This document shows positions 1 to 64,000 of a stretch of 64,000 bases of DNA, piece after piece. How positions within the stretch are numbered: position 1 is the stretch's first letter; the number at the start of each line of letters is the position of its first letter. The position numbers and the translations under genes are program-made. Source of the stretch: Cloeon dipterum (Eukaryota > Arthropoda > Insecta > Ephemeroptera > Baetidae); the NCBI RefSeq assembly GCF_949628265.1, contig NC_088787.1:7120501-7184500 (forward strand), written 5' to 3'. The notes beneath the pieces were generated by a model. It saw only the letters and a program-made list of their open reading frames with translations. It was not told where the DNA came from and did no database searches.

Positions 1-127
1 CTCTGCGGCTCGGAGCTCGGAGCCGGCCTCTCGTTTGACTTTTTCAGTTTTTGATCAATTTTAGGGAAAAGAGAGACGTTACTAAATAAAATAAAGACAT
101 TTTGAGCATGAAATGAATTTAATTTTG

Positions 128-3100
128 TCAATAGTCGACCAATTCAGCGACAGAGAGCTGTTCATTGAGAATTTTTCCTTCTTCGTCGCAAGTGAAGAAC
201 CAGATAACGTAGCTGGTCGGCCTTTTCACCCCTTTGTGCAGGTTGGCGTAGCGCACGAACATTTCCCAGTTGACGTAGTGCCGAGGATCAGTGAGAATGC
301 GCACCTTTTCCATCACCTTGGCCTCGATGTTGCTCAGGCTGCCGGATTCGATGAACTCCTTTGACTGCGGCACCATGTTCCACAGGTCGTTACTTCCACC
401 TTCGCAAAAAATAATTGAATTATTTTATTTTTTTCTGGTCTCTTTACGAACAATACGAACAATTTTTGTAAAAAATGTTTGAATTTTTATGATATAACTA
501 TCTATAGCTTATTTACTTTGTTTTTTTTCCAAATAATAGCTAAACATTTTATTATTTTTCGTTTGAATTATTACTCTAATGCACCATGGAGGATTAAAGA
601 ATTTTTAACCAAAGGTCAATGGTTATTAATGACAAGACCGTAGCAATAATAATTGTACTGTTTTCGACTGGACATTTTGAAACATTTCTCGAAACTAAAA
701 AGTTTTTGTCATCTGTTTGACGGTTTATTTTCTTTTTTAAATAATTTAATTTATCACTCTTTAGGAAACTTCCAAGATTTCAGAAAAAATGGTTTTGGAT
801 GGAAAATTCAATTGTGTAGGGGCTTGTTTACTTTTCAAATTCGGATATTATCGCTAATACCGAAATACCACTCCTGTTCTACATTGAAACAAATGTTTTA
901 TGTTTTCATTTAACACACTACAGGAAAGAAATTTGTGATACAAAAGACATGTTTTCATTATTAAAGGAAAATTATTCTCCACAAAAATTTATTTTAAGGT
1001 TATATGATATGATTGATGCATATTAATAAAATAAAATAAATTAAAAATGATGATAATCTGTCAAAGTTCAGAATAATTCAGGAGTTTTTAAAAAAATAAA
1101 AATTGTTTAATTTGGCCCTAAAATTCTTTGGAATTTCCAAGATGTATGTCGTTGATACAACATTAATTACATAGCAAATCTGAAAAACAAAAATAGCAGC
1201 CCCTGAAATTAAATATTTTCCCCCCAAATTTTATCAAATTTTTCTCCTTCAGGGTTTTCACAAAAGTACATAATTAGTTTTGAGTGAAACCTAATAAATA
1301 TTAAACCAGTTGTAACGGATGTTAAAATATTATCTAAAATATAATTTTTATTTCCCGCTGCACGTTGCATTTGTCCGCCTTTATGTAATTTTTTTTATTA
1401 AATTTCATTATCATTATAAGGCTTGAAATTAACGACGCGGCTTTCGAAGAAAGATTTTCGGTTGCATTTACATGATTTTTTGACATTAGAGCTTTATATG
1501 TTTATATTTCTCTCACCAAGGCTGAAAGCGAGGAGTGGTCCAGCCTGGTCAGACTTCCTAGCGTCCAGCTCGACCATCCTGCTTCTGGACACGTTCCCGT
1601 TGAATTCGTCAATTCCACGTTCGGCAGCCACGTGTCTCGGGTGGATGCGCGCCTCGACGTAGTGCACGAGGTCGACGTTGTCCACGGTGGTGGACAGCAC
1701 CTTGCTGGCCGAGTGGTTGTAGCTGACGGTGCCACGCATGCCCGGCGCCTGCTGCCGCACCATGGCCCTCATCAGCTTCAGCCGCTGCATCTGCTCGTTC
1801 GGGTTGGCCAACGGGCTGGTCCGCCGCGGCGAGTCCGTCGCCAAAATCACTGATTTGATTTTGTCCGCAACGGGTGCGTCACTGGTAACAGTGGAGGGGA
1901 TGCGAAATTACACAAAATTGAATTTTAAGTGGAATACAGCGGGGCCAGATGTGCGATAAAATTTGTTCCCACTGCGCAGATCCAAGATGGCGTCTGATTG
2001 TGGGAAACAAAAAGTTCTCTTTGGATTCGCGTACGAGTGTCAAGAGTTTGTTTTTACGATCCAAAACACACAATTAGTTAAGATTAATGCAAATTATACG
2101 TCACAATATTGACCAAAACTTGCTTCTTTTCGCGCATTATCATACGTGACCGTTTTTTCGCGCCATTCTCCACCAGACGCCATATGTGCGCGTCGCACGA
2201 ATTTGGCTCCCGCTGCATAACTCATTGTATTTTTTATGTAATTATAATTGTAAACAATTTACCTATATTCATTAACGGGATTTAATTTCTTGGGCAGTAA
2301 AACGCTGTTGAGTTTGTCTACTGAATTCTCGTCGCAGAAGTCCCAGTTGACGCAGAGGGCGCCCATCGTGTCGCACCAGTTGTATGAGTAGCCGAATTTT
2401 CCGCACAGGGAATGGCACTTCTTGCCGCTACGAGACAGCGGCAGTTGCATCGGGAAGTCGCCCGGTTCGCACGGGGCCAGCCCGCGGTACGAGTAGTAAC
2501 AAGTGGGGTTGTCGATCGAAGGGTCGCACGGCGTCCGGCACAACCTTCCGTCCACCGTCAGGGATAGATGCGTCACCTTAAATAAAATCAGAAGTTTTGC
2601 TTCTTTTAGAACAGAATTAATTAAATATGTGCCAATTTTTATTCTAAAAACTTTGGAAATCGGTGAAAACAATGTTTTTTAAAATGCAGATTTTAGAGGA
2701 ACATTTTTGGAAAAAAATTTTAGCGGCCCCTGACTCTGAAACTTATATTTTATTAGTTTTTTTTGATAAAAACCAAAATGCATTAAAAGTTAAGAAACTA
2801 GAAAAAAACCCGATGCAAGCTCTTTTTTCTTGATTTTTCTTAATACACCAGTTTTACATATAACCCCTTATAGTGTTCGAAGCCGCCAACAGATGGCGCC
2901 ACCGTATATTTTCGTAATAAATTTAATTTTAAGGCACTTTCACTGCGATTTCAGACTCAATCCTGCAACTGTGCATTTTTCACTCAATTTTCTTTCTTTT
3001 GACGTGCTGGAAACAAAAATCGGTCAATCCAAACGCAGTAGAATTGCTAAAAACTAATTTTTGAAATATAAAATCATTTCCAACGTTTCTACGCCGAATG

Positions 3101-3647
3101 GCTGAATTGATTTTGGTTTTCAGCAAGTCAAAAGAAAACAAATTAAGTGAAGAATGCACAGTGGCAGGATCGAGTCTGAAATCACAGCGGAAGAGCCTTA
3201 AAATTTAATTTATTACGAAAATATACGGTGGCGCCATCTGTTGGTGGCTTTGAACACTTTAAGGGCTTATGCAACAGGTGAATTACTGCAAAAATTAGGG
3301 CAGATTAGAAATACCTTTAGTCCAGCATCGCAGTACGCCCATTTTTTGGGGTTGACAGACGTGAAGCACCAGTCGTATTTGTAGCCGCCAAAGTTGCCGC
3401 ACTCGGAGACGCAGAGGATGCCGTCGGAGGCGAGCGGCAGCGTTTGCTTGATGTCCGTGTCGCCGGGGGTGCAGGCGGCCCAATGCGTCCAGCTGGTCCA
3501 GCACCACTTGAACTGCTCACCGTGGTTGTCGCACCTGGTCAGACACCGACGCGGCTCCTCTTCTTGCGTGTAGCTCCACTCGATTTGCGCCGAGACGCAG
3601 GAAACGAGCAGGCCCAACACCCAACACCAGCTTATTGCCGCCTCCAT
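128..3647 (-). CDS. Secreted Cys-rich protein with C-terminal DNA/RNA non-specific endonuclease-like domain, four exons
   Basis: Coding exons are 3647-3315, 2576-2263, 1881-1517 and 399-128; all introns are GT-AG and the phases join (333+314+365+272 = 1284 nt, 427 residues). A signal peptide covers about residues 1-20. Exons 1 and 2 encode four related modules of the form C-x3-C ... W-C ... C, for example around CLTRC, CVSECGNFGG, CRTPC and CHSLCGKFG. Exons 3 and 4 encode a region whose SDQAG...SLGG...WNMVPQ pattern matches animal secreted endonucleases of the EssD-like DNA/RNA non-specific endonuclease family. In that family the AG is normally followed by a catalytic His; here it is Pro, so nuclease activity is doubtful. 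That exon 3 starts at 1881 rather than 1849 follows from phase: only 1881 keeps the frame open. The domain call is by eye. Binding to sugars or extracellular matrix by the modules would be a guess. Confidence 0.72.
1937..2215. mobile_element. Short hAT-like MITE in intron 2 of the endonuclease-like gene
   Basis: A 279-bp sequence with short inverted ends (CAGCGGGGCC...GGCTCCCGCTG). It is the reverse complement of the element at 47641-47918 over most of its length, sharing the stretches around GCGCAGATCCAAGATGGCGT. No clear target duplication is visible at this copy. No coding capacity. Confidence 0.7.
2846..3280. mobile_element. Foldback MITE with long inverted arms, in intron 1 of the endonuclease-like gene
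   Basis: A ~435-bp near palindrome. The left arm has GCCGCCAACAGATGGCGCCA, mirrored near the right end by the ATGGCGCC/GCGCCATC core with TGTTGGTGGC. The ends begin CACCAG and end CAGGTG. Relatives lie at 51617-52041 and 59375-59780, and partial ones at 27497-27730 and 33899-34130. Noncoding. Confidence 0.8.
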
Positions 3648-3669
3648 CGCAAATGAATATTTTACTTTT

Positions 3670-3735
3670 CTCTCTGCTACTTTTATTAACTCGATCGACT
3701 ATCAAAATACTCTGCTTTTAAGAGGTCCCAGGATA
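3670..3735 (-). promoter_or_regulatory. Probable core promoter of the endonuclease-like gene; left edge of the tandem array
   Basis: Read on the minus strand, a TTAAAAG box sits near 3722-3716, about 70 bases before the start codon. The same ~60-bp stretch (ATCAAAATACTCTGCTTTTA on the plus strand) recurs downstream of array genes, e.g. near 6740, 16610, 23465, 28160, 29125 and 34560. The array repeat therefore starts inside or next to this promoter. The promoter role is an inference. Confidence 0.4.
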
Positions 3736-4083
3736 ACGCAGATAAAATAATTAATTTATCGCGGAGCTTTGTTTCGTGTTTTTATCAACTAAAAGCAAGC
3801 ACTTGGAGGGTTTTTGGTTTGTCTTTTATGAATATTTCAATAGTTTAGAACGATTAATTCTATAGCTCATCTAAAGAATTTTGTTTTTGAGGCCCTTGCG
3901 ACAAAACAAAAAAAACAGCATTCCTTAAACAGGCTAACTTAATCTGAAAGTGTCAGATGATATGAATTAAATAATTATTGTAATTTTACTTTCAAAAATT
4001 TGAATATTTAATTTATCATATTTTTTATAACGTGGTCACACCTTGCAGCAAATTGTCGTTTTGGGGTTTGCGTTCATGCCTTC

Positions 4084-4109
4084 GCCTACGACCATATTAT
4101 ACGTTGAAA
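4084..4109 (+). pseudogene. Truncated 5S rRNA relic (5' end only)
   Basis: GCCTACGACCATATTATACG followed by TTGAAA matches the first 26 bases of the intact 5S copies with a few substitutions. The preceding TTGGGGTTTG...CCTTC matches the 5' flank of the plus-strand 5S genes at 8308 and 12894. Everything after that is lost. Confidence 0.7.
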
Positions 4110-4704
4110 TAATTATTATAAATAAATTTCCTTTTAGAGGTCTCACAATCAGCCGAATTTTTTCTGCTGGCCATTTTCACTGACGGCTGGTGGCTAGCGC
4201 GGTTAACAATATTTAAACGTGAAGTTTGATAGCGCTTATTAACGGCCTGAAGAGCTGAAAGACATTTTTTCTCCTGTACTTTTTAATTTTTAACCTTTGT
4301 TCACTGGTGGCTTAGCCAGATTCACGATGGCTGGCGGCTGCCCACGTGACCACAAATTTGCTGGCTGGTGCGACGCTCTAATTTCTTATTGTTAGGTTTA
4401 TTTCTAATCGGAAATCAAGACAGTAGTATTAACTTTAACCATGGTCTCTTTGCTCTAAAACAGTATATAATATTTCTTTCAACAGCCAAACGCGATTGTG
4501 CTTGTTGCAAGAAAGGGGCAACAATCAATTCAACAAATGAAAATTTGGGTGTTTGTTGAGCGTTGCTTACTTAATGGTTTGTGGTTGCTGTTCATTGCTA
4601 AAAATAATAAAACATAAATATTTTTGTTTCAGAGTAGATTCAGATTCATAATAATTATTGAACATTTTTAACAAAAATTAGTTAAAAAAAATACTAGATA
4701 TAAT

Positions 4705-4750
4705 TATGGTTGTAGGTGATGTTATACATAACGGCGAGGTCCAAAATCAC
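4705..4750 (-). pseudogene. Scrap of the 5' end and flank of a minus-strand 5S gene
   Basis: The stretch TATGGTTGTAGGTGAT, then GGCGAGGTCCAAAATC, lines up with the 5' end and flank of the minus 5S gene at 8902 (GTGGTCGTAGGCGAT... CGGTCCCAAAGTC). Its position relative to 4084 mirrors the 8308/8902 spacing (about 630 against 594 bases). Confidence 0.45.
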
Positions 4751-5039
4751 ATTTTTTTCCATACTGAATTTTTAACGATCAGATCTCACTGCAGTTTCGA
4801 ACATTGTCGAAAATTTTAACGCTCGCAAAACCTGTGGCCGCGAATAACGAATTTCTGATGCGATCCCTCGACTGTAAAACATAAAATTTTGCATTGCCAC
4901 AATTTTATATAACATATCTCGCTTCCTTCTGTGTGATTTACAGAAATAACCTCGCCACCTTGATCTGATTTCGTTTTCCGGTCAATTTTTTCCTTGTCGT
5001 AAATGATAAGTGCACGCCGGCGATTGACTTTTTATTCGT

Positions 5040-5115
5040 GACACAATCTTGTGAATTCGCGCCCTGCTGTTGCAAAGAAAGGTTGGTTTTACAGATTTTG
5101 ACTATATCGTTGTTT
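5040..5115 (+). promoter_or_regulatory. Conserved upstream block of gene A (probable promoter or first exon)
   Basis: Shared with blocks at 7255-7340, 9255-9350, 13810-13915, 20690-20785 and 36045-36145. All contain TCTAGACTTTTATTCGTTC-like and GTTGCAAAGAAAGGTTGG-like stretches. AAAG|GTTGGT could be a splice donor paired with the acceptor at 5851-5852. This copy lacks the TATA-like box seen in B and H. Confidence 0.4.
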
Positions 5116-5866
5116 TTAAGTATTGTGCTTTTAATATTAAAATTTATAAACAAGGCCAATTTCATTTTTTAGTTTTCTACCAGGGAATCCTAACGATCCT
5201 GGTCCTTTATATTTTATTGAATTTAAATGGTAGCTTAAAGACTTTTATTACGCTTTCATTCTATCAAAAATAAATTTGAATTTGCTAGCATTTTTTATGA
5301 AGAAAACATTCCCACGCTACACAAAAACCGAAGTGAACCAATAATATTTGTTCTGAACGTATCAAGCTGAAGTTAAGAATTTTAAAGTTTCCTTCCTCGC
5401 CAGCACCCTGAACAGTACGATTCCATCAGCTTAACTCTAAAGTTTTGTGATTTTTTTCACGTTAGCCTGAATTGCGCATGAGAGTGCCATTTTTGTGGCA
5501 AAAGTGCGAATAAAATCCAAAAATTATTTTTGATTAGAAAACGTCAGTAATCGCATTTACCTTTTGAATTACATGATCTCTAATTACGGTTTTTAGTTTT
5601 ATCCGGTATATTTGTCCAGAGACCGTTTTTTCCAAATAATAATAAATGTCAATTTTTTCCACGTAGGTCTAATTTCTGTGTTTTTTACTCGTGCTCTTGG
5701 AAAACTACTACTGATATGATGAATACATATAAGATAATTGTAACGTTTCCGAAAAAACACATAATGGACTGTCCTCTTCTTGATTTTTGGCCCATTTCCC
5801 ATTTTCCAAACCCTGCGCCTCATCTAACCTTTATTTTTCTTTTGCTCCACAGCATTTTCTACCAAT

Positions 5867-6628
5867 ATGACTCGGGTCGGCCTCCTGGTCTGCTCCGTTT
5901 GCCTGTATGTGATTGTGGCCTCTATCACCTGCACTGAAGGCTCTCAAACAGGGACTGCAGACGAAAAATCCAGCCGTGGAAAACCACTAAATGGGATTAG
6001 TAATGACGTCCTTGCCAAACTGAACTCGGATCAGGACTTGCAAAAGTTTTGGCAGGATGCCTTTAAAACCGGATTAACATTAGATTCAAATCTAGAAGAA
6101 TTAGCTGAATTCTCTAAAAATGAATCAAAGTCCTATCCTGTGCTGTTGACGAGATTGAAAAATATAGCCAAAAAATTGGGTTCGGGCCCTTTTATCGTGA
6201 AGCTCTGGGAATTTATAAATAGTACCAACACGTCATATACTGCATCGCTACTACCTTTGGAAAAAGAATGGCGCTCCAATCCGGCATTGGCGCGGAAATT
6301 GATAGATATTGTAAGCAAAGCGATGGAAACTGATCCCGATTTGGACAAAGTGTGGAAGAATGCCGCGGAGAAAGGTTTAAGCGAAAACTCTACTACGGAA
6401 GAATGGAAACAGTTTTTGACCGACGCAACGGAATCTAATGAAGCCGTGGAAGCGAAACTGAATGAATTTTTCGAAAAATCGATGCGTTCTGTACAATCCG
6501 TACTCATGGTATACGCCGCCTTTGGTGATGATCTCAAGACAAACGGAGCATACCAGCCGACCATTTTTATTGCACCTTTTACTGGGGCAATGCTGCTGCA
6601 GTATTGTTACAAGATCTATTTCTTTTGA
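5867..6628 (+). CDS. Array family member A: secreted three-repeat protein with GPI-like tail
   Basis: 253 residues, no intron in the coding part. The start is fixed by conservation: every member has a splice acceptor (TTTTGCTCCACAG, here ending at 5852), then 14-15 bases, then ATG. A signal peptide spans about residues 1-23, followed by a short Ser-rich linker. Three related ~50-residue segments follow, starting near SDQDLQKFW, about 50 residues later (GSGPFIVKLW), and at TDPDLDKVW. The repeat shape is [ST]D-x-x-L-x3-W ... E-E-x3-F ... SNPAL-x-x-KL, predicted helical. A TNGA turn and a ~24-residue hydrophobic end with no charged residue after it look like a GPI-anchor signal. N-x-S/T sites are common (e.g. 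NSTNTS). The family is not recognised and its function unknown. An intact frame across eight diverged copies argues that it is a real gene. Confidence 0.8.
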   Translation: MTRVGLLVCSVCLYVIVASITCTEGSQTGTADEKSSRGKPLNGISNDVLAKLNSDQDLQKFWQDAFKTGLTLDSNLEELAEFSKNESKSYPVLLTRLKNIAKKLGSGPFIVKLWEFINSTNTSYTASLLPLEKEWRSNPALARKLIDIVSKAMETDPDLDKVWKNAAEKGLSENSTTEEWKQFLTDATESNEAVEAKLNEFFEKSMRSVQSVLMVYAAFGDDLKTNGAYQPTIFIAPFTGAMLLQYCYKIYFF

Positions 6629-7064
6629 ATATGCATAATTTTTAATATACGTACATCTATAGTGACGACAACTTATTATAGAGAAATGAAATGCTTTTAT
6701 TTTTCCTTCTGCCAACTTATTAACTCGATATTGCATGGCTATCAAAATAATCTGCTTTTAAGAATTCACAGGTGTAACGGTAGGTTTACCCTGACTGAAA
6801 TATTACTGTAACATAATTGAATGTATCGATTTGGTGGCGTTCAGGGTGCAATATTGTGTGGTAGAGAGTTAACAGTCGAGGAGAGACAGAGAAAGAGACA
6901 AGATTTTTTGAAGACGGACAAGCGGCGCAAGCAGTCGAGCCCGCAATCTCTCTCTCCCCTCTCGCAGCCCTGAGCAGCCAACGTGTAGCAAAAAGGCACC
7001 CAATAAACATAAATTATTTTGACGTTTTTATTTATTTTTTTTATCAATATACCCCTAATAATTT
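6629..7064 (+). other. Gene A 3' flank with conserved downstream block
   Basis: From about 6765 it carries a ~250-bp block that also follows C (about 16645-16895), E (about 23495-23745) and F (about 29155-29400). The block starts AGGTGTAACGGTAGGTTTAC, then a segment with ATCGAT, and a part reading GCGGCGCAAGCAG. An AATAAA lies at 7002-7007. No gene seen. Confidence 0.5.
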
Positions 7065-7800
7065 CTTGTGGTTGCTGATCATTGCTAAAAATAAAAAAAT
7101 AACATTGTCACTCTTTCCTTGTCAAGACCCAGATAGGTTTCGTTTCTTTTTGCATGTTTTGCAGAGATAACTCTGCCAACTTGCTCCGTTTTCCGGTCCA
7201 TTTCTTCCTTATCATACGCATGATAAGTGCACTGCGGCACTAGACTTTTGTTCCTTGCACAATCATGTGACTTCGCGCCTTGCTTCTAAAAGCTCTGCTG
7301 TTGCAAAGTTGAGGTTGGTATTACAGATTTTGACTACACCGTTTTTTTTAAGTATAGAGCTTTTTAATATTTTAATTTTTAAACGAGGCCAAACATCTTT
7401 CCATTTTCTAATTTTCTACTAACGATCCAGGAATTTTATTGAATTGAAATAGTGGAAATTTTCCTAGAAGCTTGACGTCTTTTAGTACGCTTTCATTTTA
7501 TCAAAAATAAATTTAATAATTTCTCACACGACACAAACCACAAACTAATCACATCATAAGCTGGAGTTACAAATTCTAAAGCTCCCTCCGTGATTTTTCA
7601 CATTGATCTGTATTGCGCAAGAGAATGCCATTTTTGTGGCAAGTGCGAATAAAATCCAAAAATTATTTTCAACTATTTGAAAATTTATTTTTTTTTATTT
7701 TAGAAAACGTCAGTAATCGCATTTACCTTTTGAATCACATGATTTCTAATTAGAGTTATCAGTTTTATCCGTTAAATTTTTTCCAAAAAGTTTAATTAAA
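7065..7800 (+). repeat. Orphan upstream module of the array unit, without a coding exon
   Basis: Aligns with the region upstream of gene A: TTGTGGTTGCTG near 7068 as near 4580, the GTTGCAAAG block near 7310, and AAAACGTCAGTAATCGCATT near 7702. It breaks off near 7800, before the splice acceptor and coding exon, and runs into the 5S cluster flank. It is a truncated duplicate unit. Confidence 0.65.
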
Positions 7801-7975
7801 ATAAAACATTTTAAGAAATGTCAATAATACTGTTGTGGTTTCTGTATTTAAAATAAACCACAGGAAGTGGCTTAAAATATATTTAAAAAAATCAATATTA
7901 ATTACGAGAAGCAGGATAATGGATCTAAAAGTGAAGCAAAAGAGATGGAATTAATGGAAAAAAGCAAAATACGGG

Positions 7976-8094
7976 CGCCTACAACATGCAGTGTTCCCAG
8001 GCGGTCACCCATCCAAGTACTGACTGCACTCAACGTTGCTTAACTTCGGTGATCGGACGAGAACCGGTGTTTTCAACGTGATGTGGTCGTAGGC
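7976..8094 (-). rRNA. 5S ribosomal RNA (cluster 1, copy 1)
   Basis: On the minus strand it begins GCCTACGACCACATCACGTT and ends ...GTTGTAGGCG, with the conserved interior GTTCTCGTCCGATCACCGAA and the GGATGGGTGACCGCCTGGGA 3' half that make up the internal Pol III control region. A T-rich run (TTTTGCTTTTTT) follows as terminator. It is divergent from the copy at 8308. Confidence 0.93.
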
Positions 8095-8307
8095 GATGGC
8101 GCGCTCACGAAGTCCAAAGCACCAATTCGCCCAGTGGAGCAAGGAAATCAGCACTAAAATTAAATATATCATAAATATTTGTTGAAAAATTAGTTTGTCC
8201 TTTCAGTCGGTCTCAGAAATCTTAAATCGAATTGTATGCTAGGCTTTTGGCTCCTTTCTTCGCTCTACTGGGTGAATTGGGGCTTTGGACTTCGGGACCG
8301 CGCCTTC
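8095..8307. repeat. Spacer between divergent 5S genes, with inverted-repeat flanks
   Basis: Both edges carry mirror copies of the 5S 5' flank (GAAGTCCAAAGC...AATTCG and its complement). The inner ~120 bases are present in the opposite orientation in the spacer at 12677-12893, flipped relative to the flanking 5S genes. Confidence 0.8.
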
Positions 8308-8426
8308 GCCTACGACCACATCACGTTGAAAACACCGGTTCTCGTCCGATCACCGAAATTAAGCAACGTTGAGTGCAGTCAGTACTTGGATGGGTGACCG
8401 CCTGGGAACACTGCATGTTGTAGGCG
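8308..8426 (+). rRNA. 5S ribosomal RNA (cluster 1, copy 2)
   Basis: Begins GCCTACGACCACATCACGTT and ends TGTTGTAGGCG. The interior reads ATCACCGAAATTAAGCAACG. A TTTTT run at about 8436-8440 is the likely terminator. It converges with the copy at 8902-8784. Confidence 0.93.
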
Positions 8427-8783
8427 CTTCTTCCCTTTTTATCGTTGCGTATTTTTCAACTAATTTTGGTTAGAAATGTTCAATATTAAGAATTTATCTA
8501 CTCTGGACCAAAACAATAATGAAATTTTTTCTATTTCCTAACAGCAATCACAGACAGAAAAATGATAAAAAAGAAAAAAGTAAAATATTTTACGTTTCAG
8601 AGCAAGGGACTGTAAAAGAAGTAAAATATTACTGTTGTGATTTAAACCACAGGAAGTGATTTAAAATATAATTTTATATGTAATTTTTAATGTATTTTTA
8701 AAAATCAATATTAATTACGAGAAGCAGGATAATAAAAATGAAGCAAAAGAGACGGAATTAATGGTAAAAAAGCAAAACACGGG

Positions 8784-8902
8784 CGCCTACAACATGCAGT
8801 GTTCCCAGGCGGTCACCCATCCAAGTACTGACTGCACTCGACGTTGCTTAACTTCGGTGATCGGACGAGAACCGGTGTTTTCAACGTGATGTGGTCGTAG
8901 GC
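8784..8902 (-). rRNA. 5S ribosomal RNA (cluster 1, copy 3)
   Basis: A full-length minus-strand copy. It has GTCGAG where most other copies have GTTGAG, a variant shared with the third copy of cluster 2, so the two clusters match position by position. A T-rich stretch lies downstream (GCTTTTTTACC). Confidence 0.93.
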
Positions 8903-9254
8903 GATAACGCGGTCCCAAAGTCGAAATCCACAATTTAATTTGCCCCCATAAAGACGAGAATAATACATGTTAAAAAAAATTTCCGATCAGACACTCACAC
9001 TGCAGTGCGGACATAAGGGTCGAAAGTTTTATCAGACACTAACACACTGTGGCCGAATAACGAATTTCTGATAGGAATTACCCATCGAATGCAAAACAAC
9101 AATTTTTGCATTGCTTCTCTGTCACCAAGAACCAAATAACCCACGTTTCTGTGTTTCACAACAGATGACCGCAGCTTTCTCCGGTTTCCGGTCATTCTTT
9201 TTTCGTTGCCATCGTCAAACCATAATGTTTAGTGCAGGCCGTGCTTGAATCTAG

Positions 9255-9350
9255 ACTTTTATTCGTTCCTCAATCTTGTGACTCATCCTGCGTCTCCGAA
9301 TATAAGATCTGTTGCAAAGAAAGGTTGGTTGGTTTTACAGATTTTTGACT
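9255..9350 (+). promoter_or_regulatory. Conserved upstream block of gene B with TATA-like box
   Basis: The shared stretch CTAGACTTTTATTCGTTCC leads to TATAAGATCTGTTGCAAAG at 9301-9319, then GGTTGG. The TATA-like box is seen only here and upstream of H. It is a probable promoter or first noncoding exon. Confidence 0.4.
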
Positions 9351-9490
9351 ATGCTGTTGTTTTTACGCAGTGCTTTTTAATATTTGAATTTTTAAAACGA
9401 GCCCAAACACCTTTCATTTTCTAGTTTCCTACCGGATCCAAACGTGGTTCTTTTTATTTAAAATTAATTTAATGGCGGAATTTTTCGACT

Positions 9491-9759
9491 GTCGTGGCTC
9501 TCGGCCAAATCTGCCCAAACGCGAGACTGCGCAGTCCTAAGGCGCGGCCGCCGGCCGGAACCTAAAAACCATTGTTATTGGCTTTCGACGCCAAAGTTAA
9601 TTAAGTTAAACAGTGCTCGCTTGACGTGTAAGGAAAAATAATGAATATAAAATATATAAATATAAAATGGTATTTCTTGTGCAGCGGCCGGCGGCCGCAC
9701 GCCGCATCTTGGGCCTACAGGCGCGTGTTGGGGTAGATCAGGCCGAGGAGTGTCACGAC
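9491..9759. mobile_element. Palindromic MITE upstream of gene B
   Basis: GC-rich inverted arms: GTCGTGGCTCTCGGCC at the left is mirrored by GGCCGAGGAGTGTCACGAC at the right, with mirrored GCGGCCGCCGGCCG further in. A related copy sits at the same place in the unit upstream of C (14435-14706). Units A and H lack it. Confidence 0.75.
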
Positions 9760-10114
9760 AACGCTTTGTCCGCTTTCATTTTAACCAAAATTTATTTGAA
9801 TTTACTCGTACTTTTCATCAGGAAAATATAAAAGCGCACAGAATAACCAAAGCGAAAGAAATAATAATTGTTCTGCACATATCAAGCTGGAATAAAGTTA
9901 AATATTTCAAAGTTAACCTCATCAACGCCATCACCCTGACCAGTACAGTCTCATATCGGCTTATATTTTTCACACTGGTCTGTGTTGCGCATGAGAATGC
10001 TATTTGTAGCAATAATTGCGAACAAAATAATCATTTTGAAACATTTGAAAATTTATTTTTGATTACAATGCGTTGGTAATTGCATTGCCTATTGAATTAA
10101 ATAATCTCAAATTA

Positions 10115-10557
10115 AAAAGTGGAATGATACTGGGCAACAGTTGAAAATTATTTGAATTGTTGGATGCCATAAACAATTGATCGAGAAACAATTTGTTCAA
10201 CAATTTGCAATAATAAAAAAATGACCTTCCTACAATAAAAATTCAAATTTTGCCAATTTTCTCCAAAATTTACAGTGCTTGAACATATTTTCTTGGCATA
10301 TTCCGATTCCTCACGTCGAGATCTGTCCAACGGTGTATGCCACTTATTGGGGAAACTCTTTGTTGTGAAAATAAATCGGATTTCAAGTAAGGAGACAGCC
10401 ATTATACCATTCGAAAAGCACGCTAACTTTCCAGCCAATTTTCTCGAAAAATTACAGTGCTTCTTAGGTCTATTTTGGCTTGAACTGAATCCTAAGGGGC
10501 GAGGTTATGCATTGGCAACAAGCATTTTCCAGGCTTTTGCAGTATCATTCCTCTTTA
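10115..10557 (-). repeat. Dispersed ~440-bp repeat, minus orientation
   Basis: The reverse complement of the repeat at 63459-63900, sharing long stretches such as TTTGCCAATTTTCTCCAAAA and ATTTACAGTGCTTGAACATA on the plus strand here. The ends are AAAGTGGAATGATACTGG and its mirror. It is a non-coding DNA-transposon-like element. Confidence 0.75.
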
Positions 10558-10851
10558 GGGTTTGCAGTTTTGTCCGGTTGGTTTGTACAAATATCCAGAG
10601 TTTTGCAACAAATAAATAAAAAAAGAAATAAATATGTTTTTTTCACACAAAGTAATTTCTGCATTTTTACTCGCGACCTTGGAAAATTGGAGATCATACT
10701 AAGCTATTTGCTAGTTAGGATGAAATGGTTAGTTATTTCCTAAATATTCCCGATTAAAACATACACTGAACACAGTCTTCTTGTCGATTTTCCAAAAAAA
10801 CCTGCGCCTCTAACCTTAATTTTCTTTTGCTCCACAGCATTTTCTGTCGAT

Positions 10852-11601
10852 ATGACTCGGCTCTGCCTCCTTGCCTTCTCCGTTTGCCTGTATGCGGCCT
10901 CCGTCACCTGCACTGATGAAAAATCCAGCAGTGGAGAACCGCTGAAAGGGATTAGTAATGACGTCCTCGCCAAATTGAACTCGGATCAGGACTTGCAAAG
11001 GTTTTGGCAGCAAGCCTTTAAAACCGGATTAACATTAGATTCAAGTCTAGAAGAATTAGCTGAATTCACCAAAAAAGAATTAAAGTGCTATCCTGTACTG
11101 TTAAAGAGATTGAAAAATATCGCAAAAATATTGAGCTCAGACCCTTTTTTCACGAAGGCGTGGGAAATTATTGTCAAGGCAGAGGAATCAACCAACCCGT
11201 CCAACTCGCTTCCTGATTTAGAAATATTTCTAGAAAAAGAACTGCGCTCCAATCCGGCATTGGCGCGGAAGTTGAAGGATATTGTGAGCGAAGCGATGGA
11301 AACTGATCCCGATTTGGGCAAAGTGTGGAAGAATGCCATGGAGAAAGGTTTAAGCGAATACTCTACTACGGAAGAATGGAAACAGTTTTTGACCGACGCA
11401 ATGGAATCCAATCAAGCCGTGGAAGCGAAACTGAATAAATTTGTATCAAATTCGATGCGCTCTGTACACACCGTGCTCATCGTATATGACGCCTTTGGTG
11501 ATGATCTCAAGACAAACGGAGCTTACCAGCCGACCATCTGTATTGCATCTTTTATTGGGGCACTGTTGCTACAGTATTGTTACAACATCTATTTCTTGTG
11601 A
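10852..11601 (+). CDS. Array family member B: secreted three-repeat protein with GPI-like tail
   Basis: 249 residues. The acceptor ends at 10836 and the ATG is 15 bases on. Layout: signal peptide ~1-20, linker, repeat 1 at 44-95 (SDQDLQRFW...), repeat 2 at 96-150 (SDPFFTKAW...), repeat 3 at 151-203 (TDPDLGKVW...), then a turn with TNGA near 221-224 and a hydrophobic end at about 226-249. This copy shows the threefold repeat most clearly: each has [ST]D at its start, a Trp nine residues in, and a Leu/Lys-rich end (RLKNI, KLKDI, KLNKF). Poly(A) signals AATAAA lie at 11976-11981 and 12289-12294. It is the best model for the ancestral family protein. Role unknown. Confidence 0.82.
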   Translation: MTRLCLLAFSVCLYAASVTCTDEKSSSGEPLKGISNDVLAKLNSDQDLQRFWQQAFKTGLTLDSSLEELAEFTKKELKCYPVLLKRLKNIAKILSSDPFFTKAWEIIVKAEESTNPSNSLPDLEIFLEKELRSNPALARKLKDIVSEAMETDPDLGKVWKNAMEKGLSEYSTTEEWKQFLTDAMESNQAVEAKLNKFVSNSMRSVHTVLIVYDAFGDDLKTNGAYQPTICIASFIGALLLQYCYNIYFL

Positions 11602-12557
11602 ATTTGCTTAGTTTTTATATGTAAAAAAATGTGAATTAATAGTTTCATACAGTTTCTGTCCCCTTTCAAGTACTTTATACAACACAGGGAGTAAAATTAA
11701 TTCTAAATTCTATAGATGACAGTAAAGTTTTAAATTTAAAAACGCCCAAACAACCTAATTAATTTTGGAAAAAATTTTAATTCTTTTTTTTGCTTATGAG
11801 ACTGAAATTTTGACGATCGACAATATTTTTGAGTTTCAAATTATTGTGGGACCATCAAATGAGCACGAAACATGCAATTGGAAGCCATTTAAACCAAAAT
11901 TCAAATCAACTAAATCTGTAAAAACCGACAAAATCGTCTAAAACTTGTATAGATATTTGAAGTTTGAATTATTGAAATAAAATATCCCTTGATATATTAT
12001 TGAATGCGTTTATGCACGGAAAACCGGAAATCACTGTTCCATAAAATCATTTTCATAAAATAAAATGATAAATTACGTAAATTAGAAAACATTCGCGCAC
12101 TTGTAGATGATAATATTGCTTGAAGTAAATAAGAGACATCTTTTGTTAGCCATAATGGCCCTCGTATCATCAACTCTTCCGCAAATTCAATCTACCGCAA
12201 GACAAACGATTTGTAATTGGACTGCGCGATTGATTTAATGTATGATATTGAATCTTTTTGTCAATTTTGTGTGGATGCCAAAAGTTCCAATAAATATTAT
12301 TATTTGTAAACCATCTTCCTATTTTTTTTTATCTCGATCAGCTTTCAAAATACTCTATTTGAAGAAGTCCCAGGACTATTATGCTGAAAAAATATTTATT
12401 TTATTCGTAGAACATTTGTTTTGTGTTTTTGTCAATTTAAAAAAACAAGCTAATTTCGACAAGCATGTAAAGACAAATTTTAAAAATCAAAATGAAAAGT
12501 GATCGATTGAAATAAAAGTAACAGAGACAGAATTAATGGAAAAAAGCAAGAAACAGG
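11602..12557 (+). other. Gene B 3' region with hAT-like end remnant
   Basis: About 11790-11960 resembles the ends of the element at 29489-30676 (TGTGGGACCATCAAATGAGC, CATGCAATT). AATAAA signals lie at 11976 and 12289. Sequence from ~12480 leads into the second 5S cluster. No gene is seen. Confidence 0.55.
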
Positions 12558-12676
12558 CGCCTACAACATGCAGTGTTCCCAGGCGGTCACCCATCCAAGT
12601 ACTGACTGCACTCAACGTTGCTTAACTTCGGTGATCGGACGAGAACCGGTGTTTTCAACGTGATGTGGTCGTAGGC
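12558..12676 (-). rRNA. 5S ribosomal RNA (cluster 2, copy 1)
   Basis: A full-length minus-strand copy equivalent to 7976-8094. The box elements and 3' T-rich terminator are intact (TTTCTTGCTTTTTTCC after the gene on its own strand). Confidence 0.93.
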
Positions 12677-12893
12677 GATGGCACGCTCACGAAGTCCAAA
12701 CCCCCAATTCGCCCAGTGGAGCGAAGAAAGGAGCTAAAACCCTAGCATAAAATTCGATTTAAGATTTCTTAGTGAGACCGACTGAAAGGACAAACTAATT
12801 TTTAAACAAATATTTATAATATATTTAATTTTAGTGCTAATTTCCTTGCTCCACTGGGCGAATTGGGGCTTCGGACTTCGGGACCGCGCTATC
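12677..12893. repeat. Spacer between divergent 5S genes of cluster 2, core inverted relative to cluster 1
   Basis: Reads GCGAAGAAAGGAGC ... GAGACCGACTGAAAGGACAA ... CTTGCTCCACTGGGCG. The cluster 1 spacer has the same words as their complements in reversed order (TTGTCCTTTCAGTCGGTCTC). Confidence 0.8.
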
Positions 12894-13012
12894 GCCTACG
12901 ACCATATCATGTTGAAAACACCGGTTCTCGTCCGATCACCGAAGTTAAACAACGTTGAGTGCAGTCAGTACTTGGATGGGTGACCGCCTGGGAACACTGC
13001 ATGTTGTAGGCG
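12894..13012 (+). rRNA. 5S ribosomal RNA (cluster 2, copy 2)
   Basis: Full length, but with more substitutions than its neighbours: GACCATATCATGTTG near the 5' end and GTTAAACAACG in the A-box region where the others have TTAAGCAACG. It may be less active. A TTTTT run follows near 13020. Confidence 0.9.
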
Positions 13013-13362
13013 CATCTTCCCTTTTTATCGTTGCGTATTTTTCAACTAATTTTGGTTAGAAATGTTCAATATTAAGAATTTATCTACTCTGGACCAAAAC
13101 AATAATGAAATTTTTCTATTTCCTTGCAGCAACCACAGACAGAAAATGAGTGGAAATGATTAAAAAATTAAAATATTTTACGTTTCAGAGCAAGGAACTG
13201 TTAAAGAAGTAATATATTTATGTTGTGATTTCTGTATTAAAAATAAACCACAGGTAATTTAAGATATATTTTTAAAAATTAATATTAATTACGAGAAGCA
13301 GGATAATGGATCTAAAAATGAAGCAAAAGAGACGGAATTAATAGAAAAAAGCAAAATACGGG

Positions 13363-13481
13363 CGCCTACAACATGCAGTGTTCCCAGGCGGTCACCCATC
13401 CAAGTACTGACTGCACTCGACGTTGCTTAACTTCGGAGATCGGACGAGAACCGGTGTTTTCAACGTGATGTGGTCGTAGGC
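13363..13481 (-). rRNA. 5S ribosomal RNA (cluster 2, copy 3)
   Basis: A full-length minus-strand copy. It carries GTCGAG like 8784-8902, plus a private change (CCGATCTCCGAAG where the others have GATCACCGAAG). Confidence 0.92.
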
Positions 13482-15081
13482 GATGGCGCAGTCCCGAAGT
13501 CGAAAGTCTCAATGTAATTTGGCCCCATAGAGTCGAGAAAACATGTTATAAAATTTTCCGATCAGATCTCGCACTACAGTGCTGGTGATAAGGGTCGAAA
13601 ATTTTATCAGGTGCTAAAATATTGTGACCAAACATCGAATTTCTGATTGGAATTACCCCTCGACTGGAAAACAACACTATATTTGCATTGCTTCAGTTTC
13701 ATACTTCATACCACGTTTCTGTGTGTTTTATGTAGACAACCGCAGCTTCTCCGGTTTCCCGTCATTGCGTGGTAACTTTGTCATACCGTAATGTTTAGTG
13801 CAGGCTGTGCTTGAATCTAGACTTTTATTCACTCCACAATCTTGTGACACGCGCCTTGCTTCTTACGCCTCTGTTGCAAAGAAAGGTTAGTTTTACAGAT
13901 TTTGATTATGCTTTTGTTTTTAAAGCAGTGCTTTTTAATCAGGGTTGCAAAATACCACATATTTTAATAGTCAAATGCGGTTTTTTCAATTTTAACCAGT
14001 TTCTTGCATGCATTGTTTGCACCTCATAGTTCGATAATTTTCTAACTATAAACACATAACCTCGAACCAAAAACTTGTCAGAGAGAAATACTTGGAGAAA
14101 TTGAGGCAACAAATGTCAATTTAAGAGAAAAAATCTGCACAGTAGATGAACTTTAGACCAGTCCGACCGCTAATTTTAAAATTTTCCAGGACACTAAATT
14201 AAGGAGTAAATAATTCATTTTTTGCATTTCCTGCGCAAGAAATTGGTAAAAGTTGAGTGGTGAATAAACCGGGTGGTAAACAAATTCAACCCTTTTTTAT
14301 ATGTTTTAATTTTTAAAACAAGGTCAATAACATCTTGCATTTGTCTATTGTTTTCTACCGGAGAATCCCAACGACGTACTTTATTCAAAACGAATTTATA
14401 AAGGCGGAATTTTTCCTTGGGAAGTTTAATGCTTGTCGTGATACTCCTCGGCCTGATCTGCCCAAACGCGAAACCGCAGACCCAAGGCGCGCCGACCGGA
14501 ACCCAAAAACCACCGTTTTATGTATAAAATTGGCTTTTGACGCGAAAGCCAATTACACAGTGTTCACTTGACGTTAACAATTATTAAGGAAAAGCCAATT
14601 TTATTAAGAAACGCTATTTTTCTTGTGCAGCAGCCGGCGGGCGCGCGCTGCACCTTTTTGAATCTGCAAGCGCGTGTTAGTTGCGGGGCAGATCAGGTCG
14701 AGGAGCGCTTTCATTTGAATAAAAGTTAATTTGAATTTACTCGTACTTTTCATAAGGCAACACAAACCAAAGGGAAAAGAAATAATAAATGTTCTGGACA
14801 TGTCAAGGTGGAAAACGGTTAAAAAATTTAAAGTTACCACTTGATAGACAGCATCTCTAATTAGGGTTTGCAGTTTTATCCAGTAGGTTTTTATCAAAAA
14901 GCCCTTTTTTGAACATAATAAAAAATAACAAAAATAATACTTAATGAAGAATATCTGTTATTTGAGATAATTTTTAAATATCCCAAATAAAAACGTACAC
15001 TTGGACACAGTCTTCTTGTCGATTTTTGGCCCTTTTCCCAAACCCTGCGCATCTAACCTTTATTATTCTTTTGCTCCACAG
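13482..15081 (+). other. Upstream region of gene C
   Basis: The post-5S array block (13550-13690), a promoter-like block (13810-13915), private sequence with no match I see (13935-14300), the palindromic MITE at 14435-14706, and the conserved leader and acceptor ending at 15081. Confidence 0.6.
14435..14706. mobile_element. Palindromic MITE upstream of gene C
   Basis: The left end GTCGTGATACTCCTCGGCC and right end ending GGTCGAGGAGCG are mirror-related. It is homologous to 9491-9759 and in the same unit position, so it probably inserted before B and C separated. Confidence 0.7.
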
Positions 15082-15095
15082 CATTTTCTGTCGAT

Positions 15096-15815
15096 ATGAC
15101 TCGGCTCTGCCTGCTGGTCTTCTCCGTTTGCCTGTATGTGGCCTCTTTCACCTGCACTGTAGGCGCTATTGCATGCCCTCAAAACGAGACTGATGAAAAT
15201 TCCAGCCGTGGAGAACCGCTGAAAGGGATTAGTGATGATATCCTTGCAAAATTGAACTCGGATAAGGACTTGGAAAGGTTTTTCCGTGACGTCATTGACA
15301 CAAACTTATTTACATTGAGAATAGATTCAAGCCAAGAAGAATGGGCTAAACTCTTTAATAAAGAATTAAAGCCCTATCCTGAACTGTTAAACAGATTGAA
15401 AAATTTAGCCAAAATATTGAGCTCAGACCCAACTTTCGTTGAGTTCTGGGCAATTGTTAGCAGAGCACATAGATCAACCAGCCCGCCCACTTCGGAACCT
15501 GAATTACATGTAATTCTAGAAAAAAAACTGCGCTCCAATCCAGCCTTGTTGCGGAAGTTGATGGCTATTGTAAGCAAAGCGATGGCTACTGATCCCGATT
15601 TGAAAAAGGCGTGGGAGAATGCCGGGGTAAAAGGTTTAAATGTAAACTCCAGTGTGGAAGAATGGGGCAAGTTTTTGACCGACGCAACGAAATCTAATCA
15701 AGCCCTGAAAGCAAAACTGCATGAATTTTCCGAAAATACGCTGCGTTCTATACAATCCATATTAATGGCATATGCCGCCTTTGGTGACGCTCACAAGACA
15801 AACGGAGCTATATAA
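15096..15815 (+). CDS. Array family member C: three-repeat protein that has lost the hydrophobic tail
   Basis: 239 residues; signal peptide 1-22, linker containing ACPQNETDENSS, and the three repeats (SDKDLERFF, SDPTFVEFW, TDPDLKKAW). The frame ends at ...KTNGAI, exactly where other members continue QPTIFIASF. The DNA beyond (15816-15900) still resembles the tail region of its sisters but contains small length changes and is not read. The predicted product is therefore a soluble secreted protein. It may be functional as such or decaying. An AATAAA lies at 16579-16584. Confidence 0.75.
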   Translation: MTRLCLLVFSVCLYVASFTCTVGAIACPQNETDENSSRGEPLKGISDDILAKLNSDKDLERFFRDVIDTNLFTLRIDSSQEEWAKLFNKELKPYPELLNRLKNLAKILSSDPTFVEFWAIVSRAHRSTSPPTSEPELHVILEKKLRSNPALLRKLMAIVSKAMATDPDLKKAWENAGVKGLNVNSSVEEWGKFLTDATKSNQALKAKLHEFSENTLRSIQSILMAYAAFGDAHKTNGAI

Positions 15816-18520
15816 CCAGCCGACCCATCTTTATCGCATCTTTTATGGGGGCATACTGCTGCCACAGTATTGTAATATTAAGATATCTATTTCTTGTGAA
15901 TGTGCATACATTTTTTATAAAAAAAAAAAAACACACATGAGTTCAGCTTCAAACAGGTTTTTGTCCCCTTTCAAGTACCGTATAAAATACTAGGATAGTT
16001 AAATAAATTCTAGATGACAGGATATTTTTAAATTTAAAAAAAAACTAAGAACCTGATTTATTTGGGATAAAATATTTTTGTTTCATTTTTAGCTTATAGG
16101 ACTATGAAATTGTGACGATCGACTATTTTTTAACCTTCAGATCATTTTTTGACCATCAAATGAGCACGAATCATGCAATTTGAAGCCGTTTGAACCAAAT
16201 TTCCCAAAATTCAAATCGTCACATAAATTGTAAATTTTTTGGAGTTTGAATTATTGAAATAAAATATCCCTTGATATATATTATTGAATGCGTTAATGCA
16301 CGGAAATCTATCAATCACTGTTCCATAAAATAAAATGATAAATTAAGTAAATTAGAAAATTAGAAAATTAGTAAACAAACATTCGCGCACTTTTAGATAA
16401 TACTGTATTAAATAAATAAGAGACATCTTTTGTTAGCCATCATGGCCCTCGTATCATAAACTCTCCCGCAAATTCAATCTATCGCCAGACAAACGATTTG
16501 TAACTGGACTGCGCGATTGATTTAATCCATCATATTTATTGTATCATTAAGTCAATTTTGTGTGCACGTCAAAGGTTAAATAAATATTTTTATTTCTTAA
16601 CCTTGCTTGATTGTTTATAAAAATCCTCTGCCTTGAAGAAGTCGCAGGTGTAACGGTAGGTTTACCCTGACGAAAGTTATCAATCAATAATAATGTTAAC
16701 ATAATATTGAATGTGCCGATTAGGGGGCGTTAATGGTGCGAAAGAGGGTATAGAAGATAGTTTACAGTCAAGCAGAGCTGACTGTATAGAAGTGGCAAGA
16801 TTCGAAGACTGGCCAGCGGCGCAAGCAGTCGAGCCCTCTTTCTCTCTCCCCTCTCGCAAACCCTGAGCAGCCTACGTGCAGCAGAAAGACACAAAAATAT
16901 TAAGGTAATTAAACGACTCTGTTTCCCTGCTCGCCCCTCGCCCCTTCCAAAATGAATCATGTCAAAGGGATAGATAGATTTTACGAGTCCATTAGCAAAA
17001 AGAGGGACACGCGCTGCCGAACCCCGCAGGACCCCACGAGCTCGACTCTCGCGCAGTGACACGCCTCCCTGACACCAGGGTAACTCTAATGAAATCATTA
17101 ATTTTACCGTAGATTATTATTATTCTTGCTTATTCTTGCTATTTTCAATACATAAAATTAAAGGATTTAATAGAAAAATAAAGCAAGAAAGGCATAGTAC
17201 TAGCAAAAACGATTAATTACAATGTAATCTCTCGCCGCACTGAGCCGTAAATGACACATAACAAATTCACGGATCACTATAAATTTGCCACATTAAGTTT
17301 TTTGCACAGGGGGGTAAACTCGGCCGCCGTGCAATTCTTGAGTTCAGACGGCAAGTCGTTTCACGGCTTCACCAATGCATTTCGTGTTTTTATAATTTTA
17401 AAGCAAGCTGATTTCGTCATGCATTAGGAGGGTTTTGATTTTTCTGATTTGAATAGTTTGGAAAGATTAATTTTAACTCATCTAAATAATTTTGCTTTCG
17501 AGACACCTGAGACAAATCGAAAGATAAAATCATTGATTTCAAATTTTTGTTGCTTTATTTTTTTTTAAATTCTTTCTTTCTTAAAAAATACACCACCACA
17601 GGTATTTGTTCAAAAGCATTATTCAGAAGAAAGAAGCACAGGGGAACACAATCGGCGTTCTCAGGTAGCTTAAAAGCGCGTGTCGAAATTGACGGGCAAA
17701 TAATACAACGAGAAGTTATAGGAATTTTTTTAACCCTGGAGGTGACAATAGATAAAAAGGTGACATGCCACGCATACCACCCTTGCTGTCAAAGCACACG
17801 ATTGCAGCTATAACTTATGTCTTTTGTTATGAATGGCATTGTACAACACGTCATGTGGCTCGATTTCTCCTCGTTTGAGTGCTCAAAAATGCACTTTCGA
17901 CTTAACTTTCTCCGCACACTCATTTTATAAATTATAAAAAACAAATTAAATCTACTCACACTTTTCATGATGGAAACAGTCGCTTAAAATGAATGAAAGT
18001 GGAGAAATATTATTATACCAGTTCTGTATATATATCAAGCTGGAATAAAGTTTATTCTCACTTAAAAAGACATACATAATTAAGTTTTTATCAATTATCA
18101 CAAAAAATGACTTGTCATGAGATAAAAAAGTGAGAAAGGGCTGCATTACTGGTATACATCGTGTTAAAACTTTACTTTGTGAAGAGCAAAGCCGAAGTGG
18201 GCCCATAAATTTATTAATTTATTTATATTTTGAATCATTTTAATTTTTTATTAGAATGCGTCGATAATCGCATTACCTTTTGTGCAGATTTTTCCGGTTA
18301 GTTTTTCCAGATAAATAAAAACAGCAAAAATATGCTGTTTTTTCCACATGGAGTTTTTTTTTGCAATTTTAACGCTTGGAAAATTACTGAAAGCAAATTG
18401 GTCAGCTATTTTTTAAATAATCCCGAAAAAAAACGTACACCTGGACACAGTCTTCTTGTCGTTTTTTGCCCTTTTCCCAAACCCTGCGCTTCTAACCTTT
18501 ATTTTTCATTTGCTCCACAG
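15816..18520 (+). other. Region between genes C and D
   Basis: Holds an untranslated tail relic of C, a hAT-like end remnant (about 16090-16230), the conserved downstream block (about 16635-16895), a GC-rich stretch with GAGCTCGACTCTCGCGCAGT (17039-17058) shared with about 30744-30765, and the D upstream. D's upstream lacks the GTTGCAAAG block seen before A, B, C, E and H. No further gene is seen. Confidence 0.55.
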
Positions 18521-18534
18521 CATTTTCTGTCGAT

Positions 18535-19323
18535 ATGACTCGGCTCTGCCTCCTCGTCTTCTCCGTTTGCCTGTATGCGGCCTCTTTCACCTGCGCTGAA
18601 GGCGCTGCTGCACCCTTTCAAAACGAGAATGATGAAAATTCCAGCCCTGGAGAACCGCTGAACGGGATTAGTAATGATTTCCTTGCCGAATTAAACTCGG
18701 ATCAGGACTTGGAAGAGTTACACCGTGAAGCATCGGAAAGCGGATTAACATTGTTATCAAGCGATGAAAAATGGGCTCAATTCTTTATAAATAAATCCAG
18801 GTCCTATCCTTTGCTGTTGAATAAATTGAAAAATATTACCAAAACATTGAGCTCGGACCCTTTCTTCTTGAACTTAACGGACCTTTATTTCAGGGGATCA
18901 ACTCACATGAACCTCAAGATTTTTCTCATTAACTTTGAGCTATATTTACATTTAGAAATGTGCTCCAATCCAACCATTAAGCGGAAATTGATGAAAATTT
19001 TTAACGCAGCGATTCTGTCTGATCCCGAGATGGAAATGGTGCGGAAGCATGCCGTGGATGTAGGCTTAAGCAAAAACTCTGGTACGGATGAATGGAAAAA
19101 ATTTTATTTCGACTCAATTCGAACCAATATTCCCGTGGCACTGAAAGTGGAGAACTTTTTGTACAATTCGTTTCGTTCTTTATTCTCCATGGTCATTGTA
19201 TCTGCCACCATTGATGATCTCGAGGCAAACGGAGCTTGCCAGCCGACTATCTTTATCGGATCTTTCATTGGTGCAATTCTGGTACAGTATTATATTGTTA
19301 CAAGATTTAGCTGTTTCTTGTGA
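18535..19323 (+). CDS. Array family member D: secreted three-repeat protein with hydrophobic tail
   Basis: 262 residues. The acceptor ends at 18520 and the ATG is 15 bases later. The signal peptide MTRLCLLVFSVCLYAASF is shared with C, F-type and H copies. Repeat 1 starts at SDQDLEELH, repeat 2 at SDPFFLNLTD, repeat 3 at SDPEMEMVR. Repeat 2 is the most divergent in the family and longer, and the Trp of repeats 1 and 3 is replaced. A NGACQPTIF...LVQYY end keeps the GPI-like tail, slightly lengthened (...TRFSCFL). AATAAA at 19557-19562. Probably a real, fast-evolving copy. Confidence 0.76.
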   Translation: MTRLCLLVFSVCLYAASFTCAEGAAAPFQNENDENSSPGEPLNGISNDFLAELNSDQDLEELHREASESGLTLLSSDEKWAQFFINKSRSYPLLLNKLKNITKTLSSDPFFLNLTDLYFRGSTHMNLKIFLINFELYLHLEMCSNPTIKRKLMKIFNAAILSDPEMEMVRKHAVDVGLSKNSGTDEWKKFYFDSIRTNIPVALKVENFLYNSFRSLFSMVIVSATIDDLEANGACQPTIFIGSFIGAILVQYYIVTRFSCFL

Positions 19324-19872
19324 CTACGCATACATGTTAAATTTAATTTTCTTTTTGTAAAAGTTACGGTCCATATAATCTCAGTTTTCGAGTAACCTTT
19401 GAAGGGCCTTAATACATGGAGCTGAACTCTATACTGTATATATTTTTAATTAATAATAATTCGAATTAATTAAGAGATAATATTTGTAATTGGATAGCGC
19501 GATTCTATGTATCACTAATCGTAAGCCAATTTATTTGTGTATCTGCCAATAGTTTTAATAAATTATTTAATCATAACTTGACGGTGCATTTTCTTTACAA
19601 TAATACTATAATGTAAGGCAACGTTTTGAAATTGAGTGTAATTACGATAGAAACGTAGTTTTTTAATAAATAAAAAATGGTAAACAGAAGGCTAAAACGC
19701 TACAATTATAAGTAAGGCTGTGAAATTTGGAATCATTGTGGGACCATCATATCTGAGCACGAATCATGCAATTTAAAGCAATTTGAACCTAAATTAAAAT
19801 CGCATAAAACCGTTTAAATCTTCCAAAATAAATGCGTCTTCTTGGCACGAAATCTACAAATTAACTGTCGCG

Positions 19873-20293
19873 TCATCTGCGTATTACACAAGGGTGCATT
19901 TTTTTCAGGGCGTTGGGCAGATCGGAGACGAACACGTTGATAAGCAAAGGACCTAAAACGCTGCTTTTTGAATCACGCTTAAAGTGCATGCCTTCGCAGT
20001 TCGTGGTGAGGGGAGCGAATAGTCGCGAGAGCACCATCAGCGCTTTGCTCGTGCGTCGTGGTCTCTGACGCCGCAGGGGCAACCTCGGTGGTCATGACAG
20101 TCGCTGGAACGACAGAAAGGATTTGGTCACCGAGAGTCTTCGATGTCGTGGTTGTCATTCTCGAGGGGGAATTAATTAACTTGAAAACCCCCAAGCTGGC
20201 GAAAGCATCGACGAAATTTTCGACATGACAGCTCGAACATTGGGCGGTGTCGATTCCCAGAATTATGTTTAACTGCTGCACTGCGGGGTACAA
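19873..20293 (-). pseudogene. Degenerate LINE fragment (endonuclease and reverse transcriptase pieces)
   Basis: Minus-strand translations contain FASLGVFKLINSPSR...KTLGDQIL, like the late endonuclease region of Jockey/CR1-type LINEs. A different frame has SSVLGPLLINVFVSDLP, like the reverse transcriptase motif QGSVLGPLLFxxFINDLP. The two lie far closer together than in an intact element, so it is internally deleted and frame-shifted. Clade not determined. Confidence 0.6.
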
Positions 20294-20689
20294 GAAATTA
20301 AGGAGTGCATCAGAGCATTAATTTGTTGAGGTCGTCGTCAGCGTTCGGGCATCGATATTCTGACCCCAATGACAGCTTTTTAGATCATTGACTCTTATTT
20401 GAGTTGTTCCAGCATTTTTGGCTGCACGTTATGCATTTTTTCCCATCAGATCTCACTGCGCAGTGCCGGACATGTGGTTCGAAAACATTATTGGGGGCTA
20501 ACATGTGGCCGGATATTGGAATTTCTGATAGGAACCAACAATTTTTGCTATAATTTCCTTAAAAAGTCCCAAAAAAACTCGTTTCTGTATGTGTGTGTGT
20601 GTTTTAAAGACATAACCGCACAGCTTGCACCTGTTTCCGGCACATATTTTTTCCGTGTTGTACCATATGTGCAGACTGGAGCTTGAATC

Positions 20690-20785
20690 TAGACTTTCAT
20701 TCGTTCCACAATCTCCTGACTCGCGCCTTGCTTCTTGAGCTCTGTTGCAATGCAAGGTTGGTTTACCAGATTTTGACTATATAAA
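20690..20785 (+). promoter_or_regulatory. Conserved upstream block of gene E
   Basis: Same block as upstream of A, B, C and H (CTAGACTTTCATTCGTTCCA, then CTCTGTTGCAATGCAAGG). No TATA-like box in this copy. Confidence 0.35.
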
Positions 20786-20995
20786 ACCCATTATTTTTTA
20801 AGCAGCACTTTTAAATATTTTTTATTTTAAATCGAGGCCAAACATCTTCCATTTTCTAGTTTTCTATACCGGAGAATCCTGAGGTCTTTTAACTAAATTA
20901 AATATTCCTCGAAACTTAACGTCTCTATTACGCTTTCATTTGAAAAAAGTTACTTTTAATTTACTCGTACTTTTAATAAGGCAAAATAAACAATA

Positions 20996-21136
20996 CGTCC
21001 TGGTCCCAGTAAAATTGCGCAACATTCAACAAACACCAAAATTTTCATTGTAGAATTGATTGTTGACCTTTTCTTGCAACAAGGAAATTCGCGTTTTGTT
21101 GTTGAAAGTTGCGCAATTTTACCGGGACCCTGGACG
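20996..21136. mobile_element. Hairpin MITE 1 upstream of gene E
   Basis: 141 bp with ends CGTCCTGGTCCC and GGGACCCTGGACG, and inner mirrored arms TAAAATTGCGCAAC / GTTGCGCAATTTTA. AATA lies on both sides, a possible 4-bp target duplication. Confidence 0.8.
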
Positions 21137-21357
21137 AATAGATGTTCTGGACATGTATCAAGCTGAGATAAGAGGTTAAAAATTTTTAAGTGTTCGCTTC
21201 AACGCAGCACTTCAACAGGACAATCTCTCCGGCTTGACTTTTAAATTAATTTTATTTTACATTGTTCTGTCTTGAACATGATAAATTGCCATTTGTAGCA
21301 ATAATTACGAAACATTTTAATTTTTTTAAAGAATGCATTGTCTATTGAATTACATAA

Positions 21358-21500
21358 CGTCCTGGTCCCGGTAAAATTGCGCAACGTTCAACAAACACCC
21401 AAATTTTCATTGTCAAATTGATTATTGGTGCCCTTTTCTTGCAACAAGGAAATTCCCGTTTGGTTGTTGAAAGCTGCGCAATTTTGCCGCTACCAGGACG
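21358..21500. mobile_element. Hairpin MITE 2 upstream of gene E
   Basis: 143 bp, about 85% like the element at 20996 by eye, with the same arms (GGTAAAATTGCGCAACGTTC and mirror) and ends CGTCCTGG...CCAGGACG. It sits 221 bases after the first copy in the same orientation. Confidence 0.8.
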
Positions 21501-21790
21501 AATAATCTCTAATTAGGGTGCGTCTGGTTTGTTTTCCAGAGTGTTAAAAAAAATAAATGAAAACGGAAACACAATCATGGGAGTAATTTTTGAATTTTTT
21601 ACTCGTGTTCTTGAATAATTACTGAACATACTAAAAGCTATATTTGTCAGCAGTTAGGGTAGTTATTTTGTAAAGTTTCTGGAAAAAAATCCACCCACCG
21701 GACACAGTCTTGGTGTCAATTTTTGGCCCTTTTCTTATACCTTGCGTCTAACCTTTATTTTTCTTTTGTTCCACAGCATTTCCTGTCGAT

Positions 21791-22537
21791 ATGACTCGGC
21801 TCTGCCTCCTTGCCTTCTCCGTTTGCCTGTGTGTGGCCTCCGTCACCTGCACTGATGAAAAATTCAGCCATGGAGAACCGCTGAAAGGGATTAGTAACGA
21901 CGTCCTTGCCAAATTGAACTCGGATCAGGACTTGCAAAAGTTTTACCATGATGCCTTTAAAAGAGGTTTAACAATAAAATCACAACTAAAAGAATGGACT
22001 GAATTCGCTAAAAGCGAATCAAAGTCCTATTATCCTGCACTATTGGAGAGATTGAAAAATATTGCCAAAATATTGAGATCGGACCCTTTTTTCATGAAGT
22101 TTTGGGATCTTATAATGAAGGTTGAGGAATCAACCAAACCGTCAAACTCTGCTATAGGGCTATTTTTAAGAAAAGAACTGCTCTCCAATGCACCCTTGGC
22201 GCGGAAGGTGAAGGATATTTTTGGCAAAGCAATGGAATCTGATCCCGATTTGAAAAAGCTGTGGAAGAATGCCATGGATAAAGGTTTAAACGAAACCTCT
22301 AGTGATGAAGATTGGAACTCATTTTTTGACGAAGAAAAGGAATCTAATCCTGCCGTGGGAGCGAAACTGAAAAAATTTGTAGAAAATTTTTTAAATTCTG
22401 TACATTCCTTGTTCATCGTATATTACGCCTTTGGTGATGATCTCAAGACAAACGGAGCTAACCAGCCGACCATCTATATCGCATCTTTCATTGGGGCAAT
22501 GCTGGTACAGTATTGTTACAACATCTATTTCTTGTGA
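21791..22537 (+). CDS. Array family member E: secreted three-repeat protein with GPI-like tail
   Basis: 248 residues. The acceptor ends at 21776. The signal peptide and linker resemble B (TDEKFSHGEPLKGIS). Repeats start at SDQDLQKFY, SDPFFMKFW and SDPDLKKLW. An acidic stretch in repeat 3 (SSDEDWNSFFDEEKES) is private to this copy. The end TNGANQPTIYIASFIGAMLV... keeps the anchor-like tail. AATAAA at 23130-23135. Sequence downstream is the left end of the large F/G duplication. Confidence 0.8.
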   Translation: MTRLCLLAFSVCLCVASVTCTDEKFSHGEPLKGISNDVLAKLNSDQDLQKFYHDAFKRGLTIKSQLKEWTEFAKSESKSYYPALLERLKNIAKILRSDPFFMKFWDLIMKVEESTKPSNSAIGLFLRKELLSNAPLARKVKDIFGKAMESDPDLKKLWKNAMDKGLNETSSDEDWNSFFDEEKESNPAVGAKLKKFVENFLNSVHSLFIVYYAFGDDLKTNGANQPTIYIASFIGAMLVQYCYNIYFL

Positions 22538-23847
22538 ATATGCATATATTTAATATACAAACATCTAGTGATGACAATTTATCCGTGCAAAATTTTGGCT
22601 CCGATAAAAATGGAATATTTTTTGAATAAAATACTCTGTCTTATGTCTGATGTACCCCTTGAATTACATAAAAACTCATCTAAAAACGCTTTGTCGAATA
22701 TATTTTTCTTTTTGTAAAAATTGTTAGACTAGAGTTCAGCTCCAAACAGTTTTGAGTCTCCTTTCAAGAGCCTTTTAATACAGTGAGTAGATCTTAAACT
22801 TTACTTTGTGCCGTATATTTTTTTAATTATTCTTAAAAAATTTACAACACTTTGGATTTGGAAAGTAATTTTTCATCTTTTAACTTATCTATAGGACTGT
22901 AAAATTTAGACGATGGACCATAATTTTCTGACTCAAATGAGCACGAATCAGACAATTTTAAGCAATTTAAACCAAACTTGAAACCGTCTAAAACACGTCA
23001 ATTTTGAGTTGGAAATCAAATCCCTTTATATATTATAATTTAGACGAAATATTTATAATTGTAACATTATGGCGCTATCATATGTATGACGTATCACTCT
23101 GCCCATTTTGTGAACATGCAAACAGTTCAAATAAATTATTATTATTCTTAAATCATAACTTGACGGTGCATTTTTTTCTGTACAATGGAACTAAATGTAA
23201 TACATTTTGGAATGGAGTGTTATTACGTAAGTGACGTAGTTCTTTGAATCAATAATTAAAAAAATTAATAAACAGAAGGCAAAAACGTTACAATCATGAA
23301 GAGCGAGGGCTGAGAAATTAACCAATTTTTTCTGAGCTTCAAATCATTGTGGGATGAACACGATTTAAGCAAAAAAAGACGAATGTTTCCTGAAAAAAAA
23401 ACCTATTTTTTCACAGCCCCTATACAATTATATTTTTCTTTCTGCCACATTAACTAACTCGATCGGCTATAAAAACACTCTGCGTTTAAGAAGTCGCAGG
23501 TGTAACGGTAGGTTTACCCTGACGAAAGTTATCGATCGATATTGCAACATATCGATTTGGTGCCATTCAGGGTGCAACTAATGGGGGAGGAGAGTTCTAA
23601 AAGTCAAGCAAGAGACTCTGCGAAAGAGAAAAGATTCGTAGACTGACCAGCGGCGCAAGCAGTAGAGCTCCCTCTCGCCCTCCCTCTACCCTCACGCAGC
23701 CCTGAGCAACCACCGTGTGACACACCAGTCAAACATAACAGTAAAAGGTAATTAAACTACTCTGTTTCCCTGTTCGCACCCCTTGCCAAAATGCAGAAGA
23801 TAAATTTTCCATTTGGCAGAACGAATAAGTACACCCCAGCGAAAAAT

Positions 23848-24058
23848 CGGAAGCGTAGAAAAGCGAGCGTTGGTCGCTTTTTCAGCCTAGAGCAAGAGAG
23901 AGCTGCTTGTTTCCGTCCAATTTCTTTGCTCTAGAGAGCTTTCGATTTTTCTCGCTCAAGCCGCTTTTTGCCAAAAGTTGCGTGCAGTGCTTGCTTTTTT
24001 TCCCCAATTTCCTTGCTTTTCTTGCTTTTTCCTTGCTCAAAACCCTTTTCTACGCTTT
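23848..24058. mobile_element. Possible small insertion with inverted ends
   Basis: GAAGCGTAGAAAAG at the left and CTTTTCTACGCTTT at the right are mirror-related. This stretch is missing at the matching place of the right duplicate (30690-30850). Low-complexity TTGCTTTT-rich interior. Confidence 0.35.
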
Positions 24059-24148
24059 TTATTATCTTACACTTTTTGTTATTATTCTAAGAAAGCAAGC
24101 TGATTTTGTCAATCAATAGGAGGGGTTTGATTTGTCTGAAATGATTAT

Positions 24149-24358
24149 GTTGTACAACTTTCTGGCCTGCTACGTACCTTATTTAGGGGCGCGCGGTCGC
24201 AAGCAGGAAATTTAAAAAGGCTGAGTAAAGCAGCCGACGAGCAGCCAGCCGCCCGCCCGCGCTCGCACACACCGCCGAGCGACCAGCTGTGCCGCAAAAT
24301 ATACGGTGATCTTGAGTGTCGATATTGGCGCCTGGTCATGGCCAGAAAGTTGTGCAAC
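24149..24358. mobile_element. MITE with GTTGTACAACTTTCTGGCC ends (left duplicate)
   Basis: The left end GTTGTACAACTTTCTGGCC and right end GGCCAGAAAGTTGTGCAAC mirror each other over 19 bases. The interior is GC-rich. Absent from the corresponding spot in other units, present in both copies of the large duplication. Confidence 0.75.
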
Positions 24359-24619
24359 AGAATAATTTAAATAGGTTGGAAAATTAATTTTAATTCATCC
24401 AAAGAATTTTGTTTTCGAAACACGTGAGACAAACCGAAAAAATATTCATTTCGAATTTTTGTTGCTTATTTATTAATTTTGGTTTAAATTGTTCACTACT
24501 ATGAAATATCTATACTCTGGACAGAAATAATGATGAAAAAAATTGTAAAATGAATTTTACTAGCAACAGTAACCCCAAGCAGATAATTAATGAGGGAAAA
24601 ATACTAATTAATGTGCTTT

Positions 24620-25280
24620 TTAGAGCAAAGAGATTTATTATTTTTTTAAAAACACACAGAAAGATTTTTCTCAAATTGAGCCTAAAAACCAAGCGAGCAG
24701 CGATGCAGCGCGAGCGAGGTCTATAACTTTCCGGCTCAATTTTAAAACTAAATGCATGGCCAGGCAGCTGTGAATTGAGACTTTCATGTAAAAACAATGA
24801 AACTTATTGGCCGATTTTCAATTTTTCGACCAAACACGAGTCCAGCCGAATTTAATTTTAGCCACAGGCGGGAAATAAAGATCGCAAAAAGTTATGTGTC
24901 CAAATAAATACAGATTTTATCGTTCTTTCAAAACAATCCTATAAGTTTGGGGAATTAATTGAAAAGCAAATTTTTTAATATGAATTAAAAAATAAATATT
25001 GCTTAGTTATGTGCAGTAAGGGCTCCTGTTGTTGTTTCAACGTCGACCGGAAAACTTTTCGTTGGCAGAGACCCGATTTTTGCATCGAAAACCCATTAAT
25101 TTCGGCCATTTAAGTTCTATTAACATGCAGCTTTTAGAGAAGAATCGGCCAGCTCGGAATTAATTTCAGCCGCGCTGCGTTTTCAGGCTCAAATTGAGCC
25201 GGAAAGTTGGGCCTCGCTCGCTCTACATCGCTGCGCGCTTGCTTTTTAGGCTCAACGTGAGAAAAAAATGCTGTGTGATT
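24620..25280. repeat. Foldback region built on AAGCGAGCAGCGATG arms (left duplicate)
   Basis: Left arm near 24668-24745 (TTGAGCCTAAAAACCAAGCG ... CTTTCCGGCTCAATTT) is mirrored near 25185-25262 (AAATTGAGCCGGAAAG ... GCTTTTTAGGCTCAA), with ~440 bases between. Likely a mobile element of unknown type; no coding capacity seen. Confidence 0.6.
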
Positions 25281-26463
25281 TTTAAGGAAATACTCTATTG
25301 AATTTCCTTTGTCAAATATACACCAAAGGAATTGTTTCAAAAAATGTTCAAAAGACGCGGTGGCTGAAGGAAGCGCGGAGGAACACGTTAAACGCTATTA
25401 GGTTGTGTCAAAGTACGCGCCGCGGTGTATTCTCCCGAAGAATATATTTTCATTCATAAAAGTTCATGAATGGACACCTCGCTTTCTTTTTCCTCGCCGC
25501 TAAAAATGAGAACTCCCAAGATGCTTGGCCTTCAATGTACATGTTTACAATAGATTCCAATTCGCCATTGTCACGGGCACCTATTGATGTCCTCCGCTCG
25601 CCTTACAAAACTCAAACGACCCGATTTCTCTTTGTCCTCACCGCTCTGCAGTAGTGCTTTGTGAGTAACGACTCTGACTCTCGGCGTGCTTCAAAAAAGC
25701 CGCACGAAGGAGTCTTGGACCTTAAGCGAGCGAGGGCGCGAGGGCCCCAAAGCAGCAGCAGCTGAGCAAAGCACTACGAGGCGGCTCAGTAAGAGTATGT
25801 CAAGGAGCCACGCCGAGAGCCAGAGTCGGCCAGGGTCGTTCCTCACATGCTCGCAAACACGTTAAATAAATAAATTTGAATATGCTCGCACTCTTCATGA
25901 GGAACAGTTTCTCGGTTAACACGAACGAAAGTGGAAAAATAATATAAATATTCTGAACACATCACGCTGGAATTAAGTTTAAAATTTTAAAGTTTCTGCT
26001 TCAACGCCAGCAGCTAACCAGTATAGTCTCATCGGCTTGAATTTCAAGTTATTTTTTCACAAAAGTGACAGTGTCTGTGTGCGCATGAGAGTAACATTTG
26101 TAGCAATTATTGCAAAATTAAAAAAAAAAACATTAGGAAACAGGCGAATTCTGCGCGCAACTTTCATGAAACAGAGAACGGTGAGAAAATTTGGGCTGGT
26201 GAAATGGAAAAGTGATAAAACATGATAGAGATACAAATTATGGGTGGCTGGCTCGCGCGGCGCAGCGTGCTCAGTTGTCTACTCGTGATCTCGTAAAATT
26301 GCCGAACATGCTAATTTGTTTGGATGAATAGGGTATAGTTATTTTTTAAATAAACCCGAAAAAACAAATAATGGAAAGTCTTCTTGTCGATTTTTGGCCC
26401 TTTTTCTAAACCCTGCACGTCTAACCTTTATTTTTCATTTGCTCCACAGCATTTTCTATCAAC

Positions 26464-27459
26464 ATGTCTCGACTCTGCCTCCTCGTCTTCTCCGTTTGCC
26501 TGTATGCAGCCTCTTTCACCTGCACTGAAGGTGCTACTGCACCCCTTCAAAAAGGAACTGATGTAAAATCCATCCGTGTAAAACCGCTGAAAGGGATAAG
26601 TAATGACGTCCTCGCAAAATTGAACTCGAATAAGGCCTTGCAAAAGTTACACCGTGAAGCCTCGGCAAGCGGATTAACATCACGATCAAGCAGTAAAAAA
26701 TGGGCTCAATTCTTTGAAGAGAAATCCAAGTACTATCCTTTGCTGCTAGTTAAATTGAAAAAAATTGCCAAAAAATTGAGCTCGGACCCTTTTTTCATGG
26801 TGGTGCGCGATTGTTTTATTATCAAGAATGAAACAATCGGCCAGATCCTCTCATTCTCTGATTGTAAGAAATATTTAAACCAAGAACTGCGCTCCAATCC
26901 AGCCTTAGATCGGAAATTGACGGGTATTTGGAACAAAGCGTTTGAATCTGATCCCGCTGTACATATAATGTGGAAGTATGCCATGGATAATGGTTTAAAT
27001 GAACACTCTGATTTGAAAGATTGGGAAAACTTGTTTGTCAACGCATATCTAAACAATCATACCGAGGGAGAGGAAATGAAGAGATTTTTAGACACTTCGT
27101 ATCGTTCTGTACTCTCCGTGGTCATCGAATTTGACAAATTTGGTGATGAGCCAAACAAAGCTTTCCTGTTGACCACATATTATATTGTATCTGCAGTGGT
27201 GGTACCGATTTTTTTCTTGTTAATATATATACTCTGCCAGTCAGGGGTGACAAAATCTCAGTGCGCTGCAGTGAGAAAATCGTGCATTGCCGCATTTCAC
27301 TCTGTCTGGGGTGCGACAGGTCGGTTTTTCGCACCTCTTTCAGCAATGACATGCTGTGGGGGCGCAGTACGATATTTCTCACTGCAGCGCACTGAGACTT
27401 TAACAACCCTAACTTGCAGTGTACATATTCATACAACTTCAAACACTGTGACCGTCTAA
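26464..27459 (+). CDS. Array family member F: three-repeat protein with transmembrane segment and element-derived tail
   Basis: 331 residues. The acceptor ends at 26449; the start is MSRLCLL rather than MTRLCLL. Signal peptide 1-22 and three divergent repeats (SNKALQKLH, SDPFFMVVR, SDPAVHIMW). After FGDEPNK the usual anchor-like tail is replaced by a long hydrophobic stretch (AVVVPIFFLLIYILC, about residues 236-257). Residues about 260-316 are then read from a 169-bp inverted-end insertion (27242-27410), and the last ~15 from the DNA beyond. Prediction: a single-pass membrane protein with a Cys-rich C-terminal tail. Whether the tail is made in vivo is not shown. Probable poly(A) signal AATAAA at 27946-27951. 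Confidence 0.75.
   Translation: MSRLCLLVFSVCLYAASFTCTEGATAPLQKGTDVKSIRVKPLKGISNDVLAKLNSNKALQKLHREASASGLTSRSSSKKWAQFFEEKSKYYPLLLVKLKKIAKKLSSDPFFMVVRDCFIIKNETIGQILSFSDCKKYLNQELRSNPALDRKLTGIWNKAFESDPAVHIMWKYAMDNGLNEHSDLKDWENLFVNAYLNNHTEGEEMKRFLDTSYRSVLSVVIEFDKFGDEPNKAFLLTTYYIVSAVVVPIFFLLIYILCQSGVTKSQCAAVRKSCIAAFHSVWGATGRFFAPLSAMTCCGGAVRYFSLQRTETLTTLTCSVHIHTTSNTVTV
27242..27410. mobile_element. 169-bp inverted-end insertion within gene F coding region
   Basis: Left end CAGGGGTGACAAAATCTCAG with GTGCGCTGCAGTGAGAAA; the right end is its imperfect mirror (TTTCTCACTGCAGCGCACTG, AGACTTTAACAACCCT). It resembles a non-autonomous DNA transposon. No clear target duplication. An identical-position copy lies in gene G. 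Confidence 0.75.
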
Positions 27460-28857
27460 TACTTGTCAATTTTGAGTTCAAAATCAAATATTTCCTGTTC
27501 AGCCGATCGCCGTAGAAACGTCGGAATAATGATTTATTTAAAAAAATATAGTTTTTCACGACTCTACGGCGATTCGGTTTTCAGAACATCAAAAGAGAGA
27601 ATATTTAATTAAGAATGCACGGGTCTGAAATCGAAGCAAAAGTGCCTAAAAAGAAAATTTTTAAAGAAACTCTACGCTTGCGCCATCCGTTGGCGGCTTC
27701 GAATACTTAGGATTAATATGTACTGCTCAATTAGTGATTACCATATTGTTGGCCATCATGGCCCATCTGCAAATCCAAATGATCCCAAGATGAACGATTT
27801 GTAATTGTAATTATATGAATTGTATTAAATAATTGTATAAATTACTCACCTGTTTGAATAATTTACTTGTTGATTTCGTCCAATGCCAATTTATCAATAC
27901 AACGTTAAAACTTCGCCAATTTTATGTACATATGCCAATAGTTCTAATAAATTATTAATTTATATTAACTTAACTGTGCATTTTCTGTATAATGGAACTA
28001 TATATTTAAAGCGATGTTTTGAAATTGAGTGTTATTACGTTAGTAACGTGTATCTCTTTGAATCAGTAATTTAAAAAAAAATGTTTAAACGGAAAGCAAA
28101 TATCACAATGCAATTATTGAATATTATTTATTTTTCCTTCTCTCACTTTTTTAACTAGATCTCGGATATCAAAATAGTCTGCTTTTAAGAAGTCCCAATG
28201 CAGACATAAAATCTTTAATTTTATCGTAGATAATTTGTTTCGTGTTTTTTTTTATCAATTTTAAAGCAAGCTGATTTCGACAAGCATTTGGAGGGTTTTG
28301 ATTATTTTAAATAGTTTGGCACGATTATTCTAACTTATCCAGTGAATTTTGTTTTCGAGACACCCTTGAGAGAAAACAAAAAATATTTCGAATAATATTT
28401 GCTAATTTTTTATTTAATTTGGGTTTAAATTATTATTTTTTACTCTCAAACTCTATCATAAATACATTAATTTTACATCACGACAAGTCCAATACAAGTA
28501 GAAATCACGTGAGAACGGCGGCAAGTGACTGTGGTCCTGACCTGGAGGACATTACAAAAAATCACACATTAAAATCTTGCAACCACATTATTTGCCTTGC
28601 AGTTGGAAGGAAACTGTGCCGCAGAGCTGTCCTTCAATGCGGTTGGCATATTCTACTCTTTCAGGACGCGAAAATCTAACACATTTTCGCCGAGGTGGGT
28701 ATGGGCCGGCGGCTGCAGCGGGTCTTCGCACACGTCTCATTGTCGCAAAGTGATTCGAGCCATCGCACCGTAGTTCGTCACTCCTGCGAGGCACTTTTTA
28801 AAAAAATAGGAGGACGGTGTACACGAGCTGAACCGGCACTGAGAGCAGATTTTACTA
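27460..28857 (+). other. Gene F 3' region
   Basis: Holds half of a foldback MITE (27497-27730), the poly(A) signal near 27946, array-type sequence at 28130-28400, and a 350-bp stretch (28500-28857) shared only with 34880-35238 that I cannot name. No gene. Confidence 0.55.
27497..27730. mobile_element. Truncated copy of the long-arm foldback MITE
   Basis: Contains the centre and right arm of the element seen whole at 51617-52041 (ATCGCCGTAGAAACGT, then TCTACGGCGATTCGGTTTTC, and GCGCCATCCGTTGGCGGC). The outer left arm is missing. Equivalent to 33899-34130. Confidence 0.65.
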
Positions 28858-29488
28858 GTGACGTAGTTCTTTGTGTCAATAATTAAAAAAAATTAATAAA
28901 CAGAAGGCAAAAACGTTACAATCATGAAGAGCGAGGACTGAGAAATTAACCAAATTTTTTCTGAGCTTCAAATCATTGTGGGATCATCATCTGAGCACGA
29001 TTCATGCAATTTTAAGCAAAAAAGACGAATGTTTCCTGAAAAAAAACTATTTTTTTCACAGCCCCTATACAAATAATTGAACAATTATATTTTTCTTTGT
29101 GCCACTTTTTTACTAACTCGATCGGCTATAAAAACACTCTGCGTTTAAGAAGTCGCAGGTGTAACGGTAGGTTTACCCTGACGAAAGTTATCGATCGATA
29201 TTGCAACATATCGATTTGATGCCGTTCAGGGTGCAACTAACGGGGGAGGAGAGTTCTAAAAGTCAAGCAAGAGACTCTGCTAAAGAGGAAAGATTCGTAG
29301 ACTGACCAGCGGCGCAAGCAGTAGAGCTCTCTCTCGCTCTCCCTCTCCCCTGACGCAGCCCTGAGCAGCCACCGTGTGACACACCAGTCAAACATAAGAG
29401 TAAAAGGTAATTAAACTACTCTGTTTCCCTGTTCGCACCCCTTGCCAAAACGAAGAAGATTGATTTTCCATTTAGCAGAACGAATACG

Positions 29489-30676
29489 TAGGGCTGTGAA
29501 TTTTAGACGATTTTTGGCAAAAATAGTCTACTATTTTTAGGCTGTTTCTAAGAGCAAATTAGTCGGTTCTATTTTCATTGTTTCCTTCGCGTTTTACAAT
29601 ATATTTCACAAAAATTCATGTTTAACTTGTATTATTTGTATTGTGTTTTTTTGAGCCAATTTACAGATAAATTTTGATTGACTATTAATTGAAAAGGTTA
29701 ATCACTGGTAGTTTATTAGTTAAATCGAGCAGTTTCATTAGAAAATAATGGTTGATTTAGACATTAATTTAAGACATTGAACAATTTGAAGTGATTTTAT
29801 TTGATAAATTGTATTTAAGTACTTGTTTGGAAATGAAAAAATCCCACATTTGAGGCCCGAGAGTTCAATATTTTTTTCAATATACCAAAAAATAGAAAAA
29901 TTGAATTTGTATTTTCAAAGTTGGACTGCAACTTTTGATTACGTTGAGATATCATCCCGAATATTTCCCTAACCGACATAGTCTGCTTTAAACCCTGAAC
30001 AACTTTCCCTACCCTGAAAAGTTTGTAGGTCAAAATTCAAGCTCATATTTTGAGACCTTTTCCGAGAAATCGATTTTTAATTTAATTTTTTTAAGGGCAC
30101 GGTCAAATTCGAGCCCATGAAATTGTGTGCAAGTAAACAAATTTTCAGAATGACAGTTTCGTGGCAAAATCAAAGTTTGTAGTTTTGAAACCGGCTCGAA
30201 TCCGTTCTGCCGAGCATGACCTTTAATTAGAAAATGCCCGTCATTTAAAAAATCGATTTTCCGTGCCCTGTTAACTTCAACGCACTATGGGGATCGAAAT
30301 TTAACCAAAAAAAGTTGATTGTGACCCTCAGGTTCTTACCCTGACATGGCCCTGAGGGTCAGATTGAGAAAAAATGACCAAAATTGTCAATTTTGGTGTT
30401 GTTTCATTGGGGTTTGACCCATCAGAGTTCAAATTTTGTTATGAATATTTTTCCCTGCATAAAAAATTATATTTTTGGAAAATTTTGTATGCCAAATTGA
30501 ACTATTTAGACGGCTTAAGACGATTTTAGACGTGTTTAAGACAGTTTTGGCAAATGTATACGATTTTAAGTTTGGTTCAAATGGCTTAAAATCGCATGAT
30601 TCGTGTTCATTTGATAGTCCCGCGATGATCTGAAGCTTAGAAAATTTTGGTCAGCCGTCTAAAATTCACAGCCCTA
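29489..30676. mobile_element. 1.19-kb hAT-like non-autonomous DNA element
   Basis: Perfect ends TAGGGCTGTGAATTTTAGAC and its mirror GTCTAAAATTCACAGCCCTA. ACGAATA flanks both sides (29480-29486 and 30678-30684). The matching place in the left duplicate (about 23820) has a single ACGAATAAG and no insertion. No convincing transposase is read inside. Confidence 0.82.
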
Positions 30677-30904
30677 TACGAATAAGTAGACAGGGGAGAC
30701 GCGCGCGCCCCGTTTCAAGGGCCCAGGTGGCCAAAGACCCCACGAGCTCGACTCTCGCGCAGTGCCACGTTTCCCTGACACCAGGAAATTGCTGATAAAT
30801 TATTTAATTTTACCGTAGAGCATTTGTTTTGCATATTTATCAATTTAAAAGCAAGCTGATTTTGTCAATCACTATGAGGGGTTTGATTTGTCTGAAATGA
30901 TTAT

Positions 30905-31115
30905 GTTGTACAATTTTCTGGCCTGCTACGGACCTTATTTAGGGACGCGCGGTCGCAAGCAGGAAATTAAAAAAAGGATGAGTTAAGCGGCCGATGAGCA
31001 GCCAGCCGCCCGCCCGCGCTCGCACACACCGCCGAGCGACCAGCTGTGCCGCAAAATATACGGTGATCTTGACTGTCGATATTGGCGCCTGGTCATGGCC
31101 AGAAAGTTGTACAAC
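30905..31115. mobile_element. MITE with GTTGTACAA ends (right duplicate)
   Basis: The counterpart of 24149-24358, with ends GTTGTACAATTTTCTGGCC and GGCCAGAAAGTTGTACAAC. Confidence 0.75.
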
Positions 31116-31379
31116 AGAATAATTTAAATAGGTTGAAAAATTAATTTTAATTCATCCAAAGAATTTTGTTTTCGAAACACGTGAGACAAACCGAAAAAAT
31201 ATTCATTTCGAATTTTTGTTGCTTATTTATTTATTCAATTTTGGTTTAAATTGTTCACTAATATGAAATATCTATACTCTGGACAGAAATAATGATGAAA
31301 AAAATTGTAAAATGAATTTTACTAGCAACAGTAACCCCAAGCAGATAATTAATGAGGGAAAAATACTAATTAATGTGCT

Positions 31380-32050
31380 TTTTAGATCAAAGAGATTTAT
31401 TATTTTTTTAAAAACACACAGAAAGATTTTTCTCAAATTGAGCCTAAAAACCAAGCGAGCAGCGATGCAGCGCGAGCGAGGTCTAACTTTCCGGCTCAAT
31501 TTTAAAACTAAATGCATGGCCAGGCAGCTGTGAGTTGAGACTTTCAAGTAAAAACAATGGAACTTATTGGCCGATTTTCAATGTTTTGACCAATCACGAG
31601 TGCAGCCGAATGCACCCAGATTTAATTTTAGCCACAGGCGGGAAATAAAGATCGCAAAAAGTTATGTGTCCAAATAAATACAGATTTTATCGTTCTTTCC
31701 AAACCAATCCTATAAGTTTGGGGAATTAATTGAAAAGCAAATTTTTTAATATGAATTAAAAAATAAATATTGCTTAGTTATGTGCAGTAAGGGCTCCTGT
31801 TGTTGTTTCGACGTCGACCGGTAAACTTTTCGTTGGCAGAGACCCGGTTTTGGCGTCGAAAACCCATTAATTTCGGCCATATAAGTTCTATTAACATGTA
31901 GCTTTTAGAGAAGAATCGGCCAGCTCGGAATTAATTTCAGCCGCGCTGCGTTTTCAGGCTCAAATTGAGCCGGAAAGTTGGGCCTCGCTCGCTCTACATC
32001 GCTGCGCGCTTGCTTTTTAGGCTCAACGTGAGAAAAAAATGCTGTGTGAT
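31380..32050. repeat. Foldback region built on AAGCGAGCAGCGATG arms (right duplicate)
   Basis: The counterpart of 24620-25280, with the same arms near 31440-31500 and 31960-32030. Confidence 0.6.
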
Positions 32051-32865
32051 TTTTAAGGAAATACTCTATTGAATTTTCTTTGTCAAATATACACCAAAGG
32101 AATTGTTTCAAAAAAATGTTCAAAAGACGGGGTGGCTGAAGGAAGCGCGGAGGAACACGTTAAGCGCTATTAGGTTGTGTCAAAGTACGCGCCGCGGTGT
32201 ATTCTCACGAAGAAAATATTTTCATTCATAAACGTTAATGAATGGACACCTCGTTTTCTTTTTCCTCGCCGCTAAAAATGAGAACTCCCAAGATGCTCGG
32301 CCTTCAAAATAAATGTTTACAATAGATTCATATTCGCCATTGTCACGGGCACCTATTGTCCTCCGCTTGCCTTACAAAACACAAACGGCCCGATTTTTCT
32401 TTGTCCTCACCGCTCTGCAGTAGTCTGTGAGTTGCGACTCTGCCTCTCGGCGTGGCTCTAAAAAGCAGCATGAAGGAGTCTTGGACCTTAAGCGAGAGAG
32501 CGAGCGAGGAAAAAACATTAGAAAATGTCCGTCTTGCGAACACTGCACGCAACTCCCATGAAACAGAGAACGGTGCGAAAAATTTAACTTTGGGCTCGTC
32601 AAATGGAAAAGTGATGAAACATGATAGAGATACAAATTAATGGTGGCTATGGCTGGCGCGGCGCAGCGTGCTCAGTTGTCAACTCGTGATCTTGTAAAAT
32701 TGCCGAACATACTAATTTGTTTGGATGAAAAGGGTAGTAGTTATTTTTTAAATAAACCCGAAAAAACAACTAATGGAAAGTCTTCTTGTCGATTTTTGGC
32801 CCTTTTTCGAAACCCTGCACGTCTAACCTTTATTTTTCATTTGCTTCACAGCATTTTCTATCGAC

Positions 32866-33861
32866 ATGTCTCGACTCTGCCTCCTCGTCTTCTCCGTTTG
32901 CCTGTATGCGGCCTTTTATTTCACCTGCACTGAAGGCGCTGTTGCACCCTCTCAAACCGGGACTGATGAAAAATTCAGCCATGGAAAACCGCTGAACGGG
33001 ATAAGTAATGACATCCTCGCCAAATTGAACTCGAATAAGAACTTGCAAAAGTTACACCGTGAAGCATCGGGAAGCGGATTAACAATAAAATCAAGCAATA
33101 AAAAATGGGCTCAATTCATTAAAAATAAATCCAGGTCCTATCCTTTGCTGATGAATAAATTGAAAAATATTGCCAAAAAATTGAGCTCGGACCCTTTTTT
33201 CATGGTGGTGCGCGATCTTTTTACTATCAAGAATGAAACAATCGGCCCGATCCTCTCATTCTCTGATTTTAAGAAATATTTAACACAAGAACTGCGCTCT
33301 AATCCAGCCTTAGATCGGAAATTGATGGGTATTTTGAACAAAGCGTTTGCATCTGATCCCGCTGTGCATACAATGTGGACGTATGCCATGGATAATGGTT
33401 TAAATGAACACTCTGGTTTGGAAGATTGGGAAAACTTGTTTGTCAACGCATATCTAAACAATCATACCGAGGGAGAGGTAATGAAGAGATTTTTAGACAC
33501 TTCGTATCGTTCTGTACTCTCCGTGGTCATCGAGTTTGACAAATTTGGTGATGAGCCAAACAAAGCTTTCCTGTTGACCATATTTATTGTATCTGCAGTG
33601 GTGGTACCGATTTTTTTCTTGTTAATATATATACTCTGCCAGTCAGGGGTGACAAAATCTCAGTGCGCTGCAGTGAGAAAATCGTGCATTGCCGCATTTC
33701 ACTCTGTCTGGGGTGCGACAGGTCGGTTTTTCGCACCTCTTTCAGCAATGACATGCTGTGGGGGCGCAGTACGATATTTCTCACTGCAGCGCACTGAGAC
33801 TTTAACAACCCTAACTTGCAGTGTACATATTCATACAACTTCAAACACTGTGACCGTCTAA
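32866..33861 (+). CDS. Array family member G: close duplicate of F with the same element-derived tail
   Basis: 331 residues, same length as F. The acceptor ends at 32851. The N-terminal half differs from F at many positions (ASGSGLTIKSSNKKW against ASASGLTSRSSSKKW). From repeat 2 on it is nearly the same, and the last ~80 residues are identical by eye. The signal peptide is one residue longer in its core (AAFYFTC), and the membrane part reads TIFIVSAVV where F has TTYYIVSAVV, one residue shorter, so lengths balance. The stretch of high identity at the C-terminus suggests recent duplication or conversion. Poly(A) AATAAA at 34343-34348. Function unknown. Confidence 0.76.
   Translation: MSRLCLLVFSVCLYAAFYFTCTEGAVAPSQTGTDEKFSHGKPLNGISNDILAKLNSNKNLQKLHREASGSGLTIKSSNKKWAQFIKNKSRSYPLLMNKLKNIAKKLSSDPFFMVVRDLFTIKNETIGPILSFSDFKKYLTQELRSNPALDRKLMGILNKAFASDPAVHTMWTYAMDNGLNEHSGLEDWENLFVNAYLNNHTEGEVMKRFLDTSYRSVLSVVIEFDKFGDEPNKAFLLTIFIVSAVVVPIFFLLIYILCQSGVTKSQCAAVRKSCIAAFHSVWGATGRFFAPLSAMTCCGGAVRYFSLQRTETLTTLTCSVHIHTTSNTVTV
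33644..33812. mobile_element. 169-bp inverted-end insertion within gene G coding region
   Basis: Same length, ends and codon position as 27242-27410, so it was present before the F/G duplication. Confidence 0.75.
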
Positions 33862-33898
33862 TACTTGTCGATTTTGAGTTTAAAATCAAATATTTCCT

Positions 33899-34130
33899 GT
33901 TCAGCTGATCGCCGTAGAAACGTCGGAATAATGATTTATTTAAAAAAAAAACATTTTTTCACGACTCTACGGCGATTCGGTTTTCAGAACATCAAAAGAG
34001 AGAATATTTAATTAAGAATGCACGGGTCTGAAATCGAAGTGGAAGTGCCTAAAAAGAAAATTTTTAAAGAAAATCTACGCTTGCGCCATCCGTTGGCGGC
34101 TTCGAATACTTAGGATTAATATGTACTGCT
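33899..34130. mobile_element. Truncated foldback MITE, right duplicate
   Basis: Counterpart of 27497-27730; same truncation point. Confidence 0.65.
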
Positions 34131-35484
34131 CAATTAGTGATTACTATTGTTGGCCATCATGGCCCATCTGCAAATCCAAATGATCCCAAGATGATTTGTA
34201 ATTGTAATTATATGAATTGTATTAAATAATTGTATAAATTACTCGCCTGTTTGAATAATTTACGTGTTGATTTCGTCAATTGCCAATTTATCAATACAAC
34301 GTTAAAATTTCGCCAATTTTGTGTACATATGCCAATCGTTCTAATAAATTATTAATTTATATTAACTTAACTGTGCATTTTCTGTAAAGCTGAACTATAT
34401 ATTTGAAGCAACGTTTTGAAATTGAGTGTTAAATTACGTTAGTAACGTATCTCTTTGTATCAGTAATTAAAAAAAATGTTTAAACTGAAAGCAAATATCA
34501 CACTGCAATTATTGAACACTATTTATTTTTCCTTCTCTTACTTTTTTAACTAGATCTCAGATATCAAAATAGTCTGATTTTATGAAGTCCCAATGCTGAC
34601 ATGAAACCTTTAAGTTTATCGTGGAGGATTTAATTGTTTCGTGTTTTTTTTATCAATTTTGAAGCAAGCTGATTTCGACAAGCGTTGGGAGGGCTTTGAT
34701 TATTTTAAATAGTTTGGAACGATTATTCTAACTTATCCAATGAATTTTGTTTTCGAAACACCCTTGAGAGAAAACAAAAAATATTTCGAATAATTGTTGC
34801 TAATTTTTTTTATTTAATTTTGGTTTAAATTATTATTATTATTTATTCTCAAACTCTGTCATAAATACATTAATTTTACATCACGACAAGTCCAATACAA
34901 ATGGAAATCACGTGAGAAAGGGCGGCAAGTGACTATGACCCTGGCCTGGAGGACATCACAAAAAATCACACATTACAATCTTGCAACCACATACGCCTTG
35001 CACATGGAAGGAAACTGTGCCGCAGAGCTGTCCTTCAATGTGGTTGGTATATTCTACTCTTTCAGGACGCGAAAATCTAACACATTTTCGGCGAGGATGC
35101 AGCGGGTCTTCGCACACGTCTCATTGTCGCAGTGTGATTCGAGCCATCGCGCCGTAAGTCCGTCACTCCTGCGAGGCACTTTTTAAAAAACAGGAGGACG
35201 GTGTACACGAGCTGAACCGGCACTTAGAGCAGATTTTAGTGGTCCGGCGGTGGTATGTGTTTATACAGCAACGAAAAGCAGAAAATGAGGGGAAATAATA
35301 AAAAAACATGATACAATATAACGTTTTAGAGTAATGAAAATATTTACTATAAGCTAATGTTTAATTTAAATGCTATCTTGATTTTTTTCAAAAGAACCGT
35401 AGAAATTTGGTTATATATTTAAAAAAAATAAAAATTAATCATGATAAGGACAATGGAAAGAAAAAAAGAAATAAAAGAGTTGGA

Positions 35485-35535
35485 ATTAATGGGGGGGGGG
35501 GGAAGCAAAATATAGGTAGTCACCCAGCCGTAGGC
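35485..35535 (-). pseudogene. 5S gene relic upstream of gene H
   Basis: The sequence GGAATTAAT, G-run, AAGCAAAATA matches the 3' flank of the minus-strand 5S genes. AGTCACCCAGCCGTAGGC then joins a bit of the 3' part of the gene to its 5' end, as if the middle ~85 bases were deleted. Confidence 0.5.
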
Positions 35536-36044
35536 AAAACTGGTCAATTAAGAGTTCTTTATATTATGTGCAATAAACCGCATGAAACTGGTAAAAAAAC
35601 GCCAAAAACAACTGCAATGCAAGTTTGGGAAAATCCCTGGAAGATTCCCAACGCTAATACAGATGCCGAACATCAAAGGTTTTATAGGAAACCTCGACTA
35701 CAAAATAACAATTTTTGCATTGCTACAATTCCCAATAAAAGAAAATGCAAAAAACCGGTAAGAATCGGGAAACAAAAGTTGGGAATGGGAACTCCCGGGA
35801 AAAAAACTTATCTAGATCACCGAGAAATTTAAATTGGCCCCTTGCTATTGAATTTGGTAGGAGGAAAAGCCTTGCGGAGGTGGGAATCCCAAGGAGACAA
35901 TTTTGTTATCGGAGAACGCATTATTCCATACCAAAAACCGAGATAAACCAAGTTTCTGTTTTGCTTGTTTGACAGAGAAAACCGCAGATTCTCCAGTTTC
36001 CAGCGGTCATCCTGCTCAAACCATGATATTTAAGGCAGGCGCTT

Positions 36045-36145
36045 GAATCTAGACTTTTATTCGTTCTACAATCTTGCGACTCGCCTAACTTCTATATAAG
36101 ATCTCTGTTGAAAAGAAAGGTTGGTTTTACAGACTTTGACTCTAC
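36045..36145 (+). promoter_or_regulatory. Conserved upstream block of gene H with TATA-like box
   Basis: CTAGACTTTTATTCGTTCTA, TATATAAG at 36093-36100, then ATCTCTGTTGAAAAGAAAGG and TTGG. The most promoter-like of the shared blocks. Confidence 0.45.
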
Positions 36146-36908
36146 ATTTGTTATTTAAGCAGTGCATTTAAATATTTTACAAGACCAAAGATATTTTTAA
36201 TTTTCTAGTTTTGCTACCGGTGAATCTTAACGATGTCCTTTATTTATTCAAATTGAATAATGTCGTAATAATATTCCTCGTAGCTTGACGTCTTTCATTT
36301 TTACATAAATAAATTTGAATTTACTCACACTTTTCATGAGGAAAACATACTCACGCAATGCAAACAAAAGTAAAGAAATTATACATTTTCTGGACATATT
36401 ATCAAGCTGGAATCAAGTTAAATTTTTAAAGTGTCTGCTTCAACGCCAGCACTTATTTTTACTTTATTTTGCCAAGGTGACAATTAAAGGTCTGTCCGCA
36501 TGAGAATGCCATTTGTAGCAATAATTGCGAATAAAATAATTATTTATAAACATTTTCAAATTAGTTATTAATTAGGATGAGTTGTTAATCGCATTACTTT
36601 TTGAATTACATGAATTCAAAAAAGGGTTTGTCCTTGGCCAGTTTTTTTCGAAGAAATAAAAAAACTGTAAGAAATGTCCGTGTTTTCCACATAGGAAGTA
36701 ATTTCTGTGATTTTTGCTCGTGATCTTGGAAAATTGCTGAATATACCAAGCAATTTGTTTTAGTAAGGATGAAAAAATAATTTATTTTTTGAATTATTAA
36801 AAAAAATCATTCACTGGCCACAGTCTTCTTGTCGATTTTTGGCCCTTTACCCAAACCCTGCGCGTCTAACCTTTATTTTTCTTCTGCTCGACAGCATTTT
36901 CTGTCGAT

Positions 36909-37601
36909 ATGACTCGGCTCTGCCTCCTTGTCTTCTCCGTTGGCCTGTATGCGGCCTCTTTCACTTGCACTGAAGCCGCTACTGCACGCCCTCAAAAAGG
37001 GACTGATGAAAAATCCAGCCGTGGAGAACCGCTGAACGGGATTAGTAATGACGTCCTTGCCAAATTGAACTCGGATCAGGACTTGGAAAGGTTTTGGCAG
37101 AATGTCTCTAGCAGTGAATTAGATTTAGAACCAGGTCTAAAAAATTTCGCTGAATTCGCTAAAAATGTTTTGAAGTCCTATCCTGCTCTACTGAAGAGAT
37201 TGAAAAATATAGCTAAAATATTGAGCTCGGACCCTTTCTTCGTGAAGGCGGTGGAAATTTTTATCAAGGAAGAGGAATCAACCAGCCCGCCCAAATCGCA
37301 AACTGATCTAGAATTATTTCTAGAAAAAGAATTGCGCTCAAATCCAGCCTTAGCACGAAAATTGAAGGATATTATAAGCAAAGCGATGGAAACTGATCGT
37401 GATTTGGAACAGGTGCTGAAGAATCCCGCGTTTAAAGGGTTACGCGAAAACTTTAGTATGCAGAAATGGAAAAAAATTTTGGACGACGCAATTCAATCCA
37501 ATCCTACCGAGGCAATGAAACTTTATAAATTTGTAGAAAATTCGCTGCTTTCTGTACAATCCGTGGTCATCGTGTATGCCGCCTTTGGTAAAGATCTCTA
37601 G
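36909..37601 (+). CDS. Array family member H: three-repeat protein lacking the anchor-like tail
   Basis: 230 residues. The acceptor (CTGCTCGACAG) ends at 36894. Signal peptide 1-22; repeats start at SDQDLERFW, SDPFFVKAV and TDRDLEQVL. The frame stops after AAFGKDL because the Lys codon found there in sisters (CTCAAG) reads CTCTAG. The DNA after it still resembles the tail sequence but with length changes. The upstream region is well kept, so a soluble secreted product is plausible; early decay is the alternative. It is the last member of the array; no further copy is seen to the right. Confidence 0.72.
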   Translation: MTRLCLLVFSVGLYAASFTCTEAATARPQKGTDEKSSRGEPLNGISNDVLAKLNSDQDLERFWQNVSSSELDLEPGLKNFAEFAKNVLKSYPALLKRLKNIAKILSSDPFFVKAVEIFIKEEESTSPPKSQTDLELFLEKELRSNPALARKLKDIISKAMETDRDLEQVLKNPAFKGLRENFSMQKWKKILDDAIQSNPTEAMKLYKFVENSLLSVQSVVIVYAAFGKDL

Positions 37602-39700
37602 ACAAACGGAGTTTACCAGCCGACCATCTTTCATTGGTGCAATGATGGCACAATATTGTTACAAGATCTTTTCACATATTTTTAACATAGACATACACCT
37701 AAGGCCGATTTAATCCTGAAATATTTTGGCTCCGAAAAATAGAATACCTTTTGTACCCCTCCAAACAAGCTTTGTTAAATGTATTTTCTGTTTGAAAAAT
37801 CCCTGTCTTTTAGATAAGAGTTCAGTTCCAACAGTTTTTGGCCCCATTTCAAATGCCTAAAATCTAAATTCTTTACAAATGTGTTTACGATTTTTTTTTA
37901 ATTGGCATTCTTTAAAAAAATACTCAAAATTTTGGAAAAATTATTATTGTATCTTCTTGCTCTTCTATTTAACTGCGTGCAGAGCGTACATCCACGGATG
38001 AGAATTTTTCCTTAGGCAGTAAATAAAAATTATTAAAAAAATTACCGTGATTTATTTTTTTACGGCAAATCGTGAAAAAAATTAAATCCTTTGTTAACAC
38101 TGTCTTTACATAATTTTTCACGCGGGATAAATAGTCCAATTTATACCTTTTTTTCGTAATAGTTTAATCAATGATTTATCAAACGCAATATGCGTGTCAC
38201 ACAATCCTAAAATTTATCATTTTTTACATATTCTTAATGGTTTTAAACGCAATTAAGTTTGTAACAATTCCTTGCTAACTAAAAAGAGCGCCTTTTGCCA
38301 AAATGTACCGAGATTGAAACGCGAGAGCCGGCAGAGCAGCAAGACAGGCGAATTCAATTTTGCGCTGCTTTTGTATATGCGCACAATAGAAGGCGTACGC
38401 GCGTCACATCTGCTTTTAGAAGAACAGGAGGACAAGAAAAGCATATGAGCTACTTCATATTCGTACAAACGAAACAAGCCGTTTTTCTTGTCTTTTCAAC
38501 GCAAGCCCGTGCGGAGTTTTGAATGTGTAAATTTTGAATGCGCGCGGTGGCGAGACTTAAAGAAGCGTTTTGCACGCTTCTTTGATGCTCACGAAATGCG
38601 ATATCATCTAGCTTTGGTTTGGCATAAATATCTTGTTTCGCATCCACTTTGTAATTTAATTTAATTTTGCTCTTCGCCAGTTTAAATTTTACTGTGTTTA
38701 AAAAATTGTCATGTACCTTTCGGAACAATAAATTTCATTATATTGGCAGTTTGTTGGTTTTTATTTTGTGTATAAATAAGGAACAAAATTAATAATGAAA
38801 TAAGAAAATTTGACCTTTTAAAATTTGTTAGCTCAATACCAGAGTGATTCTTTCTGATAATCACCCGGTGTTAAATTTAGAGGGTAGTTTCGCTTTACCA
38901 AGTAACTATTCTAGAAATCTAGATCCTTCTAATAATAACTTGTCTACACGTTCAGAACTATCGATTTGTGTTTCAGAAAACTATTAATATACAATATAAT
39001 AAATTCCAGTTTTGACTTTTGATTCGTAAGAAATCAAAAAGGATTTTTTTTAAATTTAAGATACAGCAATTTTTAAGCATTTAAGTTCTTTAGTACGTTT
39101 CTTGCGGCTTATTTTTTATTGATGATTTTAATTTTGGCAAAATCATCGAAAATCACCACTGAAAGAGCCAACAAAAGTAATTTATTTTTATCCTAATTAA
39201 TGATTGCTCTCAGTTATTTGGTATGTATTAATTTGTTAACAAAAAATCATCTCGTTTTGCTGGTTATTTTATTTAAATATCGTTTTGCCAGATAATTTAT
39301 CTTGTTATTGTCCTCAGGTTAAATCATGTTCCGTTAACGACGTTGTCTTTATATCATTAAATTCATTCAAAAAACGATTTAATCTCAGAGTTTACATAAT
39401 AGGCTATCAAAACGCCGGGGTCTATTTTTATCAATCGCAGTGAGAAGAGCGAAAGGAGCAAAAACATTGCACGTGAGGGTCTCGTGAACTATTAATATTT
39501 CGGCTTTTGCGTCGTCAATGTCAAGGCCGGTCGCTGATTGGCCAAGAGCGCGTGTGCACGTGCACAGGCGGCCACGCCCCCTTCCTTGCCGCACCACGCA
39601 CGTAGCGCTCGCACCCCAACAACACCAACAGCACAAGCAGAGGACACTGACAGCAGGCCCAGAAAGCGGATTTGCGGATTGAAAAGTGCGATTTGGGCGG
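37602..39700. other. Intergenic region between the array and the branching enzyme gene
   Basis: The first ~250 bases are H tail relic and array 3' sequence. After that it is AT-rich single-copy-looking DNA. No open frame or RNA gene can be supported. Short open frames at 38295-38728 have no recognisable features. Confidence 0.5.
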
Positions 39701-39829
39701 AACGAGTCCAGTTTGGCGAAAGGAAGCGACGTTCTCGGGTTTCAGGACAGGTGCGTGTTTAATTTCGAGATTACATAAGCGGCGTGGCGACACGATTTCG
39801 AGTCATTTGCAGAGCGAGAGTCGGCCGAG
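39465..39829 (+). promoter_or_regulatory. Probable promoter and 5' leader of the branching enzyme gene
   Basis: CACGTG E-boxes lie in GCACGTGAGG (about 39470) and GTGCACGTGCAC (about 39555), and a GC-box-like CCACGCCCCC near 39574. A leader intron is likely: donor CAGGACAG|GTGCGT (GT at 39751) and acceptor CATTTGCAG ending at 39812, 17 bases before the ATG. Confidence 0.5.
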
Positions 39830-45072
<5,243 letters not shown>

Positions 45073-47632
45073 ACTAACGAGAGAAGCTTACCATTAGCTC
45101 TAGTGGTGGCCACTTTAAAAGCATATAGTATTTAGGTGTTGGAACAGCTTGTTCAGTTAATGTATCATAAATTATGTGCCAGCTTTATATAAAAGCAGTC
45201 GTTTGTCTCTGTGACAGTCGTTAGACGTGCCATATTTTTTTAAAATTTTGGTTTTGCAACCACCTGCAAATTTTATACACCGTTATTTTTTAAATACCAA
45301 AGTTTAGAAAACTGTATACACCTCCCATGTGATTTGAGAACTGAATTATCTGCGTCATTGAACTAATAAAAGGTGTTCAGAGAGGAATATCCGGATTTTT
45401 ATTTTAAATAAAATGATCTGTTATATTTTTGCTATTTTTATTTTCAATCAGGCCTGCGAAATTTTAAAACTTATTAAATAAATGTGTTTATACGTATTTA
45501 CGCTCATTTTTTCATTAATAAATTTTATGTTTTTAAGTGGAAATAATTTTTAATCACTTTTAACTTGATTTAAGCCGAAGAGAAAAAATAAATTATCGAC
45601 GAAGAGGCTAAAATACTCAAGACTTAATTTACTAATTAATTATTATACATATGTGGTAATATTTTAGAGTTAAAATTTTGTCCTCCTGAATTTATTTTGC
45701 CAAGCAGGCCGGCGTACGTACGCGTGTATGCGTTTCTGCTTTTTAAGACACCACTGGGTAGCTGCTGCTATGAATTTATATCACATAAATTGCAGCCGGC
45801 TATTTTGGTTTTCTCGGTTATGCATCCCGCTGGACCATTTAGCGCGGCAGGTTGCATAACGGGCGACGCGGCAGGCGCACAGCATCCTCGCACTTGTTTT
45901 TATTAAAACACCCTGGAGTAAATATTCTCTGCAAAGTTCCGCACGCCGGAGACAAATAATTAAAGTGGATGATTTTTATTTATATCGTTTGCGTATTTCT
46001 TTTTATACTTGCTACAGTGGAAATTTCTGTTTTTAACTGGTGAATTTTTATATTCTGGTTCATGGATCTGGGATTAAATTAAATTGGAAATTGGAAAATG
46101 ATGCATAAATCCACTAGGCTCACAAGGAAACAGGAAACGAAAAAGATTGTTATTTATTCTAGTTCGTGGGAAATTTAGAACGATATACAAACCACTTGAA
46201 GTTCAATGGTCAGAAAATAATTTTAATATCTTGTAGGAATGTTCGAAATGAAAGGCAAATGAAAATAATTAAATATAAAACGGAGGGGTTTCAAAATTAA
46301 TATTCTTTGCTTTTTGGAATTTGACCTTGATAAACAAGAAAACATGCTCCACCAAAAAAAGGGAAGGGGATAAGCGAAAAAAATATTTTAGCCTCCACTT
46401 TGGCAGGTGGGAAGGCACCACGAAGGGCCGATACAAACCTTGTTTACACGGCACAGCTCTAACATATCGCATTTCCCTAAATAAACAGCACACCCTCACG
46501 TCGTCTATCGTAATCGGCGTGTCTAGAGCATAAATATTGGAAGCAGCTCGCGGCGGAGGCTAATTTTAAATTTTAATACGAGCGCCCCGCTACTTCAAAG
46601 GACGAATAAAATTGAAGTAGAACAAGACCCGAGTAAAAGCGGCGGCAGTAGTGGCGCGGTTTCCAGCGCAAAGAATATTCACGTATATACAGGCAAAATC
46701 TCATTATTTTCTCCGGCTGCTCAAATTCTTGCACAATGCTGTGATCAAAGGGAAACTCGTGTAAATGGCTTTTCGAACTTTTCTCTCCCTCGTTCTCTGT
46801 AGCCGATTAAAAGTGCAAATGGCGCAAACGCCTCCACTAGTGCAGTGCGGAGATAAATAATTGTGCAATGGGAAAAGGCTTTTATTACTCTGCAACAAAG
46901 CAAATTAAGTTCTCGAGAGAAAATTGGAGTTGTATATTAGATGTTAAGTTGTTTTTTAAGCTGAGAGATGAACGAATTTATCACTTTTTTCTATTGTTGA
47001 TTTACTTAGGGTTGACAATGCTATAGAAATCAATTAATTATTGCATGGAAAAAATTAGAGTTAAAAAATAAACACAATCGTTTTCTAAATGATTAAATAC
47101 CAGTGAGCGTAGATCTTTGTTCATATCAAGAAAAAATATTCACAGGTATAATTTATTTTTGTCAGTCTTTACTTTAAGAAAATCTGTAGATCATATTTTT
47201 TTTCTTAATATTTTAAGAAAAAAATTTCCTTTCAAATTTGCCTAAAGGTTGCTACGTGTAAGTAAAATCCTCTCTTCCAATTAAATGCAATTTTCAGTAG
47301 GTAGACAAAGAGTGGTCACTGCTTGAGATACATAATATACACACTCGAGAGCTGATTTCCTCGGCAACCGTGGTAAATTTCAAGGAAAAAAGGTTTTTCA
47401 TAATTTGTGCAGAATCAGTCCACTTTAAAACCCCATCATTTTGGAAAAATAAAAGAAAATTGACAATGAGACTTATCCGATTTATTTTTCCCACAGATAT
47501 AACCGCAATTTTTCAGTTGTTTAATGAATAGTTTAAAACTGGAATCATGAACACTCGTTCATTTCACTGTAATTTTTGTTAATTTGTAATTTCTCACTTT
47601 TCTAAGTTACTATAAATTACTCCAAAAGTTTT
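45073..47632. other. 3' end of GBE1 and intergenic DNA
   Basis: The GBE1 3' UTR with AATAAA at 45365-45370, then AT-rich DNA with a moderately GC-rich stretch near 45700-45900 and 46540-46680. No gene or repeat could be supported. Confidence 0.5.
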
Positions 47633-47640
47633 GACCAGAC

Positions 47641-47918
47641 CAGCGGGGTCCAGATTGGTGCGACGCGCAGACATGGCGTCCGGTGGAGTATAGCGCGTAA
47701 AATCGGTTTCGTGAAAATGCGCGAAAAGAACCAAGAAGTATTGGTCAATATTGAGACAGGATTTGCATTAATTGTACTAATTGTGTCTCTTGGGACTTAA
47801 AAACAATCTCTTGACACTCGTATGGGAATCCAAAGAGAGCTTTTTGTTTCCCACTTTCAGACGCCATCTTGGATCTGCGCAGTGGGAATCAATTTTATTG
47901 CACATTTGATTACCGCTG
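47641..47918. mobile_element. hAT-like MITE with 8-bp flanking duplication
   Basis: 278 bp with ends CAGCGGGGTCC and TACCGCTG. The flanks are GACCAGAC (47633-47640) and CACCAGAC (47919-47926), matching at 7 of 8 bases. Same family as 1937-2215 in the other orientation. Confidence 0.72.
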
Positions 47919-47926
47919 CACCAGAC

Positions 47927-48860
47927 ATATATTATTATACTGATTAAAGTAGTTTAAAACATAAAGTTTGCTTCATTTATTTACTTATTTTTAAATAAAT
48001 TTTAATTAAAAATATTTCTTGACTTTGTTAAATAATTTTTTTATTTTAATTTAAAATTAAATATTTATTAAAATCTAACGGTGCGCAACAGGAACATTAG
48101 ATCGTAAAGTACTAAAATAATATATTGTGGGTAAACCGATTGGCTTAAGAGTTTGATGTAACATTAAATTGCAAATCATAACAATAACGAAAAAAATATC
48201 CCCGGGTTATATGTATATTTATATTTCACACTTTTGGCTATTTGCAGAAAACATTTTCACTCACTTAACTTATTTAATTTGCTGTTTAACGCTTTCCGTT
48301 TTGACATATGTACAGACTCAAAATTGACTGAAAATAATTTATGCTGTACCTTCATAAACTCAAATTTTAGAAATTAACCATTCAGCCTCAACTTTTTACA
48401 AATTTTAAGGGTTAAAAATTATCTTTTTATTTGGAAAAACTGGAGGGAAAAGCTGCAAACCCTGCAAAGATTAAGGAGTACGGAGGAAGCAAGGAGCAGG
48501 ATAATTAATTAATCAATTAATCAGAAGTCGCATCTCAACAGGCAAGCATCAGGCGCGGTGAGCTCCGCGCATTAGGCTTTGGTAAACACAACACCCGCAC
48601 GATCACAGTTCACAGTGTGGCAGAATATGGAGCACAAATAGAAACTTTATCGAAAAGTTGAAAATAAACAGACGAGAATGCGCTCTCGTGGTGCTTATTA
48701 CAGCGGCAATTTATAGGCACTGGCTCGAGGGCGTTGCAAAAGGCAAACACTTGCTCCAGCAGCATGTAACCGCGGATAAACACGCATATATTCGCGCGTC
48801 TCGGCAGCTCTGAGTGAGGGCCGCGCCCGCCACACAGAAGAGCGAGTGGAGCAGCAGAGT
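47927..48860. other. Intergenic DNA upstream of the first micropeptide
   Basis: AT-rich to about 48480, then mixed composition. The TATA- or promoter-like signals nearest the micropeptide lie after 48860. No gene seen. Confidence 0.45.
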
Positions 48861-48871
48861 GAGAGTGTGCG

Positions 48872-48879
48872 TGACGTCA
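48872..48879 (+). promoter_or_regulatory. CRE-type site TGACGTCA upstream of the micropeptide
   Basis: A perfect palindromic TGACGTCA 111 bases before the micropeptide ATG, in a GC-richer stretch that may be its promoter. The functional role is an inference. Confidence 0.4.
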
Positions 48880-48989
48880 GTCAAGAGCTCCAGCAATAAT
48901 TTGCCCATGCTTCTCGCTCGGATCTCTTCTTGCAATAAAAGCAGCCATTTTTCGAGCTGCACGTCGAATCGCTGCTCCGACTCGGCGCG

Positions 48990-49094
48990 ATGAAGTCGTC
49001 CGCCGGAGGAACCGAGTACCATGCGCTTGCCATGAACTTTGTCATCATCCTGCTGCTCCTGCTCATCGTCTACCTCATGTGGCACACGCTTTGA
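48990..49094 (+). CDS. 34-residue membrane micropeptide, possible sarcolamban-type paralogue
   Basis: MKSSAGGTEYHALAMNF then a hydrophobic helix (VIILLLLLIVYLMW, about residues 18-31) and a three-residue end, HTL. No signal-peptide cleavage site is seen, so it is probably a tail-anchored single-pass peptide. Short polar N-terminus plus one C-terminal helix is the layout of SERCA-regulating micropeptides (sarcolamban, phospholamban, sarcolipin). Its helix is not clearly similar to fly sarcolamban, so the paralogue call is tentative. GTGAAC right after CCCCAG (GT at 49101) is a good splice donor seven bases beyond the stop. GC-rich codon choice stands out from the AT-rich surroundings, which supports coding. 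Confidence 0.6.
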   Translation: MKSSAGGTEYHALAMNFVIILLLLLIVYLMWHTL

Positions 49095-49100
49095 CCCCAG

Positions 49101-51460
49101 GTGAACCCTCTCTAATCACTCTCTTCCTGATATTTTCAATATAAAATTTAAAAAAATAGGTGCATATTTCAACAAGAGTAATTATTATTTATCTTAAATG
49201 TAGAGAGGACTTTTTAAGGAAAGATGGATATAAACTGTACGACTTGCCTTTTATTTTAAGGAAAAAAATCATTCGCTACAAAATGTATAAAATACAAATG
49301 AAAAATTTAATTATGAAAGAGAAGAAATTAAACTGTGTGTATATATCTTTATTTATTTTTTAATTTTATGGCTTGTTTCAGATTCACTGATTAATTTAAA
49401 TTGAATTGAGCACATTTTTGACTGATTCAAATGTATGAAAACTGTGACTGGCGTGTCTCGTGAGTGCACGTCTGTCAGCGATTCAATTTTGGCACGCCAT
49501 AGCAGAGGTGCCGCCGGACTTTGGCTCAATTTCAGAATCCTCTAAGTGCTTGTTACTCATGAGTCATAACTTACAAGAAAAAATAAATTGATCTCGGAAC
49601 TGGACATCCAGAAATATCATTTTTGACCAAAAATAAACTAAACATCGAAAACTGTGGACGCAAAAATAAACGATTTGATTTCAAATATGGGGGAACTCTT
49701 TAGCTTTAAATATTTTCACATTAAATTTACATTTGCAAATTCGTTAGGAGGGTCTCAAACACAAAGAGACTCCTTAATTATGTGAAAACCAACGTATTTG
49801 ATCCATTTTCTATCGATATAAGAATAGTAAACATGCTTGTATTCGGATTAAAAAATAAATTGGATCGATATTTCATTTAAATCTAAAAAACCATATTGGC
49901 TGAATTATTTAAGTGAATTTGGAAGCTTAATTTAAAATTTTAAATCTTACATTGAAAACCAGTACAGACAGCAAATTTACCAAGTGAAAATAACCCAGCT
50001 AATCCATGTCGATTGATTTCTGCCATTGTAATATCTATTTTAAAGGTCCAGCAGGTTGAAAATTGAAATTAAACAAAATAATAATTTACAAATTTAAACT
50101 GGAGGAAAATTTAGCTATTTTTTACCACTTTAAATTATAAAACTCTCTTAAACCGATACTAAATGATTAAAACACTGAATTAAATCTTTGATTTATTCAA
50201 CACATGTTAATTTTCTATGAAAGCAAAAATTAATTTTACATCGCTAAAAGCTATAGACGGCAGAGATTATTCTGTCCTTCGAACCTTTAAAAAAAACCAA
50301 TTGCCGAGGAATGTAAAGTGATCGTCCGTTAAAAATAATCAACAGTATTGCACTTTATTGATAACAATTAAAACCCCCTCCTGCTCACCCTACTTTTGAC
50401 AAAATTTCCTTAATAATAAATAATAAATAAAAAGTACTTAGATGCATTAACATTATCTTCTATATCAAATCCTCATATATTTGTCAGTTTTTTGGTTTTA
50501 CTATCTTTTATTTTTTTTATAGTTGAGTTTTAATTGCCAATTACATTTTTGACCTTTTTTTCAAAACTGGTTAACAAGGCAAAATAAATATTAAACGTTT
50601 TTCCATAAATACGGAGCTAAAAATGTACGAACATAAATAAAAATAGCTGAAATTCAACTCACATTTCGTCAGATGGTAAAATATAAAAAAGCGACACACT
50701 ATCTCATTCATTCGTTGTCAAACAGTGAAGAGCTATTTTTTCTTGGGTTAAATAAAAAAACAAATTAAAATATGTGAATATTTAATTTCCGTATATAATT
50801 AAAAAAAGGCACCATTGCGAGCCACGCAATTTCCATTTCCATTTCTCAATTTATATTTTTCCTATTATAAACTCTTATATAAATTCATTTCTATTTGCAA
50901 TTGTGCGGGTGGTTCGCTCAGCATCAGCAGACGTTTTGAGCAAGGCGCTGGCACTAATTGCCTCATTACTCCGCTGGCATTTTCTTGCAATTAAATCGGT
51001 TGCGCAGTAACAGCACTCGCTCCTGCTGTCCAGGAGTCGAGAATTAGAATCAGGCCGTCCGAGTGCGCTCTCGCTTACACAAACCACTAGCTCTTCCAGC
51101 AGTCGCAGCGTCAATTAAACGCACGTCGTATTTAATTGAGCGAGCGCACCTGCCCTTTTCATTCCTACCTCGACCACTTTTTACCCTTCCGTCTGCTATT
51201 CAACCACGCTAAGTAAGAGACGGAAAAGGAATCGTTTCTCGGTACGATAGTGACAGTTATTGGAGCTGTTTTTTTTTTAAAAAAGGTTTTCTTAAGAGCA
51301 AACACACTGCAGGCAAGATGCTAACTTATTCAGAGAAGTGCACGAAAGATCTACATATACTGAATATTAAAAAAATTAATTGCCTACAGTGAAATTTTAA
51401 AAAGAGCTGAACATTTGTATTATTTGAGAATAAATTGGCTACAGGGTTTGCTTCTAAATC
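49101..51460. other. Probable intron or intergenic DNA, part 1
   Basis: Long AT-rich stretch with no supported gene. A GC-richer patch at about 50900-51130 has a string of short direct words (GAGCGCTCGC-like) but no recognisable element. Confidence 0.4.
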
Positions 51461-51469
51461 AAACTGTGA

Positions 51470-51611
51470 GGACGGTCTCCCTACTTGAAAACTTATTTTA
51501 TTTCACAACAAAGAGTTTCAAACACCGTTGGATAGATCTCGACGAGAGGAGTTGAAATCTGCCTAAGAAAAATGCAGTCAAGAGCTGTAAATTTTCGGGA
51601 AAATTGTAAAA
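51470..51611 (+). repeat. Fragment of the dispersed repeat seen whole at 63459
   Basis: Shares GTCTCCCTACTTGAAAAC, CACAACAAAGAGTTTC and GATAGATCTCGACGAGAGGA with 63610-63740. Confidence 0.65.
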
Positions 51612-51616
51612 CAATT

Positions 51617-52041
51617 CACCAGTTGCATAAACCCTAAGTGTTCGAAGCCGCCAACAGATGGCGCCACCGTAGACTTTCGATTTTAAGGCACTTCCGCTGC
51701 GATGTCAGACTCAATCTAGCTACTGTGCATTCTTCAATTAATTTTCTAATTTTTGACGTGCTGAAAACCAAAATCGGTTCAGCCAATCGCCGTAGAATCG
51801 TGAAAAACTATTTTTTGAAATAAAAAAATCTTTTCCAACGTTTCTACGGCGAATGGCTGGACTGATTTTGGTTTACAGCACGTCAAAAAAAGTAAATTAA
51901 TTAAAAAAAATTAAAATAGCTAGATTGAGTCTGAAATCGCAGCGGAAATGCATTAAAACCGCTCAAAACAAAATTTTTAAGAAAGTCTGTGGTTGCGCCA
52001 TCTGTTGGTGGCTTTAATAACTAAGGGTTTATGCAACTGGT
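51617..52041. mobile_element. Whole long-arm foldback MITE with 5-bp target duplication
   Basis: Ends CACCAGTTGCATAAACCCT and AGGGTTTATGCAACTGGT, flanked by CAATT on both sides (51612-51616, 52042-52046). Arms of ~190 bp contain GCCGCCAACAGATGGCGCCA and its mirror. No coding capacity. Confidence 0.82.
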
Positions 52042-52046
52042 CAATT

Positions 52047-53840
52047 GAATTTTAATTGCAAATCGAAAATCACGGGGCGCAGTACAGTTTTGTTGGGTTT
52101 TAAAGATAATCTGACAAAATTCACACTGTTGATCAGTCTTAAAAAAATATTTAGGGATTTTTACTAATTTTAAATTGGTGAAATTTAAAAGTTAATATAT
52201 GCGTTGAACTCCTCTCGCCAAGCCCGATCAAAAGAACACCCAATTTAAGGTCATCTGTCAAGATCAAAGGTCACCAAGGGCAAGTTTAAATATTTCCGTG
52301 TGTTTTTTGGGAGTTTGAAAACTTTAAAAATCCGAAACATCCCTCAGAAGTGGTCTTAGGGTACGTGTGAAACGTAAAGTAAAAATTTCAACATGATTTT
52401 CAGCTTCCATTTTGAGAAATACAATTCTGAATCACAAAAAAAACATTTTTGCAAATATTTTGACCGCTAAATCTCGGGTTCTAACCGTCAGAAATGCAAA
52501 AAATGCATACCGTTTGATAGAAATATCTTGAAAACTGTATTTCAGTGCAGAAATAAATTGCATTAATATAATCCCATTTGGAACCAGATGAACTGACTCC
52601 AATTGAAACAAATTGACCTATTTCCCACTGACTCGATTATAAAGCCCTCAATGGGTACAACAGCCTCTGAATGAACTTGCAGTCAGAACTAGTTTGCAGC
52701 GCTTCAGCTGCGTCTAATCCTGCATAATTGGTTCGGCGGAGCAGCCACTCGGAAGCTCAAAGCCGGCAACTAACTCAGACGCAAGACGCGCATACCTTTC
52801 CTTTAATACCTGCGGCCGTGGATAACCGGATTAAACGTTGGCCGTTTATCTCAACGCGAGAGAAGTTTCAACCAGAGCAGTCCGAAAAATGCAGCTCGTT
52901 CTGTGTTTCGATTCCGACGAGATGCTCGTTTGGAGTTTGGAGCGCGGCCAGCGAAGCCACAAAACAGATGAGCGATGGGATGTTGATCTGAGTGAGTTTG
53001 TGCTCGCTTGAAAGGCAGCCACATTTTCAGATTTAGACATGAGCGCCGGACAGAAGTACAATTGAAGGACGCTGGTCGCTGACCTACGCAGCACCAAAGC
53101 TGAAAAAAATTAGCCAGTAAATAACAAAATTTCAGGAAATCGCTTGGATTTATTCAGAATGGATGGAAAAAATTAAATGTACTGTAAAGTGGCTGTTTTA
53201 CCCCCTCATCAGACAGTAATTCAATTAAAATTTGAACAAACTACATTCCAATTCAATATCTTGCTATATAGGAATTTAAAATTATTGAAAAAGGTTTATT
53301 TGAATTCGTATGTTTGAAAAATTGTTCTAGATGATTTATTTCTGCCTCATAAATTTGGAACGCGCAAAAATCACAAACAAACAAAACGAAGGCCGTTCGA
53401 ACGCGGCTGGTGTCTCGCACGCAGCCGGTGGCGCGCCGATCATTTCGCTAAAAATACACCAACTTCTGGAAATGCGTGGCTGCGCTCCGGTGAAAAAAAA
53501 CCCGTTGAATTCTTCGACACTCGAATTATGAAAAGCGTCCAGCTGACTTCAGCTTCTTTGTGGAGGATGTGCTTATTAAATTTTCCCTGGCGCAGAAAAT
53601 CATAAATAGATTCGTTCAAAAGCAGATTTTTAAAATGGCCCAAATTGATCCTGAATTTGAATTTAAAACGACACGAATCGAAGTCAAGCAAAGCACATTT
53701 ATTTACAATAAACGTTTAATTTTTTTATTAAACGGGCAAAGTCTTAAATTCAGTTTTTATTTTTTCCTGATTAAATTCTAGCCAAAATTGAGCTAATTAG
53801 CAGTGTTAATTTTTATAAAAGTGGCTGCCATGCTTTTCAA
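52047..53840. other. Noncoding stretch between two repeats
   Basis: Contains a moderately GC-rich part (about 52690-53090) with short open frames on both strands and none that looks like a protein. Nothing else can be supported. Confidence 0.4.
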
Positions 53841-53844
53841 ATGG

Positions 53845-54010
53845 TCAAACTGTCTCCTTACTTTAAATCCTATTCTATTTCACAACAAAGAGTTTCCCTG
53901 AAAGGTTTCATACGCTTTTGGACAGATCTCAACGAGAGGAATCGAAATCTGGCAAGAAAATGTTGTCAAGTGCTGGAAATTTTGGAGAAAATTTGAATTT
54001 TCACTGAAGA
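53845..54010 (+). repeat. Fragment of the dispersed repeat seen whole at 63459
   Basis: Shares CTGTCTCCTTACTTTAAATC, GGACAGATCTCAACGAGAGG and TTTTGGAGAAAATTTGAATTT. Confidence 0.65.
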
Positions 54011-55289
54011 AAATTGTAGAATAAATTAATTATTGATCAACTGCTTATTACATCCAAGAATTCAAATTATTTTCAAATTGTTGCCTTGCATCGATCCTCT
54101 TAAAAGGAAATCACCTCATTTTTCCTTTCAAAAAATGTTTTCCAAGGTGAAATAGAGAGTCTAAATACCGTTTGGTGCAGGAAACACGAGCCTCCTTTCG
54201 TCTACAGCGAGCCAAAGTAAATTTTTATTTAGAGACGCGGCGCCACGAGTGGCGCGGGCGGAAGAAAAACGGGCATTTCCGCGAGGATGAAATTATTTGG
54301 CAGAATCCGCGGCGGCGCTTGTACCTGACAAGTGATTGATAGTCCGGAGGCGCCTTAGCGGCCGGCAGCAAATTGAATGTGTAAGACTCTCCAGCCTAAT
54401 GAACCGGCCGACTTGACTAAGTGGATTAGGCGCACAGCACAAGCAAAGTGCGAGAGAGTGAGAGAGTGAGTCAGAGCGGGGCTCGAGTCGAGTGTAGTGA
54501 GTGTTAGAGAGCGGCTCAAGTTGCTCAGAAATAGCACATTTTCGAATGGGAAAATCGAAAGTTGCCCCATCAAAGGGTTTAATTTAGATGGAATGAAGAA
54601 ATATTTCTTCCGATTGCTAAATTACAGTTAAAAGTAATTTAACGTCAGACACTCATTAAGAATTACAAAATTTTGATTTTAATTTAAAGCCCAAAACTAT
54701 TTGAAACGGACTTGGATGATTCAAAAACAAAAAATGCTTATAAATTAATTTACTTTTTTGTTTAAATTTAAGATTATTTATTATTTTTTGAATTCTTGAT
54801 TAGTTTTCAATAAATTAATTTACTTAATCGGTCAATTCTTAAGAATGTTGAGATTTGTCTTTTTTTTTAAATAAATTAAGTTCACCAAAGTAAATATCAA
54901 AACATTTAAAATTATAATTTTATCTAGTTCTTGTATTGTGCTGATAGAGAAAATTAAACTGAATTCTTCATTTCTGATATTGCAACAAAGTTTTTTCTTA
55001 ATCTTCCTTGGGTACCTTCCAAAACGCCGCATTTTTTTCGGAAACACATTACAAAAAACTGTTGTTTGCGAGTATTTCCGAAACACATCATGTATTCTTA
55101 TGTAAGGTAAAAAATTCCCATGAGGGATGACCAAGACTTTGACATTTTCTAGAAAATGACGAAAATTTGGCAATTTTCTCCGCTCAAAAGATCAATTTGT
55201 AATTTAAATCCAGCCCCTTTTGTAAAAAATTCCCATGAGGGATGACCAAAAATAGGGATTTGACAAAATCTGTATTAAAGCCACTGGTT

Positions 55290-56040
55290 TCATCAAATGA
55301 CCGAAATTATCAACAAAATTATAGGCTTTTTGGTACGAAATATGATTTTTTCTGGCACTTGTTTCAGTCAACATATTGATCGAAGGGTTAAGGCCTCTAT
55401 TTTCGAAACATTAAAAATAAAAAATCTGTGTAAGTCCGCTATTGATACGGCTACAAAGTTATTTAATTTAGCAATCTCGCCTGTTGCATCCTACGGTATT
55501 GAAGCTATTTGGTCACATTTAAATTTAAATGATTTCAATAAATTAGAAAGTGCTAAATCTAGATTTTTTAAAAAGGCGCTAGGAGTTGATAAACGAATGC
55601 GTTCTAGATTGGTTTATGAACTTGTACAGACCGACCTATTTGTAAATGAGCTAAAATCAAAATTCTCTCTCACTTGTTCTGAAGCTTTTGTCAAGTTTGT
55701 CAAGTAATATGAATATCAAAAAGCAAAATATTGATCCAAAATTCTATTATACTCCCGCAATGTTAAATACTGATTGGAAGAAAACGAATTGTAAGGATCG
55801 TTCCATGCTAACCAGATATTATTTTCATGGATATCATTTTCTTATTTGCACAAATTCTTGTTTTCACCTGGATGTTACTGACAAATGTAAATGTAGTTAT
55901 TGTAATGCTGATCTGTATAGTATGTACCATATTCTTGATTGTCCTCTGAAACCTTTGACTTTAACCAAAGCTGCCTCATATAAATGCTGGAAATAGTTGT
56001 ACGCCGTTGGCGTTGAATAAATATTCTATTCTATTCTAAT
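55290..56040 (+). pseudogene. 5'-truncated LINE, 3' end of ORF2
   Basis: Two overlapping frames (55297-55707 and 55688-55996) read like the part after the reverse transcriptase of a Jockey/R1-type LINE: SPVASYGIEAIWSH...KLESAKSRFFKKALGV, then a C-x2-C ... H-x4-C end (CKCSYCNADLYSMYHILDC). One frame change lies between them. The sequence ends in a short AATAAA / TTCTATTCTATTCTA tail, typical of LINE 3' ends. Dead copy. Confidence 0.75.
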
Positions 56041-58555
56041 ATGATTTTTTCAGGTTAAATTAAGAAAATTCCAAAACTGGTGGGTTTTACAAACGGTTTT
56101 TTCGCGCAAAAAACCAGTGGTGCATATTTGCGCAGTGCAAAAAAACATCATTAGACCAATCAATACAAGTCTAAATTAGTTAAATACTTAAAAATAGAAA
56201 CATCATAAATGTATGTGCTAAAAATTTTCAATAAACTGGAAATTTTTGAAATAAATGTTAATATTTGTCCAATGATTTTATCTTTTCGATGGATGCAATT
56301 GGGATTTTTTATGCTATTTTACATTTTAGACGGGTCTAAGATGGCTTATTTGATTTTTTACAACTATTTTATTACAAAATCACCACATTTTAGGAAGATT
56401 CCAAGAATTTAAAACTTATTTGATCATCTTGAAAAAAATATTATTCGTACAACAACAAATTGGGAAGATATTTAAAAATTAATATTAAAATCATTTATGG
56501 AATATCCCTGAAAAAACGATCAGCGAACGGTTATATTTATAATTAATCTTTGTTGTGTTAATTTTTCACAATAAAATTGCTAAAAAATTTCCTCCTGCCA
56601 AAATTTAGTGAAACGTGTCGTTTTCAATTTAAATTTTTAGGTGCCGTATTCTACATTTGTGACAATTCTAATTTTTTTTAGCACCATAATAATATTTTAC
56701 TTCATGCAGAGAAGCAATCAATTTAAATATAAATGAATTTCAGCCCCTTCAAGATTAACAACATCCTGTGGCAAGTTTCTCAGAAATTACTGCCGAATAT
56801 GTTTATGACTTGCTCTTAAGTTGTAGCAGCAACAAGCTTAAATAAATCAGAGCGGCTAACGAGGAGAAGGACATAACAATTTCACGGGCGTGAAATAATG
56901 AGATCGTGTCGCTTAAAGCGTCAGCGGAGCGCTAATGCGTGCCGTTTCTCAGCCACTCGCGGCCTCAGCTTAAGGGATGACGAGGAAGAGAGAGAAAGAG
57001 AGAAAGAAAAGAGCAGTGTGTTGATGAAGCGATCGACGTGCCAAAAGTTGTCAGCCTTAATCGCGGCGGAGGCACAAAAAGCCGTTTGATGTCTCATTTG
57101 CAAATTAGCAGCCTTGTTGCCAGCGCGCGATTAACGACTCGCGACTCGCGAGCCCGCGCGGATCGGGGTCAAGATTCGGGACGAGCCGCTGGAGAGACGC
57201 GGCAGCTGCATTTCGGCCTTTTTAATTATCACCGCCATAATGATGGCGCCCAATGTGGTTCGCTATATTTATAAAACAGATCTGCTCGGAGCCCACGCCA
57301 AAACTTGCTGCCGCACTGCTGCTCGAAAATCCGATTCCAGCCACTCCCTGAAAAGCGATAAATTCGTATTTTCAATTAATTCAATGGCTTGCAATTTATA
57401 AAATCATTATTTTGTACTAAAAAATAATCATTCCGTGCTAAATTTGACATTTTTCTAGAAAATGACGCAATTTCGGCAATTTTCTCCGTTCGAAAGATCA
57501 ATTTGAAATTTAAATCCATAGCCCCTGTTTTAAAAAAAATCAGCACTCTTTCGCACTTTAGTGCAAAACCCGAAAAATGGACGCGTTTCATCGCGGGAGG
57601 CGTATTTTCAAGTCAGAAACCGAATCCGGCCAATAAGTGAATTTAAAAATTAATAAAACCAAACACTTTTAAATAGCGCAGATTTTGCGGGTTTCAGAGA
57701 TTAGGCTTAAAAGACTTAGAATTCAACGGCGTGTCTGATAAACTTTGGTTTTTAACTGTATGACCCATAGGAGCCGAGTTATAAATTTTTAAAATAAAAA
57801 AAACGCGATTTCTATGTGTCACTTGCCAACTGTTGTTTTCAGGGCCCAGGTGGAGCCCTATGGGTCAGACGGTGCAAATTTTGGTATAAATCAACGCCCC
57901 TTGGTTAGGCGCATCCGCCCGTGTGCGGTTTTCCAAAATCGGACCATTTTTCGAATTTTTACGAATTATTTTCGGTCGAAATATTGGAAAAACTCAAAGT
58001 TTACAAAAATTTCAATTTTTCCGCCTTGACCGTAATTCAGTTTTTAGTTAATTTACATTTATTTTTAATATATTACTGTCTCCTTATTTATTTCCGTTCT
58101 AATTTGCAATCTGTTCCCATTCACATCAACATAACAGCCCCTCTTCTATTTTTATTTAATTCGAACGGCTGGCCATTTATTTTACGAGCTGCTTGGATGC
58201 ACTCGGGTGCCAAGAGATCCACGTCGCTGAACAAAAGTCAACGACGAAAAATGGTCTTCGGGCTTTTGGCGCAATAAGTTTGGGAGGGGCTCGTTTGTTA
58301 TTCTTTAATTACGAGAGCCGACTGGCTCTGCGCACTCTGCGTCGCGCTTTGTTTTGTTTAGGCGCTGCTTTATTTTGACAGGCGAACACGGTGTTTTGTA
58401 AAAATACGTCGAGAGCCCTCCGACATTGTTCACACAAAATGCTTTCCCACTTTTTAAAGAGCAATTATCCGCGATGACGGCTTATTCCCGTCCACTCTCG
58501 CGCTACTAATTTCCGACACCTTTTAGTTTTGGTAAAAGTGCTACGTTTTCATCAG
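56041..58555. other. Noncoding DNA with a GC-richer patch
   Basis: About 56840-57330 is GC-richer than its surroundings, with many short restriction-like words and a GAGAGAAAGAGAGAAAGAAA run near 56989. It could be an enhancer of the flanking gene, but nothing shows it. About 57765-57880 holds an inverted pair CCCATAGGAGCC / GGAGCCCTATGGG. Confidence 0.35.
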
Positions 58556-58559
58556 TGGT

Positions 58560-58800
58560 TTACTAAAAAGCTGAAATTTTGGATGTTTATCGTGGAAATA
58601 ATTCTATACAAGAGGATTAAAACCTTCCAAATCCTAGAAAATCCTTGTTGCCAATGCATGAACCCTTAAAATTCAGATGAAGCCAAAATTGACGGTAAAT
58701 TTAAAAGCTATTTAAATGGTGAGAACGACTGTCTCCCTACTTAAAATCTGATTTTATTTCACAACAAAGAGTTTCCTTAAAAGGTTTCATACACGCTAAA
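58560..58800 (+). repeat. Fragment of the dispersed repeat seen whole at 63459
   Basis: Left half only: CCTTGTTGCCAATGCATGAA, GACTGTCTCCCTACTTAAAA, CACAACAAAGAGTTTCC. Confidence 0.6.
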
Positions 58801-59374
58801 AATAAACAGAGCTAGGTAAATTTTAGAATTTTAGTTTTAAAATTGAATCCTTGAATCCTTCGGGTCATTTTATGATTTGGCAACAAGGATTTTCCAGAGT
58901 TATCGCCGAAAGGTGAATATATTATTTTTCAAACGTAATTTCCGATGTTGTCGAGCGATAATTCCGCGCTATTGAGCGATGAGGCGACCAAAGCGGTGTT
59001 TTTATCGCAGGAACCATACTTGAATAAACAGCAGTCCCATTAAATAAGCGCGTGTCGACCATGCAAATTGGCTCTTCTTCCGTGCGGGAAATTTCACCAA
59101 AAGTGCACGGATTTCAGATTTATCAGCGCAGAAACTTCCGTCCCCTCGAGAGACTTTTTGGTATCTTCGAAAGTTTGAACTTCCTCGAATAATTATGGAA
59201 AATCGTGGAGCGTGCGGTCTTTTATTAATAACGGATCAAAATATTTAACTGAAAATGAAATTAAAATTTAAAAAAAGAAACATCACTGTTCGGTTGATGA
59301 AAAACATTAATATTTTTTACTGACGCCCTTGTAAATGTTTTTCATTTAGGAGCCAATATTTAAACCTGTTAATA

Positions 59375-59780
59375 CACCAGTTGTATAAGCCGCCAACAGA
59401 TGGCGCCACCGTATACTTTCGTAATAATTTTAATTTTAAGTCACTTTCCGTTGCAATTTCAGACTCAATCCTGCTGCTGTGCATTCTTTACTTAATATTT
59501 TTTCTTTTGACGTTCTGAAAACCAAAGTCAGTCCAGCCATTTGCAATAGAAACGTTGAAAAACATTTTATATTTTAAAAAAATAGCATTCTCACAATTCT
59601 ACGGCGATTGGCTAAACTTATTATTTTGGTTTTCAGCATGTCAAAAGAAAAAATATTAAGTAAAGAATGCACAGCAGCAGGATTGAGTCTGATATCGCAG
59701 TGGAAGTGCATTGAAATTGAAAGTCTATGGTGGCGCCGTTTGTTAGCGGCTCCCATCACTAAGTAAACATGCAACTGGTG
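59375..59780. mobile_element. Long-arm foldback MITE
   Basis: Ends CACCAGTTGTATAAG and CATGCAACTGGTG. Left arm GCCGCCAACAGATGGCGCCA mirrored at about 59728-59750. Same family as 2846-3280 and 51617-52041, more diverged in the middle. No clear target duplication. Confidence 0.8.
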
Positions 59781-62560
59781 TGTAGGAGGAAAATAGTATT
59801 TTTATTAAATAGAGAATAACAGACCTAGCACCTAAATGAAGTATTATTAATTTGAATCGTATTGATAAGAGGATGATTGATGGGTATCTATATACAATTT
59901 GGACTTAATTTTTTGCTGGCTTACAAAAGAATAATTCGATCAAAGAGTCACATTTTAACTATTTTTGTTAAATATGATTTAATAATTAAATTAAATATTA
60001 TTTATTTGAAATAAAAAATTTATTTTATAAAAATTTTTAATTAAGTAAACAAAAGAAATAATTTTAAGCATGAAACTTTTTATTTAATAGTAAATAAAAT
60101 AATTAATAACATAAAGTAAACAAAAATTCTCACCCCAAAAAACAGTTAAATCGCATGGATGCTCGATGCTAAATTTTAATGACATTTGAAAGACGTGCAA
60201 GATAGATTATAAGCAATGATATTAATATTTTCTGCAAGCAAATAATTATAAATTAAAATCCAAATAATAATTTAAATATCAAACGCAAGCTTGGGTAGCA
60301 GTAGCGATCATCTCGCTGAAACTCAAGATCAAAATAGCAGCAAATCTTTAATTGGAGGAAATCCTGAGGAAATAATATTGTTTTGGTCAGTTCCTTATTT
60401 TTGTTGCGCTCTAAGAAAATTTGAAACATTTGTTAAGGACAAATAACCGATTAAAAATACTAAAACAAAGCCTCATGCACATATCCTGGATATCGGTCAT
60501 TTTCCAGGAAAGCTGTTCATTCCCGCCATTAACGCAATCATAAAAATAGTGCGCAATAAACTCTAGAAACCCTGGGCTCTGCTCAGCTTTGTCCTGAAGG
60601 AATGGTTGAGAATTAGTGCGAACAGGTCTTAAAGTGATTTACGACTGGCAAGAATGTCGGTCATTACGGCGGCACTGATGCCCGCGTGGAAAACACATAA
60701 TCGCGAAATTGTGTTGGTGGTGATAAAAGCGGCCGCCGGCACTTTCATTACACACAAGCGCGCGCGCACGTTCATTGTGCGCCGCGCCGAAAAACAATAA
60801 CCATTTTTTGCGTCGCGCGCGATATATTCCATTATTTGCGTTTCGCAACGCTTTTGCAGGCTGCTCACCTCTCTTCCAGCACGCTTTATTTGTTTGTTTT
60901 GCACTGAAGCTCCTTATCCTATCACGCATCGAGATGAAAAATCTCCTTTTTTTTTATTTCTGTGCAGATAGCATCAACAATTTATTTACCTTTTCCGACG
61001 GTATTTATTAAATTTCTGCCCCTCTTCTGTTTGAGTTTCGCAATGGTTTATTTATTTTTGTTCTTGCTGCACGGAAAAGGTTCTCTTCAAAATATTTAAA
61101 CAATTATTTGGTACTAGCGATTCGATCGTGCTCCCGTGACGATTTGAAGCTCTGGAAAAATAGTCAGTTGTGCAGATAGGGAAAATCGTTTAATACACAT
61201 GAAGATTTAGGTCCTTGGGAGCATGTCCAGTTTAAAAATACAGAGGTAGCTCTGTAAATTTTCGAGAAAATCAGCCTCAAAGTTAGCATGGTTTTAAATG
61301 GGGAATTCTCAAAGGAATTTTGCAGTTAATCCGGCATCAAGAAAAAAGCGAATTTCTGCGAAATTTTTATAACAACGCTCTTTTCATGGCAGAAAATGAG
61401 TTAAATTTTAGAATTTGCAACATGGGTTGATGGTTTTGGGAGGCTAGAAGCCAAATATGGATTTTTGGGGTCCATTTCTGCTGTCAGTGTTACGCTTTTC
61501 CCGCACAAAAATGAAAAAAATAAACGCACATAGGATGGGGTGTGTAATAGGGGTTGAATGGGATGGCACCCTTCAATCCCGAAAGGAATGTCAGGGCAAG
61601 TTGAGCGGCGTGCTGTTTATTTTATAATCGTGACGAGATTTTTAGTGTAGAGTTCGAGATTTGGTGTTTTTTGCATCCGTCTCGAATAAAAACTTTGTGT
61701 CACCCGAATCTCGGGTTGTAGGGGTCCGATTTACAAAAAAATATGTACCATTTGACTCGTCTTGAAGTGAACTAAGTAACTCAATTGGTTTGAAGAAGAA
61801 AATTACTCGTCAACGTCGTGCTAAGGTGTTGAAACAGACGAAAAATGCTAAATTTCACGTTATTGAGGGGGTTAAAAAGGGGGTTGGGGGTTGGTGGGTC
61901 TTTTACCCCTTTAGTGCACTTGAGGACGTCAAGAGGAGTCTAACGGTATGCGGTTTTTGAAAATCGGATGATTAGAAGTCGAGATTTGGTCGATCATCGT
62001 TTTTTAATAACCTCAAAAAACAATGGTTTTCAGAGTTTTAATTTTTTTTTAAAAATATGAGGCAAAAAGCGATTCCAAATTTTAACGTTTTTTAACTAAT
62101 TTTTTGTGCTCTACAAAATGGCTATGAAAAAAATTAGAAATTTCGATTTATTCATTTTCAAATTTGAGTTTAAAATCCAAAAACCAATTTTTATGACCTT
62201 GACCTTTGACCTGCCACTTTGAGATCAACATAAAAGTTGTTTGGCTTGTTGGGACGAGTTAAATGGTTTTTTAATTTCTGTTCTAGGACCACTCTGAGCA
62301 AAGTTATAAGGTACCCAAAATTCCCAAAACGCCCGAAAAACCTGCATAAATTGTTAAGTCGGATTTTTCTCAACTGTTTTGTCGGCCAATCAGTTTACGC
62401 AAAAAACTTAAACAACAACTTGCTGTTTTGAGAGATTCTGGCTGAAGTATATGAAAAAATTATCGGTTATTAGTGTTAACTTTTCATGCAAAATCCATAT
62501 TTAAAATATACAATCCCTATCATTCCAATTTAAATTAATTTGGTCTCGTTTAACCTTTTG
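59781..62560. other. Noncoding DNA
   Basis: AT-rich to about 60600. A GC-richer stretch lies at about 60700-60860 with an ACACAAGCGCGCGCGCACG run. The part at 61100-62450 has an even composition with phrases of imperfect similarity to each other but no repeat I can define. No gene supported. Confidence 0.4.
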
Positions 62561-62699
62561 TAATCAATCATCCAAAATAGTTGCATCGTTTAGAAAATCG
62601 CATTTCAAAAGCTAACAGCCAACAAGTCAGTCGTTGGGCCTGCGTCTTACTTATAGCTCTGGAAATACCCTGCTTGTGTTGAATGAATGGTTGACAAAA

Positions 62700-63022
62700 T
62701 AAAATAGAGTGAAATCGGCGTGCGAAATGGCGCGCGCGGGCGTCCGGACAAACGAACGAACGGACGCTTTCCATTTCGCGGCGGCCGGGTGTATTTTGGC
62801 TCCAGCGCAGCACCTTCGGATGTGCTGGCCGCCGGCGCAATTTGGCTGCTGGGCGAGCGAGCTCGGCCGCTGGAATTAGCCCCCGGCGGCGCTGAATAAT
62901 GATATTTTTAAAAATGGGTCCGGCTGCACCTTGGCACCCGGCACTTTCAGTTGGCGTTTGTCGCTCTCGCCTGCCGCTCGTGTCCCTGCCGCGCTCGCCG
63001 CCGCCGCCGCATTTTCACTCAG
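62700..63022 (+). promoter_or_regulatory. GC-rich leader region before the sarcolamban-like exon
   Basis: GC-rich sequence ending in a good acceptor, GCATTTTCACTCAG (AG at 63021-63022), 25 bases before the ATG. It may hold an alternative promoter or simply the end of a long intron. Confidence 0.4.
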
Positions 63023-63047
63023 GTCGCCCGCCCGCCCGCCCGCCAGC

Positions 63048-63137
63048 ATGAACGAGACGTTCAACATCTTCACCACCTACTTCATCCTCATGTTCCTGCT
63101 CTTCCTCCTCTGGCTCCTCTACTCGGGCATTTTCTAG
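63048..63137 (+). CDS. Scl: Sarcolamban-like SERCA-regulating micropeptide, 29 residues
   Basis: MNETFNIFTTYFILMFLLFL followed by LWLLYSGIF. This matches the pattern and length of Drosophila sarcolamban peptides (SclA 28, SclB 29 residues): M-[NS]-E, a short polar N-terminus, the LFTT/IFTT word, then one C-terminal membrane helix rich in F and L. In flies these bind the sarcoplasmic reticulum calcium pump SERCA and damp its activity in muscle. The in-frame ATG at 62931 would add a 39-residue proline/alanine-rich leader unlike any homologue, so 63048 is chosen. A donor (TATG|GTGAGC, GT at 63156-63157) just after the stop implies a further 3' noncoding exon. Confidence 0.85.
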   Translation: MNETFNIFTTYFILMFLLFLLWLLYSGIF

Positions 63138-63458
63138 ACCCGCCGCCCGCGTATGGTGAGCTTTTGTTTGCTTTGTGGTTTGCCGCCGCCACTCTCTCTC
63201 TCGCAGTAACGCCCGCCTGCTTTTGGTTTCGGGACGAGATTTCCGCTTCGGTTTTATGGATGAACATTCCATTGCAATCGAATGGACTGTAAATCTTTTC
63301 GTGGATAGGGTAATTTTCTAATAAAAACCTTGGAGTGTGTTTTTTTAATAAGAAAACTTAATTGTTAGGGTCGAGAATTTAAAATTTAAAACGGTATATT
63401 TAATAAGGATATTTTATTATCAATTGATTTAGTAGCCGATCTAGATTGTTTTAGACCT
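63138..63458 (+). other. Sequence after the sarcolamban-like exon
   Basis: An 18-base exon remainder, then presumed intron from 63156. AT-rich after about 63290; nothing else seen. Confidence 0.4.
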
Positions 63459-63900
63459 TTAAAGAGGAATGATACTGGAAAAGCCTGGAAAATGCTTGTT
63501 GCCAATGAATGAACTCATCTCTTAGGATTCAGTTGAAGCCTTAATTGACCTAAGAAGCACTGTAATTTTTTGAGAAAATTGGCTGGAAAGTTAGCGTGCT
63601 TTTCACATGGCAATGGCTGTCTCCTTACTTGAAATCCGATTTAATTTCAAAACCAAGAGTTTGCCCAATAAGTGGCTTACACCGTTGAACAGATCTCGAC
63701 GAGAGGAATCGGAAAATGCCAAGAAAATATGTTCAAGCACTGTAAATTTTGGAGAAAATTGGCAAAATTTGAATTTTTACTATAGGAAGGTCCTTTTTTA
63801 TTATTGCAAATTGTTGAAGGAATTGTTTATCGGTCAATTGTTTAAGGTATCCAACAATTTAAATAATTTTCAATTGTTGCCCAGTATTATTCCACTTTAA
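63459..63900 (+). repeat. Dispersed ~440-bp repeat bounded by TTAA, plus orientation
   Basis: Ends TTAAAGAGGAATGATACTGG and the mirror-like CCCAGTATTATTCCACTTTA + A, so TTAA lies at both edges (63459-63462, 63897-63900). Whole second copy in reverse at 10115-10557; pieces at 51470, 53845 and 58560. It could be a piggyBac-like MITE; TIR length is short and the call is tentative. Confidence 0.65.
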
Positions 63901-64000
63901 GAGAATCTTCTTCGCTGTTGCTAGCAATATGTTCTTTCTAAAAATGCGAGATTTAGTAAAATTCAGGTGTTTTCACTCAAGAAAATTAATCAAAATCAGT

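What the first reader, a model, noticed from the sequence alone, without database searches (positions are those of the whole stretch)
5867..37601. Eight-gene tandem family of secreted proteins built from three ~50-residue repeats
I do not recognise this family. Each protein has a signal peptide and three internal repeats that begin [ST]D-x-x-L/F and end in a Leu/Lys-rich helix (e.g. RLKNIAKIL, KLKDIVSEA, KLNKFVSNS). Copies differ strongly, yet every frame from signal peptide through repeat 3 is open. That implies selection on a secreted or surface product. It could be a lineage-specific immune, mating or glandular family.
Basis: partly seen in the sequence, partly recalled or inferred. Interest (0 to 1): 0.75.

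Follow-up and report, generated by a model that had tools for sequence, protein, structure and literature searches.

The report
Fast-evolving insect secreted-protein gene array
Eight neighbouring insect genes appear to make small exported proteins built from three similar helical blocks, and their differences bear the mark of natural selection favouring change, as expected of molecules locked in a contest with a changing partner.

Summary
Eight + strand frames (g1-g8, 5867-37601) encode 230-331 aa proteins with a signal-peptide-like leader and three related helical repeats. The host is an arthropod, probably a winged insect, unnamed. Genome searches with two of the proteins and with leader DNA return only these eight places. 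Pfam, PDB, Foldseek and viral/prokaryote scans give no relative; eukaryote protein databases were not available. AlphaFold2 predicts a confident all-helical core (pLDDT 88.5). C-termini differ: GPI-signal-like tail (g1, g2, g4, g5), none (g3, g8), transmembrane-like plus repeat-derived (g6, g7). Best reading: secreted and cell-surface binding proteins in an evolutionary conflict, immune or reproductive. Expression was not testable.

The parts
5867..6628 (+). g1, 253 aa: leader, 3 helical repeats, hydrophobic C-terminal tail (most hydrophobic at 6560-6616)
10852..11601 (+). g2, 249 aa, same layout; reference for the AlphaFold2 models
15096..15815 (+). g3, 239 aa, stops (TAA) before the hydrophobic tail: predicted soluble
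18535..19323 (+). g4, 262 aa, divergent copy with hydrophobic tail
21791..22537 (+). g5, 248 aa, with hydrophobic tail
26464..27459 (+). g6, 331 aa, transmembrane-like segment (27181-27237) then mostly repeat-derived C-terminus
32866..33861 (+). g7, 331 aa, segmental duplicate of g6 (85% aa identity over 269 aa), same C-terminal design
36909..37601 (+). g8, 230 aa, stops (TAG) before the tail: predicted soluble, though its last helix is itself hydrophobic (19-residue mean 1.48)
37627..37671 (+). remnant of the hydrophobic tail after the g8 stop
   Evidence: tblastn, 15 aa, E 0.009 (g2) and 0.003 (g5)
10951..11508 (+). mature three-repeat domain of g2 (186 aa); R1 = g2 residues 35-95, R2 = 96-149, R3 = 150-204
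   Evidence: AlphaFold2 pLDDT 88.5, pTM 0.82; repeat homology
14985..15095 (+). conserved region before the ATG, given for g3. In all 8 copies: branchpoint-like TCTAAC, pyrimidine-rich tract and an acceptor-like site (CACAG in 7, GACAG in g8) 14 bp before the ATG. In part of them: TTTAAATA (g3, g4, g6, g7) and ACAGTC (g2, g3, g4, g5, g8)
   Evidence: a genome search with this region plus the first 70 coding bases finds only the 8 copies
27225..27428 (.). foldback repeat element (54-nt arms, 85% complementary) supplying most of the C-terminus of g6; identical copy in g7
   Evidence: 83 match rows on C1-C6, both strands counted

Best explanation
The array is a set of eight working, tandemly duplicated genes for secreted or cell-surface alpha-helical binding proteins. 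A conserved promoter-proximal region and leader send each protein into the secretory pathway. The mature part folds as three tandem three-helix repeats with very few cysteines. The C-terminus decides its fate: a GPI-like tail (g1, g2, g4, g5) or a transmembrane-like segment (g6, g7) keeps it on the cell, and loss of the tail (g3, g8) releases it. The repeats, repeat 3 most of all, are driven to change because they contact a partner that keeps changing. Shown: open frames, repeat homology, codon pattern, C-terminal differences, confinement to one locus as far as the searches reach. Inferred: secretion, anchoring, fold (predicted), binding role. I think an immune role (recognising or trapping a parasite or microbial product, with soluble forms as decoys) the likeliest single role, at about 0.35; reproductive or glandular conflict follows at about 0.3. 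The confidence below is for the general statement, not the immune role.
For: Eight of 8 frames open against 0 of 2000 neutral simulations. M1a vs M2a 2dlnL 43.65; M8 vs M8a lnL -3733.23 vs -3755.32. In 60 null simulations the statistic reached at most 5.17 on one tree, and at most 21.11 in 60 with a separate tree per region, the control for gene conversion. It stays at 28.3-49.6 in all 8 single-gene removals. R3 alone: omega 2.29, 2dlnL 12.01; omega 2.04-2.68 and 2dlnL 7.27-13.41 over 8 removals. Leader conserved: signal-peptide mean ratio 0.62; the 105 alignment columns before the ATG differ by JC 0.18 on average against 0.76 for the rest of the 160 bp examined. Confident helical model. Tails.
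Against: No expression data. The selection statistic falls to 23.1 without g6 and g7 and to 11.0 without g4, g6 and g7, so part of it comes from that branch. Three nodes of the tree used have bootstrap support of only 54-73. R1 and R2 alone do not differ from omega 1 under a single-omega model. The youngest pair, g6/g7, shows no excess of change in the repeats over the flanks (39 of 513 vs 105 of 1601 sites, Fisher P 0.42), and R3 there differs less (7 of 165) than R1 (22 of 186). Posterior support for selection is no higher on polar than on hydrophobic helix faces (0.403 vs 0.408, P 0.82), which does not favour a purely surface contact. No GPI predictor was available; the tails are only weakly hydrophobic (19-residue means 1.12-1.74), no more than a helix at the end of the supposedly soluble g8 (1.48).
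Confidence: 0.6

Rival explanations
1. Reproductive or glandular secretions: seminal, egg-coat, salivary or similar proteins diversified by sexual conflict or by contact with a host or prey.
For: A conserved leader with a diversifying mature part in a tandem cluster is the published pattern of Hessian fly salivary SSSGP genes (PMC2955719: abstract and section 6 read). Seminal proteins are likewise said to evolve often under positive selection (PMC2486302, listing and abstract start only).
Against: GPI-like or transmembrane-like C-termini in 6 of 8 copies would be unusual for a purely secreted gland product. No tissue data.
Confidence: 0.3
2. Carrier of a hydrophobic ligand: a helical-repeat lipid carrier working like the Bla g 1 / G12 insect allergen family, its pocket changing with diet or habitat.
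For: All-helical repeats. Candidate selected sites include hydrophobic positions (g2 W52, A103, W104, L120, M163 among 21 sites with posterior above 0.9), and selection is no stronger on polar faces.
Against: No PF06757 match in any of 8. Profile comparison with this genome's own best PF06757 protein gives P 0.33. No PDB fold match at E <= 0.001. No cavity was measured, as model coordinates were not at hand.
Confidence: 0.15
3. Decaying family: a tandem array of relaxed or pseudogene copies, dN/dS near 1 meaning drift.
For: Pairwise omega mean 1.06. g3 and g8 lack the tail, and g6 and g7 lack the stop that g1, g2, g4 and g5 use.
Against: 0 of 2000 neutral simulations keep all eight frames. A constrained codon class of omega 0.13 beside one of 2.9. 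Conserved DNA before the ATG.
Confidence: 0.05
4. Gene conversion among tandem copies, a wrong tree or alignment error produce a false selection signal in otherwise ordinary constrained genes.
For: Regional trees differ somewhat and several nodes are weak. g6 and g7 share 235 identical bases at their ends where flank divergence predicts P 1.2e-7, which looks like conversion. Separate regional trees alone push the null statistic to 21.11.
Against: The observed 43.65 exceeds all 60 simulations of that null. R3 on its own tree still gives omega 2.29. The NG86 R3 mean ratio of 2.02 needs no tree.
Confidence: 0.1

Closest known systems
Hessian fly SSSGP salivary genes (Chen et al. 2010, PMC2955719)
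   Same: Tandem cluster (seven SSSGP-1 genes in 15 kb there), conserved promoter and signal peptide, diversified mature region, dN/dS above 1 in the listed pairs and a lower ratio in the signal peptide (abstract and section 6).
   Different: Here the mature cores still align (43-78% identity to g2) and share one predicted helical-repeat fold; no intron was seen inside the coding part; C-termini are of three kinds. No sequence comparison with SSSGPs was made.
Insect allergen repeat family PF06757 (Bla g 1 / G12)
   Same: Insect proteins made of repeated amphipathic helices (Bla g 1: 12 helices round a large hydrophobic cavity; PMC6893020, abstract start only).
   Different: No sequence or profile match; the unit here is ~55 aa with three helices.
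Insect odorant-binding proteins (PF01395)
   Same: Small secreted helical proteins often in tandem arrays (recalled).
   Different: Conserved cysteines define OBPs (recalled); the core here has 0-2 cysteines and no PF01395 match.

Membership tests
Insect allergen repeat PF06757 (Bla g 1 / G12) | Match to the Pfam profile above its cut-off | tested here: not met
   0 of 8 whole proteins and 0 of 8 cores list PF06757; profile P 0.33 vs L025
Insect allergen repeat PF06757 (Bla g 1 / G12) | Helical shell enclosing a large hydrophobic cavity | tested here: inconclusive
   All-helical model; Foldseek vs PDB found nothing at E <= 0.001, only the best 50 rows of 174 and 169 were shown; cavity not measured
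Odorant-binding protein PF01395 | Conserved disulfide cysteines (recalled) | tested here: not met
   0-2 Cys in each mature core
SSSGP-type conserved-leader, diversifying-mature secreted families | Tandem cluster | tested here: met
   Eight copies in 31.7 kb, same strand
SSSGP-type conserved-leader, diversifying-mature secreted families | Promoter and signal peptide more conserved than the mature part | tested here: met
   only the ~105 bp next to the ATG are conserved
SSSGP-type conserved-leader, diversifying-mature secreted families | Positive selection on the mature part | tested here: met
SSSGP-type conserved-leader, diversifying-mature secreted families | Conserved intron and 3'-UTR | tested here: inconclusive
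   Acceptor-like site before every ATG but no donor common to all copies; 3' flanks not visibly conserved except g6/g7 (output partly cut), though one search found 5 short 3'-flank-like pieces
SSSGP-type conserved-leader, diversifying-mature secreted families | Salivary expression | not testable with these tools
   no RNA data
GPI-anchored proteins | Hydrophobic C-terminal signal after a small-residue site | tested here: inconclusive
   Tail ending within 0-6 residues of the C-terminus after T/A-N-G-A in g1, g2, g4, g5, weakly hydrophobic; no GPI predictor

The most novel reading that the evidence does not exclude
A previously undescribed, lineage-restricted animal recognition family: a cysteine-poor triple three-helix-repeat fold with no structural relative, diversified by positive selection, and issued in soluble, GPI-anchored and transmembrane forms, the last created by reading through a lost stop into a foldback transposable element.
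Probability: 0.3. Interest if true: 0.75.

Novelty: new variant of a known kind. Interest (0 to 1): 0.52.

Why it matters
It gives a compact, testable case of a secreted gene family confined, as far as the searches reach, to one locus, with a predicted fold, named candidate sites under diversifying selection, and a natural series of apparently anchored and released forms. It also shows that a family-average dN/dS near 1 can hide strong selection in both directions, so such families should not be dismissed on the average.

Tried and rejected
Known domain: Pfam, NCBIfam on 3 of 8, PDB sequences: only chance-level rows. Viral or bacterial origin: viral contigs and genome-contig scans matched 87 and 43 stretches by pattern, none confirmed; BFVD Foldseek best E 0.15. 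Known fold: PDB Foldseek best E 0.89 and 0.78. More copies: two protein queries and one leader-DNA query find no other place; a coding-DNA query finds the eight plus 5 short pieces like the DNA after the g1 stop; tblastn in the masked window and 2 x 10 kb of flank gave only the g8 tail remnant. PF06757 kinship: rejected. Surface-only selection: not supported. A g6/g7 excess in the repeats over flanks: not found.

Naming the host: 94 Chitin_bind_4 matches say arthropod, 5 partial 7tm_6 matches, two of them with stops inside, suggest a winged insect. No exact TTAGG or TTAGGC run of 25 or 24 bases. Five large contigs: C1-C3 measured, C4 and C5 inferred from the total. I considered the mayfly Cloeon dipterum (its five chromosomes are recalled). 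Its published odorant-binding expansion (PMC7250882, passages) does not fit the single PF01395 match here, though split exons can hide matches, so the species is left open. Passages of PMC11491810 did not help. Papers on genomes with five pseudomolecules (30 of 2,909, 8 of 8 and 5 of 5 rows listed) showed no 190.1 Mb insect; the nearest sizes seen were two flies of 193.17 and 196.60 Mb, not followed up.
Full report
What is there. The window is G000:C2:7120501-7184500 of a 190 Mb, 10-contig genome. Ninety-four Chitin_bind_4 matches mark an arthropod and five partial 7tm_6 odorant-receptor matches over the cut-off suggest a winged insect; the species is not established. Eight + strand open frames lie at 5867-6628, 10852-11601, 15096-15815, 18535-19323, 21791-22537, 26464-27459, 32866-33861 and 36909-37601. 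They share MTR/MSR leader peptides, an IS[ND]D-x-LA-x-LNS block and three repeats. Protein searches of the whole genome with g2 (E <= 1) and g7 (E <= 10) each return exactly these eight places, and a search with the leader-proximal DNA of g3 also returns only the eight. The tool notes that its counts are lower bounds.

Repeats and fold. AlphaFold2 on the whole of g2 gave mean pLDDT 67.3 and pTM 0.70, with residues 1-27 and 220-249 below 50. On the trimmed domain (186 aa, eight rows) it gave pLDDT 88.5 and pTM 0.82 with ten helices, the first short, the other nine forming three per repeat. The unit is: helix A after an [ST]-D-x-x-[LF] turn; helix B, with E/K/D-W-x-x-F/L in R1 and R3 of most copies but not in R2; helix C after an S-Y-P or [ST/N]-N-x turn, with a conserved K-L (or similar) pair. 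The core holds 0-2 cysteines, so the fold does not rest on conserved disulfides.

No known relative. In the Pfam scan of whole proteins no row reaches its cut-off; over the eight cores the best E is 0.022. NCBIfam gives none for the 3 tested, PDB sequences two rows at E 2.9, Foldseek against PDB best E 0.89 and 0.78 and against BFVD best E 0.15, viral and prokaryote contigs none confirmed. Eukaryote protein databases and AlphaFold DB were not available, so I cannot say that relatives do not exist in related insects.

Selection. NG86 ratios over codons 1-219 range from 0.50 to 1.43 in 28 pairs, mean 1.06; by region the mean ratio is 0.62 in the signal peptide, 1.30 in the linker, 0.78 in R1, 0.93 in R2, 2.02 in R3 and 1.63 in the 15 codons after it (pairs with infinite or zero dS left out of a region's mean ratio: 27 of 28 used for the signal peptide, 18 of 28 for the linker, 28 of 28 for the others). 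Two tests say otherwise. First, neutral evolution of the g2 core along the same tree (length 1.25 substitutions per site) leaves a mean of 42 stops among eight copies, at best two copies intact, and none of 2000 runs keeps all eight open; observed stops are zero. In 60 simulations under M1a the statistic reached at most 5.17; in 60 with a different tree for each region, at most 21.11; observed 43.65. Dropping any one gene leaves 28.3-49.6, dropping g6 and g7 23.1, dropping g4, g6 and g7 11.0, dropping R3 30.4. R3 alone has omega 2.29 on its own tree, 2.04-2.68 over eight removals; R1 and R2 alone do not differ from 1. The code is my own, not PAML, and three nodes of the main tree have support of only 54-73.

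Against this: the recent duplicates g6 and g7 show no excess in the repeats over the flanks (39 of 513 vs 105 of 1601, P 0.42), and between them R3 has changed less than R1 (7 of 165 vs 22 of 186). Selected codons are not concentrated on polar helix faces. Selection may act on buried or ligand-facing positions as well as exposed ones.

Leader and expression signals. About 105 bp before each ATG are conserved (mean JC 0.18), while the rest of the 160 bp examined is not (0.76). All eight copies have TCTAAC plus a pyrimidine-rich tract ending in CACAG (GACAG in g8) 14 bp before the ATG. Four have a TTTAAATA stretch (g3, g4, g6, g7) and five an ACAGTC element (g2, g3, g4, g5, g8), about 30 bp apart where both occur (g3, g4). 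The block may be a TATA/initiator promoter, a splice acceptor of an upstream non-coding exon, or a trans-splice acceptor; no donor common to all copies was identified, so this is open. AATAAA or ATTAAA lies within 400 bp of the stop in 7 of 8 (such hexamers are common by chance in AT-rich DNA).

Three C-termini. g1, g2, g4 and g5 end in a hydrophobic stretch after T/A-N-G-A, 0-6 residues from the end (19-residue hydropathy 1.12-1.74), as a GPI signal would, though weak; the last helix of g8 reaches 1.48 by the same measure, so hydropathy alone does not prove the point. g3 and g8 stop earlier, and a tail remnant follows the g8 stop. In g6 and g7 the stop position of g1, g2, g4 and g5 is a sense codon; the tail has become a strong transmembrane-like segment (2.69, 3.01) and runs on for 73-74 residues, mostly encoded by a palindromic element with 54-nt arms. 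That element has many dispersed copies on C1-C6 (83 match rows, both strands of many copies counted, 40 of 103 candidates scored). The stretch 27225-27459 is identical in g6 and g7 (0 of 235 differ; P 1.2e-7 at the flank rate), which suggests gene conversion or constraint.

Interpretation. Shown: eight intact, diversifying genes of one family at one locus. Inferred: export, anchoring, fold, and a role in binding a changing partner. The nearest published pattern I saw is the Hessian fly SSSGP cluster, with conserved promoter and leader, diversified mature part and dN/dS above 1 (PMC2955719, abstract and section 6 read). This array works like that pattern but is not shown to be a member; its mature parts still align, and the host and tissue are unknown. 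Anchored next to released forms of one binding domain fits immune recognition with decoys slightly better than a pure gland product, hence my order of 0.35 and 0.3.

Is it in print?

Noticed in passing
window 7976-8902 and 12558-13481: Six 5S rRNA genes in two triplets with the same -,+,- order, sitting between g1 and g2 and between g2 and g3; the triplets look duplicated together with the array (repeats D7 and D11).
   Followed up: partly
window 23400-34850: Segmental duplication of about 5 kb carrying g6 and g7, 92-95% identical in its aligned pieces; 235 bp at the gene ends are 100% identical.
   Followed up: yes
window 27225-27428 and copy in g7: Dispersed foldback element of about 200 bp, matches on C1-C6, captured as coding sequence in two genes.
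   Followed up: yes
window 2259-3698, - strand: Two open frames with a cysteine-rich pattern (C...C...G..Y.WC) that looks by eye like a fibronectin type II-like secreted protein (recalled); no Pfam match at E 1.
   Followed up: partly
window 40044-44824, + strand: Exons of what looks like a 1,4-alpha-glucan branching enzyme: CBM_48 (E 6.5e-4, below its cut-off) and Alpha-amylase_C (E 6.1e-20); the enzyme name is inferred.
   Followed up: partly
window 55279-55996, + strand: Frame fragments that look by eye like the end of a LINE reverse transcriptase (recalled); no supporting Pfam match for the first fragment, the second was not tested.
   Followed up: no
L021 (G000:C10:1-10000): This 89.5 kb contig begins with 51% GC DNA against 35-40% in the window; origin not examined.
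   Followed up: no
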